Shown piece by piece: positions 1 through 64,000 of a stretch of DNA of 64,000 nucleotides. Numbering within the stretch: position 1 is the stretch's first letter; every line of letters begins with the position of its first letter. Position numbers and translations under genes: made by a program. The stretch lies in contig OZ026851.1 of the NCBI GenBank assembly GCA_964023205.1, forward strand, positions 17,739,528 to 17,803,527, written 5' to 3'. The notes below the pieces were generated by a model. It was not told where the DNA came from, did no database searches, and saw nothing but the letters and a program-made list of their open reading frames with translations. This DNA is from Lutraria lutraria. Taxonomy: Eukaryota > Mollusca > Bivalvia > Venerida > Mactridae.

Positions 1-900
1 AAAAAATGCCAGTAATTCTGTGCCCTTGTATCAATTTATCAATGAAAAAACATATTTTCTTTTTCAAATTTATATTCATCAGAAGTTTTGAAATATATAA
101 ATCACATAAACTTATGAACCCCAGCTGACGTTTTACTTATAAATTTTTACCTTTAAACAATGACTGCGCATTTTTTATTTATATTTCCAACTGAATACAT
201 CTCCCATATCTATCAATATGTCAATAAATAATCCATTTATCAAAGTATACTAAATTTCACTACACATTGAAATATATCAAGTATGCATTATAATGTATTA
301 AACTACAGTTGAGATCTAACAACTGTTACATTAAATCATATACTTGAGAGATTTAAACAATCTCAGACGAGTAACAGCAGGCCCCTCACAAATGATGTTA
401 AGATGACACAGTTGTGTATCATTTTACCAAATCCCTACTAATCCCCAATCAAACACTACGAGGCCCTAAATAGCTCCATAGTCAACTTGATATAGGGTTA
501 CAATACAAATATTTCACAACAATATATTATCATAAATTGAGGGTCGAGTTTATCAAACTGTATCACAATTTTATCTGACAACATTCATATGACTGCATAA
601 CTTTTCAACATTTCTTTAATTCAACTGACAGATTTTAAATACCCCTTATTGTATCGCTATGGACATAGCTAAGTTGCTACCACAAAGACAACAGAAATGC
701 CATACAAGAGAAAACAAAAGATTCCAACACATAATGTAATTCCAAAATCATAAAGAAACTGAATAAAATCAGTTTTTTTAAGGAAATTTGCAAGGTGATA
801 TTTACGGCCCCATATAAAAAGATGCAAAAAAACATGAAAGAGGCAATTTGGGGAATATTCACAAAATATACACATAGCTTATTTTCAGGGGGAAGATGCT
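1..900. other. AT-rich, no gene seen
   Basis: No splice-bounded coding-like segment stands out except a weak minus-strand piece near 413-453 (GLVVFDWGLVGIW between ATTTAG and GTAAAA), which I do not call. Short minus-strand frames at 669-875 are AT-rich noise. Confidence 0.5.
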
Positions 901-918
901 GACTATCTGAATCAAAAT

Positions 919-1190
919 GGGAGTATTTTGTGACTTGGCACTCTTGTTTTTTGTAAACAAGAGTGCCAAGTCACAAAATACTCCCGTCAAGGGCCATAAC
1001 TCAGAAGTGCCAGTGCCGATAAGGCTGGTTTTCGATCTTGACCAAGATTTCATGGTCATAAACATTTCCATAAAGTTTGGTGAGGATCCAAATAAAACTA
1101 TTTGAATTAGAAAACGGACACCGTTGTGGACGCCGCCCGTCTGCCGTGGGTGCTCCCGTACGTAATACGACCCGTTTACCAAACGGGCGT
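919..1190 (+). mobile_element. Dispersed hairpin-headed element (mollusc-type AAGGGCCATAACTC repeat)
   Basis: It opens with a perfect inverted repeat, arms 919-949 and 955-985 (31 bp each, GGGAGTATTTTGTGACTTGG...) around a 5-nt loop. AAGGGCCATAACTC and a GGTTTTCGATCTTGACCAAG segment follow. It closes with a second small hairpin CCCGTTT-ACC-AAACGGG (1171-1187) and GCGTATAAAA. The order of 5' hairpin, conserved body and 3' hairpin suggests a non-autonomous mobile element. The class is not clear, and no target duplication was found. Confidence 0.55.
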
Positions 1191-1960
1191 ATAAAACTGA
1201 AAAGTCCCTCGATATGATTTACATCTAAACATGTTTGACAATAAGAAATTGCAAAACTCACAGGCCATATTTCATAGAAATATTATAATATTATATGATG
1301 CTCATTTTTTATCAATAAATATAACATAAAAGTACATAATATTGTAGTCTTTCTAATTACCGTATATTTCAGGTCTTTTAAACAGCTAAATAAATATGTG
1401 ATATTCAATATTTAAGGAGATTTAACAATTTTTTTAACAACTTATTAAGCATTAAGATCTATTTAAGGATTTTCAATTAACACTTACTTTGTTAAACTTT
1501 TTGCAGGAAAAAGAAACTTAGACTAATAGTTTATCACACATCAAACATTCTTTTTGTTAACATCTTAAATGTCTTAGAATTATTTTAACCAATGACCTAT
1601 TGTCAGCTGTTTAGATATTTAACCCCTTTGAATGGAATTCATGAAAACATGAATTTTTATTGAACTATTCATGAATAGTTCAGAATAATTTGTGACAGAT
1701 CATGAAGTACAACTATTTGACTAGTGTAATGTCTGAAATGTTTTAAGAACTGCCATCTTTAGCTAACATAATTATGTCTTTAAGATCAATCTTAAAACTC
1801 ATTCAGTATTTTAGTTTCACTGCTATCTTCCTTCTGAAGTGATTCTTGAAAACGTAGGGTTTCAGCTAGGATGTGTTCAGAATAATTAGACCACAAAATA
1901 TGAAACTTTGCAAAGCAACTTTCATTATTCAATTATCACAATTATGATGCCATTAGGATG

Positions 1961-2140
1961 TACAGTCATGTGAACAAAGGCCACCCTAGGGAAAGACATA
2001 ATGTGGCCTGTTATTGACAGGTGGCCTTTATTTGGAGATCATTAGGATCTTTATAATCAATGACAATTTTAAAATATTGGCCTTTATTCAAAGGGTGGTC
2101 TCTTTTTGGAGGTGGCTCCTAACACAGATTTGAGTGTACA
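1961..2140. mobile_element. MITE-like repeat with AAAGGCCACC motifs, copy 1
   Basis: About 180 bp with internal repeats of GGCCACC / GGTGGCCTTTATT, ending GGAGGTGGCTCCTAACACAG...TGTACA. It matches 14.6-14.8 kb (inverted) and 20.5-20.7 kb. The ends TACAGTCA and TGTACACTCAA pair weakly. Confidence 0.6.
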
Positions 2141-2819
2141 GGTATAAACAAATACATTAAAGCTTCAAAGATTCATAATCAGGGAACCAGTTCATGAATT
2201 CTTCTTAGCATCAACCATTTTTGGAAACATTATGAGTGAATAAACTTATATTTTTATTAAGTAGTAATTAAAAAGTAAATATAATTACACACAATGTGCT
2301 CTAATATCATGTATTTTGATATTTATTCCACAATATAACATCCAAAAACACAATTGTAAGAAAGAATATGTTATTTAAACTCATCACAAATATGTAAACC
2401 TTGATCACTGTTATACTAACATCCAAGGATGCTTTGAACTAAATAATCACGTCTTTAATAAACATAATTTATTCCCCTTTTTGCAAATATCTCAAGACCC
2501 TTGACTGAGTCCAACCTTTGAAAGATGTCTTCTCAGTAGAAAATGTTGCTAATTTACGCTAAGTATATATGTTACATACTAACATTATCGTCACTTTTGC
2601 TTCAATATGTACCAATGTGCCTAATTTGGTCAATGGGGTTCCTTTGGATTCCTTTTGCTTACATTGTAACAGACTGGTTTGAAGTTTTCTCAACTAGAAG
2701 TAATCTAAGGGTATTTAAAAGTCATAAAGTACAGTGTTTTTTAATGATACATGAATGAAACCAGCCTCAACAGTAAAAATCTTGTTTTTAGCACAAATTA
2801 CCAGATTTTGTTTGCTTAT

Positions 2820-2992
2820 ATCGAGTTTTACGCCCCTTTTCAACAGTCAGAGTCATAATATTATGAGGCGGACAGTTCACCTAAGCATCGTTCCTGGGAA
2901 GAACCAGTAGTAGACTCCACGACCCTCCATCAGTGAGAGGTAACAGTGATTTGAAGTCAGAGACCTTAACCACTCGACCACGGGGGCTGGTC
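2820..2992 (-). mobile_element. tRNA-derived SINE, B box deleted
   Basis: On the minus strand the head reads GTGGTCGAGTGGTTAAGGTC (A box), followed by CTGACTTCAAATCACTGTTA, and then directly by the core ACTGGTTCTTCCCAGGAACG and TTAGGTGAAC. Compared with the copy at 11.6 kb, about 60 bp holding the B box and the first part of the core are missing. This copy should not support internal Pol III initiation. Confidence 0.8.
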
Positions 2993-3245
2993 TTTAAATT
3001 TCCAGAAAAGATGAAGAAATGTGTCACTAGATTTCCATTGCACAAATTCAAGTTTTTTTATGTACACACAGCAAATTGATGTTTTACCCATCTTGTGATT
3101 TAAATTCATTCAGAGAAAAGAAAATAATGTCATGTTTTCATCATTAGAAACATATTAATAAAGTTCACTTGTAGGCTATTTTACTCAGAAAATTACAGTG
3201 CCCAGTTTACATCACCAAAATCAGATTAAATTACTTTATTGCAGT

Positions 3246-3484
3246 CCTGGCCCCAGAGGTTATAAAACTTGAGATCAGTCACCAAGCTCAAATCTCATAT
3301 TTTAATGTGTCTTAGTTAATTATGATCAGACAATGATATTAGATACATAAGTCTGACAGCGTAATTTATCTGAACATACCATTAAACATTACTCAGCTGT
3401 ATCATTTCACCCATAATACTTTGAGAATGGAGTTGAGATTTGAGCTTAGAGACCGTTCTCAAGTTTTATAACCTCAGGGCCTGA
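3246..3484. mobile_element. Foldback MITE with about 50-bp terminal inverted repeats
   Basis: The left end (GAGGTTATAAAACTTGAGAT ... AAGCTCAAATCTCA) and the right end (TGAGATTTGAGCTTAGAGAC ... AAGTTTTATAACCTCAGGGC) are inverted copies over about 50 bp with few mismatches. The element is about 238 bp. A clear target duplication was not found. Confidence 0.8.
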
Positions 3485-3542
3485 TTACAAAACAAAACTA
3501 CCGATTAACCCAGTACAGTAGGTGATATTTCTTATACAACAA

Positions 3543-3693
3543 AATTCATAGGTTTCTAAGGGGTACCTTAATGACAACAATTCATAGGTTTCTAAGGGGT
3601 ACCTTAATGACAACAATTCATAGGTTTCTAAGGGGTACCTTAATGACAACAATTCATAGGTTTCTAAGGGGTACCTTAATGACAACAATTCAT
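3543..3693. repeat. 36-bp minisatellite, 4.2 copies
   Basis: The unit AATTCATAGGTTTCTAAGGG + GTACCTTAATGACAAC repeats with no visible mismatch. Because 36 is a multiple of 3, it opens a short repetitive frame on the minus strand that is not a gene. Confidence 0.95.
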
Positions 3694-4012
3694 TTGTCTG
3701 GCCTTAAAGTCTAACACATCTTAAACATTAGTTTGTTAATTTTATGCTTACATGAACCTGTATCAAAATTCTTGTAATATATCAACATTTAGAATCTTTC
3801 AATCATGAAGTATTAAACTTGTTAAAACTTCAATTATAAACTTGTGATTAGCAGGTATTGAAGATGGTTAATTCACATGATCTGACAGAAAATCTTGATA
3901 TACGAGTCAGTATCAGAATGATAATTGAGCCTTTAATAAAATGACAAAAACAACAAAATATATTTTTGTAATATGATAGAGATGCATGGAGCAGCAAGCC
4001 TAATACATGTCC

Positions 4013-4093
4013 AAACAAACAAATGAATGAACCAACGAACGTACGTACGGACGGACGCACAGACAGAAGGACAGACGGATGAACAAACAAACA
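4013..4093. repeat. Imperfect 4-bp purine-rich microsatellite
   Basis: A run built from AACA/AACG/GACG/GACA tetramers (AACGAACGTACGTACGGACG, then GACGCACAGACAGAAGGACA). It opens a spurious minus-strand frame of V/R/P/S repeats. Confidence 0.8.
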
Positions 4094-4359
4094 ATTCACT
4101 CAAGATTCACACTATGTATAGATGTTCATTGCAATCCCTTACAATATTTAAGAATAAAATTAACTGAGATACAAAAAGAAACCTCCTTCTAAATATATGG
4201 TCAGTTTTAGTAAATATATGAAATCAATACTACTTGTTACCTGCCCATATGTGTGTTAAATTCTATTGTTTTAAATCAAGGAATTAAGTTTCACATTTCA
4301 TTCAGTCATATAAAATTACTAACAAGATCTTCAATCATAAAGCGAGACAAGATACTCAC

Positions 4360-4400
4360 TATAAATGTTTGACAGATGTGTAGCCAAGCATACTCCCATA
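4360..4400 (-). CDS. Candidate 41-nt internal exon (minus-strand gene, unknown product)
   Basis: On the minus strand, an acceptor CTTGTGTTAG and a strong donor GTGAGT bracket 41 nt. The upstream exon candidate at 7820-7856 leaves one base of a codon. Completing that codon here gives the open reading VWEYAWLHICQTFI and ends in phase 0. All three frames happen to be open over so short a stretch, so frame alone is weak evidence. The agreement of phase with the neighbouring candidate is what favours it. I do not recognise the protein. RNA support would be needed to accept it. Confidence 0.28.
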
Positions 4401-4409
4401 CTAACACAA

Positions 4410-5855
4410 GTATTTTGATTTTCAAAAAATGAAAAAATAGTCTTAAAATGAAGTCAAAGTTAACACATACTGGGGTAGTACAGATCTTGTAAAATTATAC
4501 TTTTCAGAATAGTAACATAGCAAAAAGAAAGCAGTTTTAACAGTAAATGACAAAATATAGCTTGATCTGTAAGTTTGCCCCGCCCCCCTCCGCCCCTAAT
4601 ATCATAAATGTAGGCCTACTTGAGATTTGGACCTGGCTACACCCCTGTGTGAGACACTTTACAGTTCAGTGATATATTAGTTTTAAGGAGAATTAAATCT
4701 GTCTTCACAAACTAAATTACGATAACCTTCGACTTTGTGCAGATTTGTATCAACTTTGGTATATTGTTAGAGGCTAGTTTATTTTCAAGTCATACAAGGC
4801 TGAAATAAAAGCAAGTATTTCTTTGCTTAGAAAAGCAAACTTAAGGGATTTATTCTTTGGTCTCGTAACAAAAATAATTTTTTTCGATGATTTTGCAGTT
4901 TAAATTGTTCTTACCCAGGTACTAAATAATCTATGTTTTTTACCAAAACATTGTCACAGTTAAAATTAAAGAATCCGCTGTAAACAGTATTATCTGTGAA
5001 TCAATTAAGATCTATTTACAGCAGTTTATTGAGAGTCTTTGATTGTGAAAATGATTTATTCTGTGTGGTAAATTATCACACGATTTGAACAAATTTCTTT
5101 TAAACAGACAGCGACAATAAAACTGATCTTAAAGTATGTTTAATTGTGATGTCCTTGTAAATATGGCTCATTTTCAATGATGACTCCTTTGAAATTCACT
5201 TACACAAGAAATTTCGCAAAATTTTGCCGGCACAAATTACAAACTTTACAATGAAATTGTTGATTTGGAGGTTGATAATTGAACAATTAGATAATTCAGA
5301 TTAAAGACGTACAATTTTTGTAAGATATACAGCAAAGATGTTAAGTATATGATATCGTTTTTATCGTTAAGTATCAATATTACATTGATTTATATTCCAT
5401 TAGGTTATGTAAATATCTCACATGACTACTTCTCGAGTTCCAAAGGGGACTTAGATAACACCAATCAGTTCTGTCCCATTACGTTTAAAAGGAAATGAGA
5501 AGACGGTGTAGAAATTCCACTTCCAAAAAGATTTGAACCACAAACCTATTGACCAGAAAGATATTACGGGGCCTTACGATTTCTTTACGATACAATTTAC
5601 CTCCGTAAACAAGCTTCCCATGAATAACAACATAGCTCGTCATTATTTAAATAAAATCACCACACAAATTAAAATGATAACCCCTTAAACTGATCAATAA
5701 TGGCTTGACCAGGTATAACATTCATCATTTGCAGGGTTCTATCTGTTTACTTCTGTTCAACATCTCACCAATCCTGTGACACATTTTATCAATCTGTGTC
5801 AAGTGCAGGATGATGTCATGAAGAATCAGTGATTGCTACAGGCCTGTATTAAGCA
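4410..5855. other. AT-rich, no gene seen
   Basis: Likely intron or intergenic. It contains a CCCCGCCCCCCTCCGCCCC run at 4578 and many TTTA/TAAA stretches. No repeat family member was recognised. Confidence 0.5.
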
Positions 5856-5859
5856 ATTT

Positions 5860-5990
5860 CAGATTTGGAGGGGAGGGGGGAAATTTAAGATTTTGTTTGA
5901 CGAGGGGGGGGGGGGAGAATATATTTAGCCCCTTTTAATAATCATTACAGCAGAAATTATTGGGGAGGGGGGCTAAACCCCTAGCCCTCC
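5860..5990 (+). other. G-run cluster with quadruplex potential
   Basis: GGAGGGGAGGGGGG, then a run of 12 G after GACGA, then GGGGAGGGGGG, all on the plus strand within about 120 bp. The last run leads into GGCTAAACCCCTAGCCCTCC, which folds back partly on itself. Confidence 0.7.
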
Positions 5991-6660
5991 AGTTCCTACG
6001 GCCCTGCGCTAAATCAGCTTCCACAGAGGAATTCCAAATATGGTCACACTCAACACGGATAATTGTCTGGATACCAAACTATGCAATCTCGAATCTCGAG
6101 ATGTTTTATCGTCGACTCGATACTTTTGACAATAATCGTTCCTCAAACTGCAGCCTATGTTTGCATTGATAGATAATTGTTGAGTTGACCAAACTTGTAA
6201 TATTTATGTCAAACAGACGGATCAAAGACGAAGATTAATGAGCAAATGTTTACTAAGACCTGCGAGTTGTAATACATGTCATAAATAGACATCAAGGATA
6301 TCTCACTCAAAATTAACAATCATAAAATTAAAATCAAGGAAATAAAATCTATCATATCTATGTTAACAAGACAACAGTCATGCAGATAAACTATTCAGTA
6401 AGGGCAGCTAATCAGCCCTTTGGGGAACAGGTAACGGGTCCCTTTGATAGGGGAAATCTGCATTGTGAAACACCAAATTAAGGAATTTTTTAAGACTAAC
6501 ATACTTTCTTTAGAAAGTATCTTGAAAGATTTTTTTTAATTATGGGGAAATTTTCTCTCAGTGGGGAAAAATGTATACTTTTTTACTTGGGGAACAAGGC
6601 CAAATACTAGACCTCAAAATGGCATAAAAAAGGCCTGCAAATTCTCATCATTCTCAAAGA
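5991..6660. other. No gene seen
   Basis: A short plus-strand frame (5960-6169) spans the G-run cluster edge and has no support. Around 6415-6600 there are several GGGGAA/GGGGAAA motifs that may be an eroded dispersed repeat. Confidence 0.4.
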
Positions 6661-6661
6661 C

Positions 6662-6850
6662 CAGGGTACGGCATTATAAAACTGTAGATCAGTCTCCAAG
6701 CTCAAATCTTGTATTTAGTTATGACCAGACAATATCTATATTATTGATATGTTTGTCTGTCAGTACAGTTGATCTGAACATGTACATGTATTTAAACACA
6801 AACCATCCAGTTCTATCATTTCAACCATAATTATAAGAGAATGGAATATT
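6662..6850. mobile_element. Partial copy of the 3.25 kb foldback MITE
   Basis: TTATAAAACTGTAGATCAGT and CCAAGCTCAAATCTTG match the left arm of the 3246-3484 element. The interior (GACCAGACAATATC, TTGATCTGAACAT, ATCATTTCAACCATAATTAT) also aligns. The right arm is lost after GAGAATGGA. Confidence 0.65.
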
Positions 6851-6875
6851 TTTTGGGATGTTAATGGAAACACAG

Positions 6876-7192
6876 TACAGTACAACCTCTGTATAGGAAC
6901 ATCCTGTGGGAGCTGCAAATATTGACCATTGTTTAGAGGTTAAATTTATAGTAAATATTAGCTCAGGGAAATTTTGAAGGTGCATGTTGTTAAGAGGTTG
7001 TTGCTCTACAGAGGTTAAATTTATAGTAAATATTAGCTTAGGGAAACTTTGAAGGTGTATGTTGTTATAGAGAGGTTGTTGCTCTACAGAGGTTAAATTT
7101 ATAGTAAATATTAGCTTAGGGAAATTTTGAAGGTGTTGTTATAGAGAGGTTGTTGCTCTACAGAGGGCCACTCTGGAGAGGCTGTACTGTAT
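6876..7192. mobile_element. Minisatellite-bearing MITE, copy 1
   Basis: Ends TACAGTACAACCTCTGTATA and GAGAGGCTGTACTGTA form terminal inverted repeats. The interior is a 74-78-bp repeat (CTACAGAGGTTAAATTTATA...), with CTCTACA at 7004, 7082 and 7156. The same family lies at 11.9 kb (inverted, one unit) and 16.5-18.0 kb (inverted, about seven units). Confidence 0.75.
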
Positions 7193-7194
7193 AT

Positions 7195-7810
7195 CTTTTT
7201 TACCTGACTACATGAATTCCACCATATATAACATCAAAAGTACATTTATCATAACTAAAAGCTTTAGTTTTATCTTTAAAATTATAGTAACATAAAATAT
7301 TTTATGATTAAATTCAGGTAAAACTGACCAACAAAGACCCACAGTGTAATGAACAGATAAACACAACCCACGGATAATCACGGTGGACCAGATTATTGGA
7401 CCCAGGGTTTTTAGACAAACAGTCTCGACTTAAATCAAAATCACTCTGATATCTAAATATTAAAGATATCAAAAGTTTTCCATCCAAACTGATTTATTAA
7501 AAAACAAAACAGAAAAAATGGGAAAAGAAAAAAGACAAAATGAAAATGAACTTAAAATCTATGAAAAAAATCCATTAAAATTGACCAATTCAATGAATAT
7601 TTGTCACTGTAGTAAATAATTTTATTATAATTATATCTTTTATTCTAATTTATTAAAATACTGAAATAAAATATCTTTATATTCAGACACATATCATCCT
7701 ATACAGACATATTTATTTATTTGGATGCTGTTTTTCAACAATTTTTCAGTTATATATGGCAACTGGTTCACTTAAACATTTTTCCTGGACTTATATTATT
7801 ATAACCAGTA
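7195..7810. other. AT-rich, no gene seen
   Basis: Low-complexity A/T-rich sequence between the minisatellite MITE and the 7820-7856 exon candidate. Many AAAACAAAA-type runs. Confidence 0.5.
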
Positions 7811-7819
7811 CTAACTTAC

Positions 7820-7856
7820 CCTTCTGCAACTTCTCCACAATGTCATGTGAAATTAC
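7820..7856 (-). CDS. Candidate 37-nt internal exon (minus-strand gene, unknown product)
   Basis: On the minus strand, the acceptor GCGTATTTTAG and a consensus donor GTAAGT bracket 37 nt reading VISHDIVEKLQK plus one base. It starts in phase 0 and ends in phase 1. It fits downstream of the phase-0 donors at 21962 and 19179 and upstream of the 4360-4400 candidate. The translated piece looks like an amphipathic helix. It is very short, and other exons may lie between these pieces. No family is recognised. Confidence 0.3.
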
Positions 7857-8325
7857 CTAAAATACGCTAAAATTCAAATTCACGGGGAGATAACTCAAAA
7901 ACGAGATCGGTGACCCCCATTTTTCTGCACTTAAATTGTTTCTGTTATCATATGCTATGATCATGCAAAGTTTAATAAAAATTCTATTGATCAGTTCTCA
8001 TTTTGCCTATATGTCTATGTGAAAAATGTAGCGAACTGTAGAAAACGTCTTTAAATATTATTTTACGCTTTTTTTAGCATATTAAGCTAAATAGATAATG
8101 TCTAAGATGGTTGGTCAATTAATTGTATGGCAAACATAATAAACAGATAATTGACTCAACTATTAAAGATGTTATTAACTTACAGACTAAAAGAATGAAA
8201 TAATGGATATATTGAAAATTGATAGTACTTTAGCGTAACCATGGATGTAATATTGCAGTACCGTAATTTTAAATATCAATATGATGTAAATGAAAATCAT
8301 TTAATAAGATGTTTTATCTAAAAAC

Positions 8326-9403
8326 TAGGGATGTCAACCGGAGTCCGGATATCCGAACGTTCGGATCCCGTTCCGAAGTTCAGATCTGATTTTTGGATCT
8401 GGATGTTCGTATCAAAATACTACCGTCGTCTAAAATACGTATAAATGTTGCTGAAATCGACTGTCATAAAATATAATCAAATTGTCGAACACACGGGGTG
8501 CAATTAAGTCGACATCGTCATGGTGATGACACTTTAACATAGTATATGCTAGGCCTACAATATACACCGGTGTCACTATTGACATCGTATATCAACATTT
8601 TACTTAAAGTACGGTATATTGGGATTTTATTTAAATGTCAAAACTGAATAATAGTAATGACGATTAATTTTTCACACGTCTTATTATAATAATGAAAGTC
8701 CCAACACATGGGAGACAAGAGTAAAACAATTAATGCACTGATCTTTTGTGTTAAGTGATGTGTTTGCACAAAGTTAGCGATTTCAATTGTTTAAAACAAA
8801 CTATGCTGCATATAATTATGCGTTAAGTTTGACATCGTTCCGAACGCGGAATCCGTTCAACCAGTTTCCTCCCATTTAAGTGGCGTTTCGGTTTAATCAA
8901 AGGCGGTGAATTGTTTTAGAAGTTGGTATCAAAGAAAAATTAGTTACAGCAAAAGGACGCCGACATTCTTTGGTCCAGTTTTAAAAACAATTCGCCATTA
9001 CGATTTATTAAATAACCCGTGTAACTTAAGATACGCGTCATCATATAGAGACATGATGACGTACGCACGCTTTACACTAACTTTAATATCAGGAATGTTC
9101 CTTCTGGACCAAAATAGAAACCTGGCAGTGAATCTTTGAAATGGTTCACACCGGTTTGAGCAAAATACATGCGGAGTTTGATTGTATTGTGCGTATTTGT
9201 TTTTCATTATTATTCGTTTTTTAGTCAATATTGAATATGATATTAATTTAAAATAAATGAAACAAGCGATGAACAGATGATCACGAAAACTGGTTACGAT
9301 AAAACAGTAAATGCTAAATAACAGTGTAAAGATCGATCCGAACATCCGGATGTATCCGGATGTCTGATCCGGATACTTGATTCGGTCAATTTTGACATCC
9401 CTA
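8326..9403. mobile_element. hAT-like non-autonomous element, 1,078 bp
   Basis: Ends TAGGGATGTCAA and TTGACATCCCTA are inverted repeats. A perfect 8-bp target duplication CTAAAAAC flanks them (8318-8325 and 9404-9411), as expected for hAT transposition. TCCGGAT motifs cluster at both subterminal regions (8339-8400 and 9333-9375), a common transposase-binding layout. The interior shows no recognisable transposase; two short overlapping frames near 8.9-9.3 kb match nothing I know. Confidence 0.9.
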
Positions 9404-9535
9404 CTAAAAACTTTAAAATTACATAAGATTATTTAGTGTAAGTTGTTTGTTTAGAATTAAATTATACACAGATCATTACACAGGTAATATAGTTTATCAA
9501 AGTTGCATACAAACAATTTTATTCTGTGAATGAAT

Positions 9536-9802
9536 TTTACACATACAGGCAATATGTATCACATAGTGATTTACACATACAGGCAATATGTATCACATAG
9601 TGATTTACACATACAGGCAATATGTATCACATAGTGATTTACACATACAGGCAATATGTATCACATAGTGATTTACACATACAGGCAATATGTATCACAT
9701 AGTGATTTACACATACAGGCAATATGTATCACATAGTGATTTACACATACAGGCAATATGTATCACATAGTGATTTACACATACAGGCAATATGTATCAC
9801 AT
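9536..9802. repeat. 34-bp minisatellite, about 8 copies
   Basis: The unit ATTTACACATACAGGCAATA + TGTATCACATAGTG repeats without visible change. The last unit breaks off at CACATTTGG. Confidence 0.95.
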
Positions 9803-9888
9803 TTGGTTACTAGAAACTATCAAACATAAATCATTGGACACTCACTATGTCTCTTCTAAAAGCATCCAACATTCTTGTTTTCATTCTC

Positions 9889-9985
9889 ATTAAAAAAGGG
9901 GAGGTTACTATTAAAAAGGGGGAGGTTACTATTAAAAAAGGGGAGGTTACTATTAAACAAAAGGAAATATGTTGGGGGGGGGAGA
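9889..9985. repeat. 21-bp tandem repeat (3 copies) followed by a G run
   Basis: ATTAAAAAAGGGGAGGTTACT three times with single-base length changes in the A and G runs, then TTGGGGGGGGGAG. Confidence 0.85.
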
Positions 9986-10324
9986 TTTTTCATTATTCTT
10001 AAGTGTGCAGGAAAATAAGAACAGAGACAGTGGATGTATCATTCCTTGGGCATAGAAAGTCAATAACTGTGGGGAAAAATCAGGGTAGGTCAGGCCGGGA
10101 ACCAGAGATGTTTTTTTACCTTATATAGAATGATTTAGTCAGAATAGATAAACAATGAAACATCTACCAAGAATTCCCTCTTGAGTATTTTTCAGATTAC
10201 AGTAGCATGATAAAATGTTTTTTGTCAAAGAGGTTTAATATCATACAGTGAGCCATCATTATATAGAGACTTTTCTTAGGAAGACCCCAGATGTATGCAC
10301 ATCTAGGTACAACCATCGACCTTC

Positions 10325-10639
10325 CTTTAAGTCCCATGAGCTTTTTGCTATAAAAAAAATGCAAAAAACAAGCAATTGCTAATATTATCCCAAGATAATA
10401 ATTACCGACGAAATGATGTCACTTTATGACGTGTGCATAACATGACTGCGGGGAAAACACAGCTTTTCTATAAATAGTTTTTTTCAATGATATTGAAAAA
10501 AAATATGATGGTGGTTTTGGAAACAATTTCTCTTGCTATTATGTATGCACGGGAGGAAAACACACCGGATTCCTCCGTTATAGGACAAACATAAAACTAT
10601 TATGATCAATAAATTTATAAGCTTATGGGACTTTAAGCT
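10325..10639. mobile_element. MITE with TTTAAGTCCCATGAGCTTT ends, copy 1
   Basis: CTTTAAGTCCCATGAGCTTT at the left and AAGCTTATGGGACTTTAAG at the right are inverted. The interior segment TTTTTTTCAATGATATTG is shared with the copy at 19.5 kb. Confidence 0.75.
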
Positions 10640-10768
10640 TAGCTGGCCAGCTTCCACGCCTGTTAAATTGATCTGGTCTGGTTGGGTTTCGAACACACAG
10701 CAGTAATATAGCTAATGATTACTAGTCAGAGGCCATTGCTACTCAACCATGGAGGCAATGAGACATGT
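10640..10768 (-). mobile_element. tRNA-derived SINE head, same family as the satellite progenitor
   Basis: On the minus strand, A box TGGTTGAGTAG (10739-10749) and B box TGTTCGAAACC (10685-10695) are 43 nt apart. The sequence after the B box (GCCTGTTAAATT, read on plus) matches the SINE at the left edge of the satellite. It abuts the right end of a MITE, so one probably inserted next to the other. No tandem expansion has taken place at this copy. Confidence 0.75.
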
Positions 10769-11613
10769 AAGAAATTCACTCTCTCGAATATTATACAGCT
10801 TACAGTAGTATGATTACAAATTAGGGGCACATATAATGGCTTATTGCCCATTTCAAAGCTTAAAATCCCTACATCAGCAAATATATTTGCCTGAACATAC
10901 AAGAATGGGCACTTAATATCAAATTATGTATTTAATTTCACCAGCCCCAATAAAATTAATTGTTAGACAATCAGTGACATAATGGGAGCACTTGTTACTT
11001 GTCTAGGTAACTGTGTCACAATAGAGCAAAGATAGGTACAATGTAATCCATATATACATAGACGTTTATCTGAATGGATGTAAAGTAATACCATACAAAA
11101 TGAAAAAAAATACCTGATAGAATTTATCACAATTTCAATCAATCAATATTTACTTTTTATTGATCGAAACATTTCTCAATAATAATTTTGAACAGCATAA
11201 AATTAGTGCATCATGTTAAAATCTTCATTCCCTGCTATGAAATTATATATATATGTAATATATAATTAAAGGAAAAAATGTTCCGGATTCTTTACTAACT
11301 TCTTATTAAAAAATCAATATAGTTGCAAAATAATGCTAGATCACTTTTTAAAATGAACCCCAACCGGTTTCACTAAAATCACCAGGGGGTATGGTTTCAT
11401 AGTTAAAATGTCAAAGTGACGTTATGACGTCAGTTTGGTTAAATGTTACTCATGTTTAGTTCTGGTTATGAAGTATTCCTCTTTTATTCGTTGTTTATTT
11501 CTGTCATCATCTTGTAGTTTATAGAATGGAAATATTTTGTATTTTGGTTATGTTGGTGCTGCATTGGTCTAGATGTGTTGAAAGTGGAATTTGCCTTAGT
11601 TAGAACAATATAA

Positions 11614-11856
11614 CCTGCCTCCATGATCGAGTGGTTAAGGTCGCTGACTTCAAATCACTGTAACCTCTCACTGACAGAGGGTAGTGGGTTCGAGCCCAGC
11701 TACCGACCATGTCTCTTTATGTGAGAAAGTAGGCAGTTGCTTACGGAGGATGGAAGTCTAGTACTGGTTCTTCCCAGGAACGATGCTTAGGTGAACCGTC
11801 TGCCTCATATGACTCTGACTGTTGATAAGGAGCGTAAAACTCAATATAAAATAAAC
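11614..11856 (+). mobile_element. tRNA-derived SINE, complete copy with core domain
   Basis: The head begins CCTGCCTCCATGATCGAGTG with A box GTGGTTAAGGTCGC (from 11631) and a B box GGTTCGAGCCC (11687-11697). The body holds GGCAGTTGCTTACGGAGGAT, CTGGTTCTTCCCAGGAACG and TTAGGTGAACCG (11729-11805), a central domain shared with the copies at 2.8 and 26.9 kb. The 3' part ends GTAAAACTCAATATAAAATA. The shared central domain resembles the conserved middle part reported for some mollusc SINEs; that link is inference. Confidence 0.85.
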
Positions 11857-11867
11857 TGACAATACCT

Positions 11868-12045
11868 TACAACCCCTCCAGAGCGGCTCTCTGTAGAGCA
11901 ACAACCTCTCTATAACAACACCTTCAAAATTTCCATAAGTTGATATTTACTATAAATTTAACCTCTGTAGAGCAACAACCTCTAAACAACAGCCAATATT
12001 TGCAGCTCCCACAGGGTGTTGCTTTACAGAGGTTGTACTGTATAA
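11868..12045. mobile_element. Minisatellite-bearing MITE, copy 2 (short)
   Basis: TACAACCCCTCCAGAGCGGC at the left and ACAGAGGTTGTACTGTATA at the right. The interior, AGAGCAACAACCTCTCTATA ... TTTGCAGCTCCCACAGGGTG, is the reverse of copy 1 with a single repeat unit. Confidence 0.7.
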
Positions 12046-12890
12046 TATATGAAACTATATGAAGTGTGTTTTACTAGGTATCAAAACAGTCAAATCAAGT
12101 ACTATGCCATATTATCTGTGACAAATTTGTGACAATAATGCAACTGAGACTTTAAAAGGATAAACAAAGTGTTTTTTCTCCTTTAGGGGAATGTAGGCGG
12201 GCCCTAAGGAAGAGAGGGAAATAGCGTCTTGAGGGGAAATAGCATGACAAGGCATAAATATCCTCTCTACATTTAATTGCCAATGGTTTTTAACCTTGAT
12301 GGTTTCAGACAAGCTATTCTACAGGCCAATTATACAATATGTTTTATAAAAATGTCCCTTATGAAAAATAAAATTCAAATGAAGGGCAATTTTTCAAAGA
12401 TTATAGAGGAAAACATTCTTTTTCAGACAGAGGAATGCCTAACTTCTACCCCAAATCAGTCAAAAAAAACACACTGAAAAAACATGTTCTTTTATGACTT
12501 ATTTCAAAACAACAGTATAAGCTGCCCTCAGTCCACACACACTGTTAACAAGTCCCACATATCTATATCAAAAGAAAATTTATCAGTACTTGAAACAATT
12601 TAAATATGAAGGTGACATATTATTATCAGTACATACATGTACAACATACAGACTTGCATTGTCATAATGAGAGTTAGGTATATTATGACCAACTTATATC
12701 TCGGTACAAATTTTAACAATTACTAAGCTGTACCTTTTCTTGAACTAGTTAAAGCATAGTTTTATCAATGAGGATGGACAGGTGGGAGAACAAACAGGCC
12801 ACAACAAACATTAGATTACAAAAAGCCATCATACATCTACATAAGAATCTCATTAACATGAAGTTTACAGGATTGCTGACATACGATAGT
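12046..12890. other. No gene seen
   Basis: Two overlapping short frames near 12.1-12.5 kb lack support. GGGGAAATAGCGTCTTGAGG and a second GGGGAAATAGC nearby may be repeat fragments. Confidence 0.45.
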
Positions 12891-13154
12891 GTGCCGCGCT
12901 AGCGCGGTCGGTAAAGCGTCGGACGTTGGAATCTTTCAAGACAATCATTTTTTTATCTTATTTCTTTTATTCTTGGTTCTTAATATTGCGCTTAATTTGT
13001 TGTACTGTTTTATGATATTCTATGTCTCTTATAACTCAATACTGAGTGGCATTATACATGTCTTTTAATGTTATATTTTATATTGTGATGTTTGATGTAT
13101 GTTTATGTATTATGAAGAGACTTTAATAAAGATATATATATATATATATATATA
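12891..13154 (+). mobile_element. Possible tRNA-like head fused to an AT-rich tail with (AT)n end
   Basis: GCTAGCGCGGTCGGTAAAGC resembles the D-arm/A-box part of a tRNA (compare TAGCTCAGTCGGTAGAGC), but no B box follows. About 190 bp of AT-rich DNA then leads to CTTTAATAAAGATATATATA and an (AT)n run (13133-13153). This is the layout of a deleted SINE or a LINE-derived 3' end with a microsatellite tail. The call is weak. Confidence 0.4.
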
Positions 13155-14610
13155 AACAATGTGTTAAAGTGAAGAAAAGGTAACTCAAACTTATTGTTTG
13201 AGGTGTGAAATATGTTACAAGCTACCACTGTTTACTGATCAGAAATGATATGAAATCGAATTAAGCAAAATGAGCATCAGGGAGCAAACTTAATAATCTG
13301 AACATCGAAAAAACTTTGAACGTAACAAAAAAATTCAGCGAGACAATAATTTGATTTAACCAGCAGAATTTAATATAGAAAAGAAAAGATCACTCGTGAC
13401 CAATGGAAAAATTCAAGGTAACGAAAAAACTGAGTCAAGTGACTTCAAGTTGGTGCGAATGTGAGTTAAATGTCAATATTATCATTTCTAGTTGATAAAA
13501 CATATCATAATGGACAAACTACACAACTTATACAACTTGTATTAACATTAACCAAGAAACAAACACCTGCATCATTAAATCACTTATACTGTGACAGTAA
13601 CTGATGTTAACATGTGACTACTGTGACCTTTGAACTTGGTCTACTTCTTTGTTTAATACAACAAACATGCAAAAATGAGAAGTAACAGAAGTCATCACAT
13701 GAACTAATGGACATTTTTTCGTGGGGGTTTAACGCCATTTTTCAGCAATATTTCAATTAAATACCTGATATCACTGAGATACAAATGTGTGATACATCAA
13801 TTATCAGAAAAACTATGGGTTACAATTTGTCCATTTTTGGGACCTGAAGATAGTTCAGCTTTCCATAGCTGTCACTTGCTCGACATGAAGGATGCATTTT
13901 TATGCAGACCAAAGTACTACATTTTTCTACATCTGCCATACAATTGCTAAACTAATTCCCATACCATAATGCACTGCAAGTCCATGTAAGTTTAGTTTCC
14001 ATGAGTAATTTTAGTACTTTGATTAAACAATTATATTCATACTGCAAAGCAAGTTTGGTCAACTAAACACAATTGAAAAGTCATGTTAAACAGTACAAGA
14101 AATTAGAAAGGCATTCAGACTCTCTCTCCTTACATCAAAGAGAAGGATGATAGGAAAGAAAAGCATTAAGAATCTTACAGAGTTTATCATAACTATATTT
14201 AAAACAAAAATAGGTTACATTTCATGCACAGTCATAATTTTATCAGAAGTCAGTAAGTCTAAGTATGCTCTTACATACAATATACTGAGTGTAAAGTTTT
14301 CGAATTTAGCACTGGACCTTGAACCGAGTCCACCAAAATGGCCATCGGTCCAGTAAATTTGTAAAGGTCAGTGGTCCGAAGAACAAAAAATAAAAAAAAT
14401 TAATTAAAAATGTCAAGTGCTTAAAAAAGATTTTTGTGAAGACTGGAACTGAGGTATATGAGAAGGAATATCTTCCTTTTCTCTGTCAAACCCAGGTTCA
14501 TTCATTCTAACATTTCTGTACTTGGATTTCATTTTCTGAGAATACAATCATGAAAAGTTATTAAATGCATTCTAAAAATTATAGAATATGATTAATCTCT
14601 AGATCTTAGC
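13155..14610. other. No gene seen; one TGACCTTTGAAC motif and a small inverted repeat
   Basis: GTGACCTTTGAACTTGGTCT at about 13621 resembles the 162-bp repeat family. CACTGGACCTTGAACC (about 14311) and GGTCCAGTAAATTTG (about 14347) form inverted ends around a CpG-bearing 40-bp segment, probably a repeat fragment. Confidence 0.45.
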
Positions 14611-14613
14611 ATT

Positions 14614-14800
14614 TTAGAGTCCAATACCTATGTTAGCCGCCACCTCCGAATCAAGGCCACATTGGAAATAAAGGCCATTTTTTAAAAAAAGTGTCACTGA
14701 TTGTAAGGAAAAAAATGACGTCCAAATGAAGGCCACCTTTCAATAAAAGCCACATTATATCTTTTCCAAGGGTGGCCTTTGTTTACAAGTTTGACAGTAT
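14614..14800. mobile_element. MITE-like repeat with AAAGGCCACC motifs, copy 2 (inverted)
   Basis: TGTTAGCCGCCACCTCC at the left and AGGGTGGCCTTTGTTTACAA at the right are the reverse of the 1961-2140 copy. It ends in TTGACAGTA. Confidence 0.6.
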
Positions 14801-14989
14801 AAGCAAACTAACTGCCTCAGTGCATAAAAGGCACCATGGGTACAAAGATTATTTAATTAACAACCAATCACTGATAACATTGACCAGATAAACTAATAAA
14901 TAAATTTCTGACTTATTAATGTGATGGTCCATCTTGAAACTAGAGCTTGTCACATACTTGACGAATACCCCTACATAACGCTTTGACAC

Positions 14990-15250
14990 AGACATGTTCA
15001 AGTTACCGCCCCATATTTGTCCTTTAACCTTTAAGTGTGACCCTGACCTTGTACTTTTGGTCCTGGGTTTTGCATGCAACACAACAGCCCAGACAAAGCA
15101 AACTCCTTATTTTTGTCTTTTGACCTTCAAGTGGGACCTTGACCATGGAGGTACGGGCCTGGTTCTTGCGCACTACACACCATCTAATGTAGAAGTCAGA
15201 TGAACAATCATGCCAAGTTATTTCAAATCTATCAAAAAACAACAATGTTA
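14990..15250 (+). repeat. Diverged copy of the TGACCTTGACC mollusc-type dispersed repeat
   Basis: CCTTTAAGTGTGACCCTGAC, TTTGACCTTCAAGTGGGACC, TTGACCATGGAGGTACGGGC and GGTTCTTGCGCACTACACAC follow the same order as the 15.93-16.44 kb repeat. It shows about two diverged units. Confidence 0.6.
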
Positions 15251-15924
15251 CAGCCTTAACAGCATATGCAACATGACAAGATGGGACTTTTTACATGATT
15301 CCAGTATAGTCTCGCACCCTACCACTGTGGTGCTCAATAGTAGTGGGTGGGGGTATGATAAAATACAATATTATATTGTATAACTACACTGTGGAAATAA
15401 GGATATTGAACCTTAGTATTTCAATAAATCAACTCCAAAGTAATGTAACTGAACAGTTATAAATGGTTTGATCTTTGCCATGGTAGGCGTACAAGTAATA
15501 AATGATATATTCTATAAGTTATATCAGTCAGTATGTCACTATTATATATTCACCTAACCAATATTGACAATAAATGATCTTTGTTAAGATATTTCTTAAT
15601 GTCCATTAGGAGTGATTTGTGATTTTTTATAAATCATTTTTATTATTTTTTCAGAAAAATCTTTCATTTCGAGTCAGTAATATATACATGTATACATATA
15701 TGGGTGATTGATTTAATTACAGTACATATTTATTCATATGTAATTGGTAGGACATCATACATTAATTTATCAGCTAGAACAATAATGGTGATAACCCCTA
15801 TTAAATAAAGCCACAAAAACTAGAAACCTGTAAAATGAAAAAAATAGGACGGTATGAAAGATGAATAAGAAATATCATTCATTAACTACATCAACCAATA
15901 CTAAAACAACACCACATGCATGGA

Positions 15925-16442
15925 CCTGCATAGAGCTACAGCCACGGGAGTTGCGCACAACACATCGTCCAGTGATGAATAATGAAGTTACAGAGCGGAC
16001 ACAGCAAAAGACCAAAATCATGACCTTTGAACTCCATGTGTGACCTTGACAATGGAGCTACAGCCATGGGAGTTGCGCTTGACATCTGGTCTAATGTTGG
16101 TTAACATTTGTGGTAAGTTATAACAAAGTCCTACGATGAATGACTAAGTTACAGAGCGGACATGGCAAAAAGACCAAAATTATGACCTTTGAACTCCATG
16201 TGTGACCTTGACATTGGAGCTACAGCCATGGGAGTTGCGCTTGACATCTGGTCTAATGATGGTTAACATTTGTGGTAAGTTATAACAAAGTCCTACGATG
16301 AATGACTAAGTTACAGAGCGGACATGGCAAAAAGACCAAAATTATGACCTTTGAACTCCATGTGTGACCTTGACATTGGAGCTACAGCCATGGGAGTTGC
16401 GCTTGACATCTGGTCTAATGATGGTTAACATTTGTTGGTAAG
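15925..16442 (+). repeat. 162-bp tandem repeat, about 3 units, of the TGACCTTTGAACTCC family
   Basis: TTACAGAGCGGACA recurs at 15988, 16149 and 16311. Each unit carries TGACCTTTGAACTCCATGTG, TGACCTTGACATTGGAGCTA and CATGGGAGTTGCGCTTGACA. The first unit is more diverged than the second and third, which are nearly identical. Confidence 0.9.
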
Positions 16443-16539
16443 TTATAACAAAAATCCTACAATGAATGACAAAGCTTCCACTTCTAAAAATGTAATATCT
16501 GTATATTATTTATTATGCATGTACATTTTGAGCAATATA

Positions 16540-18030
16540 TACAGTACAATCTCTCTAGTGTGGCCCTCTCTTGAGCAACAACCTCCCTTCAACAACAGCA
16601 TGATTTATTCCAATGGTACAATTTAACTATTGATATAACCTCTCTTGAGCAACAACCTCCCTTCAACAACAGCATGATTTATTCCAATGGCACAATTTAA
16701 CTATTGATATAACCTCTCTTGAGCAACAACCTCCCTTCAACAACAGCATGATTTATTCCAATGGCACAATTTAACTATTGATATAACCTCTCTTGAGCAA
16801 CAACCTCCCTTCAACAACAGCATGATTTATTCCAATGGTACAATTTAACTATTGATATAACCTCTCTTGAGCAACAACCTCCCTTCAACAACAGCATGAT
16901 TTATTCCAATGGTACAATTTAACTATTGATATAACCTCTCTTGAGCAACAACCTCCCTTCAACAACAGCATGATTTATTCCAATGGCACAATTTAACTAC
17001 AGTAAAACCTCGATTATCCGAACACCGATTATCCGAATACCTGGTATTATCCGAATAAAATCTACGGTCCCAATTACGTCTCTATATATTTCAAGTACAA
17101 CGAACCCCGGTTATACGAATCGGATTTTACGAATACCTGGTGTAATCCGAATGCATTGTTTGGTCCCTAAAGTTACAAATGCGCGTATTTTCACACCTAT
17201 TATTCGAAGTCGTCAATTTAACAATGGCCGATTGAGAATCAAATGTCGTGTGACAATGTGTCACATCAATTCATACACGAAGCGTGTCAACAGTTTAATT
17301 ATCGTTAAGTTGACCATATTGTTTGTTACGCTTTTATACTAATCGCGACGAATATTACACTATGATCTCGGGTATAATAAGTTAAAATGCGTACGTACCT
17401 GCGTGGTGATCTGTATGAACTTATTTATATTTCAGCATCAATAAAAATTTAAAAACAGATTCGAACACAGTTATACAAAGCTAACTAGAATATGATGATT
17501 TAGTGAAAAAACGTACCAAACCTAAAAACGTCTTCGATTCTTTAATTGTCTTAGAATGTTACGATAGCGATGCCTAGTCGATCGTTAGTAAGTGAAGTGA
17601 GAATGACATATTATTGTGTCGGATTGTGTTCTGCATAATCCATAAATGCGCGGATATTTATTTTACAAGAATTATTCTTTCATTGGTTAACTCATATACA
17701 TTCATAAAACAATGATAAATTAAAAGTGTTTGTTGTACATTTTATTTTATTTTTATTATCACTCAAATAAATAACGTCATGTTTACATACGAGAGTTATC
17801 TCCCTTGCAATATACGGACAGTACGGAATTTATCGTTTTCAATCAATACATTATACTGAAATGGATTATTCGAAACCATGGATTATCCGAATGATTTTTC
17901 AGGTCCCAATGACATTCGAATAATCGGGGTTTTACTGTATTGATATAACCTCTCTTGAGCAACAACCTCCCTTCAACAACATAATTTTGCTTCTCCCAAT
18001 GGGGTGTTGTTTTCAAGAGGTTACACTGTC
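16540..18030. mobile_element. Minisatellite-bearing MITE, copy 3, with seven 74-bp units and a nested insertion
   Basis: Ends TACAGTACAATCTCTCTAGT and TTTTCAAGAGGTTACACTGT. The interior is a nearly perfect 74-bp tandem repeat (AACCTCTCTTGAGCAACAAC...) starting at about 16563, 16637, 16711, 16785, 16859 and 16933. It resumes at 17947 after the pogo-like element. Confidence 0.8.
17000..17937. mobile_element. Non-autonomous pogo/Tigger-like element, 938 bp
   Basis: Terminal inverted repeats CAGTAAAACCTCGATTATCC and the inverse of GGGGTTTTACTG are flanked by TA on both sides (16998-16999 and 17938-17939). Removing the element with one TA restores the 74-bp repeat unit exactly (ATTTAACTA|TTGATATAACC), which gives the empty site. 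Subterminal ATTATCCGAA motifs repeat several times. No transposase frame remains; the short plus-strand ORF over its left end is repeat sequence. Confidence 0.9.
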
Positions 18031-18760
18031 GACATTTGTTGGGTACTACATAGAGGCCTTGTATATTCCTATTCAATCACATAATTATATACAACTTCAA
18101 AGGTAAAATATTCGGCTCGTGGCAATATCTAAAACTGGGTCAGATTTATCAATGGTGATAATGAAATACTCTTTTCAGTTCAATTTCTTTTTTTCACAGA
18201 CACTATATTGACATACAGCTGAAATTTCAAAATATTTCCCCTATATTAAAATTTTGTCCAAAACATTATGCAAATACTTTTTTCAAATTCCTATTTTTTT
18301 ACTGTAACGATTCAATGGGGAAAGAGATTGTCTATTTCCAATCTTAAACCTAACAACAATGATCTCACACGTAATATCATAATAATGGCAATAGAAAAAT
18401 TCACTACAATAAAGTAAAAAATTTAAAAACAATTATTGAAAAGTATGGACATAAATTTCCGCAAATTTTAGCCTAAGGTAATATTGAGGGACCAATAAAA
18501 TGTTCAGTTAGCCATAAAACTCAAAATATGAGTATTAGCTAATTTTGTGAAGCTTTTAAAAGGGCAAATGAAATGAATAATTTATTTACTTAAATTATAC
18601 GAAATAAGGCATAAAGATAAGATGAATTGGGCAGTACTGAAATAGTGTCGTATCTTATTAGATTGTAGACTATAATTTATATTGGATCTTGTGCTAATAT
18701 CTGAGTCGTCTTTATATTCGTAAGAACATAAAACATCACAAAGCCATAAAGTGGCGAGAT
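18031..18760. other. AT-rich, no gene seen
   Basis: Nothing recognisable. Intron-like composition. Confidence 0.5.
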
Positions 18761-18763
18761 TTA

Positions 18764-19126
18764 GTGGCCCAATTAAACCATTTTAGACCAGGAGTATTGC
18801 CCATTAACTTGCACTCTAAGTCTCATATTTCCTTAAAAAGAATAACAAACTCACCAAAAACCAGAGGCAATGAAAAAATTATTAATATAAGAATCAAACA
18901 CAGCAAGTCAGAGTATTTGATTATAAAGAATATGTTCTCATTCAAGTGTTATCAAAAAATAATCTCAAAATTTCATGAAATGAAGCTATATACGAATCTA
19001 CCACAAATAATTTACGGGTTTCAATTTTTATTAGCGTTCATTGGAAATAAATCTTCCGCAGGACAATGCTTTATAACTCTGATTGAAAATCTAGATGCCT
19101 CGTCTTTGAAATTAGTCTCGGGTTAA
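18764..19126 (+). CDS. Unsupported 120-codon open frame
   Basis: An open frame of 120 codons beginning MAQLNHFRPG and ending ASSLKLVSG in AT-rich DNA. Composition (I, K, N, S rich) is what AT-rich non-coding DNA gives. No domain, signal or splice context is visible, and it lies next to a better minus-strand exon candidate at 19179. It is listed because it is one of the longest non-repetitive frames in the left half; it is probably not a gene. It could be a fragment of a decayed element. Confidence 0.12.
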   Translation: MAQLNHFRPGVLPINLHSKSHISLKRITNSPKTRGNEKIINIRIKHSKSEYLIIKNMFSFKCYQKIISKFHEMKLYTNLPQIIYGFQFLLAFIGNKSSAGQCFITLIENLDASSLKLVSG

Positions 19127-19178
19127 ATTGAATTGAAAGCTTTAGAAATTGTCTGAAGTATTAACGGTCAGCATATAC

Positions 19179-19232
19179 CTGGGTCTGACACTCGACACAT
19201 GTCACGCTGAGGTCTAAACACCAGTCAGTCAT
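19179..19232 (-). CDS. Candidate coding exon beginning MTDWCLDLSV (unknown product)
   Basis: On the minus strand an ATG at 19232 (AAGATGA context) opens 18 codons, MTDWCLDLSVTCVECQTQ, ending in CAG|GTATAT, a good donor in phase 0. The stretch is clearly richer in G+C than its AT-rich surroundings, and it contains CxxC. It could be a first coding exon. It could also be an internal exon using the weak acceptor AAATCTAAG just before the ATG, which would keep phase 0 with the exon at 21962. It lies upstream, in transcription order, of the candidates at 7.8 and 4.4 kb. The product is not recognised. Confidence 0.35.
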
Positions 19233-19503
19233 CTTAGATTTATTTGCGGTGACAATATCTTAATTTTCTGCAATCCAGGGGGGAGAGCACTGGAACAAAA
19301 TGTGAACCAATCAAAACGAAGATGTTCTTAAATTACTAGACTGAATTTTAAATCTATACTAATAAGTGTATCAACTCAAAATTAAATTAGAAATTGATTC
19401 ACAGTACTAATAATTGTAACACAAACTCTTAGGCATCAAACAGAGTTTGTTATAGTATTTCAATTAAGAATGTGAAAAAAATATATACCACTTCAAGTTC
19501 TAT

Positions 19504-19846
19504 TTAAAGTCCCATTAGCTTTCTGGATGATAAAATTAAAGTAGGTCGTATTTTACCTAGAAAGGTGTCTTATGAGTGAAACTGACTTTTACTTGCAGCA
19601 AAAACATTCCAAAATTTTCTTTTTTAATCACGAAGTACATAATTATAGAAATGTAGTACAGTATTTTTTTCAATGATATTGCAAAAAAATAAGAAAAAGC
19701 ATTTGACAACATTTTTACGATATGTGGCTAAGAAAAGCCATTATGCAAACACTGTTTTAGTGCAAATAAAATATATTTCTTATATTTTACTTTCATTGTA
19801 TCTATCGTTTTGTATTGCTAAATTCAAAAAGCTAATGGGCCTTTAA
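19504..19846. mobile_element. MITE with TTAAAGTCCCATTAGCTTT ends, copy 2
   Basis: TTTAAAGTCCCATTAGCTTT at the left and AAAAGCTAATGGGCCTTTAA at the right. It shares TTTTTTTCAATGATATTGCA internally with copy 1. Confidence 0.8.
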
Positions 19847-20501
19847 CATGAGCTTGTTCGTAAAAGAACTGACACATTTAAAATTGTAAACAAAATATAT
19901 AACACTAACACGCCCTTAGAAGGTAATAGGTAAGATATGGTAAAAATATATAAAAATCACAAAATATTTGTTTGTATAAAGAAATGACAGTGTGAAGAAT
20001 GTTTTGTTTCCTGAGACAGGGTTTATGACAGACTTGATACATGCTTTATCGATGTGAAAAAATCTTGTCATTCAGTAAGAAATAGAAGATAACACACTTA
20101 AACAAATTTTGTGCATTTTTTTTTGCGGTGACACATTTACCGAATGTTTCAGTATATTAAATGTTAAATTTTCTGTTTTTATCTAAACTAACAAAGCTAG
20201 TTTTATGATCATCAATTACTCATAAAATGGCATAAAAACTTGACAAAAAAGTGTTAATCAATTAATTGTTTAACATTTACATTTCATATTTCTGTATTTA
20301 ATTGGAATTAATTTATCATTCAATTAACCCTGGTCTATATATGAAATCTATGTTCATAACTCATAAAGAACAATCAGAAAGTTTATAAATTCATTTTCGC
20401 AATTTGGGCAAAAATGAAGACTTTCTGGATAATAACGTCCCAAACCATGCCAACACTTTCATGAAGTCCAACCATTTTTTTCAATGGAATGCAGATTGCC
20501 G

Positions 20502-20676
20502 TACATCACATTTATAGTCAAAACTTCGAACAAAGGCCACCTTTAGAAAAGAAATACTATGACCTTTACAGACAGGTTGCTGTTCTAGATAATCTATGAT
20601 GGTTCTTAAAAGAATGACCTTTATTCACATTGGGACCTTTATTTGGAGGTGGTCACTCACACAGGATTGATAGAAT
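20502..20676. mobile_element. MITE-like repeat with AAAGGCCACC motifs, copy 3
   Basis: GAACAAAGGCCACCTTTAG at the left and ACCTTTATTTGGAGGTGGTC at the right match copy 1 in order and orientation. The interior is diverged. Confidence 0.55.
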
Positions 20677-20679
20677 ATG

Positions 20680-21955
20680 CATCAGATGCAGAGTGAAGAA
20701 ACAAATAATTCTCAATTTTTCTATGAGACAAATTACAAATGAAAACAAAGTCTCAAATATGTTGATTTTACCAAAGAATTTGAAGTTAATGAAATTTTAA
20801 GATTAATCTCACCAAACTAAAATCTCATTTAAAACTTAAATATATATACTTAAAGATATTATAGAACATTCATGATCATATATGTGTTAATAAAATAATT
20901 ATTATTATAGTTATTCAACATTTTATTGATTAATTTAATGAAGATTTAACAAATCTTTATGCTGGACCATATTTATGCATGAAATTGAGACTGGCAGCTG
21001 ATCTCGATTTTGAGTTTTAAAGTCTTCATTCTGTTGTTTGTATACTTTTTTATCATTAATTTAAACTGGATCTCCAGATAATAAAGATCTCTCATACACA
21101 ATAATATCATAATTTTTGCAAGATATGCAATATTCAAATATGTAAATATTGAGTTTACAGCTTTGAGATTAATCTCAATTATAATATCCTTTGACTCCTA
21201 ACCCTGTATATTCATTATGCATTGATAAACAATATTATTACATAGAAAATAACAAGACAATATTTTGAAGATCATAAACTTAACATTTCAAAATTTTAAA
21301 AATTAGATTTGAGATCAGAGACAAATCTCACTAAGACTTCAGACTTAATTTTTTGTCAATAAATGTTAGGCAGACCAGCAATATTAAGCTAAATATGACC
21401 TTGGGAAACATTCAAAAAGGTTTTTAAGTTTACAGTAGTTTGGTAAATTAATACTAAACAAATATATACACTGTAATAGGTATATCATATCACATAACCA
21501 AATCTCAACCTAGTTAAAAACTGTTTATTGAAAACATTAAATAAATAATTTAACAACAAAACCATTAAACATTAATTGGTTTTCATATTGATTTTATACA
21601 TACATATATTTCTATTTGTAAGTTAACTGCAATTAAAACCAATCTTGCAACTAACAAAACCAATGACCCCATGCAATCTCTATTCACTTTATAAAATCTT
21701 CAAATGTAAGACTTAAATAATTATTTACTTACAAATCACATCAGATCATTAAAATCCTATCAATACAACGAAAAATGAAATCGTATTAAAAAATTTTTTT
21801 AATCGAAAAACCACAAGTTTATTTTTCCCTCTGATAGTCAGTGAACTTTTGAAATACTATCATACAATAACACTAAGTCTCGAAATCTGTGCTGTATGTA
21901 TGAATGACCATATTCGGTTGTTTGCACATCGATAAGCAAACACAAATCATTCATT
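20680..21955. other. AT-rich, no gene seen
   Basis: Very AT-rich, with repeated GATTAATCTCA/GAGATTAATCTC motifs (20800s, 21170s) and few G/C blocks. Probably the intron downstream of the 21962-22055 exon candidate. Confidence 0.5.
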
Positions 21956-21961
21956 TCTTAC

Positions 21962-22055
21962 CTGCGAAAAATGGGACGCTCCACTCTCACCACTTATCTG
22001 CAGCGTAGAAATTAGACTGGGCCATTCCATTGTGAAATATAGGGGCGACATTGTC
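21962..22055 (-). CDS. Candidate exon with start codon, MSPLYFTMEWPSL... (unknown product)
   Basis: On the minus strand, TTCATATTGTAG is followed by GACAATGTCGCCC and an open frame of 30 codons, MSPLYFTMEW then PSLISTLQISGESGASHFSQ, ending in CAG|GTAAGA, a near-consensus donor in phase 0. A second in-frame ATG (22030, ACAATGG) has the better Kozak context. Base use is coding-like against AT-rich flanks. A possible non-coding first exon with a GTAAGC donor lies at 28430. Together they suggest a minus-strand gene whose promoter lies between that exon and the satellite. No domain is recognised. Confidence 0.4.
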
Positions 22056-22626
22056 CTACAATATGAAGGTAAACAAATTGAACTGAACTTCAAACAGATT
22101 TTAAATTAATTATTATTCATTGCTTTGACATATTATTGTAAAGGTTAACTTGGGGTGGTAGAACATTTTTTTAAAGATATTCGAAATTTAATTCATCAAT
22201 AATTTTTTTTTATTTATACAAGCTTCCCTCTTCAACACCCATCCATAACAAACAGGATATCACTCAATTCTATTGAATGACTATGTAATCGGCCAAATCT
22301 AAATCTAAATTTCAATTATATATTGTTTGATATCTAAGTTAAGAAGGAAATGAGATTTATTTGAATATTAAGTAACTTACCCCAGTTGATGAACAGAAAT
22401 TTCTTCAGACAAATTAAAATCATCCGAGTATATTCTTTTCAGCAAATTCCTTTACGAAGACAGGAAACTCAAGATTTTTTGTTATTGATCCCCTAACTCT
22501 CTTAATGAAAAAAACTATTGAAATAAAAGTTTAAGAAACTGATGAAAATTTATTTTTTGCTTTTCTGGTGACCTTTTTTATTCATAAATCTTCATTATTT
22601 TAAACAGTAAACTTCTTATCAATATC

Positions 22627-22648
22627 ATATATATATATATATATAATA
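22627..22648. repeat. (AT)n microsatellite
   Basis: CATATATATATATATATATA run. A second (AT)n run ends the element at 13133-13153. Confidence 0.9.
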
Positions 22649-22714
22649 AATACTATCTCCTATTTCAATGTGAAAAAAATCATATTTGACCAACATCATC
22701 CATAAAAATTATCA

Positions 22715-23125
22715 TCTGTAGAATTATCATGTGTATAATCATCATATGTAAATTATCATATGTAAAATTATCATATGTAAAATTATCATCTGTAAAATTA
22801 TCATGTATAAAGAAATCATATGTAAAACTATCATGTGTAAAAGAATCATATGTAAAACTATCATGTGTAAAAGAATCATATGTAAAATTATCATGTATAA
22901 AATTGTCATAATTATGTAAAGTATCATTTGTAAAATTATCATGTATAAAATTATCATGTGTAAAAGAATCATATGTAAAATTATCATGTGTAAAAGATTC
23001 ATATGTAAAAGTATCATATGTAAAAGTATCATACGTAAAAGTATCAAAATTATGTAAAAGAATCATGTGTAAAATTACTGAAAATTATCTCATGTAGAAT
23101 TATCATATGTAAAATTATCATTATT
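22715..23125. repeat. Degenerate 15-bp tandem repeat (ATCATATGTAAAATT)
   Basis: About 25 imperfect units of ATCATATGTAAAATT / ATCATGTGTAAAAGA. A 15-bp period leaves several frames open on both strands (repeats of HDNFTYDSFT or MILLHMI type). These are artefacts of the repeat. Confidence 0.9.
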
Positions 23126-23278
23126 TTTGAGACATCCAGGATGCAGGGTATTGCACTTACTCGAGGCCAACTTTGATGCCTGTTTCCATGGTTAATCAAA
23201 AGTACACATCATGACATAAAAGGAGGCACTGCCCCAATCTTGATCAAACAGAATTTTAAGCCCACAAGCCAATCAGGA

Positions 23279-23625
23279 ACAGTTTTTTTTTGCATTTTGG
23301 GAATATGACCCATACCCTTGGGATTGGGAATTTTCGCGGTGTTTTAATCAAAATTGGGAAAAAATGTATAACTACAGTTTTTGCAAAGTTCAACTTACTC
23401 TACTTATTCTCCTATAGAAGAGTAGTAGAATAAGGTATTTACTACCAAAAGTGATGTTAATGAACTTATAAAATTAATAAAAAAAAATTTTTTGGGGGAT
23501 TGGGAATTTTTGTCTGTGAATTGGGAAAAAAAAGATACTATTTTCCATTGGGAATTTGACCGAATTTCGGCTATAAAATCTCGCTAGTCCAGAAAAAATT
23601 GAGCTCCTGAAAAATAATGTATTGA
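23279..23625. mobile_element. Dispersed hAT-type MITE with TTCCCAATCC-rich interior, copy 1
   Basis: CATTTTGGGAATATGACCCA, TACCCTTGGGATTGGGAATT and CCATTGGGAATTTGACCGAA are found, inverted and in the same order, at 27.46-27.77 kb. The copy here has an extra roughly 20-bp inversion-like segment around CTATAGAAGAGTAGTAG, and its outer right end is eroded. Confidence 0.7.
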
Positions 23626-24441
23626 AATACTCTTGTCAATAAAACTTGTTCAGGTACAATGCAAATATAGGGCAGATAGTTTCTTTTATGGTCAGTTTTC
23701 TTAACTGTTGTTTGTTCGTGCCTTAATTCTCAACAAATGTCCAGTTTATTGTCACTGTACATTAGATGAGCTAACACATTAATTGACCATCCATTATGGT
23801 CAATACAACTCAATGGTAGAAGGACCTTTAAACTGTTTATTTATTGAAACCTCCAAGTGACAGAGACGCCAAAAATATTTGTAATGTCAATGTTTAAATG
23901 CAATCATATTTAGATTTATATTTCTGTTATGTAAACAATCCTCCATCAAATCCTTAAAGATATTACACAAATATAAATTTTTATACATGTATTATGCAGA
24001 ATGTATAAATTAATTAACAATATTCTCATATTTGTAGATAAACTTGTAAACTTCATCACAGACTGAACGGCTACTTTAGTTTTAGCCACTAGTTCAGATA
24101 CGATTTATATGCCGACAATAAGTGTCGACATTGAATTAAATCGGATAATCTCGATATTCAATAGACGTCTCGTCATAGCTGGATTTTAAAGACTTAAATT
24201 TTAGACATTTGAAATAAAATCTAGACTATATTTGTATACTCAAACTTTGCCCTAATTTCCTGTACCCATGTCCTGATCAAACTCATAGAGATGATGTTTA
24301 AGTGAGAATGAACAATTTCCATCATGTAGCCTTCATATCATACCAAAGAAACCAAAACTTGTATTTACTATTTCTAAGACACAGAAAAATGTTTTAAAAA
24401 ATATCTTTAATTTCCAGTCCAGTCAAAATTACCTACCATAA

Positions 24442-24742
24442 CAGTGTTTTTTCTTGTGAGGTGGGAATGATTTTGGGTCTGAGATTCATCTTTTTCCCTG
24501 TTTGAAATTTTCCCTTCAGTAGTATTTTATTTATGTTGAAAACATTTTTGGTGAAAATATCATTAAATCAACCTGTAGGAGAGCTCTTTGTCTGTGACCA
24601 TCAAGGTTATAACCTATGGTAATTAAATGTAGTACGGATTATGTATGCACTGTCTTGTTATTGTTCCCCCATTCCACTCTAGATGTTATTTTCCCCTTTC
24701 TAAGGGCCCTGCCACATTTTCCCCATAGGGTGAAAAACACTG
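24442..24742. mobile_element. Short MITE with CAGTGTTTTT ends
   Basis: CAGTGTTTTTTC at the left and GTGAAAAACACTG at the right are inverted repeats bounding 301 bp. The interior holds TTTTCCCCTTTCTAAGGGCC and similar C-runs. No target duplication is visible. The ends fit hAT-type MITEs. Confidence 0.6.
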
Positions 24743-24749
24743 TATAAAA

Positions 24750-26630
24750 TAGTTCATAGCTTGTTCCAAAGTTATAGAGTGCCGTGCATCAATTAAAGAA
24801 GGAAATCACAGTAACTGGTTGGTTTCATTGTGCAATAAATGATACTTCACACATGTCAGTGAAAATGCTATCAAATGCCAATCATGAAAGCTAAATGAAA
24901 CATTTTGGTTGCTAAAATCTTCCCAAAGAATTTGGCAAAAAACCCCAGTAAACTAATCAAATTCTTGTTAATCCTTTGACAAGTCTTCTTAAGTATGTCA
25001 TAAGTAGGGCCGGGTTGCACGAAATCCTGGTGCACGGTACAAGCGACACATACAAAATGTCCCGGGTAAACAGTTTTATCTGCATATAAGTCAGGATTCA
25101 ATAGTTAATTGGTCTGATAAAAGAATAAATTTCAATTAAAATGTGTGAACACCTGCTCAGAGTTGGCAAGAAACTAAAGTATATTTACCCTTTTCTATTC
25201 AAATCAGGGTAACAGACGAGGGAGGAACCAGCAGGTTAATCCAATCAAACAATTCAACCTGTGAAAATAAAAAAAGGGAACCAGGAGGTTAATCCAATCA
25301 ATCGAATTTCGGCGGAAGATTTGATAGATTGAGAGCCCTGTGAAAGAAACAATTTGTGTATGCCTATAAAAAGAAACAGTCAGACCAGACAGTCAGAATT
25401 ACAGTCTTCAAAATTCATTGATTAGCCAGACAAACAAATGATACTTTACCAGTCAGACAGATACATTTGGCGACCTAGTAACATTTGAGACTAAGTTTTA
25501 CAAAAATTAAATATTTCTTGAGGTTTTCAATAGATTGCAAGGATCATGCCGCTATCTTCAATTTTCAATAATCAAAATAAAAATATATCCGTCAGACCCC
25601 CTCGATCAGACATCAATCATTACGTGATAATCAACACATTAATCTGTCTACTGATACTGTTATTTTAACAGGTACGAAACAATACATCAAACAAGATGTT
25701 TCCCATATTACATGACTGAAATACAAATCTGGTAAACAAAATATAAACAGGTAAATAAATAGCCTATTGTTCATTGTTTACTTTATAAATGGACCTTTCA
25801 TTATATTTACAGCAGACAGGTCAATATCATCTTATTGTGTTTAGCAAACAAAATAAATTGGTATGGTTGGAATTGAGACATTTAATCATGACAAGTACAT
25901 ACCAACTACTAAATTCTTCCAAATAAACATTTCTACCCTTCATAAGAAAAATGAAATTTGCGACTCACCATAAATGCTGAAAATATCTTTCAAATTATGC
26001 ATAATTTGTCCAAAATTCATTCCACCAAAACTGCATATAAACTCTATTAAATAAATTGTCTGTGGGTGCATTTATTATGGGTCCTTATAAGGGAGCATTC
26101 GGTAGTTGCAAATTATGCACAACTGCAACTGTGGGACATGAAATAGTGACAGAGTTTGAATAGAATATTCTGCTCTTTGAATCAATGACTTTTTGCAAAT
26201 CAAGACTTCAATATTCATTATACTACAAATACCAAGTGACTGTAAATGGAAAGATTTTTATAATCCACCTCCGTCTATTTTAACTTAAACAATGTTTGCA
26301 TTAGTAAAATAATTGTATGGTATTTGATTAATAAGTTGAAACAAGCATGTATACTTGAATAACCTATTTTTTCTGGGGTTTTAATCTTGCACGTCTTTTG
26401 GTGACTTTTCAAGTTTTAACAGTGGGGCGTATATACATAAAGGTAGAACCACCAATTAACCCTCTGTAAGCTAGCTCAGGACAGATTTCTCACATGTGAT
26501 ATTTGGTCCTCTGGGGGGGGGGGACTTAAACTTTCAGGGTTGAGGGGCTCATTCTCTCTATCATCTAAGTGGAATATCCATGTATCATGACGGCTGATAA
26601 AGTTTAAGATATACGTGACTTAAGATCAGC
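24750..26630. other. No gene seen; a near-direct 27-bp repeat and a G run
   Basis: GGAACCAGCAGGTTAATCCA (25225) and GGAACCAGGAGGTTAATCCA (25279) are a short direct repeat. A 12-G run lies at about 26514. The short minus-strand frame at 24871-25101 has no support. Confidence 0.45.
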
Positions 26631-26659
26631 AACACTAAAGCTTCTCTGATTGGTTAGTT

Positions 26660-27062
26660 CTGAGTACCATCATATAATTGTGCAGCAGTATGACTTGCAA
26701 GCAGGAGGTCGCGGGTACATGCAGGTGCATTGGTAACCTTTTTTTATTTATCAGACTGACAACTGAAATAACAATGTGTTCAGCATATTCTACAGTCAAG
26801 AAGACATAATGCATGTTGTTAAAAACACTTATAGTTTCAAACTGCTCGATTCTATTTTTCAATAATCGCAATTCCAGGTCGTGGCAGGTCATACCCTTCC
26901 ATGGAAATTTGACAACAAAGTTCGATTTTCCTCCACTTTTGGAGAAGTTGCCTGTTCCTTGTGGAAGGATAAGTAATAACTAGTAGATCTACTGGTTAGA
27001 ATACTGTCCAGGAAAACTAATTATGTGAACCGGCAGCTGACAATAGAATAAATGTACAATAA
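26660..27062 (+). mobile_element. Degenerate SINE with split head and core
   Basis: AGGAGGTCGCGGGTACATGC near 26704 resembles a damaged B-box region. At 26938-27035, AGTTGCCTGTTCC, TACTGGTTAGAATACTGTCC and TATGTGAACCGGC align to the core domain of the 11.6 kb SINE. About 200 bp of unrelated DNA separates them, and no clear A box remains. Confidence 0.4.
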
Positions 27063-27456
27063 AAACAAACCTGAAATGTGTTTAAGTTATTATACAACTT
27101 CGAAAGAATTTGAGAAGAGTAAATATTGGTCCCTTGAATAAAGGCTGAATAAGCTAAAACTTGCAAAATTTAAAGTTAAAATGTAATTCATAATATCTGG
27201 TAGATGTGCATTAGATGATACCAAAAAGCTCAACCAACTCTAGGCACCATTTTTCAAACTCAAATGTATATTTTGTTTGGACTAATAATTTCCTCAAAGT
27301 AGTAAGTTTTGGCTCAGTGAAATGAAGACATTTTGGTAGAGGTTCACTTGTCATGTTCCCAATTCTGTTAAAGTTGATAGTAAACTCATACCTTCACTTC
27401 CTGTTCACTGTAAAACACGACTGACCCTTAAAACTTCGTAATTATATGTAATAATA

Positions 27457-27760
27457 CAGGGATTTTTTGGGGGCAATTTTATAGCCAAAATTCGGTCATA
27501 TTCCCAATGGAAAATAGTATCTTTTTTTCCCAATTCACAGACAAAAATTCACAATTTTTTAATTTTATGAGTTCATTAACATCACTATTGTTAGTAAATA
27601 CCTTATTTTGCTACTGTTTTATGTGTAAATTAGTAGAATAAGTTGAACATTGCAAAAATTGTAGTTATGCATTTTTTCCCAGTTTTGATCAAAACACCGC
27701 TAAAATTCCCAATCCCAAGGGTATGGGTCATATTCCCAAAATACCGAGAAAAAACCCTGT
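27457..27760. mobile_element. Dispersed hAT-type MITE, copy 2 (inverted, better ends)
   Basis: Ends CAGGGATTTTTTGG and AGAAAAAACCCTG form a terminal inverted repeat. Flanks TAATAATA and TAATAGAG may be a decayed 8-bp target duplication. The interior matches 23.28-23.6 kb in reverse. Confidence 0.7.
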
Positions 27761-28324
27761 AATAGAGTTAGTTTTCCTTCATTAGGTTTAACTCTTTAGC
27801 GAAGTGGTTAAGTGTTAATTTATTTTAAGTTTTATGTTGAAGATGTTTTTATTAAAGATGTATTATACAATCCCATCTCGCAAATAAGAAATTCATTCCG
27901 CAAGATCGAGTGCATTCCATACTTTATATCTATCAGGTAGTGCGGAGTAACGGTTAACTGGTGTCCTCGCCCTGCTAGTGTCTTTAAGCCATTTCCATGT
28001 ATATAGTAGCAAAGTGTACTATGAATGAAACTTTTGTGCAGATGAATACTGAATTATTAAACTCAATAGTTTTACAGTTGGAAATGCCATTACAATGTGA
28101 TTATTAAGCTTTTGCTTCTAAAAATGGTTTAATTAAAAGTCATTTTATTTTATGGATCAAATAACCCATAACACTGACTAACTTAATTTAAAAAACAATT
28201 CTATTTCTAGCATGACAAAGAGATGAGTCAAATTTCAGGAGGCAAATCTGACAATTTTTTTTGACAAGACACAAAATTTTAAGACGATATAATACGCTCA
28301 AATTATCGCGCGCGCTCGAACACA

Positions 28325-28378
28325 AGGGAGGTAACTAAAATAAATTTACAAACAAGCACAGCAGAGTTGTCTCCCTTA
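28325..28378. repeat. Inverted AAGGGAGGTAACT / AGTTGTCTCCCTT pair
   Basis: Two 13-bp arms with one mismatch, about 28 bp apart. The AGTTATCTCCCTT motif also occurs at 17792-17806 inside the pogo-like element and as GGGGAGATAACTC near 7883. It recurs in several unrelated contexts here and is familiar from mollusc sequence. Confidence 0.6.
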
Positions 28379-28429
28379 ATTGAACTCAATAAATTATATG
28401 CAAGTCACTCTTACAATTGTATTGCTTAC

Positions 28430-28579
28430 CTATACATCAGCGTTGGCTGGAAATTAAAAATAAGATGATTGAGCCCCATTATTGACGTTGTGATCCTCTG
28501 TGTTAACTCTTCTAGGACGCGAGTCCATTTTTGTAGTATTAATACCCCCAACTTCCAAATTACACGCGATGGCAGACAT
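28430..28579 (-). CDS. Small ORF and possible 5' exon beside the satellite
   Basis: On the minus strand, ATG at 28579 opens 41 codons (MSAIACNLEVGG ... NNGAQSSYF) to a TAA at 28454. It is followed by TTTCCAGCCAACGCTGATGT and ATAG|GTAAGC, a strong donor at 28430. Either the ORF is an upstream ORF in a non-coding first exon, or TTTCCAG is an acceptor of a 17-nt exon. The region is richer in CpG than the rest of the left flank, as expected near a promoter. The plus-strand frame over the same bases is longer but has no splice or domain support. Confidence 0.25.
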
Positions 28580-28737
28580 TGGGGTAGCTGTTTTACGTTT
28601 AGTGTTCGTTATCTGAGCGGTCTCTTAAGCATGACAATGTGTTGCTTTTCAACGTCGTTTATGACATATTCTATAAAGTTCATGTGTTTATACCGGAAAT
28701 GGCTGTCCGGAAATGGAGAATTTATTCCGGCTGAACT

Positions 28738-28782
28738 GGTTCTCGTGCACCAAACTACAGACAAGTCAACGAGAACCACTTT
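28738..28782. repeat. Smaller inverted repeat related to the hairpin at 29021
   Basis: CTGGTTCTCGTGCACCAAAC at the left and GACAAGTCAACGAGAACCA at the right. The outer roughly 10 bp pair perfectly. The reverse complement aligns to 28990-29053 with a short insertion (around CTGCATCATGGAAC), so the two are diverged copies in opposite orientation. Confidence 0.7.
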
Positions 28783-29020
28783 ATATCCTGTCATCAAATT
28801 GAATAATAATAATATCACCTTGGTTAATTTTAAATTCTATACAATTTTTTAAAATTATTTTATTTGAACAAATAACCTCGCTGTTCTCTAAATTGCATAG
28901 ATAATTACTTGGCTTTTTTACGTAGTTCGTGAAACAAGCTAACAGATTCCGGAGTTGTCGACCGTTGTCTCTCTAGGTACCATACTAAACTGGTTCCCGT
29001 TGACTTGTGTGTACAAAGCC

Positions 29021-29088
29021 CTTTGGTGCACTGCATCATGGAACGGGAACCAGTTTAGGTTCCCGTTCCATGTTGCAGTGCACCAAAG
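29021..29088. repeat. Near-perfect hairpin: 31-bp arms, 6-nt loop
   Basis: The left arm 29021-29051 (starting CTTTGGTGCACTGCATCATG) and right arm 29058-29088 pair at 30 of 31 positions around the loop AGTTTA. The hairpin sits about 40 bp from the SINE B box and just outside the satellite. A related inverted pair lies at 28738-28782 (ends CTGGTTCTCGT / ACGAGAACCA), and CTGGTTCCCGTTGACTTG at 28990 matches the reverse of that pair, so 28738-29088 is a nest of related inverted copies. Confidence 0.9.
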
Positions 29089-29094
29089 CTTTAG

Positions 29095-29206
29095 ACAGCT
29101 TCGTCGCATGTTAAATTTGGACCTGCGTGGGTTTCGAACTCACAGCGATAAGAGGCTAAGCATTATTAGTAAGAGACCAGAACCCCTAAACCACGGAGAG
29201 TCAGCT
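29095..29206 (-). mobile_element. tRNA-like SINE head, progenitor of the 43-bp satellite
   Basis: On the minus strand, an A box TGGTTTAGGGG (29183-29193) and a B box AGTTCGAAACC (29130-29140) lie 42 nt apart, the normal layout of a tRNA-type Pol III promoter. Sequence beyond the B box (GCATGTTAAATT, read on plus) matches the SINE at 10.6 kb, so this is a family member and not a chance match. The A-box half is the first unit of the satellite. The B-box half appears only here. The right end of the SINE has become the array, so the element's 5' boundary is not defined. Confidence 0.8.
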
Positions 29207-32200
29207 TATAAGTAAGAGACCAGAACCCCTAAACCACGGAGATTCAGCTTATAAGTAAGATACCAGAACCCCTAAACCACGGAGAGTCCGCTTATAAGTA
29301 AGAGACCAGAACCCCTAAACCACGGAGAGTCAGCTTATAAGTAAGAGACCAGAACCCCTAAACCACGGAGATTCAGCTTATAAGTAAGATACCAGAACCC
29401 CTAAACCACGGAGAGTCCGCTTATAAGTAAGAGACCAGAACCCCTAAACCACGGAGAGTCAGCTTATAAGTAAGAGACCAGAACCCCTAAACCACGGAGA
29501 TTCAGCTTATAAGTAAGAGACTAGAACCCCTAAACCACGGAGATTCAGCTTATAAGTAAGAGACCAGAACCCCTAAACCACGGAGATTCAGCTTATAAGT
29601 AAGAGACAAGAACCCCTAAACCACGGAGATTCAGCTTATAAGTAAGAGACCAGAACCCCTAAACCACGGAGAGTCCGCTTATAAGTAAGAGACCAGAACC
29701 CCTAAACCACGGAGATTCAGCTTATAAGTAAGAGACAAGAACCCCTAAACCACGGAGAGTCCGCTTATAAGTAAGAGACCAGAACCCCTAAACCACGGAG
29801 AGTCCGCTTATAAGTAAGAGACCAGAACCCCTAAACCACGGAGAGTCCGCTTATAAGTAAGAGACCAGAACCCCTAAACCACGGAGAGTCCGCTTATAAG
29901 TAAGAGACCAGAACCCCTAAACCACGGAGAGTCCGCTTATAAGTAAGAGACCAGAACCCCTAAACCACGGAGAGTCCGCTTATAAGTAAGAGACCAGAAC
30001 CCCTAAACCACAGAGAGTCCGCTTATAAGTAAGAGACAAGAACCCCTAAACCACGGAGAGTCCGCTTATAAGTAAGAGACTAGAACCCCTAAACCACGGA
30101 GAGTCCGCTTATAAGTAAGAGACAAGAACCCCTAAACCACGAAGAGTCAGCTTATAAGTAAGAGACAAGAACCCCTAAACCACAGAGAGTCCGCTTATAA
30201 GTAAGAGACCAGAACCCCTAAACCACAGAGAGTCCGCTTATAAGTAAGAGACCAGAACCCCTAAACCACGAAGAGTCAGCTTATAAGTAAGAGACTAGAA
30301 CCCCTAAACCACGGAGAGTCCGCTTATAAGTAAGAGACCAGAACCCCTAAACCACAGAGAGTCAGCTTATAAGTAAGAGACAAGAACCCCTAAACCACAG
30401 AGAGTCCGCTTATAAGTAAGAGACTAGAACCCCTAAACCACGGAGATTCAGCTTATAAGTAAGAGACCAGAACCCCTAAACCACGGAGATTCAGCTTATA
30501 AGTAAGAGACCAGAACCCCTAAACCACAGAGAGTCAGCTTATAAGTAAGAGACAAGAACCCCTAAACCACGGAGAGTCAGCTTATAAGTAAGAGACAAGA
30601 ACCCCTAAACCACGGAGATTCAGCTTATAAGTAAGAGACCAGAACCCCTAAACCAAGGAGATTCAGCTTATAAGTAAGAGACTAGAACCCCTAAACCACA
30701 GAGAGTCAGCTTATAAGTAAGAGACAAGAACCCCTAAACCACGGAGAGTCCGCTTATAAGTAAGAGACAAGAACCCCTAAACCACGGAGATTCAGCTTAT
30801 AAGTAAGAGACCAGAACCCCTAAACCACGGAGATTCAGCTTATAAGTAAGAGACCAGAACCCCTAAACCACAGAGAGTCAGCTTATAAGTAAGAGACAAG
30901 AACCCCTAAACCACGGAGAGTCCGCTTATAAGTAAGAGACAAGAACCCCTAAACCACGGAGATTCAGCTTATAAGTAAGAGACCAGAACCCCTAAACCAC
31001 GGAGATTCAGCTTATAAGTAAGAGACTAGAACCCCTAAACCACGGAGAGTCCGCTTATAAGTAAGAGACCAGAACCCCTAAACCACGGAGATTCAGCTTA
31101 TAAGTAAGAGACTAGAACCCCTAAACCACGGAGAGTCAGCTTATAAGTAAGAGACCAGAACCCCTAAACCACGGAGATTCAGCTTATAAGTAAGAGACCA
31201 GAACCCCTAAACCACAGAGAGTCCGCTTATAAGTAAGAGACAAGGACCCCTAAACCACAGAGAGTCCGCTTATAAGTAAGAGACCAGAACCCCTAAACCA
31301 CGGAGATTCAGCTTATAAGTAAGAGACTAGAACCCCTAAACCACGGAGATTCAGCTTATAAGTAAGAGACAAGGACCCCTAAACCACAGAGAGTCCGCTT
31401 ATAAGTAAGAGACCAGAACCCCTAAACCACGGAGAGTCAGCTTATAAGTAAGAGACAAGAACCCCTAAACCACGGAGAGTCAGCTTATAAGTAAGAGACC
31501 AGAACCCCTAAACCACGGAGATTCAGCTTATAAGTAAGAGACTAGAACCCCTAAACCACGGAGAGTCAGCTTATAAGTAAGAGACAAGAACCCCTAAACC
31601 ACGGAGAGTCAGCTTATAAGTAAGAGACCAGAACCCCTAAACCACGGAGAGTCCGCTTATAAGTAAGAGACCAGAACCCCTAAACCACGGAGATTCAGCT
31701 TATAAGTAAGAGACCAGAACCCATAAACCAAGGAGATTCAGCTTATAAGTAAGAGACCAGAACCCCTAAACCACGGAGATTCAGCTTATAAGTAAGAGAC
31801 AAGAACCCCTAAACCAAGGAGATTCAGCTTATAAGTAAGAGACCAGAACCCCTAAACCACGGAGATTCAGCTTATAAGTAAGAGACAAGAACCCCTAAAC
31901 CACGGAGAGTCCGCTTATAAGTAAGAGACCAGAACCCCTAAACCAAGGAGATTCAGCTTATAAGTAAGAGACAAGAACCCCTAAACCACGGAGAGTCAGC
32001 TTATAAGTAAGAGACAAGAACCCCTAAACCACGGAGAGTCCGCTTATAAGTAAGAGACCAGAACCCCTAAACCACGGAGAGTCAGCTTATAAGTAAGAGA
32101 CTAGAACCCCTAAACCACGGAGAGTCCGCTTATAAGTAAGAGACCAGAACCCCTAAACCATGGAGAGTCAGCTTATAAGTAAGAGACAAGAACCCCTAAA

Positions 32201-35200
32201 CCACGGAGATTCAGCTTATAAGTAAGAGACAAGAACCCCTAAACCACAGAGATTCAGCTTATAAGTAAGAGACAAGAACCCCTAAACCACGGAGATTCAG
32301 CTTATAAGTAAGAGACTAGAACCCCTAAACCATGGAGAGTCCGCTTATAAGTAAGAGACCAGAACCCCTAAACCACGGAGATTCAGCTTATAAGTAAGAG
32401 ACCAGAACCCCTAAACCACGGAGATTCCGCTTATAAATAAGAGACCAGAACCCCTAAACCACGGAGAGTCAGCTTATAAGTAAGAGACCAGAACCCCTAA
32501 ACCACGGAGAGTCAGCTTATAAGTAAGAGACTAGAACCCCTAAACCACGGAGAGTCCGCTTATAAGTAAGAGACCAGAACCCCTAAACCACGGAGATTCA
32601 GCTTATAAGTAAGAGACAAGAACCCCTAAACCATGGAGATTCCGCTTATAAGTAAGAGACAAGAACCCCTAAACCACGGAGAGTCCGCTTATAAGTAAGA
32701 GACCAGAACCCCTAAACCACGGAGATTCAGCTTATAAGTAAGAGACAAGAACCCCTAAACCATGGAGATTCAGCTTATAAGTAAGAGACAAGAACCCCTA
32801 AACCACGGAGATTCAGCTTATAAGTAAGAGACAAGAACCCCTAAACCACGGAGATTCAGCTTATAAGTAAGAGACAAGAATCCCTAAACCATGGAGATTC
32901 AGCTTATAAGTAAGAGACAAGAACCCCTAAACCATGGAGATTCAGCTTATAAGTAAGAGACAAGAACCCCTAAACCACGGAGATTCAGCTTATAAGTAAG
33001 AGACCAGAACTCCTAAACCACGGAGATTCAGCTTATAAGTAAGAGACCAGAACCCCTAAACCACGGAGATTCAGCTTATAAGTAAGAGACAAGAACCCCT
33101 AAACCACGGAGATTCAGCTTATAAGTAAGAGACAAGAACCCCTAAACCATGGAGATTCAGCTTATAAGTAAGAGACAAGAACCCCTAAACCATGGAGATT
33201 CAGCTTATAAGTAAGAGACTAGAACCCCTAAACCACGGAGATTCAGCTTATAAGTAAGAGACCAGAACCCCTAAACCACGGAGAGTCCGCTTATAAGTAA
33301 GAGACAAAAACCCCTAAACCACAGAGATTCAGCTTATAAGTAAGAGACCAGAACCCCTAAACCACAGAGATTCAGCTTATAAGTAAGAGACCAGAACCCC
33401 TAAACCACAGAGATTCAGCTTATAAGTAAGAGACCAGAACCCCTAAACCACAGAGATTCAGCTTATAAGTAAGAGACAAGAACCCCTAAACCACAGAGAG
33501 TCCGCTTATAAGTAAGAGACCAGAACCCCTAAACCACAGAGATTCAGCTTATAAGTAAGAGACAAGAACCCCTAAACCACAGAGAGTCCGCTTATAAGTA
33601 AGAGACAAGAACCCCTAAACCACGGAGAGTCCGCTTATAAGTAAGAGACCAGAACCCCTAAACCACAGAGATTCCGCTTATAAGTAAGAGACCAGAACCC
33701 CTAAACCACAGAGATTCCGCTTATAAGTAAGAGACAAGAACCCCTAAACCACGGAGATTCCGCTTATAAGTAAGAGACTAGAACCCCTAAACCACGGAGA
33801 GTCCGCTTATAAGTAAGAGACCAGAACCCCTAAACCACGGAGATTCCGCTTATAAGTAAGAGACCAGAACCCCTAAACCACGGAGAGTCAGCTTATAAGT
33901 AAGAGACCAGAACCCCTAAACCACGGAGAGTCAGCTTATAAGTAAGAGACCAGACTCCTAAACCACGGAGATTCAGCTTATAAGTAAGAGACAAGAACCC
34001 CTAAACCACGGAGATTCAGCTTATAAGTAAGAGACCAGAACCCCTAAACCACGGAGAGTCAGCTTATAAGTAAGAGACCAGAACCCCTAAACCACGGAGA
34101 GTCAGCTTATAAGTAAGAGACCAGAACCCCTAAACCAAGGAGATTCAGCTTATAAGTAAGAGACAAGAACCCCTAAACCACGGAGAGTCCGCTTATAAGT
34201 AAGAGACCAGAACCCCTAAACCACGGAGATTCCGCTTATAAATAAGAGACCAGAACCCCTAAACCACGGAGAGTCAGCTTATAAGTAAGAGACCAGAACC
34301 CCTAAACCACGGAGAGTCAGCTTATAAGTAAGAGACTAGGACCCCTAAACCAAGGAGAGTCAGCTTATAAGTAAGAGACCAGACTCCTAAACCACGGAGA
34401 TTCAGCTTATAAGTAAGAGACAAGAACCCCTAAACCACGGAGAGTCAGCTTATAAGTAAGAGACCAGAACCCCTAAACCACGGAGAGTCCGCTTATAAGT
34501 AAGAGACCAGAACCCCTAAACCACGGAGAGTCAGCTTATAAGTAAGAGACCAGACTCCTAAACCACGGAGATTCAGCTTATAAGTAAGAGACAAGAACCC
34601 CTAAACCACGGAGATTCAGCTTATAAGTAAGAGACCAGAACCCCTAAACCACGGAGATTCAGCTTATAAGTAAGAGACCAGGACCCCTAAACCACGGAGA
34701 TTCAGCTTATAAGTAAGAGACCAGAACCCCTAAACCACGGAGATTCAGCTTATAAGTAAGAGACAAGAACCCCTAAACCACGGAGATTCAGCTTATAAGT
34801 AAGAGACAAGAACCCCTAAACCACGGAGATTCAGCTTATAAGTAAGAGACCAGAACCCCTAAACCACAGAGAGTCCGCTTATAAGTAAGAGACCAGAACC
34901 CCTAAACCACGGAGATTCAGCTTATAAGTAAGAGACAAGAACCCCTAAACCACGGAGATTCAGCTTATAAGTAAGAGACCAGAACCCCTAAACCACGGAG
35001 AGTCCGCTTATAAGTAAGAGACCAGAACCCCTAAACCACGGAGAGTCCGCTTATAAGTAAGAGACCAGAACCCCTAAACCACGGAGATTCAGCTTATAAG
35101 TAAGAGACCAGAACCCCTAAACCACGGAGAGTCAGCTTATAAGTAAGAGACCAGAACCCCTAAACCACAGAGAGTCAGCTTATAAGTAAGAGACCAGAAC

Positions 35201-35999
35201 CCCTAAACCACAGAGATTCAGCTTATAAGTAAGAGACCAGAACCCCTAAACCACAGAGAGTCCGCTTATAAGTAAGAGACCAGAACCCCTAAACCACAGA
35301 GAGTCCGCTTATAAGTAAGAGACCAGAACCCCTAAACCACAGAGAGTCAGCTTATAAGTAAGAGACCAGAACCCCTAAACCACGGAGAGTCAGCTTATAA
35401 GTAAGAGACCAGACTCCTAAACCACGGAGATTCAGCTTATAAGTAAGAGACAAGAACCCCTAAACCACGGAGAGTCAGCTTATAAGTAAGAGACAAGAAC
35501 CCCTAAACCACGGAGATTCAGCTTATAAGTAAGAGACAAGAACCCCTAAACCACGGAGAGTCAGCTTATAAGTAAGAGACCAGAACCCCTAAACCACAGA
35601 GAGTCAGCTTATAAGTAAGAGACCAGAACCCCTAAACCACGGAGAGTCAGCTTATAAGTAAGAGACCAGAACCCCTAAACCACGGAGAGTCAGCTTATAA
35701 GTAAGAGACAAGAACCCCTAAACCACGGAGAGTCAGCTTATAAGTAAGAGACCAGGACCCCTAAACCACGGAGATTCAGCTTATAAGTAAGAGACCAGAA
35801 CCCCTAAACCACGGAGAGTCAGCTTATAAGTAAGAGACAAGAAACCCTAAACCACGGAGAGTCAGCTTATAAGTAAGAGACCAGGACCCCTAAACCACGG
35901 AGATTCAGCTTATAAGTAAGAGACCAGAACCCCTAAACCACGGAGAGTCAGCTTATAAGTAAGAGACCAGGACCCCTAAACCACGGAGATTCAGCTTAT

Positions 36000-37090
36000 A
36001 AGTAAGAGACAAGAACCCCTAAACCACGGAGAGTCAGCTTATAAGTAAGAGACAAGGACCCCAAAACCACGGAGATTCAGCTTATAAGTAAGAGACCAGA
36101 ACCCCTAAACCACAGAGAGTCAGCTTATAAGTAAGAGACAAGAACCCCTAAACCACGGAGAGTCAGCTTATAAGTAAGATACCAGAACCCCTAAACCACG
36201 GAGAGTCAGCTTATAAGTAAGAGACCAGAACCCCTAAACCACGGAGAGTCAGCTTATAAGTAAGATACCAGAACCCCTAAACCACGGAGAGTCAGCTTAT
36301 AAGTAAGATACCAGAACCCCTAAACCACAGAGAGTCAGCTTATAAGTAAGAGACAAGAACCCCTAAACCACGGAGAGTCAGCTTATAAGTAAGATACCAG
36401 AACCCCTAAACCACGGAGAGTCAGCTTATAAGTAAGATACCAGAACCCCTAAACCACGGAGAGTCAGCTTATAAGTAAGAGACAAGAACCCCTAAACCAC
36501 GGAGAGTCAGCTTATAAGTAAGATACCAGAACCCCTAAACCACAGAGAGTCAGCTTATAAGTAAGAGACCAGAACCCCTAAACCACGGAGAGTCAGCTTA
36601 TAAGTAAGATACCAGAACCCCTAAACCACGGAGAGTCAGCTTATAAGTAAGAGACCAGAACCCCTAAACCACGGAGAGTCAGCTTATAAGTAAGATACCA
36701 GAACCCCTAAACCACGGAGAGTCAGCTTATAAGTAAGATACCAGAACCCCTAAACCACAGAGAGTCAGCTTATAAGTAAGAGACAAGAACCCCTAAACCA
36801 CGGAGAGTCAGCTTATAAGTAAGATACCAGAACCCCTAAACCACGGAGAGTCAGCTTATAAGTAAGATACCAGAACCCCTAAACCACGGAGAGTCAGCTT
36901 ATAAGTAAGAGACAAGAACCCCTAAACCACGGAGAGTCAGCTTATAAGTAAGATACCAGAACCCCTAAACCACAGAGAGTCAGCTTATAAGTAAGAGACC
37001 AGAACCCCTAAACCACGGAGAGTCAGCTTATAAGTAAGATACCAGAACCCCTAAACCACGGAGAGTCAGCTTATAAGTAAGAGACAAGAA
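36000..37090. repeat. Satellite block with 10-unit (430 bp) higher-order repeat, copy 1
   Basis: Scoring units by AAGATACC / AAGAGACC / AAGAGACA and CACGG / CACAG gives a ten-unit order that repeats twice exactly between about 36177 and 37040. The same 23-unit order reappears at 39.7-40.8 kb, offset by 3,696 bp (86 units, two of them 42 bp). The AAGATACC variant is otherwise rare in the array. Confidence 0.9.
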
Positions 37091-37479
37091 CCCCTAAACC
37101 ACGGAGATTCAGCTTATAAGTAAGAGACCAGAACCCCTAAACCACAGAGAGTCCGCTTATAAGTAAGAGACCAGAACCCCTAACCCACGGAGATTCAGCT
37201 TATAAGTAAGAGACCAGAACCCCTAAACCACGGAGATTCAGCTTATAAGTAAGAGACCAGAACCCCTAAACCACGGAGATTCAGCTTATAAGTAAGAGAC
37301 CAGAACCCCTAAACCACGGAGATTCAGCTTATAAGTAAGAGACAAGAACCCCTAAACCACGGAGATTCAGCTTATAAGTAAGAGACAAGAACCCCTAAAC
37401 CACGGAGATTCAGCTTATAAGTAAGAGACAAGAACCCCTAAACCACGGAGATTCAGCTTATAAGTAAGAGACCAGAACC

Positions 37480-38390
37480 CCTAAACCACAGAGAGTCAGC
37501 TTATAAGTAAGAGACCAGAACCCCTAAACCACAGAGAGTCCGCTTATAAGTAAGAGACCAGAACCCCTAAACCACAGAGAGTCCGCTTATAAGTAAGAGA
37601 CCAGAACCCCTAAACCACAGAGAGTCCGCTTATAAGTAAGAGACCAGAACCCCTAAACCACAGAGAGTCAGCTTATAAGTAAGAGACCAGAACCCCTAAA
37701 CCACGGAGAGTCAGCTTATAAGTAAGAGACCAGACTCCTAAACCACGGAGATTCAGCTTATAAGTAAGAGACAAGAACCCCTAAACCACGGAGAGTCAGC
37801 TTATAAGTAAGAGACAAGGACCCCTAAACCACGGAGATTCAGCTTATAAGTAAGAGACAAGAACCCCTAAACCACGGAGATTCAGCTTATAAGTAAGAGA
37901 CAAGAACCCCTAAACCACGGAGAGTCAGCTTATAAGTAAGAGACCAGAACCCCTAAACCACAGAGAGTCCGCTTATAAGTAAGAGACCAGAACCCCTAAA
38001 CCACAGAGAGTCCGCTTATAAGTAAGAGACCAGAACCCCTAAACCACAGAGAGTCCGCTTATAAGTAAGAGACCAGAACCCCTAAACCACAGAGAGTCAG
38101 CTTATAAGTAAGAGACCAGAACCCCTAAACCACGGAGAGTCAGCTTATAAGTAAGAGACCAGACTCCTAAACCACGGAGATTCAGCTTATAAGTAAGAGA
38201 CAAGAACCCCTAAACCACGGAGAGTCAGCTTATAAGTAAGAGACAAGGACCCCTAAACCACGGAGATTCAGCTTATAAGTAAGAGACAAGAACCCCTAAA
38301 CCACGGAGATTCAGCTTATAAGTAAGAGACAAGAACCCCTAAACCACGGAGAGTCAGCTTATAAGTAAGAGACCAGAACCCCTAAACCAC
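37480..38390. repeat. Satellite 10-unit (429 bp) higher-order repeat, two copies
   Basis: The 42-bp AGACTCC unit recurs at 37732 and 38161, exactly 429 bp apart. The nine units around it follow the same variant order: three CACAG/GAGTCCG units, CACAG/GAGTCAG, CACGG/GAGTCAG, AGACTCC, then four ACAAG units. A degenerate relative lies near 35.1-35.5 kb. Confidence 0.9.
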
Positions 38391-38499
38391 AGAGAGTCAG
38401 CTTATAAGTACGAGACCAGAACCCCTAAACCACGGAGAGTCAGCTTATAAGTAAGAGACCAGAACCCCTAAACCACGGAGAGTCAGCTTATAAGTAAGA

Positions 38500-39200
38500 G
38501 ACAAGAACCCCTAAACCACGGAGAGTCAGCTTATAAGTAAGAGACCAGGACCCCTAAACCACGGAGATTCAGCTTATAAGTAAGAGACCAGAACCCCTAA
38601 ACCACAGAGAGTCAGCTTATAAGTAAGAGACAAGAACCCCTAAACCACGGAGAGTCAGCTTATAAGTAAGAGACCAGGACCCCTAAACCACGGAGATTCA
38701 GCTTATAAGTAAGAGACCAGAACCCCTAAACCACGGAGAGTCAGCTTATAAGTAAGAGACAAGAACCCCTAAACCACGGAGAGTCAGCTTATAAGTAAGA
38801 GACCAGGACCCCTAAACCACGGAGATTCAGCTTATAAGTAAGAGACCAGAACCCCTAAACCACGGAGAGTCAGCTTATAAGTAAGAGACCAGAACCCCTA
38901 AACCACAGAGAGTCAGCTTATAAGTAAGAGACAAGAACCCCTAAACCACGGAGAGTCAGCTTATAAGTAAGAGACCAGGACCCCTAAACCACGGAGATTC
39001 AGCTTATAAGTAAGAGACCAGAACCCCTAAACCACGGAGAGTCAGCTTATAAGTAAGAGACAAGAACCCCTAAACCACGGAGAGTCAGCTTATAAGTAAG
39101 AGACCAGGACCCCTAAACCACGGAGATTCAGCTTATAAGTAAGAGACCAGAACCCCTAAACCACGGAGAGTCAGCTTATAAGTAAGAGACCAGGACCCCT
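38500..39200. repeat. Satellite 3-unit (129 bp) higher-order repeat
   Basis: The ACCAGGACC variant recurs at 38543, 38672, 38801, 38973, 39102 and 39188. Spacings are 129, 129, 172, 129 and 86 bp, so a three-unit period is broken by single-unit gains and losses. Confidence 0.85.
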
Positions 39201-39696
39201 AAACCACAGAGATTCAGCTTATAAGTAAGAGACAAGAACCCCTAAACCACGGAGATTCAGCTTATAAGTAAGAGACAAGAACCCCTAAACCACGGAGAGT
39301 CAGCTTATAAGTAAGAGACAAGGACCCCTAAACCACGGAGATTCAGCTTATAAGTAAGAGACCAGAACCCCTAAACCACGGAGAGTCAGCATATAAGTAA
39401 GAGACAAGAACCCCTAAACCACGGAGAGTCAGCTTATAAGTAAGATACCAGAACCCCTAAACCACAGAGAGTCCGCTTATAAGTAAGAGACAAGGACCCC
39501 TAAACCACGGAGAGTCAGCTTATAAGTAAGAGACAAGGACCCCTAAACCACAGAGAGTCAGCTTATAAGTAAGAGACAAGGACCCCTAAACCACGGAGAG
39601 TCAGCTTATAAGTAAGAGACAAGAACCCCTAAACCACAGAGAGTCCGCTTATAAGTAAGAGACAAGAACCCCTAAACCACGGAGATTCAGCTTATA

Positions 39697-40786
39697 AGTA
39701 AGAGACAAGAACCCCTAAACCACGGAGAGTCAGCTTATAAGTAAGAGACAAGGACCCCTAAACCACGGAGATTCAGCTTATAAGTAAGAGACCAGAACCC
39801 CTAAACCACAGAGAGTCAGCTTATAAGTAAGAGACAAGAACCCCTAAACCACGGAGAGTCAGCTTATAAGTAAGATACCAGAACCCCTAAACCACGGAGA
39901 GTCAGCTTATAAGTAAGAGACCAGAACCCCTAAACCACGGAGAGTCAGCTTATAAGTAAGATACCAGAACCCCTAAACCACGGAGAGTCAGCTTATAAGT
40001 AAGATACCAGAACCCCTAAACCACAGAGAGTCAGCTTATAAGTAAGAGACAAGAACCCCTAAACCACGGAGAGTCAGCTTATAAGTCAGATACCAGAACC
40101 CCTAAACCACGGAGAGTCAGCTTATAAGTAAGATACCAGAACCCCTAAACCACGGAGAGTCAGCTTATAAGTAAGAGACAAGAACCCCTAAACCACGGAG
40201 AGTCAGCTTATAAGTAAGATACCAGAACCCCTAAACCACAGAGAGTCAGCTTATAAGTAAGAGACCAGAACCCCTAAACCACGGAGAGTCAGCTTATAAG
40301 TAAGATACCAGAACCCCTAAACCACGGAGAGTCAGCTTATAAGTAAGAGACCAGAACCCCTAAACCACGGAGAGTCAGCTTATAAGTAAGATACCAGAAC
40401 CCCTAAACCACGGAGAGTCAGCTTATAAGTAAGATACCAGAACCCCTAAACCACAGAGAGTCAGCTTATAAGTAAGAGACAAGAACCCCTAAACCACGGA
40501 GAGTCAGCTTATAAGTAAGATACCAGAACCCCTAAACCACGGAGAGTCAGCTTATAAGTAAGATACCAGAACCCCTAAACCACGGAGAGTCAGCTTATAA
40601 GTAAGAGACAAGAACCCCTAAACCACGGAGAGTCAGCTTATAAGTAAGATACCAGAACCCCTAAACCACAGAGAGTCAGCTTATAAGTAAGAGACCAGAA
40701 CCCCTAAACCACGGAGAGTCAGCTTATAAGTAAGATACCAGAACCCCTAAACCACGGAGAGTCAGCTTATAAGTAAGAGACAAGAA
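39697..40786. repeat. Satellite block with 10-unit (430 bp) higher-order repeat, copy 2
   Basis: Same unit order as 36000-37090, including the flanking AAGGACC/GATTCAG and CACAG/GAGTCAG units. The one visible difference is a private AGTCAGATACC in one unit near 40086. The block therefore moved or was duplicated as about 1.09 kb. Confidence 0.9.
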
Positions 40787-43559
40787 CCCCTAAACCACGG
40801 AGATTCAGCTTATAAGTAAGAGACCAGAACCCCTAAACCACGGAGATTCAGCTTATAAGTAAGAGACAAGAACCCCTAAACCACGGAGATTCAGCTTATA
40901 AGTAAGAGACAAGAACCCCTAAACCACAGAGATTCAGCTTATAAGTAAGAGACCAGAACCCCTAAACCACGGAGAGTCCGCTTATAAGTAAGAGACAAGA
41001 ACCCCTAAACCACGGAGATTCAGCTTATAAGTAAGAGACAAGAACCCCTAAACCACGGAGAGTCCGCTTATAAGTAAGAGACAAGAACCCCTAAACCACG
41101 GAGATTCAGCTTATAAGTAAGAGACCAGAACCCCTAAACCACGGAGAGTCAGCTTATAAGTAAGAGACCAGACTCCTAAACCACGGAGATTCAGCTTATA
41201 AGTAAGAGACAAGAACCCCTAAACCATGGAGATTCAGCTTATAAGTAAGAGACCAGACTCCTAAACCACGGAGATTCAGCTTATAAGTAAGAGACAAGAA
41301 CCCCTAAACCACGGAGATTCAGCTTATAAGTAAGAGACCAGAACCCCTAAACCACGGAGATTCAGCTTATAAGTAAGAGACAAGAACCCCTAAACCACGG
41401 AGATTCAGCTTATAAGTAAGAGACAAGAACCCCTAAACCACGGAGATTCAGCTTATAAGTAAGAGACCAGAACCCCTAAACCACGGAGATTCAGCTTATA
41501 AGTAAGAGACCAGACTCCTAAACCACGGAGATTCAGCTTATAAGTAAGAGACAAGAACCCCTAAACCACGGAGATTCAGCTTATAAGTAAGAGACCAGAA
41601 CCCCTAAACCACAGAGAGTCCGCTTATAAGTAAGAGACCAGAACCCCTAAACCACGGAGATTCAGCTTATAAGTAAGAGACAAGAACCCCTAAACCACGG
41701 AGAGTCAGCTTATAAGTAAGAGACCAGACTCCTAAACCACGGAGAGTCAGCTTATAAGTAAGAGACCAGAACCCCTAAACCACGGAGAGTCAGCTTATAA
41801 GTAAGAGACCAGACTCCTAAACCACGGAGATTCAGCTTATAAGTAAGAGACAAGAACCCCTAAACCATGGAGATTCAGCTTATAAGTAAGAGACCAGACT
41901 CCTAAACCACGGAGATTCAGCTTATAAGTAAGAGACAAGAACCCCTAAACCACGGAGAGTCAGCTTATAAGTAAGATACCAGAACTCCTAAACCACGGAG
42001 AGTCAGCTTATAAGTAAGAGACCAGAACCCCTAAACCACGGAGATTCAGCTTATAAGTAAGAGACCAGAACCCCTAAACCACGGAGATTCAGCTTATAAG
42101 TAAGAGACAAGAACCCCTAAACCACAGAGAGTCCGCTTATAAGTAAGAGACCAGAACCCCTAAACCACAGAGATTCAGCTTATAAGTAAGAGACCAGAAC
42201 CCCTAAACCACAGAGAGTCCGCTTATAAGTAAGAGACCAGAACCCCTAAACCACGGAGATTCAGCTTATAAGTAAGAGACAAGAACCCCTAAACCACGGA
42301 GATTCAGCTTATAAGTAAGAGACCAGAACCCCTAAACCACGGAGATTCAGCTTATAAGTAAGAGACCAGAACCCCTAAACCACGGAGATTCAGCTTATAA
42401 GTAAGAGACCAGAACCCCTAAACCACGGAGATTCAGCTTATAAGTAAGAGACCAGAACCCCTAAACCACGGAGATTCAGCTTATAAGTAAGAGACAAGAA
42501 CCCCTAAACCACGGAGATTCAGCTTATAAGTAAGAGACAAGAACCCCTAAACCACAGAGAGTCCGCTTATAAGTAAGAGACAAGAACCCCTAAACCACGG
42601 AGATTCAGCTTATAAGTAAGAGACCAGGACCCCTAAACCACAGAGAGTCCGCTTATAAGTAAGAGACAAGAACCCCTAAACCACGGAGATTCAGCTTATA
42701 AGTAAGAGACAAGGACCCCTAAACCACAGAGAGTCCGCTTATAAGTAAGAGACCAGAACCCCTAAACCACAGAGATTCAGCTTATAAGTAAGAGACAAGA
42801 ACCCCTAAACCACAGAGAGTCCGCTTATAAGTAAGAGACCAGAACCCCTAAACCACGGAGAATCAGCTTATAAGTAAGAGACCAGAACCCCTAAACCACA
42901 GAGAGTCCGCTTATAAGTAAGAGACCAGAACCCCTAAACCACTGAGAGTCCGCTTATAAGTAAGAGACAAGAACCCCTAAACCACGGAGAGTCCGCTTAT
43001 AAGTAAGAGACCAGAACCCCTAAACCACGGAGAGTCAGCTTATAAGTAAGAGACCAGAACCCCTAAACCACGGAGAGTCCGCTTATAAGTAAGAGACAAG
43101 AACCCCTAAACCACAGAGAGTCCGCTTATAAGTAAGAGACAAGAACCCCTAAACCACAGAGAGTCCGGTTATAAGTAAGAGACCAGAACCCCTAAACCAC
43201 GGAGAGTCAGCTTATAAGTAAGAGACCAGAACCCCTAAACCACGGAGATTCAGCTTATAAGTAAGAGACAAGAACCCCTAAACCACGGAGAGTCAGCTTA
43301 TAAGTAAGAGACCAGAACCCCTAAACCACGGAGAGTCAGCTTATAAGTAAGAGACCAGAACCCCTAAACCACGGAGATTCAGCTTATAAGTAAGAGACCA
43401 GAACCCCTAAACCACGGAGAGTCAGCTTATAAGTAAGAGACCAGAACCCCTAAACCACGGAGAGTCCGCTTATAAGTAAGAGACAAGAACCCCTAAACCA
43501 CAGAGAGTCCGCTTATAAGTAAGAGACAAGAACCCCTAAACCACAGAGAGTCCGCTTAT

Positions 43560-44360
43560 AAGTAAGAGACCAGAACCCCTAAACCACAGAGAGTCCGCTT
43601 ATAAGTAAGAGACCAGAACCCCTAAACCACAGAGAGTCCGCTTATAAGTAAGAGACCAGAACCCCTAAACCACAGAGAGTCCGCTTATAAGTAAGAGACA
43701 AGAACCCCTAAACCACAGAGAGTCCGCTTATAAGTAAGAGACCAGAACCCCTAAACCACAGAGAGTCCGCTTATAAGTAAGAGACCAGAACCCCTAAACC
43801 ACGGAGATTCAGCTTATAAGTAAGAGACCAGAACCCCTAAACCACAGAGAGTCCGCTTATAAGAAAGAGACCAGAACCCCTAAACCACAGAGAGTCCGCT
43901 TATAAGTAAGAGACCAGAACCCCTAAACCACAGAGAGTCCGCTTATAAGTAAGAGACCAGAACCCCTAAACCACAGAGAGTCCGCTTATAAGTAAGAGAC
44001 CAGAACCCCTAAACCACAGAGAGTCCGCTTATAAGTAAGAGACCAGAACCCCTAAACCACGGAGATTCAGCTTATAAGTAAGAGACCAGAACCCCTAAAC
44101 CACAGAGAGTCCGCTTATAAGTAAGAGACCAGAACCCCTAAACCACAGAGAGTCCGCTTATAAGTAAGAGACCAGAACCCCTAAACCACAGAGAGTCCGC
44201 TTATAAGTAAGAGACCAGAACCCCTAAACCACAGAGAGTCCGCTTATAAGTAAGAGACCAGAACCCCTAAACCACAGAGAGTCCGCTTATAAGTAAGAGA
44301 CCAGAACCCCTAAACCACGGAGATTCAGCTTATAAGTAAGAGACAAGAACCCCTAAACCA
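43560..44360. repeat. Satellite 6-unit (258 bp) higher-order repeat
   Basis: Five CACAG/GAGTCCG units alternate with one CACGG/GATTCAG unit. The latter recurs at 43801, 44059 and 44317, exactly 258 bp apart each time. Confidence 0.9.
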
Positions 44361-46402
44361 CAGAGAGTCCGCTTATAAGTAAGAGACCAGAACCCCTAAA
44401 CCACAGAGAGTCCGCTTATAAGTAAGAGACAAGAACCCCTAAACCACAGAGAGTCCGCTTATAAGTAAGAGACAAGAACCCCTAAACCACGGAGAGTCAG
44501 CTTATAAGTAAGAGACAAGAACCCCTAAACCACGGAGAGTCCGCTTATAAGTAAGAGACCAGAACCCCTAAACCACAGAGATTCAGCTTATAAGTAAGAG
44601 ACCAGAACCCCTAAACCACAGAGAGTCCGCTTATAAGTAAGAGACCAGAACCCCTAAACCACAGAGATTCAGCTTATAAGTAAGAGACCAGAACCCCTAA
44701 ACCACAGAGATTCAGCTTATAAGTAAGAGACCAGAACCCCTAAACCACAGAGAGTCCGCTTATAAGTAAGAGACAAGAACCCCTAAACAACAGAGATTCA
44801 GCTTATAAGTAAGAGACAAGAACCCCTAAACCACAGAGAGTCCGCTTATAAGTAAGAGACCAGAACCCCTAAACCACGGAGATTCAGCTTATAAGTAAGA
44901 GACCAGAACCCCTAAACCACAGAGAGTCCGCTTATAAGTAAGAGACCAGAACCCCTAAACCACAGAGAGTCCGCTTATAAGTAAGAGACCAGAACCCCTA
45001 AACCACGGAGATTCAGCTTATAAGTAAGAGACAAGGACCCCTAAACCACAGAGATTCAGCTTATAAGTAAGAGACCAGAACCCCTAAACCACGGAGATTC
45101 AGCTTATAAGTAAGAGACAAGAACCCCTAAACCACAGAGAGTCCGCTTATAAGTAAGAGACCAGAACCCCTAAACCACGGAGATTCAGCTTATAAGTAAG
45201 AGACCAGAACCCCTAAACCACGGAGATTCAGCTTATAAGTAAGAGACCAGAACCCCTAAACCACGGAGAGTCCGCTTATAAGTAAGAGACCAGAACCCCT
45301 AAACCACAGAGAGTCCGCTTATAAGTATGAGACCAGAACCCCTAAACCACGGAGATTCAGCTTATAAGTAAGAGACCAGAACCCCTAAACCACGGAGATT
45401 CAGCTTATAAGTAAGAGACAAGAACCCCTAAACCACGGAGATTCAGCTTATAAGTAAGAGACCAGAACCCCTAAACCACGGAGATTCAGCTTATAAGTAA
45501 GAGACCAGAACCCCTAAACCACGGAGAGTCCGCTTATAAGTAAGAGACAAGAACCCCTAAACCACGGAGATTCAGCTTATAAGTAAGAGACCAGAACCCC
45601 TAAACCACGGAGAGTCCGCTTATAAGTAAGAGACCAGAACCCCTAAACCACGGAGATTCAGCTTATAAGTAAGAGACCAGAACCCCTAAACCACGGAGAT
45701 TCATCTTATAAGTAAGAGACTAGAACCCCTAAACCACGGAGATTCAGCTTATAAGTAAGAGACAAGAACCCCTAAACCACAGAGATTCAGCTTATAAGTA
45801 AGAGACCAGAACCCCTAAACCACGGAGATTCAGCTTATAAGTAAGAGACTAGAACCCCTAAACCACGGAGAGTCCGCTTATAAGTAAGAGACCAGAACCC
45901 CTAAACCACGGAGATTCAGCTTATAAGTAAGAGACCAGAACCCCTAAACCACAGAGAGTCCGCTTATAAGTAAGAGACAAGAACCCCTAAACCACGGAGA
46001 GTCCGCTTATAAGTAAGAGACAAGAACCCCTAAACCACAGAGAGTCCGCTTATAAGTAAGAGACCAGAACCCCTTAACCACGGAGATTCAGCTTATAAGT
46101 AAGAGACTAGAACCCCTAAACCACGGAGAGTCCGCTTATAAGTAAGAGACAAGAACCCCTAAACCACGGAGATTCAGCTTATAAGTAAGAGACCAGAACC
46201 CCTAAACCACAGAGAGTCCGCTTATAAGTAAGAGACAAGAACCCCTAAACCACAGAGAGTCCGCTTATAAGTAAGAGACCAGAACCCCTAAACCACGGAG
46301 AGTCCGCTTATAAGTAAGAGACAAGAACCCCTAAACCACGGAGAGTCCGCTTATAAGTAAGAGACCAGAACCCCTAAACCACGGAGAGTCCGCTTATAAG
46401 TA

Positions 46403-47005
46403 AGAGACAAGGACCCCTAAACCACGGAGATTCAGCTTATAAGTAAGAGACCAGAACCCTAAACCACGGAGAGTTCAGCTTATAAGTAAGAGACAAGGAC
46501 CCCTAAACCACGGAGAGTCCGCTTATAAGTAAGAGACCAGAACCCCTAAACCACGGAGAGTCCGCTTATAAGTAAGAGACAAGGACCCCTAAACCACAGA
46601 GAGTCAGCTTATAAGTAAGAGACCAGAACCCCTAAACCACGGAGAGTCCGCTTATAAGTAAGAGACAAGGACCCCTAAACCACGGAGAGTCCGCTTATAA
46701 GTAAGAGACAAGGACCCCTAAACCACGGAGAGTCCGCTTATAAGTAAGAGACAAGGACCCCTAAACCACGGAGAGTCCGCTTATAAGTAAGAGACAAGGA
46801 CCCCTAAACCACAGAGAGTCAGCTTATAAGTAAGAGACCAGAACCCCTAAACCACGGAGAGTCCGCTTATAAGTAAGAGACAAGGACCCCTAAACCACAG
46901 AGAGTCAGCTTATAAGTAAGAGACCAGAACCCCTAAACCACAGAGAGTCCGCTTATAAGTAAGAGACAAGAACCCCTAAACCACAGAGAGTCCGCTTATA
47001 AGTAA
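46403..47005. repeat. Satellite 14-unit block, duplicated at 48424
   Basis: A run rich in ACAAGGACC units has the same order of 14 variants as 48424-49025, displaced by 2,021 bp, which is exactly 47 units. One unit here carries a compensating 1-bp loss and 1-bp gain (AGAACCCTAAACC and GAGTTCAG). Confidence 0.85.
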
Positions 47006-50000
47006 GAGACCAGAACCCCTAAACCACAGAGAGTCCGCTTATAAGTAAGAGACCAGAACCCCTAAACCACGGAGATTCAGCTTATAAGTAAGAGACTAGA
47101 ACCCCTAAACCACGGAGAGTCCGCTTATAAGTAAGAGACAAGAACCCCTAAACCACGGAGATTCAGCTTATAAGTAAGAGACAAGAACCCCTAAACCACA
47201 GAGAGTCCGCTTATAAGTAAGAGACCAGAACCCCTAAACCACAGAGAGTCCGCTTATAAGTAAGAGACAAGAACCCCTAAACCACAGAGAGTCCGCTTAT
47301 AAGTAAGAGACAAGAACCCCTAAACCACAGAGAGTCCGCTTATAAGTAAGAGACAAGAACCCCTAAACCACGGAGAGTCAGCTTATAAGTAAGAGACAAG
47401 AACCCCTAAACCACAGAGAGTCCGCTTATAAGTAAGAGACAAGAACCCCTAAACCACAGAGAGTCCGCTTATAAGTAAGAGACAAGAACCCCTAAACCAC
47501 AGAGAGTCAGCTTATAAGTAAGAGACAAGAACCCCTAAACCACGGAGAGTCCGCTTATAAGTAAGAGACAAGAACCCCTAAACCACAGAGAGTCCGCTTA
47601 TAAGTAAGAGACAAGAACCCCTAAACCACAGAGAGTCCGCTTATAAGTAAGAGACAAGAACCCCTAAACCACAGAGAGTCCGCTTATAAGTAAGAGACAA
47701 GAACCCCTAAACCACGGAGAGTCCGCTTATAAGTAAGAGACCAGAACCCCTAAACCACGGAGATTCAGCTTATAAGTAAGAGACAAGAACCCCTAAACCA
47801 CAGAGAGTCCGCTTATAAGTAAGAGACAAGAACCCCTAAACCACAGAGAGTCCGCTTATAAGTAAGAGACCAGAACCCCTAAACCACGGAGAGTCCGCTT
47901 ATAAGTAAGAGACCAGAACCCCTAAACCACGGAGAGTCAGCTTATAAGTAAGAGACCAGAACCCCTAAACCACGGAGAGTCCGCTTATAAGTAAGAGACA
48001 AGAACCCCTAAACCACGGAGAGTCCGCTTATAAGTAAGAGACCAGAACCCCTAAACCACGGAGAGTCCGCTTATAAGTAAGAGACCAGAACCCCTAAACC
48101 ACGGAGAGTCCGCTTATAAGTAAGAGACCAGAACCCCTAAACCACGGAGAGTCCGCTTATAAGTAAGAGACAAGAACCCCTAAACCACGGAGAGTCCGCT
48201 TATAAGTAAGAGACAAGAACCCCTAAACCACGGAGAGTCCGCTTATAAGTAAGAGACCAGAACCCCTAAACCACGGAGAGTCCGCTTATAAGTAAGAGAC
48301 CAGAACCCCTAAACCACGGAGAGTCCGCTTATAAGTAAGAGACAAGAACCCCTAAACCACGGAGAGTCCGCTTATAAGTAAGAGACCAGAACCCCTAAAC
48401 CACGGAGAGTCCGCTTATAAGTAAGAGACAAGGACCCCTAAACCACGGAGATTCAGCTTATAAGTAAGAGACCAGAACCCCTAAACCACGGAGATTCAGC
48501 TTATAAGTAAGAGACAAGGACCCCTAAACCACGGAGAGTCCGCTTATAAGTAAGAGACCAGAACCCCTAAACCACGGAGAGTCCGCTTATAAGTAAGAGA
48601 CAAGGACCCCTAAACCACAGAGAGTCAGCTTATAAGTAAGAGACCAGAACCCCTAAACCACGGAGAGTCCGCTTATAAGTAAGAGACAAGGACCCCTAAA
48701 CCACGGAGAGTCCGCTTATAAGTAAGAGACAAGGACCCCTAAACCACGGAGAGTCCGCTTATAAGCAAGAGACAAGGAACCCTAAACCACGGAGAGTCCG
48801 CTTATAAGTAAGAGACAAGGACCCCTAAACCACAGAGAGTCAGCTTATAAGTAAGAGACCAGAACCCCTAAACCACGGAGAGTCCGCTTATAAGTAAGAG
48901 ACAAGGACCCCTAAACCACAGAGAGTCAGCTTATAAGTAAGAGACCAGAACCCCTAAACCACAGAGAGTCCGCTTATAAGTAAGAGACAAGAACCCCTAA
49001 ACCACAGAGAGTCCGCTTATAAGTAAGAGACAAGAACTCCTAAACCACGGAGAGTCCGCTTATAAGTAAGAGACCAGAACCCCTAAACCACAGAGAGTCC
49101 GCTTATAAGTAAGAGACCAGAACCCCTAAACCACGGAGAGTCCGCTTATAAGTAAGAGACCAGAACCCCTAAACCACAGAGATTCAGCTCATAAGTAAGA
49201 GACCAGAACCCCTAAACCACAGAGAGTCAGCTTATAAGTAAGAGACCAGAACCCCTAAACCACGGAGATTCAGCTTATAAGTAAGAGACCAGAACCCCTA
49301 AACCACAGAGAGTCAGCTTATAAGTAAGAGACCAGAACCCCTAAACCACAGAGAGTCCGCTTATAAGTAAGAGACCAGAACCCCTAAACCACAGAGAGTC
49401 CGCTTATAAGTAAGAGACAAGAACCCCTAAACCACAGAGAGTCCGCTTATAAGTAAGAGACAATGACCCCTAAACCACAGAGAGTCCGCTTATAAGTAAG
49501 AGACCAGAACCCCTAAACCACGGAGAGTCCGCTTATAAGTAAGAGACCAGAACCCCTAAACCACGGAGATTCAGCTTATAAGTAAGAGACCAGAACCCCT
49601 AAACCACGGAGATTCAGCTTATAAGTAAGAGACCAGAACCCCTAAACCACGGAGAGTCCGCTTATAAGTAAGAGACCAGAACCCCTAAACCACGGAGAGT
49701 CCGCTTATAAGTAAGAGACCAGAACCCCTAAACCACGGAGAGTCCGCTTATAAGTAAGAGACCAGAACCCCTAAACCACGGAGAGTCCGCTTATAAGTAA
49801 GAGACCAGAACCCCTAAACCACGGAGATTCAGCTTATAAGTAAGAGACCAGAACCCCTAAACCACGGAGAGTCCGCTTATAAGTAAGAGACCAGAACCCC
49901 TAAACCACAGAGAGTCCGCTTATAAGTAAGAGACCAGAACCCCTAAACCACAGAGAGTCCGCTTATAAGTAAGAGACAAGAACCCCTAAACCACGGAGAT

Positions 50001-50510
50001 TCAGCTTATAAGTAAGAGACAAGAACCCCTAAACCACAGAGAGTCCGCTTATAAGTAAGAGACCAGAACCCCTAAACCACGGAGAGTCCGCTTATAAGTA
50101 AGAGACCAGAACCCCTAAACCACGGAGATTCAGCTTATAAGTAAGAGACCAGAACCCCTAAACCACAGAGAGTCCGCTTATAAATAAGAGACCAGAACCC
50201 CTAAACCACGGAGATTCAGCTTATAAGTAAGAGACCAGAACCCCTAAACCACAGAGAGTCCGCTTATAAATAAGAGACCAGAACCCCTAAACCACAGAGA
50301 GTCCGCTTATAAGTAAGAGACAAGAACCCCTAAACCACAGAGAGTCCGCTTATAAGTAAGAGACCAGAACCCCTAAACCACAGAGAGTCCGCTTATAAGT
50401 AAGAGACCAGAACCCCTAAACCACGGAGAGTCCGCTTATAAGTAAGAGACCAGAACCCCTAAACCACGGAGATTCAGCTTATAAGTAAGAGACCAGAACC
50501 CCTAAACCAC

Positions 50511-52745
50511 GGACAGTCCGCTTATAAGTAAGAGACAAGAACCCCTAAACCACGGAGATTCAGCTTATAAGTAAGAGACCAGAACCCCTAAACCACAGAG
50601 AGTCCGCTTATAAGTAAGAGACCAGAACCCCTAAACCACGGAGATTCAGCTTATAAGTAAGAGACAAGAACCCCTAAACCACAGAGAGTCCGCTTATAAG
50701 TAAGAGACCAGAACCCCTAAACCACGGAGATTCAGCTTATAAGTAAGAGACAAGAACCCCTAAACCACAGAGAGTCCGCTTATAAGTAAGAGACCAGAAC
50801 CCCTAAACCACAGAGAGTCCGCTTATAAGTAAGAGACCAGAACCCCTAAACCACAGAGAGTCCGCTTATAAGTAAGAGACAAGAACCCCTAAACCACAGA
50901 GAGTCCGCTTATAAGTAAGAGACCAGAACCCCTAAACCACGGAGATTCAGCTTATAAGTAAGAGACAAGAACCCCTAAACCACAGAGAGTCCGCTTATAA
51001 GTAAGAGACCAGAACCCCTAAACCACAGAGAGTCCGCTTATAAGTAAGAGACCAGAACCCCTAAACCACAGAGAGTCCGCTTATAAGTAAGAGACAAGGA
51101 CCCCTAAACCACAGAGAGTCCGCTTATAAGTAAGAGACCAGAACCCCTAAACCACGGAGATTCAGCTTATAAGTAAGAGACAAGGACCCCTAAACCACGG
51201 AGATTCAGCTTATAAGTAAGAGACAAGAACCCCTAAACCACGGAGAGTCAGCTTATAAGTAAGAGACCAGAACCCCTAAACCACAGAGAGTCCGCTTATA
51301 AGTAAGAGACAAGAACCCCTAAACCACGGAGATTCAGCTTATAAGTAAGAGACAAGGACCCCTAAACCACGGAGAGTCAGCATATAAGTAAGAGACCAGA
51401 ACCCCTAAACCACAGAGAGTCAGCTTATAAGTAAGAGACCAGAACCCCTAAACCACGGAGATTCAGCTTATAAGTAAGAGACAAGGACCCCTAAACCACG
51501 GAGAGTCAGCTTATAAGTAAGAGACCAGAACCCCTAAACCACAGAGAGTCAGCTTATAAGTAAGAGACAAGAACCCCTAAACCACGGAGATTCAGCTTAT
51601 AAGTAAAAGACCAGAACCCCTAAACAACGGACAGTCCGCTTATAAGTAAGAGACAAGAACCCCTAAACCACGGAGATTCAGCTTATAAGTAAGAGACCAG
51701 AACCCCTAAACCACAGAGAGTCCGCTTATAAGTAAGAGACCAGAACCCCTAAACCACGGAGATTCAGCTTATAAGTAAGAGACAAGAACCCCTAAACCAC
51801 AGAGAGTCCGCTTATAAGTAAGAGACCAGAACCCCTAAACCACGGAGATTCAGCTTATAAGTAAGAGACAAGAACCCCTAAACCACAGAGAGTCCGCTTA
51901 TAAGTAAGAGACCAGAACCCCTAAACCACAGAGAGTCCGCTTATAAGTAAGAGACCAGAACCCCTAAACCACAGAGAGTCCGCTTATAAGTAAGAGACAA
52001 GAACCCCTAAACCACAGAGAGTCCGCTTATAAGTAAGAGACCAGAACCCCTAAACCACGGAGATTCAGCTTATAAGTAAGAGACAAGAACCCCTAAACCA
52101 CAGAGAGTCCGCTTATAAGTAAGAGACCAGAACCCCTAAACCACAGAGAGTCCGCTTATAAGTAAGAGACCAGAACCCCTAAACCACAGAGAGTCCGCTT
52201 ATAAGTAAGAGACAAGGACCCCTAAACCACAGAGAGTCCGCTTATAAGTAAGAGACCAGAACCCCTAAACCACGGAGATTCAGCTTATAAGTAAGAGACA
52301 AGGACCCCTAAACCACGGAGATTCAGCTTATAAGTAAGAGACAAGAACCCCTAAACCACGGAGAGTCAGCTTATAAGTAAGAGACCAGAACCCCTAAACC
52401 ACAGAGAGTCCGCTTATAAGTAAGAGACAAGAACCCCTAAACCACGGAGATTCAGCTTATAAGTAAGAGACAAGGACCCCTAAACCACGGAGAGTCAGCT
52501 TATAAGTAAGAGACCAGAACCCCTAAACCACAGAGAGTCAGCTTATAAGTAAGAGACCAGAACCCCTAAACCACGGAGATTCAGCTTATAAGTAAGAGAC
52601 AAGGACCCCTAAACCACGGAGAGTCAGCTTATAAGTAAGAGACCAGAACCCCTAAACCACAGAGAGTCAGCTTATAAGTAAGAGACAAGAACCCCTAAAC
52701 CACGGAGATTCAGCTTATAAGTAAGAGACAAGAACCCCTAAACCA
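50511..52745. repeat. Satellite 26-unit (1,118 bp) higher-order repeat, two copies
   Basis: The rare GGACAGTCCG unit occurs at 50511 and 51629, and ACAAGGACC landmarks occur at 51093 and 52211. Both pairs are 1,118 bp apart, exactly 26 units, and the variant order between them matches closely. GGACAGTCCG appears once more near 58856, at the right edge of the array. Confidence 0.88.
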
Positions 52746-55099
52746 CAGAGAGTCCGCTTATAAGTAAGAGACCAGAACCCCTAAACCACGGAGAGTCCGC
52801 TTATAAGTAAGAGACAAGAACCCCTAAACCACAGAGATTCAGCTTATAAGTAAGAGACAAGAACCCCTAAACCACGGAGAGTCCGCTTATAAGTAAGAGA
52901 CAAGAACCCCTAAACCACAGAGAGTCCGCTTATAAGTAAGAGACAAGAACCCCTAAACCACGGAGAGTCCGCTTATAAGTAAGAGACCAGAACCCCTAAA
53001 CCACAGAGAGTCCGCTTATAAGTAAGAGACCAGAACCCCTAAACCACGGAGAGTCCGCTTATAAGTAAGAGACCAGAACCCCTAAACCACAGAGAGTCCG
53101 CTTATAAGTAAGAGACCAGAACCCCTAAACCACGGAGAGTCCGCTTATAAGTAAGAGACCAGAACCCCTAAACCACGGAGATTCAGCTTATAAGTAAGAG
53201 ACAAGAACCCCTAAACCACAGAGAGTCCGCTTATAAGTAAGAGACCAGAACCCCTAAACCACGGAGATTCAGCTTATAAGTAAGAGACCAGAACCCCTAA
53301 ACCACAGAGAGTCCGCTTATAAGTAAGAGACCAGAACCCCTAAACCACGGAGATTCAGCTTATAAGTAAGAGACAAGAACCCCTAAACCACAGAGAGTCC
53401 GCTTATAAGTAAGAGACCAGAACCCCTAAACCACGGAGATTCAGCTTATAAGTAAGAGACCAGAACCCCTAAACCACAGAGAGTCCGCTTATAAGTAAGA
53501 GACAAGAACCCCTAAACCACAGAGAGTCCGCTTATAAGTAAGAGACCAGAACCCCTAAACCACGGAGATTCAGCTTATAAGTAAGAGACAAGAACCCCTA
53601 AACCACAGAGAGTCCGCTTATAAGTAAGAGACCAGAACCCCTAAACCACAGAGAGTCCGCTTATAAGTAAGAGACCAGAACCCCTAAACCACAGAGAGTC
53701 CGCTTATAAGTAAGAGACCAGAACCCCTAAACCACAGAGAGTCCGCTTATAAGTAAGAGACCAGAACCCCTAAACCACAGAGTAAACCACAGAGAGTCCG
53801 CTTATAAGTAAGAGACAAGAACCCCTAAACCACGGAGAGTCCGCTTATAAGTAAGAGACCAGAACCCCTAAACCACGGAGATTCAGCTTATAAGTAAGAG
53901 ACAAGGACCCCTAAACCACAGAGAGTCCGCTTATAAGTAAGAGACCAGAACCCCTAAACCACAGAGAGTCCGCTTATAAGTAAGAGACAAGGACCCCTAA
54001 ACCACGGAGATTCAGCTTATAAGTAAGAGACAAGGACCCCTAAACCACAGAGAGTCCGCTTATAAGTAAGAGACAAGGACCCCTAAACCACGGAGATTCA
54101 GCTTATAAGTAAGAGACAAGGACCCCTAAACCACGGAGATTCAGCTTATAAGTAAGAGACAAGAACCCCTAAACCACAGAGAGTCAGCTTATAAGTAAGA
54201 GACCAGAACCCCTAAACCACAGAGAGTCCGCTTATAAGTAAGAGACCAGAACCCCTAAACCACGGAGAGTCAGCTTATAAGTAAGAGACAAGAACCCCTA
54301 AACCACGGAGATTCAGCTTATAAGTAAGAGACCAGAACCCCTAAACCACGGAGAGTCCGCTTATAAGTAAGAGACCAGAACCCCTAAACCACAGAGAGTC
54401 CGCTTATAAGTAAGAGACAAGAACCCCTAAACCACAGAGAGTCCGCTTATAAGTAAGAGACCAGAACCCCTAAACCACAGAGAGTCCGCTTATAAGTAAG
54501 AGACAAGAACCCCTAAACCACAGAGAGTCCGCTTATAAGTAAGAGACCAGAACCCCTAAACCACAGAGAGTCCGCTTATAAGTAAGAGACAAGAACCCCT
54601 AAACCACAGAGAGTCCGCTTATAAGTAAGAGACCAGAACCCCTAAACCACGGAGATTCAGCTTATAAGTAAGAGACAAGAACCCCTAAACCACAGAGAGT
54701 CCGCTTATAAGTAAGAGACAAGAACCCCTAAACCACAGAGAGTCCGCTTATAAGTAAGAGACCAGAACCCCTAAACCACAGAGAGTCCGCTTATAAGTAA
54801 GAGACCAGAACCCCTAAACCACGGAGAGTCCGCTTATAAGTAAGAGACAAGGACCCCTAAACCACGGAGATTCAGCTTATAAGTAAGAGACAAGAACCCC
54901 TAAACCACGGAGAGTCCGCTTATAAGTAAGAGACAAGAACCCCTAAACCACAGAGAGTCCGCTTATAAGTAAGAGACCAGAACCCCTAAACCACGGAGAG
55001 TCCGCTTATAAGTAAGAGACCAGAACCCCTAAACCACGGAGATTCAGCTTATAAGTAAGAGACAAGAACCCCTAAACCACAGAGAGTCCGCTTATAAGT

Positions 55100-55660
55100 A
55101 AGAGACCAGACTCCTAAACCACAGAGATTCAGCTTATAAGTAAGAGACCAGAACCCCTAAACCACGGAGATTCAGCTTATAAGTAAGAGACAAGAACCCC
55201 TAAACCACGGAGATTCAGATTATAAGTAAGAGACAAGAACCCCTAAACCACAGAGAGTCCGCTTATAAGTAAGAGACCAGACTCCTAAACCACAGAGAGT
55301 CAGCTTATAAGTAAGAGACCAGAACCCCTAAACCACGGAGATTCAGCTTATAAGTAAGAGACCAGAACCCCTAAACCACGGAGATTCAGCTTATAAGTAA
55401 GAGACAAGAACCCCTAAACCACAGAGAGTCCGCATATAAGTAAGAGACCAGACTCCTAAACCACAGAGATTCAGCTTATAAGTAAGAGACCAGAACCCCT
55501 AAACCACGGAGAGTCCGCTTATAAGTAAGAGACCAGAACCCCTAAACCACGGAGATTCAGCTTATAAGTAAGAGACAAGAACCCCTAAACCACAGAGAGT
55601 CCGCTTATAAGTAAGAGACCAGACTCCTAAACCACAGAGAGTCAGCTTATAAGTAAGAGA
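55100..55660. repeat. Satellite 4-unit (171 bp) higher-order repeat
   Basis: The 42-bp AGACTCC unit recurs at 55108, 55279, 55450 and 55621, each 171 bp apart (three 43-bp units plus one 42-bp unit), with similar partners between. Confidence 0.9.
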
Positions 55661-58600
55661 CCAGAACCCCTAAACCACGGAGATTCAGCTTATAAGTAAG
55701 AGACAAGAACCCCTAAACCACAGAGAGTCAGCTTATAAGTAAGAGACAAGAACCCCTAAACCACAGAGAGTCCGCTTATAAGTAAGAGACCAGAACCCCT
55801 AAACCACAGAGAGTCCGCTTATAAGTAAGAGACAAGAACCCCTAAACCACGGAGATTCAGCTTATAAGTAAGAGACAAGGACCCCTAAACCACAGAGATT
55901 CAGCTTATAAGTAAGAGACAAGAACCCCTAAACCACGGAGATTCAGCTTATAAGTAAGAGACCAGACTCCTAAACCACAGAGAGTCCGCTTATAAGTAAG
56001 AGACAAGAACCCCTAAACCACGGAGATTCAGCTTATAAGTAAGAGACCAGAACCCCTAAACCACGGAGATTCAGCTTATAAGTAAGAGACCAGAACCCCT
56101 AAACCACAGAGAGTCAGCTTATAAGTAAGAGACCAGAACCCCTAAACCACGGAGATTCAGCTTATAAGTAAGAGACCAGACTCCTAAACCACGGAGATTC
56201 AGCTTATAAGTAAGAGACCAGAACCCCTAAACCACAGAGAGTCAGCTTATAAGTAAGAGACCAGAACCCCTAAACCACAGAGATTCAGCTTATAAGTAAG
56301 AGACCAGAACCCCTAAACCACAGAGATTCAGCTTATAAGTAAGAGACCAGAACCCCTAAACCACAGAGATTCAGCTTATAAGTAAGAGACAAGAACCCCT
56401 AAACCACGGAGATTCAGCTTATAAGTAAGAGACCAGACTCCTAAACCACGGAGATTCAGCTTATAAGTAAGAGACCAGAACCCCTAAACCACAGAGAGTC
56501 AGCTTATAAGTAAGAGACCAGAACCCCTAAACCACAGAGAGTCCGCTTATAAGTAAGAGACAAGAACCCCTAAACCACGGAGATTCAGCTTATAAGTAAG
56601 AGACAAGAACCCCTAAACCACAGAGAGTCCGCTTATAAGTAAGAGACCAGAACCCCTAAACCACAGAGAGTCCGCTTATAAGTAAGAGACCAGAACCCCT
56701 AAACCACGGAGATTCAGCTTATAAGTAAGAGACAAGGACCCCTAAACCACGGAGATTCAGCTTATAAGTAAGAGACCAGAACCCCTAAACCACGGAGAGT
56801 CCGCTTATAAGTAAGAGACCAGAACCCCTAAACCACGGAGATTCAGCTTATAAGTAAGAGACAAGAACCCCTAAACCACAGAGAGTCCGCTTATAAGTAA
56901 GAGACCAGACTCCTAAACCACAGAGATTCAGCTTATAAGTAAGAGACAAGAACCCCTAAACCACAGAGAGTCAGCTTATAAGTAAGAGACCAGACTCCTA
57001 AACCACGGAGATTCAGCTTATAAGTAAGAGACCAGAACCCCTAAACCACGGAGAGTCAGCTTATAAGTAAGAGACCAGACTCCTAAACCACGGAGATTCA
57101 GCTTATAAGTAAGAGACCAGAACCCCTAAACCACAGAGAGTCAGCTTATAAGTAAGAGACCAGAACCCCTAAACCACAGAGAGTCAGCTTATAAGTAAGA
57201 GACCAGAACCCCTAAACCACGGAGATTCAGCTTATAAGTAAGAGACAAGAACCCCTAAACCACAGAGAGTCCGCTTATAAGTAAGAGACCAGAACCCCTA
57301 AACCACAGAGAGTCAGCTTATAAGTAAGAGACCAGAACCCCTAAACCACAGAGAGTCCGCTTATAAGTAAGAGACAAGAACCCCTAAACCACGGAGATTC
57401 AGCTTATAAGTAAGAGACAAGAACCCCTAAACCACAGAGAGTCAGCTTATAAGTAAGAGACAAGAACCCCTAAACCACAGAGAGTCCGCTTATAAGTAAG
57501 AGACCAGAACCCCTAAACCACAGAGAGTCCGCTTATAAGTAAGAGACCAGAACCCCTAAACCACGGAGATTCAGCTTATAAGTAAGAGACAAGAACTCCT
57601 AAACCACAGAGAGTCCGCTTATAAGTAAGAGACAAGAACTCCTAAACCACAGAGAGTCCGCTTATAAGTAAGAGACAAGGACCCCTAAACCACAGAGATT
57701 CAGCTTATAAGTAAGAGACAAGAACCCCTAAACCACGGAGAGTCCGCTTATAAGTAAGAGACAAGAACTCCTAAACCACAGAGAGTCCGCTTATAAGTAA
57801 GAGACAAGAACTCCTAAACCACAGAGAGTCCGCTTATAAGTAAGAGACAAGAACTCCTAAACCACAGAGATTCAGCTTATAAGTAAGAGACAAGAACCCC
57901 TAAACCACGGAGAGTCCGCTTATAAGTAAGAGACAAGAACCCCTAAACCACAGAGAGTCCGCTTATAAGTAAGAGACAAGAACCCCTAAACCACGGAGAG
58001 TCCGCTTATAAGTAAGAGACCAGAACCCCTAAACCACAGAGAGTCCGCTTATAAGTAAGAGACAAGAACCCCTAAACCACGGAGATTCAGCTTATAAGTA
58101 AGAGACAAGAACCCCTAAACCACGGAGATTCAGCTTATAAGTAAGAGACCAGAACCCCTAAACCACAGAGAGTCCGCTTATAAGTAAGAGACAAGAACTC
58201 CTAAACCACGGAGATTCAGCTTATAAGTAAGAGACAAGAACCCCTAAACCACAGAGAGTCCGCTTATAAGTAAGAGACAAGAACCCCTAAACCACGGAGA
58301 TTCAGCTTATAAGTAAGAGACCAGAACCCCTAAACCACGGAGATTCAGCTTATAAGTAAGAGACAAGAACCCCTAAACCACGGAGATTCAGCTTATAAGT
58401 AAGAGACAAGAACCCCTAAACCACAGAGAGTCCGCTTATAAGTAAGAGACAAGAACCCCTAAACCACGGAGAGTCCGCTTATAAGTAAGAGACAAGAACC
58501 CCTAAACCACGGAGATTCAGCTTATAAGTAAGAGACCAGAACCCCTAAACCACAGAGAGTCCGCTTATAAGTAAGAGACCAGAACCCCTAAACCACGGAG

Positions 58601-58930
58601 ATTCAGCTTATAAGTAAGAGACAAGGACCCCTAAACCACAGAGATTCAGCTTATAAGTAAGAGACCAGAACCCCTAAACCACAGAGAGTCCGCTTATAAG
58701 TAAGAGACCAGAACCCCTAAACCACGGAGATTCAGCTTATAAGTAAGAGACCAGAACCCCTAAACCACGGAGATTCAGCTTATAAGTAAGAGACCAGAAC
58801 CCCTAAACCACGGAGAGTCAGCTTATAAGTAAGAGACCAGAACCCCTAAACCACGGACAGTCCGCTTATAAGTAAGAGACCAGAACCCCTAAACCACGGA
58901 GATTCAGCTTATAAGTAAGAGACCAGAACC

Positions 58931-59973
58931 GGTTTACAAGTTTTTTGTTGAATTGAGAAGGTTGATACAAAAAAATAAAGAAATATTTTTTTTAAAAACA
59001 CATAAATATGAGTAGTGTATGGGTATTGTATGAGTATTGTATGGTGTTAATTAACTAACACTACGACGATAACTCACAAGACAAAGAACAAACAAAAACA
59101 CTGACATTAATCATAGAAATGAAACAATTATATGTTATTTATATGTTACAACAAATGTATTTACGTATATATGTATCTAAGTGTGTGTGTTTTTTTATCC
59201 GTGAATTATTTATTAATCTTTCGTTTGAAGGCAGGATTTTTTTATGTATTTTTTAATGAGCCCTTTTCTTATCTATATAAATTATTAGTAATCATAATTA
59301 ATCTTGTGTAAAACGCATTATTCAGACAGTAATAACATATAAATGCCAACATGTCCATATGAGCGAATGTAACCGACTCTCCTCCATTTTCCATCTGATA
59401 CTAAAATGCAGGCTTCTGTTTTTCTCTTAATGTTTGAATTTTAATTGCCATAACTGTTCACGATTACGGTTACGCGTTCTGTTTCCATTTAATTATTGAA
59501 CTTTTAACATAATACCGAATATAGACAAACTATATCCAACAAGATATAGTGCGCTTGATATATAATATTTTCTATGATGTTTTTAGGTGTAAATTTATAA
59601 TCGTATTGCACGAAAGGAATTGTTTCAACTTCAATGATGATTCTTCACAAAAGCCATCTTGGACATCACGTGAACTTCATTTGTGGCTTTATTTCTTGCT
59701 TTACAAAAATCTTGTAAAAACTGAGATATTTACAGAGATGTATGCGAGGGAGGAAGAACGAAGGACAACCCTGTAAAGTAATTTGTACTGGTCCCAAACT
59801 GGTCCGGATTAGCCACTGTCAATAAACATATTTTATATACCCATGATTCCTGAGACTAATCAGATACGTTGGTCCAAATACCATTAATCCCCATTCATAT
59901 TTCATATCGGATTATCACTGGTAACCTAATATATACACGCACCAAATGATACTAACTTGCTTCGATGGATTCC
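58931..59973. other. Unique right flank of the satellite, no gene seen
   Basis: AT-rich, with small direct repeats of GTATTGTATG near 59020-59045. A 75-codon plus-strand frame (59549-59776) has no domain or splice support. There is no SINE sequence at this edge, unlike the left edge. Confidence 0.5.
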
Positions 59974-60600
59974 AGCACCATACGGTTAACTACATGTGTT
60001 TATACCACAGACAGCACCATACGGTTAACTACATGTGTTTATACCACAGACAGCACCATACGGTTAACTACATGTGTTTATACCACAGACAGCACCATAC
60101 GGTTAACTACATGTGTTTATATCACAGACAGCACCATACGGTTAACTACATGTGTTTATACCACAGACAGCACCATACGGTTAACTACATGTGTTTATAC
60201 CACAGACAGCACCATACGGTTAACTACATGTGTTTATACCACAGACAGCACCATACGGTTAACTACATGTGTTTATATCACAGACAGCACCATACGGTTA
60301 ACTACATGTGTTTATATCACAGACAGCACCATACGGTTAACTACATGTGTTTATACCACAGACAGCACCATACGGTTAACTACATGTGTTTATACCACAG
60401 ACAGCACCATACGGTTAACTACATGTGTTTATACCACAGACAGCACCATACGGTTAACTACATGTGTTTATACCACAGACAGCACCATACGGTTAACTAC
60501 ATGTGATTATACCACAGAAAGCACCATACGGTTAACTACATGTGTTTATACCACAGACAGCACCATACGGTTAACTACATGTGTTTATACCACAGACAGC
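59974..60600. repeat. 39-bp minisatellite, 16 copies
   Basis: The unit AGCACCATACGGTTAACTAC + ATGTGTTTATACCACAGAC repeats 16 times. Only TACC/TATC (units 4, 8 and 9) and two changes in unit 14 vary. Since 39 is a multiple of 3 and the unit lacks stops in two frames, long frames of 186 and 237 codons open over it, encoding pure 13-residue repeats (STIRLTTCVYTTD in one). No start context, splice site or unique domain supports them as genes. Confidence 0.95.
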
Positions 60601-61300
60601 ATCCAACGCATGACAACCAAATTCTTGTATATTACATATTTTATTTCTACATCAAATGTAAAACAATATAGTTATTAACAATACAAGCAAATTAACAAAC
60701 TACGAACAATACGCGAAAGAACTGCAACAGAACGGACATATACTCATTATAGAAATACATAAAGGGATAAAACAATGCAAACAACGTCAGGTAACAAAAT
60801 CAACGATAAAAGCAACACCTAAGATACACCAAACCTCATGAGCTCACGCAAAAAAAACAGCTTCTTTAAATTTACGATGACACGTATACACATACAATGG
60901 TAGTACAATACGTCATTGCGCACCTGCCTCTTCTAAGATGAAATGTGTTTTTATTGTAATACAATGTAACTCGTAAAAGTAAAGGAAGAAAATATAGAGC
61001 ACCAAGGAATTGTTATTGTAACTAAAAGAATTGTAAAAACAGTTCATGGTGTTAATGTCTCATCTAGGCGTGAAAACGGGATAAAATATTTTTTTGAATG
61101 GTCCCACCCGGATGTTTGCCACAAAAATGAAAAAAACAAAACAATTACCTTTAGATCAAACATTCTAACCACAAATTTTCTTCACAACATCATAGCATAC
61201 AGTTGTAAATCCTTGGTGCGCTACATCATTTTAAACTTTACTTAAATGATTTAATACAAAAATAAGGCAAAATACATGTGAGTCGAGAGATGATATTTAC
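60601..61300. other. No exon found
   Basis: AT-rich sequence between the 39-bp minisatellite and the 61301-61418 exon candidate. The next exon of that gene model should lie here or further left, but no convincing one was seen. Confidence 0.4.
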
Positions 61301-61418
61301 CGATAGAAGGTCCAGGAGATATCAACTGATGACGTAGTGTACGACCATTGGCATAGCTATAGATGAAAAAAGTTTCAATCCGGACCGCAGTCACCAGATA
61401 TTTAGCAACACGAAAATC
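61301..61418 (-). CDS. Candidate 118-nt internal exon of the right-hand minus-strand gene
   Basis: On the minus strand, TACTGTTGTTTAG precedes 118 nt that stay open only in the phase-0 frame. They begin DFRVAKYLVTAVRIETFFIY and end LRHQLISPGPSI, followed by the donor GTAAAT. The mixed, charged sequence is coding-like compared with the flanks. It starts in phase 0 and ends in phase 1. It follows the candidate at 61710-61826 in transcription order with matching phase. The downstream exon was not found; the 39-bp minisatellite lies beyond. Confidence 0.4.
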
Positions 61419-61709
61419 CTAAACAACAGTAAATAAACAATAAAACACACAGAAACGACTCAACAATTACGAGACAAACGAAATAACTGGTAAATATTCG
61501 TAATAGCTTACCTTAACACAATAAATAAAATGCATTGAACATTAAAATCAGCACAGTGACGTTTCAGTTAAAATGAGATTTAGCCAACAAAATTAATGTC
61601 TTTTTATGTATCTTTGAATAATTCAAAGCTATATTCAAATGTACATACTATAACGTTGTAGATCAAGAAGAAGAAAAAGAATCCTCGTCGACAATACCCG
61701 TATTATTAC

Positions 61710-61826
61710 TTCCAGTATGTATTGTATGAAATTGTATCTTTTATATTCTATTGACGTTGTAAGTGTGACGTTTGGTATGAGTCGTAATGGTTTGGCAGTG
61801 AAAACATATTTCTTTGTAGAAAGTTC
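61710..61826 (-). CDS. Candidate 117-nt internal exon of the right-hand minus-strand gene
   Basis: On the minus strand the acceptor TGTAATATTCAG opens ELSTKKYVFTAKPLRLIPNV and continues to FIQYILE, then a GTAATA donor, 39 codons in phase 0 at both ends. The frame runs further to a stop at 61635, so an unspliced reading is possible. One N-glycosylation sequon (NVT) is present. Phases match both the possible donor at 62810 and the acceptor at 61418. Product not recognised by itself. Confidence 0.33.
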
Positions 61827-62095
61827 CTGAATATTACAATATGCATTTACCGGGGATCTGTTTCCTAGATCATCCAACGAGGAATTAATTAATATTTCAA
61901 TACAAATTCACAGTACGACCACCACGAAATGAAAAAGAATACACTTACGTGCAATGGGACAGAAAAGATACAAAAAAATGAATACTAAACATTCATCACT
62001 AAAGAACTAGATATCATACACACTAACAACATCAATTCAATGTAATTATTAATCTTCATTACATGTATTTACATCTACGTGCAGCTTAAGACATC

Positions 62096-62200
62096 GTCAT
62101 AAAGAAAGACCCATGTCTGTGATCTTGACTTTGTTGAGTCAGACTCGACGTTTGTGCGCGACACAAACTCTATCATTCGCTTGTCTTTTAATGATTCCAA
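62096..62200 (-). CDS. Small coding-like ORF, MIEFVSRTNVES...
   Basis: On the minus strand an open frame with an ATG reads MIEFVSRTNVESDSTKSRSQ, then TWVFLYDDVLSCT and a stop. It is more GC-rich and CpG-rich than its surroundings. Upstream in frame, a stop occurs within about 12 codons. It might be a terminal exon, a 5' exon or a small ORF of the neighbouring minus-strand gene. Splice sites around it are poor. Coordinates are accurate to a few codons. Confidence 0.2.
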
Positions 62201-62694
62201 TTGTTAGTGTGGGTCATCTTCGCTGGAGAAGGTTGGTGTATTAATTTTGCTTAGGTGTGTTGTTTTTGTGACGGTCTGTATTTAACATGTATGTTGCCTA
62301 TAGATGCATTTTGATGTGAGCCGGGATAGTTAATGATTCAGGGAAGTATTTTCAAAAATCTATTTAAATTAAAAATTAATTTAGTTAGTGTTAAATGCAT
62401 AATACATCAACATAGATATCGTAGGGGTTTTTTAAGTAGCAATTACAAAGCTTATATACAAACTAGGGAATTACTAGTATTAGATTAACATAGTTCTAAT
62501 AATCTCAAACGTATGACTGTTTATATTGATACGGTTGTATTACATGTATTTACTACGGATGTGAATTATAAGCATTGGAATACGTCGATACGTCATATTC
62601 AGTATACACGACGTTTCTTTTTTTTAATTGAATATATATTTGAAACAACTTAACTTCAACGAAACCGTTACGGAGAAGAGAATCTTTCTGAATG

Positions 62695-62700
62695 TTTAAT
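62695..62700 (-). promoter_or_regulatory. Possible polyadenylation signal ATTAAA
   Basis: ATTAAA on the minus strand about 25 bp after the TAG that closes the 62724-63467 frame. It would serve a transcript that ends in that exon. AT-rich context makes chance likely. Confidence 0.25.
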
Positions 62701-62723
62701 CGTATGCAATTCATATGGAAACA

Positions 62724-63467
62724 CTAAAAGAGTTTTGTCATGTAAATTATCGCCAAGTATTGAACAATAATTATGTGAGGAGATATTTTTATAGAATTGT
62801 TTGATGTCACTCTGTAAAACCCAGAATCTTCCAGACAAACTACACCGTTTCCGTTGTCATCAACTGCGTATTCCCATTCAAATAGAGTTTTATTTGTTAT
62901 TGAGTTAAATAGAGTCTTGTAACCTGGATTAATGTTAATCGAATATTCTGACGGTAACAAGATCATATTATCGCAAAGGTAAAGTTTAGTAATTACTGTT
63001 CGTGAATTCATTTTTCGCTTGCCATTACGATTGATGTATACAGAATGATACTCATGCGTTTTAATTTGTTTAAGCCCTGAAATCTCGACTTGTAACGTTA
63101 TTGTCTCATTGTAAGTCTTCAGAAGCCATGGTTTAGAAATGTAGCTATGTACTCTTGAAATGAAGGACTTTGGATTAAATGGTAAATGAAACAGTATATA
63201 TTGAATTACTACAATATCACGTGTTTGCATTGGTACAGATGTGGCTTTATACAAAACATTGATAATTGTCCAGGAGCTTGGCCACGGTGACATAAGATTT
63301 TGAATGGAGCTGTATAATGTTGAAATGTTGATCATCCTCCCTGAAGAAAGATTTATGACTACAGTGAATCTGTTGGTGTACCATTTGTTGCCTGGAAAAA
63401 AGCAGCCATCTTCTCGGCTAAGTATCTGTGCGAGTGGACAAGAAATTACCCGACATCCTCCTTCTTC
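62724..63467 (-). CDS. Large exon: secreted/extracellular domain, possibly Mth-like or adhesion GPCR ectodomain
   Basis: The longest non-repetitive frame in the window. On the minus strand, CATATATTTTCAG is a strong acceptor at codon 25 of a 271-codon frame, so the exon probably starts EEGGCRVISCPLAQ; the preceding MVMLLSHR... part (to 63539) is then intron. It has five cysteines (CRVISC, GCFFPG, LCDN, VVCLED) and five N-glycosylation sequons (NLS, NIS, NET, NKT, NNS), so it is extracellular. The order LCDNMILLPSEYSI ... FEWEYAVDD ... VVCLEDSGFYR resembles the segment that precedes the first membrane helix in mollusc Mth-like/adhesion GPCRs; this is inference by pattern. The frame ends 17 codons later in a hydrophobic tail (HIIIVQYLAIIYM). 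An ATTAAA lies about 25 bp past the stop. Alternatively, a donor AGA|GTGACA at 62810 would join it to 61826 in phase. Confidence 0.6.
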   Translation of the reverse strand, partial: EEGGCRVISCPLAQILSREDGCFFPGNKWYTNRFTVVINLSSGRMINISTLYSSIQNLMSPWPSSWTIINVLYKATSVPMQTRDIVVIQYILFHLPFNPKSFISRVHSYISKPWLLKTYNETITLQVEISGLKQIKTHEYHSVYINRNGKRKMNSRTVITKLYLCDNMILLPSEYSININPGYKTLFNSITNKTLFEWEYAVDDNGNGVVCLEDSGFYRVTSNNSIKISPHIIIVQYLAIIYMTKLF

Positions 63468-63616
63468 CTGAAAATATATGTTTAATAAAATGTGTAGTAA
63501 ACAGCGTGAAATTGACCGGTGAGATAGCAGCATGACCATTCATTGACACAAATTGCTTTACCAGTTAAGTACTGTAACCCGAACAATACGTAGCAATGTC
63601 CATAGTTCTCACTCAC

Positions 63617-63651
63617 AACAAATCTTGCAAATATTAACCACACATAAATCG
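63617..63651 (-). CDS. Candidate 35-nt exon encoding a hydrophobic leader
   Basis: On the minus strand, the pyrimidine-rich acceptor TTCTACTTCTTAATTTATAG and a strong donor GTGAGT bracket 35 nt reading, after two bases, IYVWLIFARFV. It ends in phase 0, matching the acceptor of the 62724-63467 exon. A hydrophobic core directly before an extracellular domain is what a signal peptide would look like. No ATG is in the exon, so an earlier exon beyond the sequence read here would have to supply it. Confidence 0.28.
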
Positions 63652-64000
63652 CTATAAATTAAGAAGTAGAAATTAAAGTGTAGATTAGTGCGTTCGATAA
63701 AATTTTAATATTTAGATTTTTTGGTGAATTCGATATTTGTACACGCGAATATACATTATACGGAATATATTACGCTAAAATGATAATGGCAGAACGTCTG
63801 GACTTGGCAATAAATAATGTACAATATATATTACTTTTCTATATTTATGGTGTTATTCAATATGTGTCGTGTTGGTAATGATAAGGATATGTTTGTCTCG
63901 GATTTCTCGTAATCGGTTTTTATTTCAGTGTAGTCATAAATTAATTATGTTTAATTACCACAGTCACTACATACGGACGCGATCAAAGTCAACAGTCTCT
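63652..64000. other. Right end of window, no gene seen
   Basis: AT-rich. If the minus-strand gene model is right, its first exon and promoter lie here or beyond the window edge. No clear start exon was found. Confidence 0.4.

Follow-up and report, generated by a model that had tools for sequence, protein, structure and literature searches.

A 43-bp satellite array in the bivalve Lutraria lutraria that very probably derives from the A-box half of a SINE

A 64,000-nucleotide stretch of the Lutraria lutraria genome (C20:17739528–17803527; hereafter the window) contains a tandem array of 692 units, mostly 43 bp in length, together with a partial unit of 22 nt (29163–58930, minus strand). The unit resembles the first part of a tRNA-like SINE, including its A box, and the low-coordinate edge of the array continues directly into the remainder of such an element. 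Relatives of this SINE are dispersed through the same genome with both halves joined and no duplicated unit. We consider it very probable that the array is a SINE-derived satellite, amplified by unequal exchange and gene conversion and probably without specific function.

The array and its junction with a SINE

TRF reported a period of 43, 692.5 copies, and 94% matches at 29163–58930. Cutting the array in a fixed register yielded 692 units (669 of 43 bp, 22 of 42 bp, and 1 of 55 bp), with the partial unit located at the high-coordinate edge (58909–58930). Both counts confirm the approximately 692 head-to-tail 43-bp units noticed in an earlier reading of the letters alone (the sequence-only reading). 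That reading placed the start of the array at 29095, which is instead the end of the B half of the SINE; the array proper begins at 29163. On the minus strand, the unit reads GCTGACTCTCCGTGGTTTAGGGGTTCTGGTCTCTTACTTATAA. We distinguished 83 unit types, 48 of which are singletons, and sampled 43-bp units exhibit a mean pairwise identity of 94.5%. The main variable columns of the unit are 3, 6, 11, 25, 28, and 31. Subvariants alternate along an array that is homogeneous overall, as judged from the identity, the number of types, and the lag structure described below. Variants present in only one or two units number 28 across the 669 x 43 bp, or approximately 1 per kb, which suggests that the present array is young relative to the SINE family.

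The edge unit (29163–29205, minus strand) is contiguous with the B half of the SINE (29095–29162, minus strand), which comprises the rest of the head with its B box and the start of the body. The SINE can be followed in this way from 29205 to 29095; its 3' terminus is not reached because a MITE intervenes and cuts off the readable body. The sole A+B pair consists of the A box of the edge unit (TGGTTTAGGGG; 29183–29193, minus strand) and a B-box core (GTTCGAAAC; 29131–29139, minus strand). A distance of 43 nt, which is tRNA-like, separates the core from the A box in this last unit; the sequence-only reading had put the single B box of the SINE head at 42 nt. Scanning of both strands of 29095–58960 with the core GWTCRANNC returned this single match (29139–29131). 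No B core occurs within the repeat units; apart from the edge unit, which is followed by the B box, all are A-only. One stretch of the unit resembles a B box but carries three mismatches and lacks the core; it was given no weight.

An A-box match (TRGYNNANNNG) was found in 671 of the 678 segments produced by an earlier, coarser cut of the array, and the exact sequence TGGTTTAGGGG in 639 of the 678. Almost all units thus carry the A box. Because 6.4% of letter-shuffled 43-bp units match the A box on one strand or the other by chance, the match by itself carries little information and was dropped as stand-alone evidence. The proposed SINE origin rests on homology to SINEs instead. Similarly, we use the label tRNA-like on the basis of the two boxes and the distance between them, because Rfam tRNA models produced no match to the array SINE up to an E value of 10. 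ARAGORN identified no tRNA gene.

The MITE that adjoins the end of the SINE is 72 bp in length (28986–29057, plus strand) and is joined by an inverted partial copy that extends to approximately 29089. A first genome search returned 1423 candidates for this element. At loci L001–L008, the MITE measures 71–72 bp and carries 16-bp terminal inverted repeats (TAAACTGGTTCCCGTT). Six of the eight loci have a 9-bp duplication in their flanks (four perfect, two with one mismatch); the window copy has none. A diverged relative of the MITE lies near 28740–28783. At the far edge of the array, positions 58925–58937 (GAACCGGTTTA) resemble a MITE end (GAACCAGTTTA), a likeness that perhaps reflects chance or perhaps a trace of how the end of the array was formed.

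Dispersed relatives and the polarity of the array

The assembly, which comprises 728.5 Mb in 71 contigs, was searched with the 111-bp edge sequence. This search revealed at least 39 matches of 71–85% identity that are distributed over 16 contigs (48 candidates taken, 39 scored, and 39 listed). It skips simple repeats and common words; arrays therefore cannot appear in the list, and the counts are lower bounds. Indeed, the array locus itself is absent from the 39 matches even though it is identical to the query. In 22 of the 39 listed matches, the alignment spans the A box and continues past the B core, and at least 15 nt of each half are covered in 34 of the 39. According to the sequence-only reading, SINE relatives that lack the A-box segment would have spoken against its proposal; the 22 listed matches that span this region carry the segment.

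One relative of the SINE family lies in the window itself (10648–10754, minus strand), with A and B halves joined and no array. The edge sequence and this copy (10754–10648) are 73% identical over 108 columns, and each half remained alike when the two were tested apart (A half, p 0.001–0.002; B half, p 0.0005, 0 of 2000 shuffles). We aligned ten relatives in all: the window copy, a copy from the sampled stretch L013 (63% over 104 columns), and eight of the 39 genome matches, taken as 301-bp stretches from the better matches. For six of the ten, the selection was made from the top matches extending to the A box. In each of the ten, the A and B halves are joined, and the ten also share the beginning of the body that follows the B box. 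No second unit was found upstream of any of them within the 31–38 nt compared for eight and the 100 nt compared for two (p 0.13–0.99 against shuffles). A full A-box match is retained in six of the ten and a full B core likewise in six, which suggests that the SINE family is old and decaying. Two further partial relatives occur in the sampled stretches L027 and L029. Three SINE copies on C1 (7067724, 7072183, and 7076419) are spaced approximately 4.2–4.5 kb apart, two of them with equal score and identity; the trio perhaps arose through tandem duplication of a longer segment that includes the SINE.

The window also contains copies of a second SINE family, whose tRNA-like head we take to be Ser-like, at 11613–11849 (plus strand) and 2816–2991 (minus strand); further likely copies are found in L014 and L012. 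The copy at 11613–11849 gave a weak match to tRNA-Sec (E 0.2; 18.3 bits versus a gathering score of 47). The A half of the array SINE bears a likeness to this second family (p 0.0005–0.054), and the B half bears none (p 0.28–0.78).

Growth of the array from the SINE predicts that the SINE-adjacent unit should be the one closest to the SINE. At column 39, the edge unit and nine of the ten relatives contain A, whereas the other 668 units of 43 bp contain T. The edge unit also has the commonest base of the relatives at columns 11, 25, 28, and 31, and differs from it at columns 3 and 6. The commonest base of the relatives at column 3, G, is the other array allele (275 of 669 units), and columns 3 and 6 both fall in the first bases of the unit, where array and relatives match poorly. 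On balance, the SINE-adjacent unit appears closest to the SINE. The unit starts within approximately 1–3 bases of the inferred 5' end of the SINE, since the relatives agree with one another from approximately unit column 2–4. The far edge begins mid-unit; as a result, the original 5' flank of the SINE is not recognizable, and the target-site duplication is lost to view. The lack of a second unit in the relatives and the family base retained by the edge unit at column 39 indicate that the SINE gave rise to the satellite.

The opposite history, in which the 43-bp repeat is an older satellite that a SINE entered or joined by chance, with the likeness of the A half being accidental or acquired later, was raised by the sequence-only reading as the alternative to its own proposal of an origin from the A-box half. 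The rate of chance A-box matches in shuffled units, the mid-unit start of the far edge, and the many arrays in the genome would all be compatible with such a history. However, the A half is joined to the B half at other sites, both in the 22 listed matches that span the two boxes and in the ten aligned relatives, and the edge unit comes nearest to the family at column 39. These findings favor the original proposal and render an older satellite very improbable. We regard it as very unlikely that the array is the central repeat of a larger, Helitron-like DNA transposon that captured a piece of the SINE. Central tandem repeats of such elements can expand into satellites, as reported in PMC9659126, and inverted repeats do adjoin the low edge of the array. 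These inverted repeats, however, belong to the separate 72-bp MITE, which is found alone elsewhere and has a matching 9-bp flank duplication in six of eight loci; moreover, the left and right flanks of the array share only the unit itself. Long arrays often have uncertain copy numbers, and the assembly could have inflated a much shorter one. Simple inflation would repeat whole blocks, whereas the 83 unit types, the 48 singletons, and an order with only local repetition characterize the array, making substantial inflation highly improbable.

Growth, genomic setting, and proposed functions of the array

We propose that the array began with an old SINE of the dispersed tRNA-like family whose sense strand is the minus strand. 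The first ~40 nt of this element, which extend from the 5' end to the anticodon-loop region and include the A box, would have been duplicated along with 1–3 extra bases. Unequal exchange and gene conversion would then have expanded the duplication to ~692 units and kept the units alike. Reshuffling of variants, recurrence of unit types at short lags, and duplication of blocks are marks of these two processes. All four combinations of bases are found in 12 of the 15 pairs of common variable columns, and identical unit types recur at lags 1–8 and 10 above the level of all 1000 shuffles. A pattern of 10 units is evident between ~35.7 and 40.9 kb. Blocks have been duplicated within the array, with a run of 20 unit types recurring 26 units away and a run of 16 types recurring 86 units away.

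For the first duplication, a microhomology model that matched the 5' end of the unit to the sequence after the junction performed no better than shuffles (p 0.66). It is tempting to speculate that retrotransposition itself seeded the satellite, with reverse transcriptase leaving one SINE RNA at its 5' end and jumping into the middle of another. We consider this scenario rather unlikely; it is suggested by the start of the unit within 1–3 bases of the inferred 5' end of the SINE. If true, some SINE-derived satellites are born at insertion, such that LINE machinery makes the first repeats and recombination only enlarges them.

Long arrays of short units are common in this genome, and the 43-bp array differs from the others mainly in having a seed that can be named. 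TRF detected arrays longer than 1 kb in four of 20 sampled stretches of 10 kb (L013, L015, L020, and L021). The sample is small and non-random: ten stretches lie within ~100 kb of the window, three of which bear such arrays, and ten lie on C1, C3, and C4, one of which does. The L013 array has a 76-bp consensus built of a shorter repeat, and the units in L015 and L020 are 38 bp and 50 bp, respectively. The array in L021 (L021:1–7211; C1:5000001–5007211) consists of ~250 copies of a 29-bp unit and is cut at the start of the stretch. In style, the SINEs and the repeats in L002 and L020 appear to resemble those of marine bivalves. No second array of the 43-bp unit was found in the 232,628 bases of loci examined, although an older one may lie elsewhere in the genome. 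Within the window, TRF identified additional arrays at 59973–60601 (39 bp), 9536–9802 (34 bp), 15974–16474 (162 bp), 16565–16999 (74 bp), and 6935–7166 (78 bp). Copies of the 34-bp repeat are 100% identical, and the 74/78-bp repeats recur at 11862–12042 and 17931–18029. The 43-bp array, located at 17.74–17.80 Mb of a 20.79-Mb contig and ~3 Mb from the contig end, would be one of many minisatellite arrays in the genome. Five reading frames gave no Pfam match. A 271-aa open frame (62724–63539, minus strand), which has no Pfam match, resembles one database protein (42% identity over 60%) that originates from a 935-base contig. Pattern scans of viral and prokaryotic contigs returned 0 matches.

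The sequence-only reading further suggested that the array could recruit or sequester TFIIIC/Pol III, seed transcripts, or act as an insulator. In such a working platform, A boxes in their hundreds would bind TFIIIC or sequester it, transcripts would begin there, or the array would serve as an insulator. The A-box match in nearly all segments and the single full A+B pair, located at the edge, speak for this view, and animals are reported to have TFIIIC sites that lack Pol III (PMC4226948). In addition, the A box is free of the six common polymorphic columns, an outcome with a chance of ~0.15 by a count of combinations and weak evidence in favor of the platform. On the other hand, the 11 A-box columns hold 10 of the 42 distinct variants in 43-bp units, close to the 10.7 expected (P 0.48), so that variation in the A boxes is no lower than elsewhere in the unit. 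The units are devoid of a B core, and binding of yeast TFIIIC to A-only DNA is reported to be almost completely abolished, the B box being needed (PMC11724288). By analogy, A-only DNA would be poorly bound by TFIIIC in the host animal. The sole A+B pair begins within the last unit and is oriented outward, away from the array, with the first downstream TTTT near 28854. The array thus lies upstream of the edge promoter, and the proposed array transcripts do not follow from it. The array had also been described as free of T4 terminators; minus-strand TTTT is rare but present (four occurrences). No Rfam family, hammerhead-type RNA included, reached its gathering score in the window; folding of RNA from the SINE plus flank was no stronger than that of shuffles (z 0.05), and a CENP-B box was not found. 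From these features of the sequence, a Pol III function for the array is not supported, the platform described above is very improbable, and the array is probably neutral.

Relation to known SINE-derived satellites

SINE-derived satellites (sSats) have been described in squamates, where individual loci comprise up to 320, nearly 950, and more than 1200 units (PMC10702118). As described in that study, sSats resemble the present array in several respects: the unit is a portion of a SINE, the terminal unit is longer and passes into the SINE, and subvariants alternate, with long squamate arrays being more homogeneous. The snake sSat differs in that its 67-nt unit contains a B box and part of the body, whereas the 43-bp unit has only an A box, so that the two are mirror images of each other. 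The gecko sSat3Gja2 combines the 5' part of a SINE with ~30 nt of unknown origin in a unit of ~150 nt, compared with 43 bp here. Squamate sSats are also described as preferring subtelomeric regions (PMC10702118); the present array lies ~3 Mb short of the end of its 20.8-Mb contig.

Among molluscs, PcH-sat of the limpet Patella caerulea is likewise a satellite tied to a SINE family (PMC11121367). Its 179-bp unit, however, includes a 118-bp segment from the 3' part of Nin-SINE that is described as having no A or B box, and the satellite is pericentromeric and occupies ~10% of the genome (PMC11121367). Hy/Pol III in Hydromantes, PolIII/TAN in Cynops, OAX/satellite 1 in Xenopus, and Rana/polIII are tandem and tRNA-like as well, and Hy/polIII is said to be without box B; unlike the 43-bp unit, their units measure ~200 nt or more (PMC9659126, PMC6947457, PMC10702118). 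The link of these repeats to SINEs is considered inconclusive in PMC10702118, whereas the present array has dispersed relatives in the same genome.

The sequence-only reading called the array unusual. This assessment is weakened by published SINE-derived satellites that equal the array in build and size, at least as described in PMC10702118. A unit formed by the A-box half alone was not found described in the open literature that we searched. The array is a clear if rather ordinary instance of a satellite formed from a transposon fragment, here with an A-box-only unit. It is also a clean case of the passage from dispersed element to satellite, in that the junction, the edge unit, and the dispersed relatives can be read in one genome, and it sets an A-box-only unit alongside the snake units with their B box. 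Whether sSats occur only in squamates was left open in PMC10702118. A 43-bp SINE-derived array in Lutraria lutraria would argue against such a restriction.
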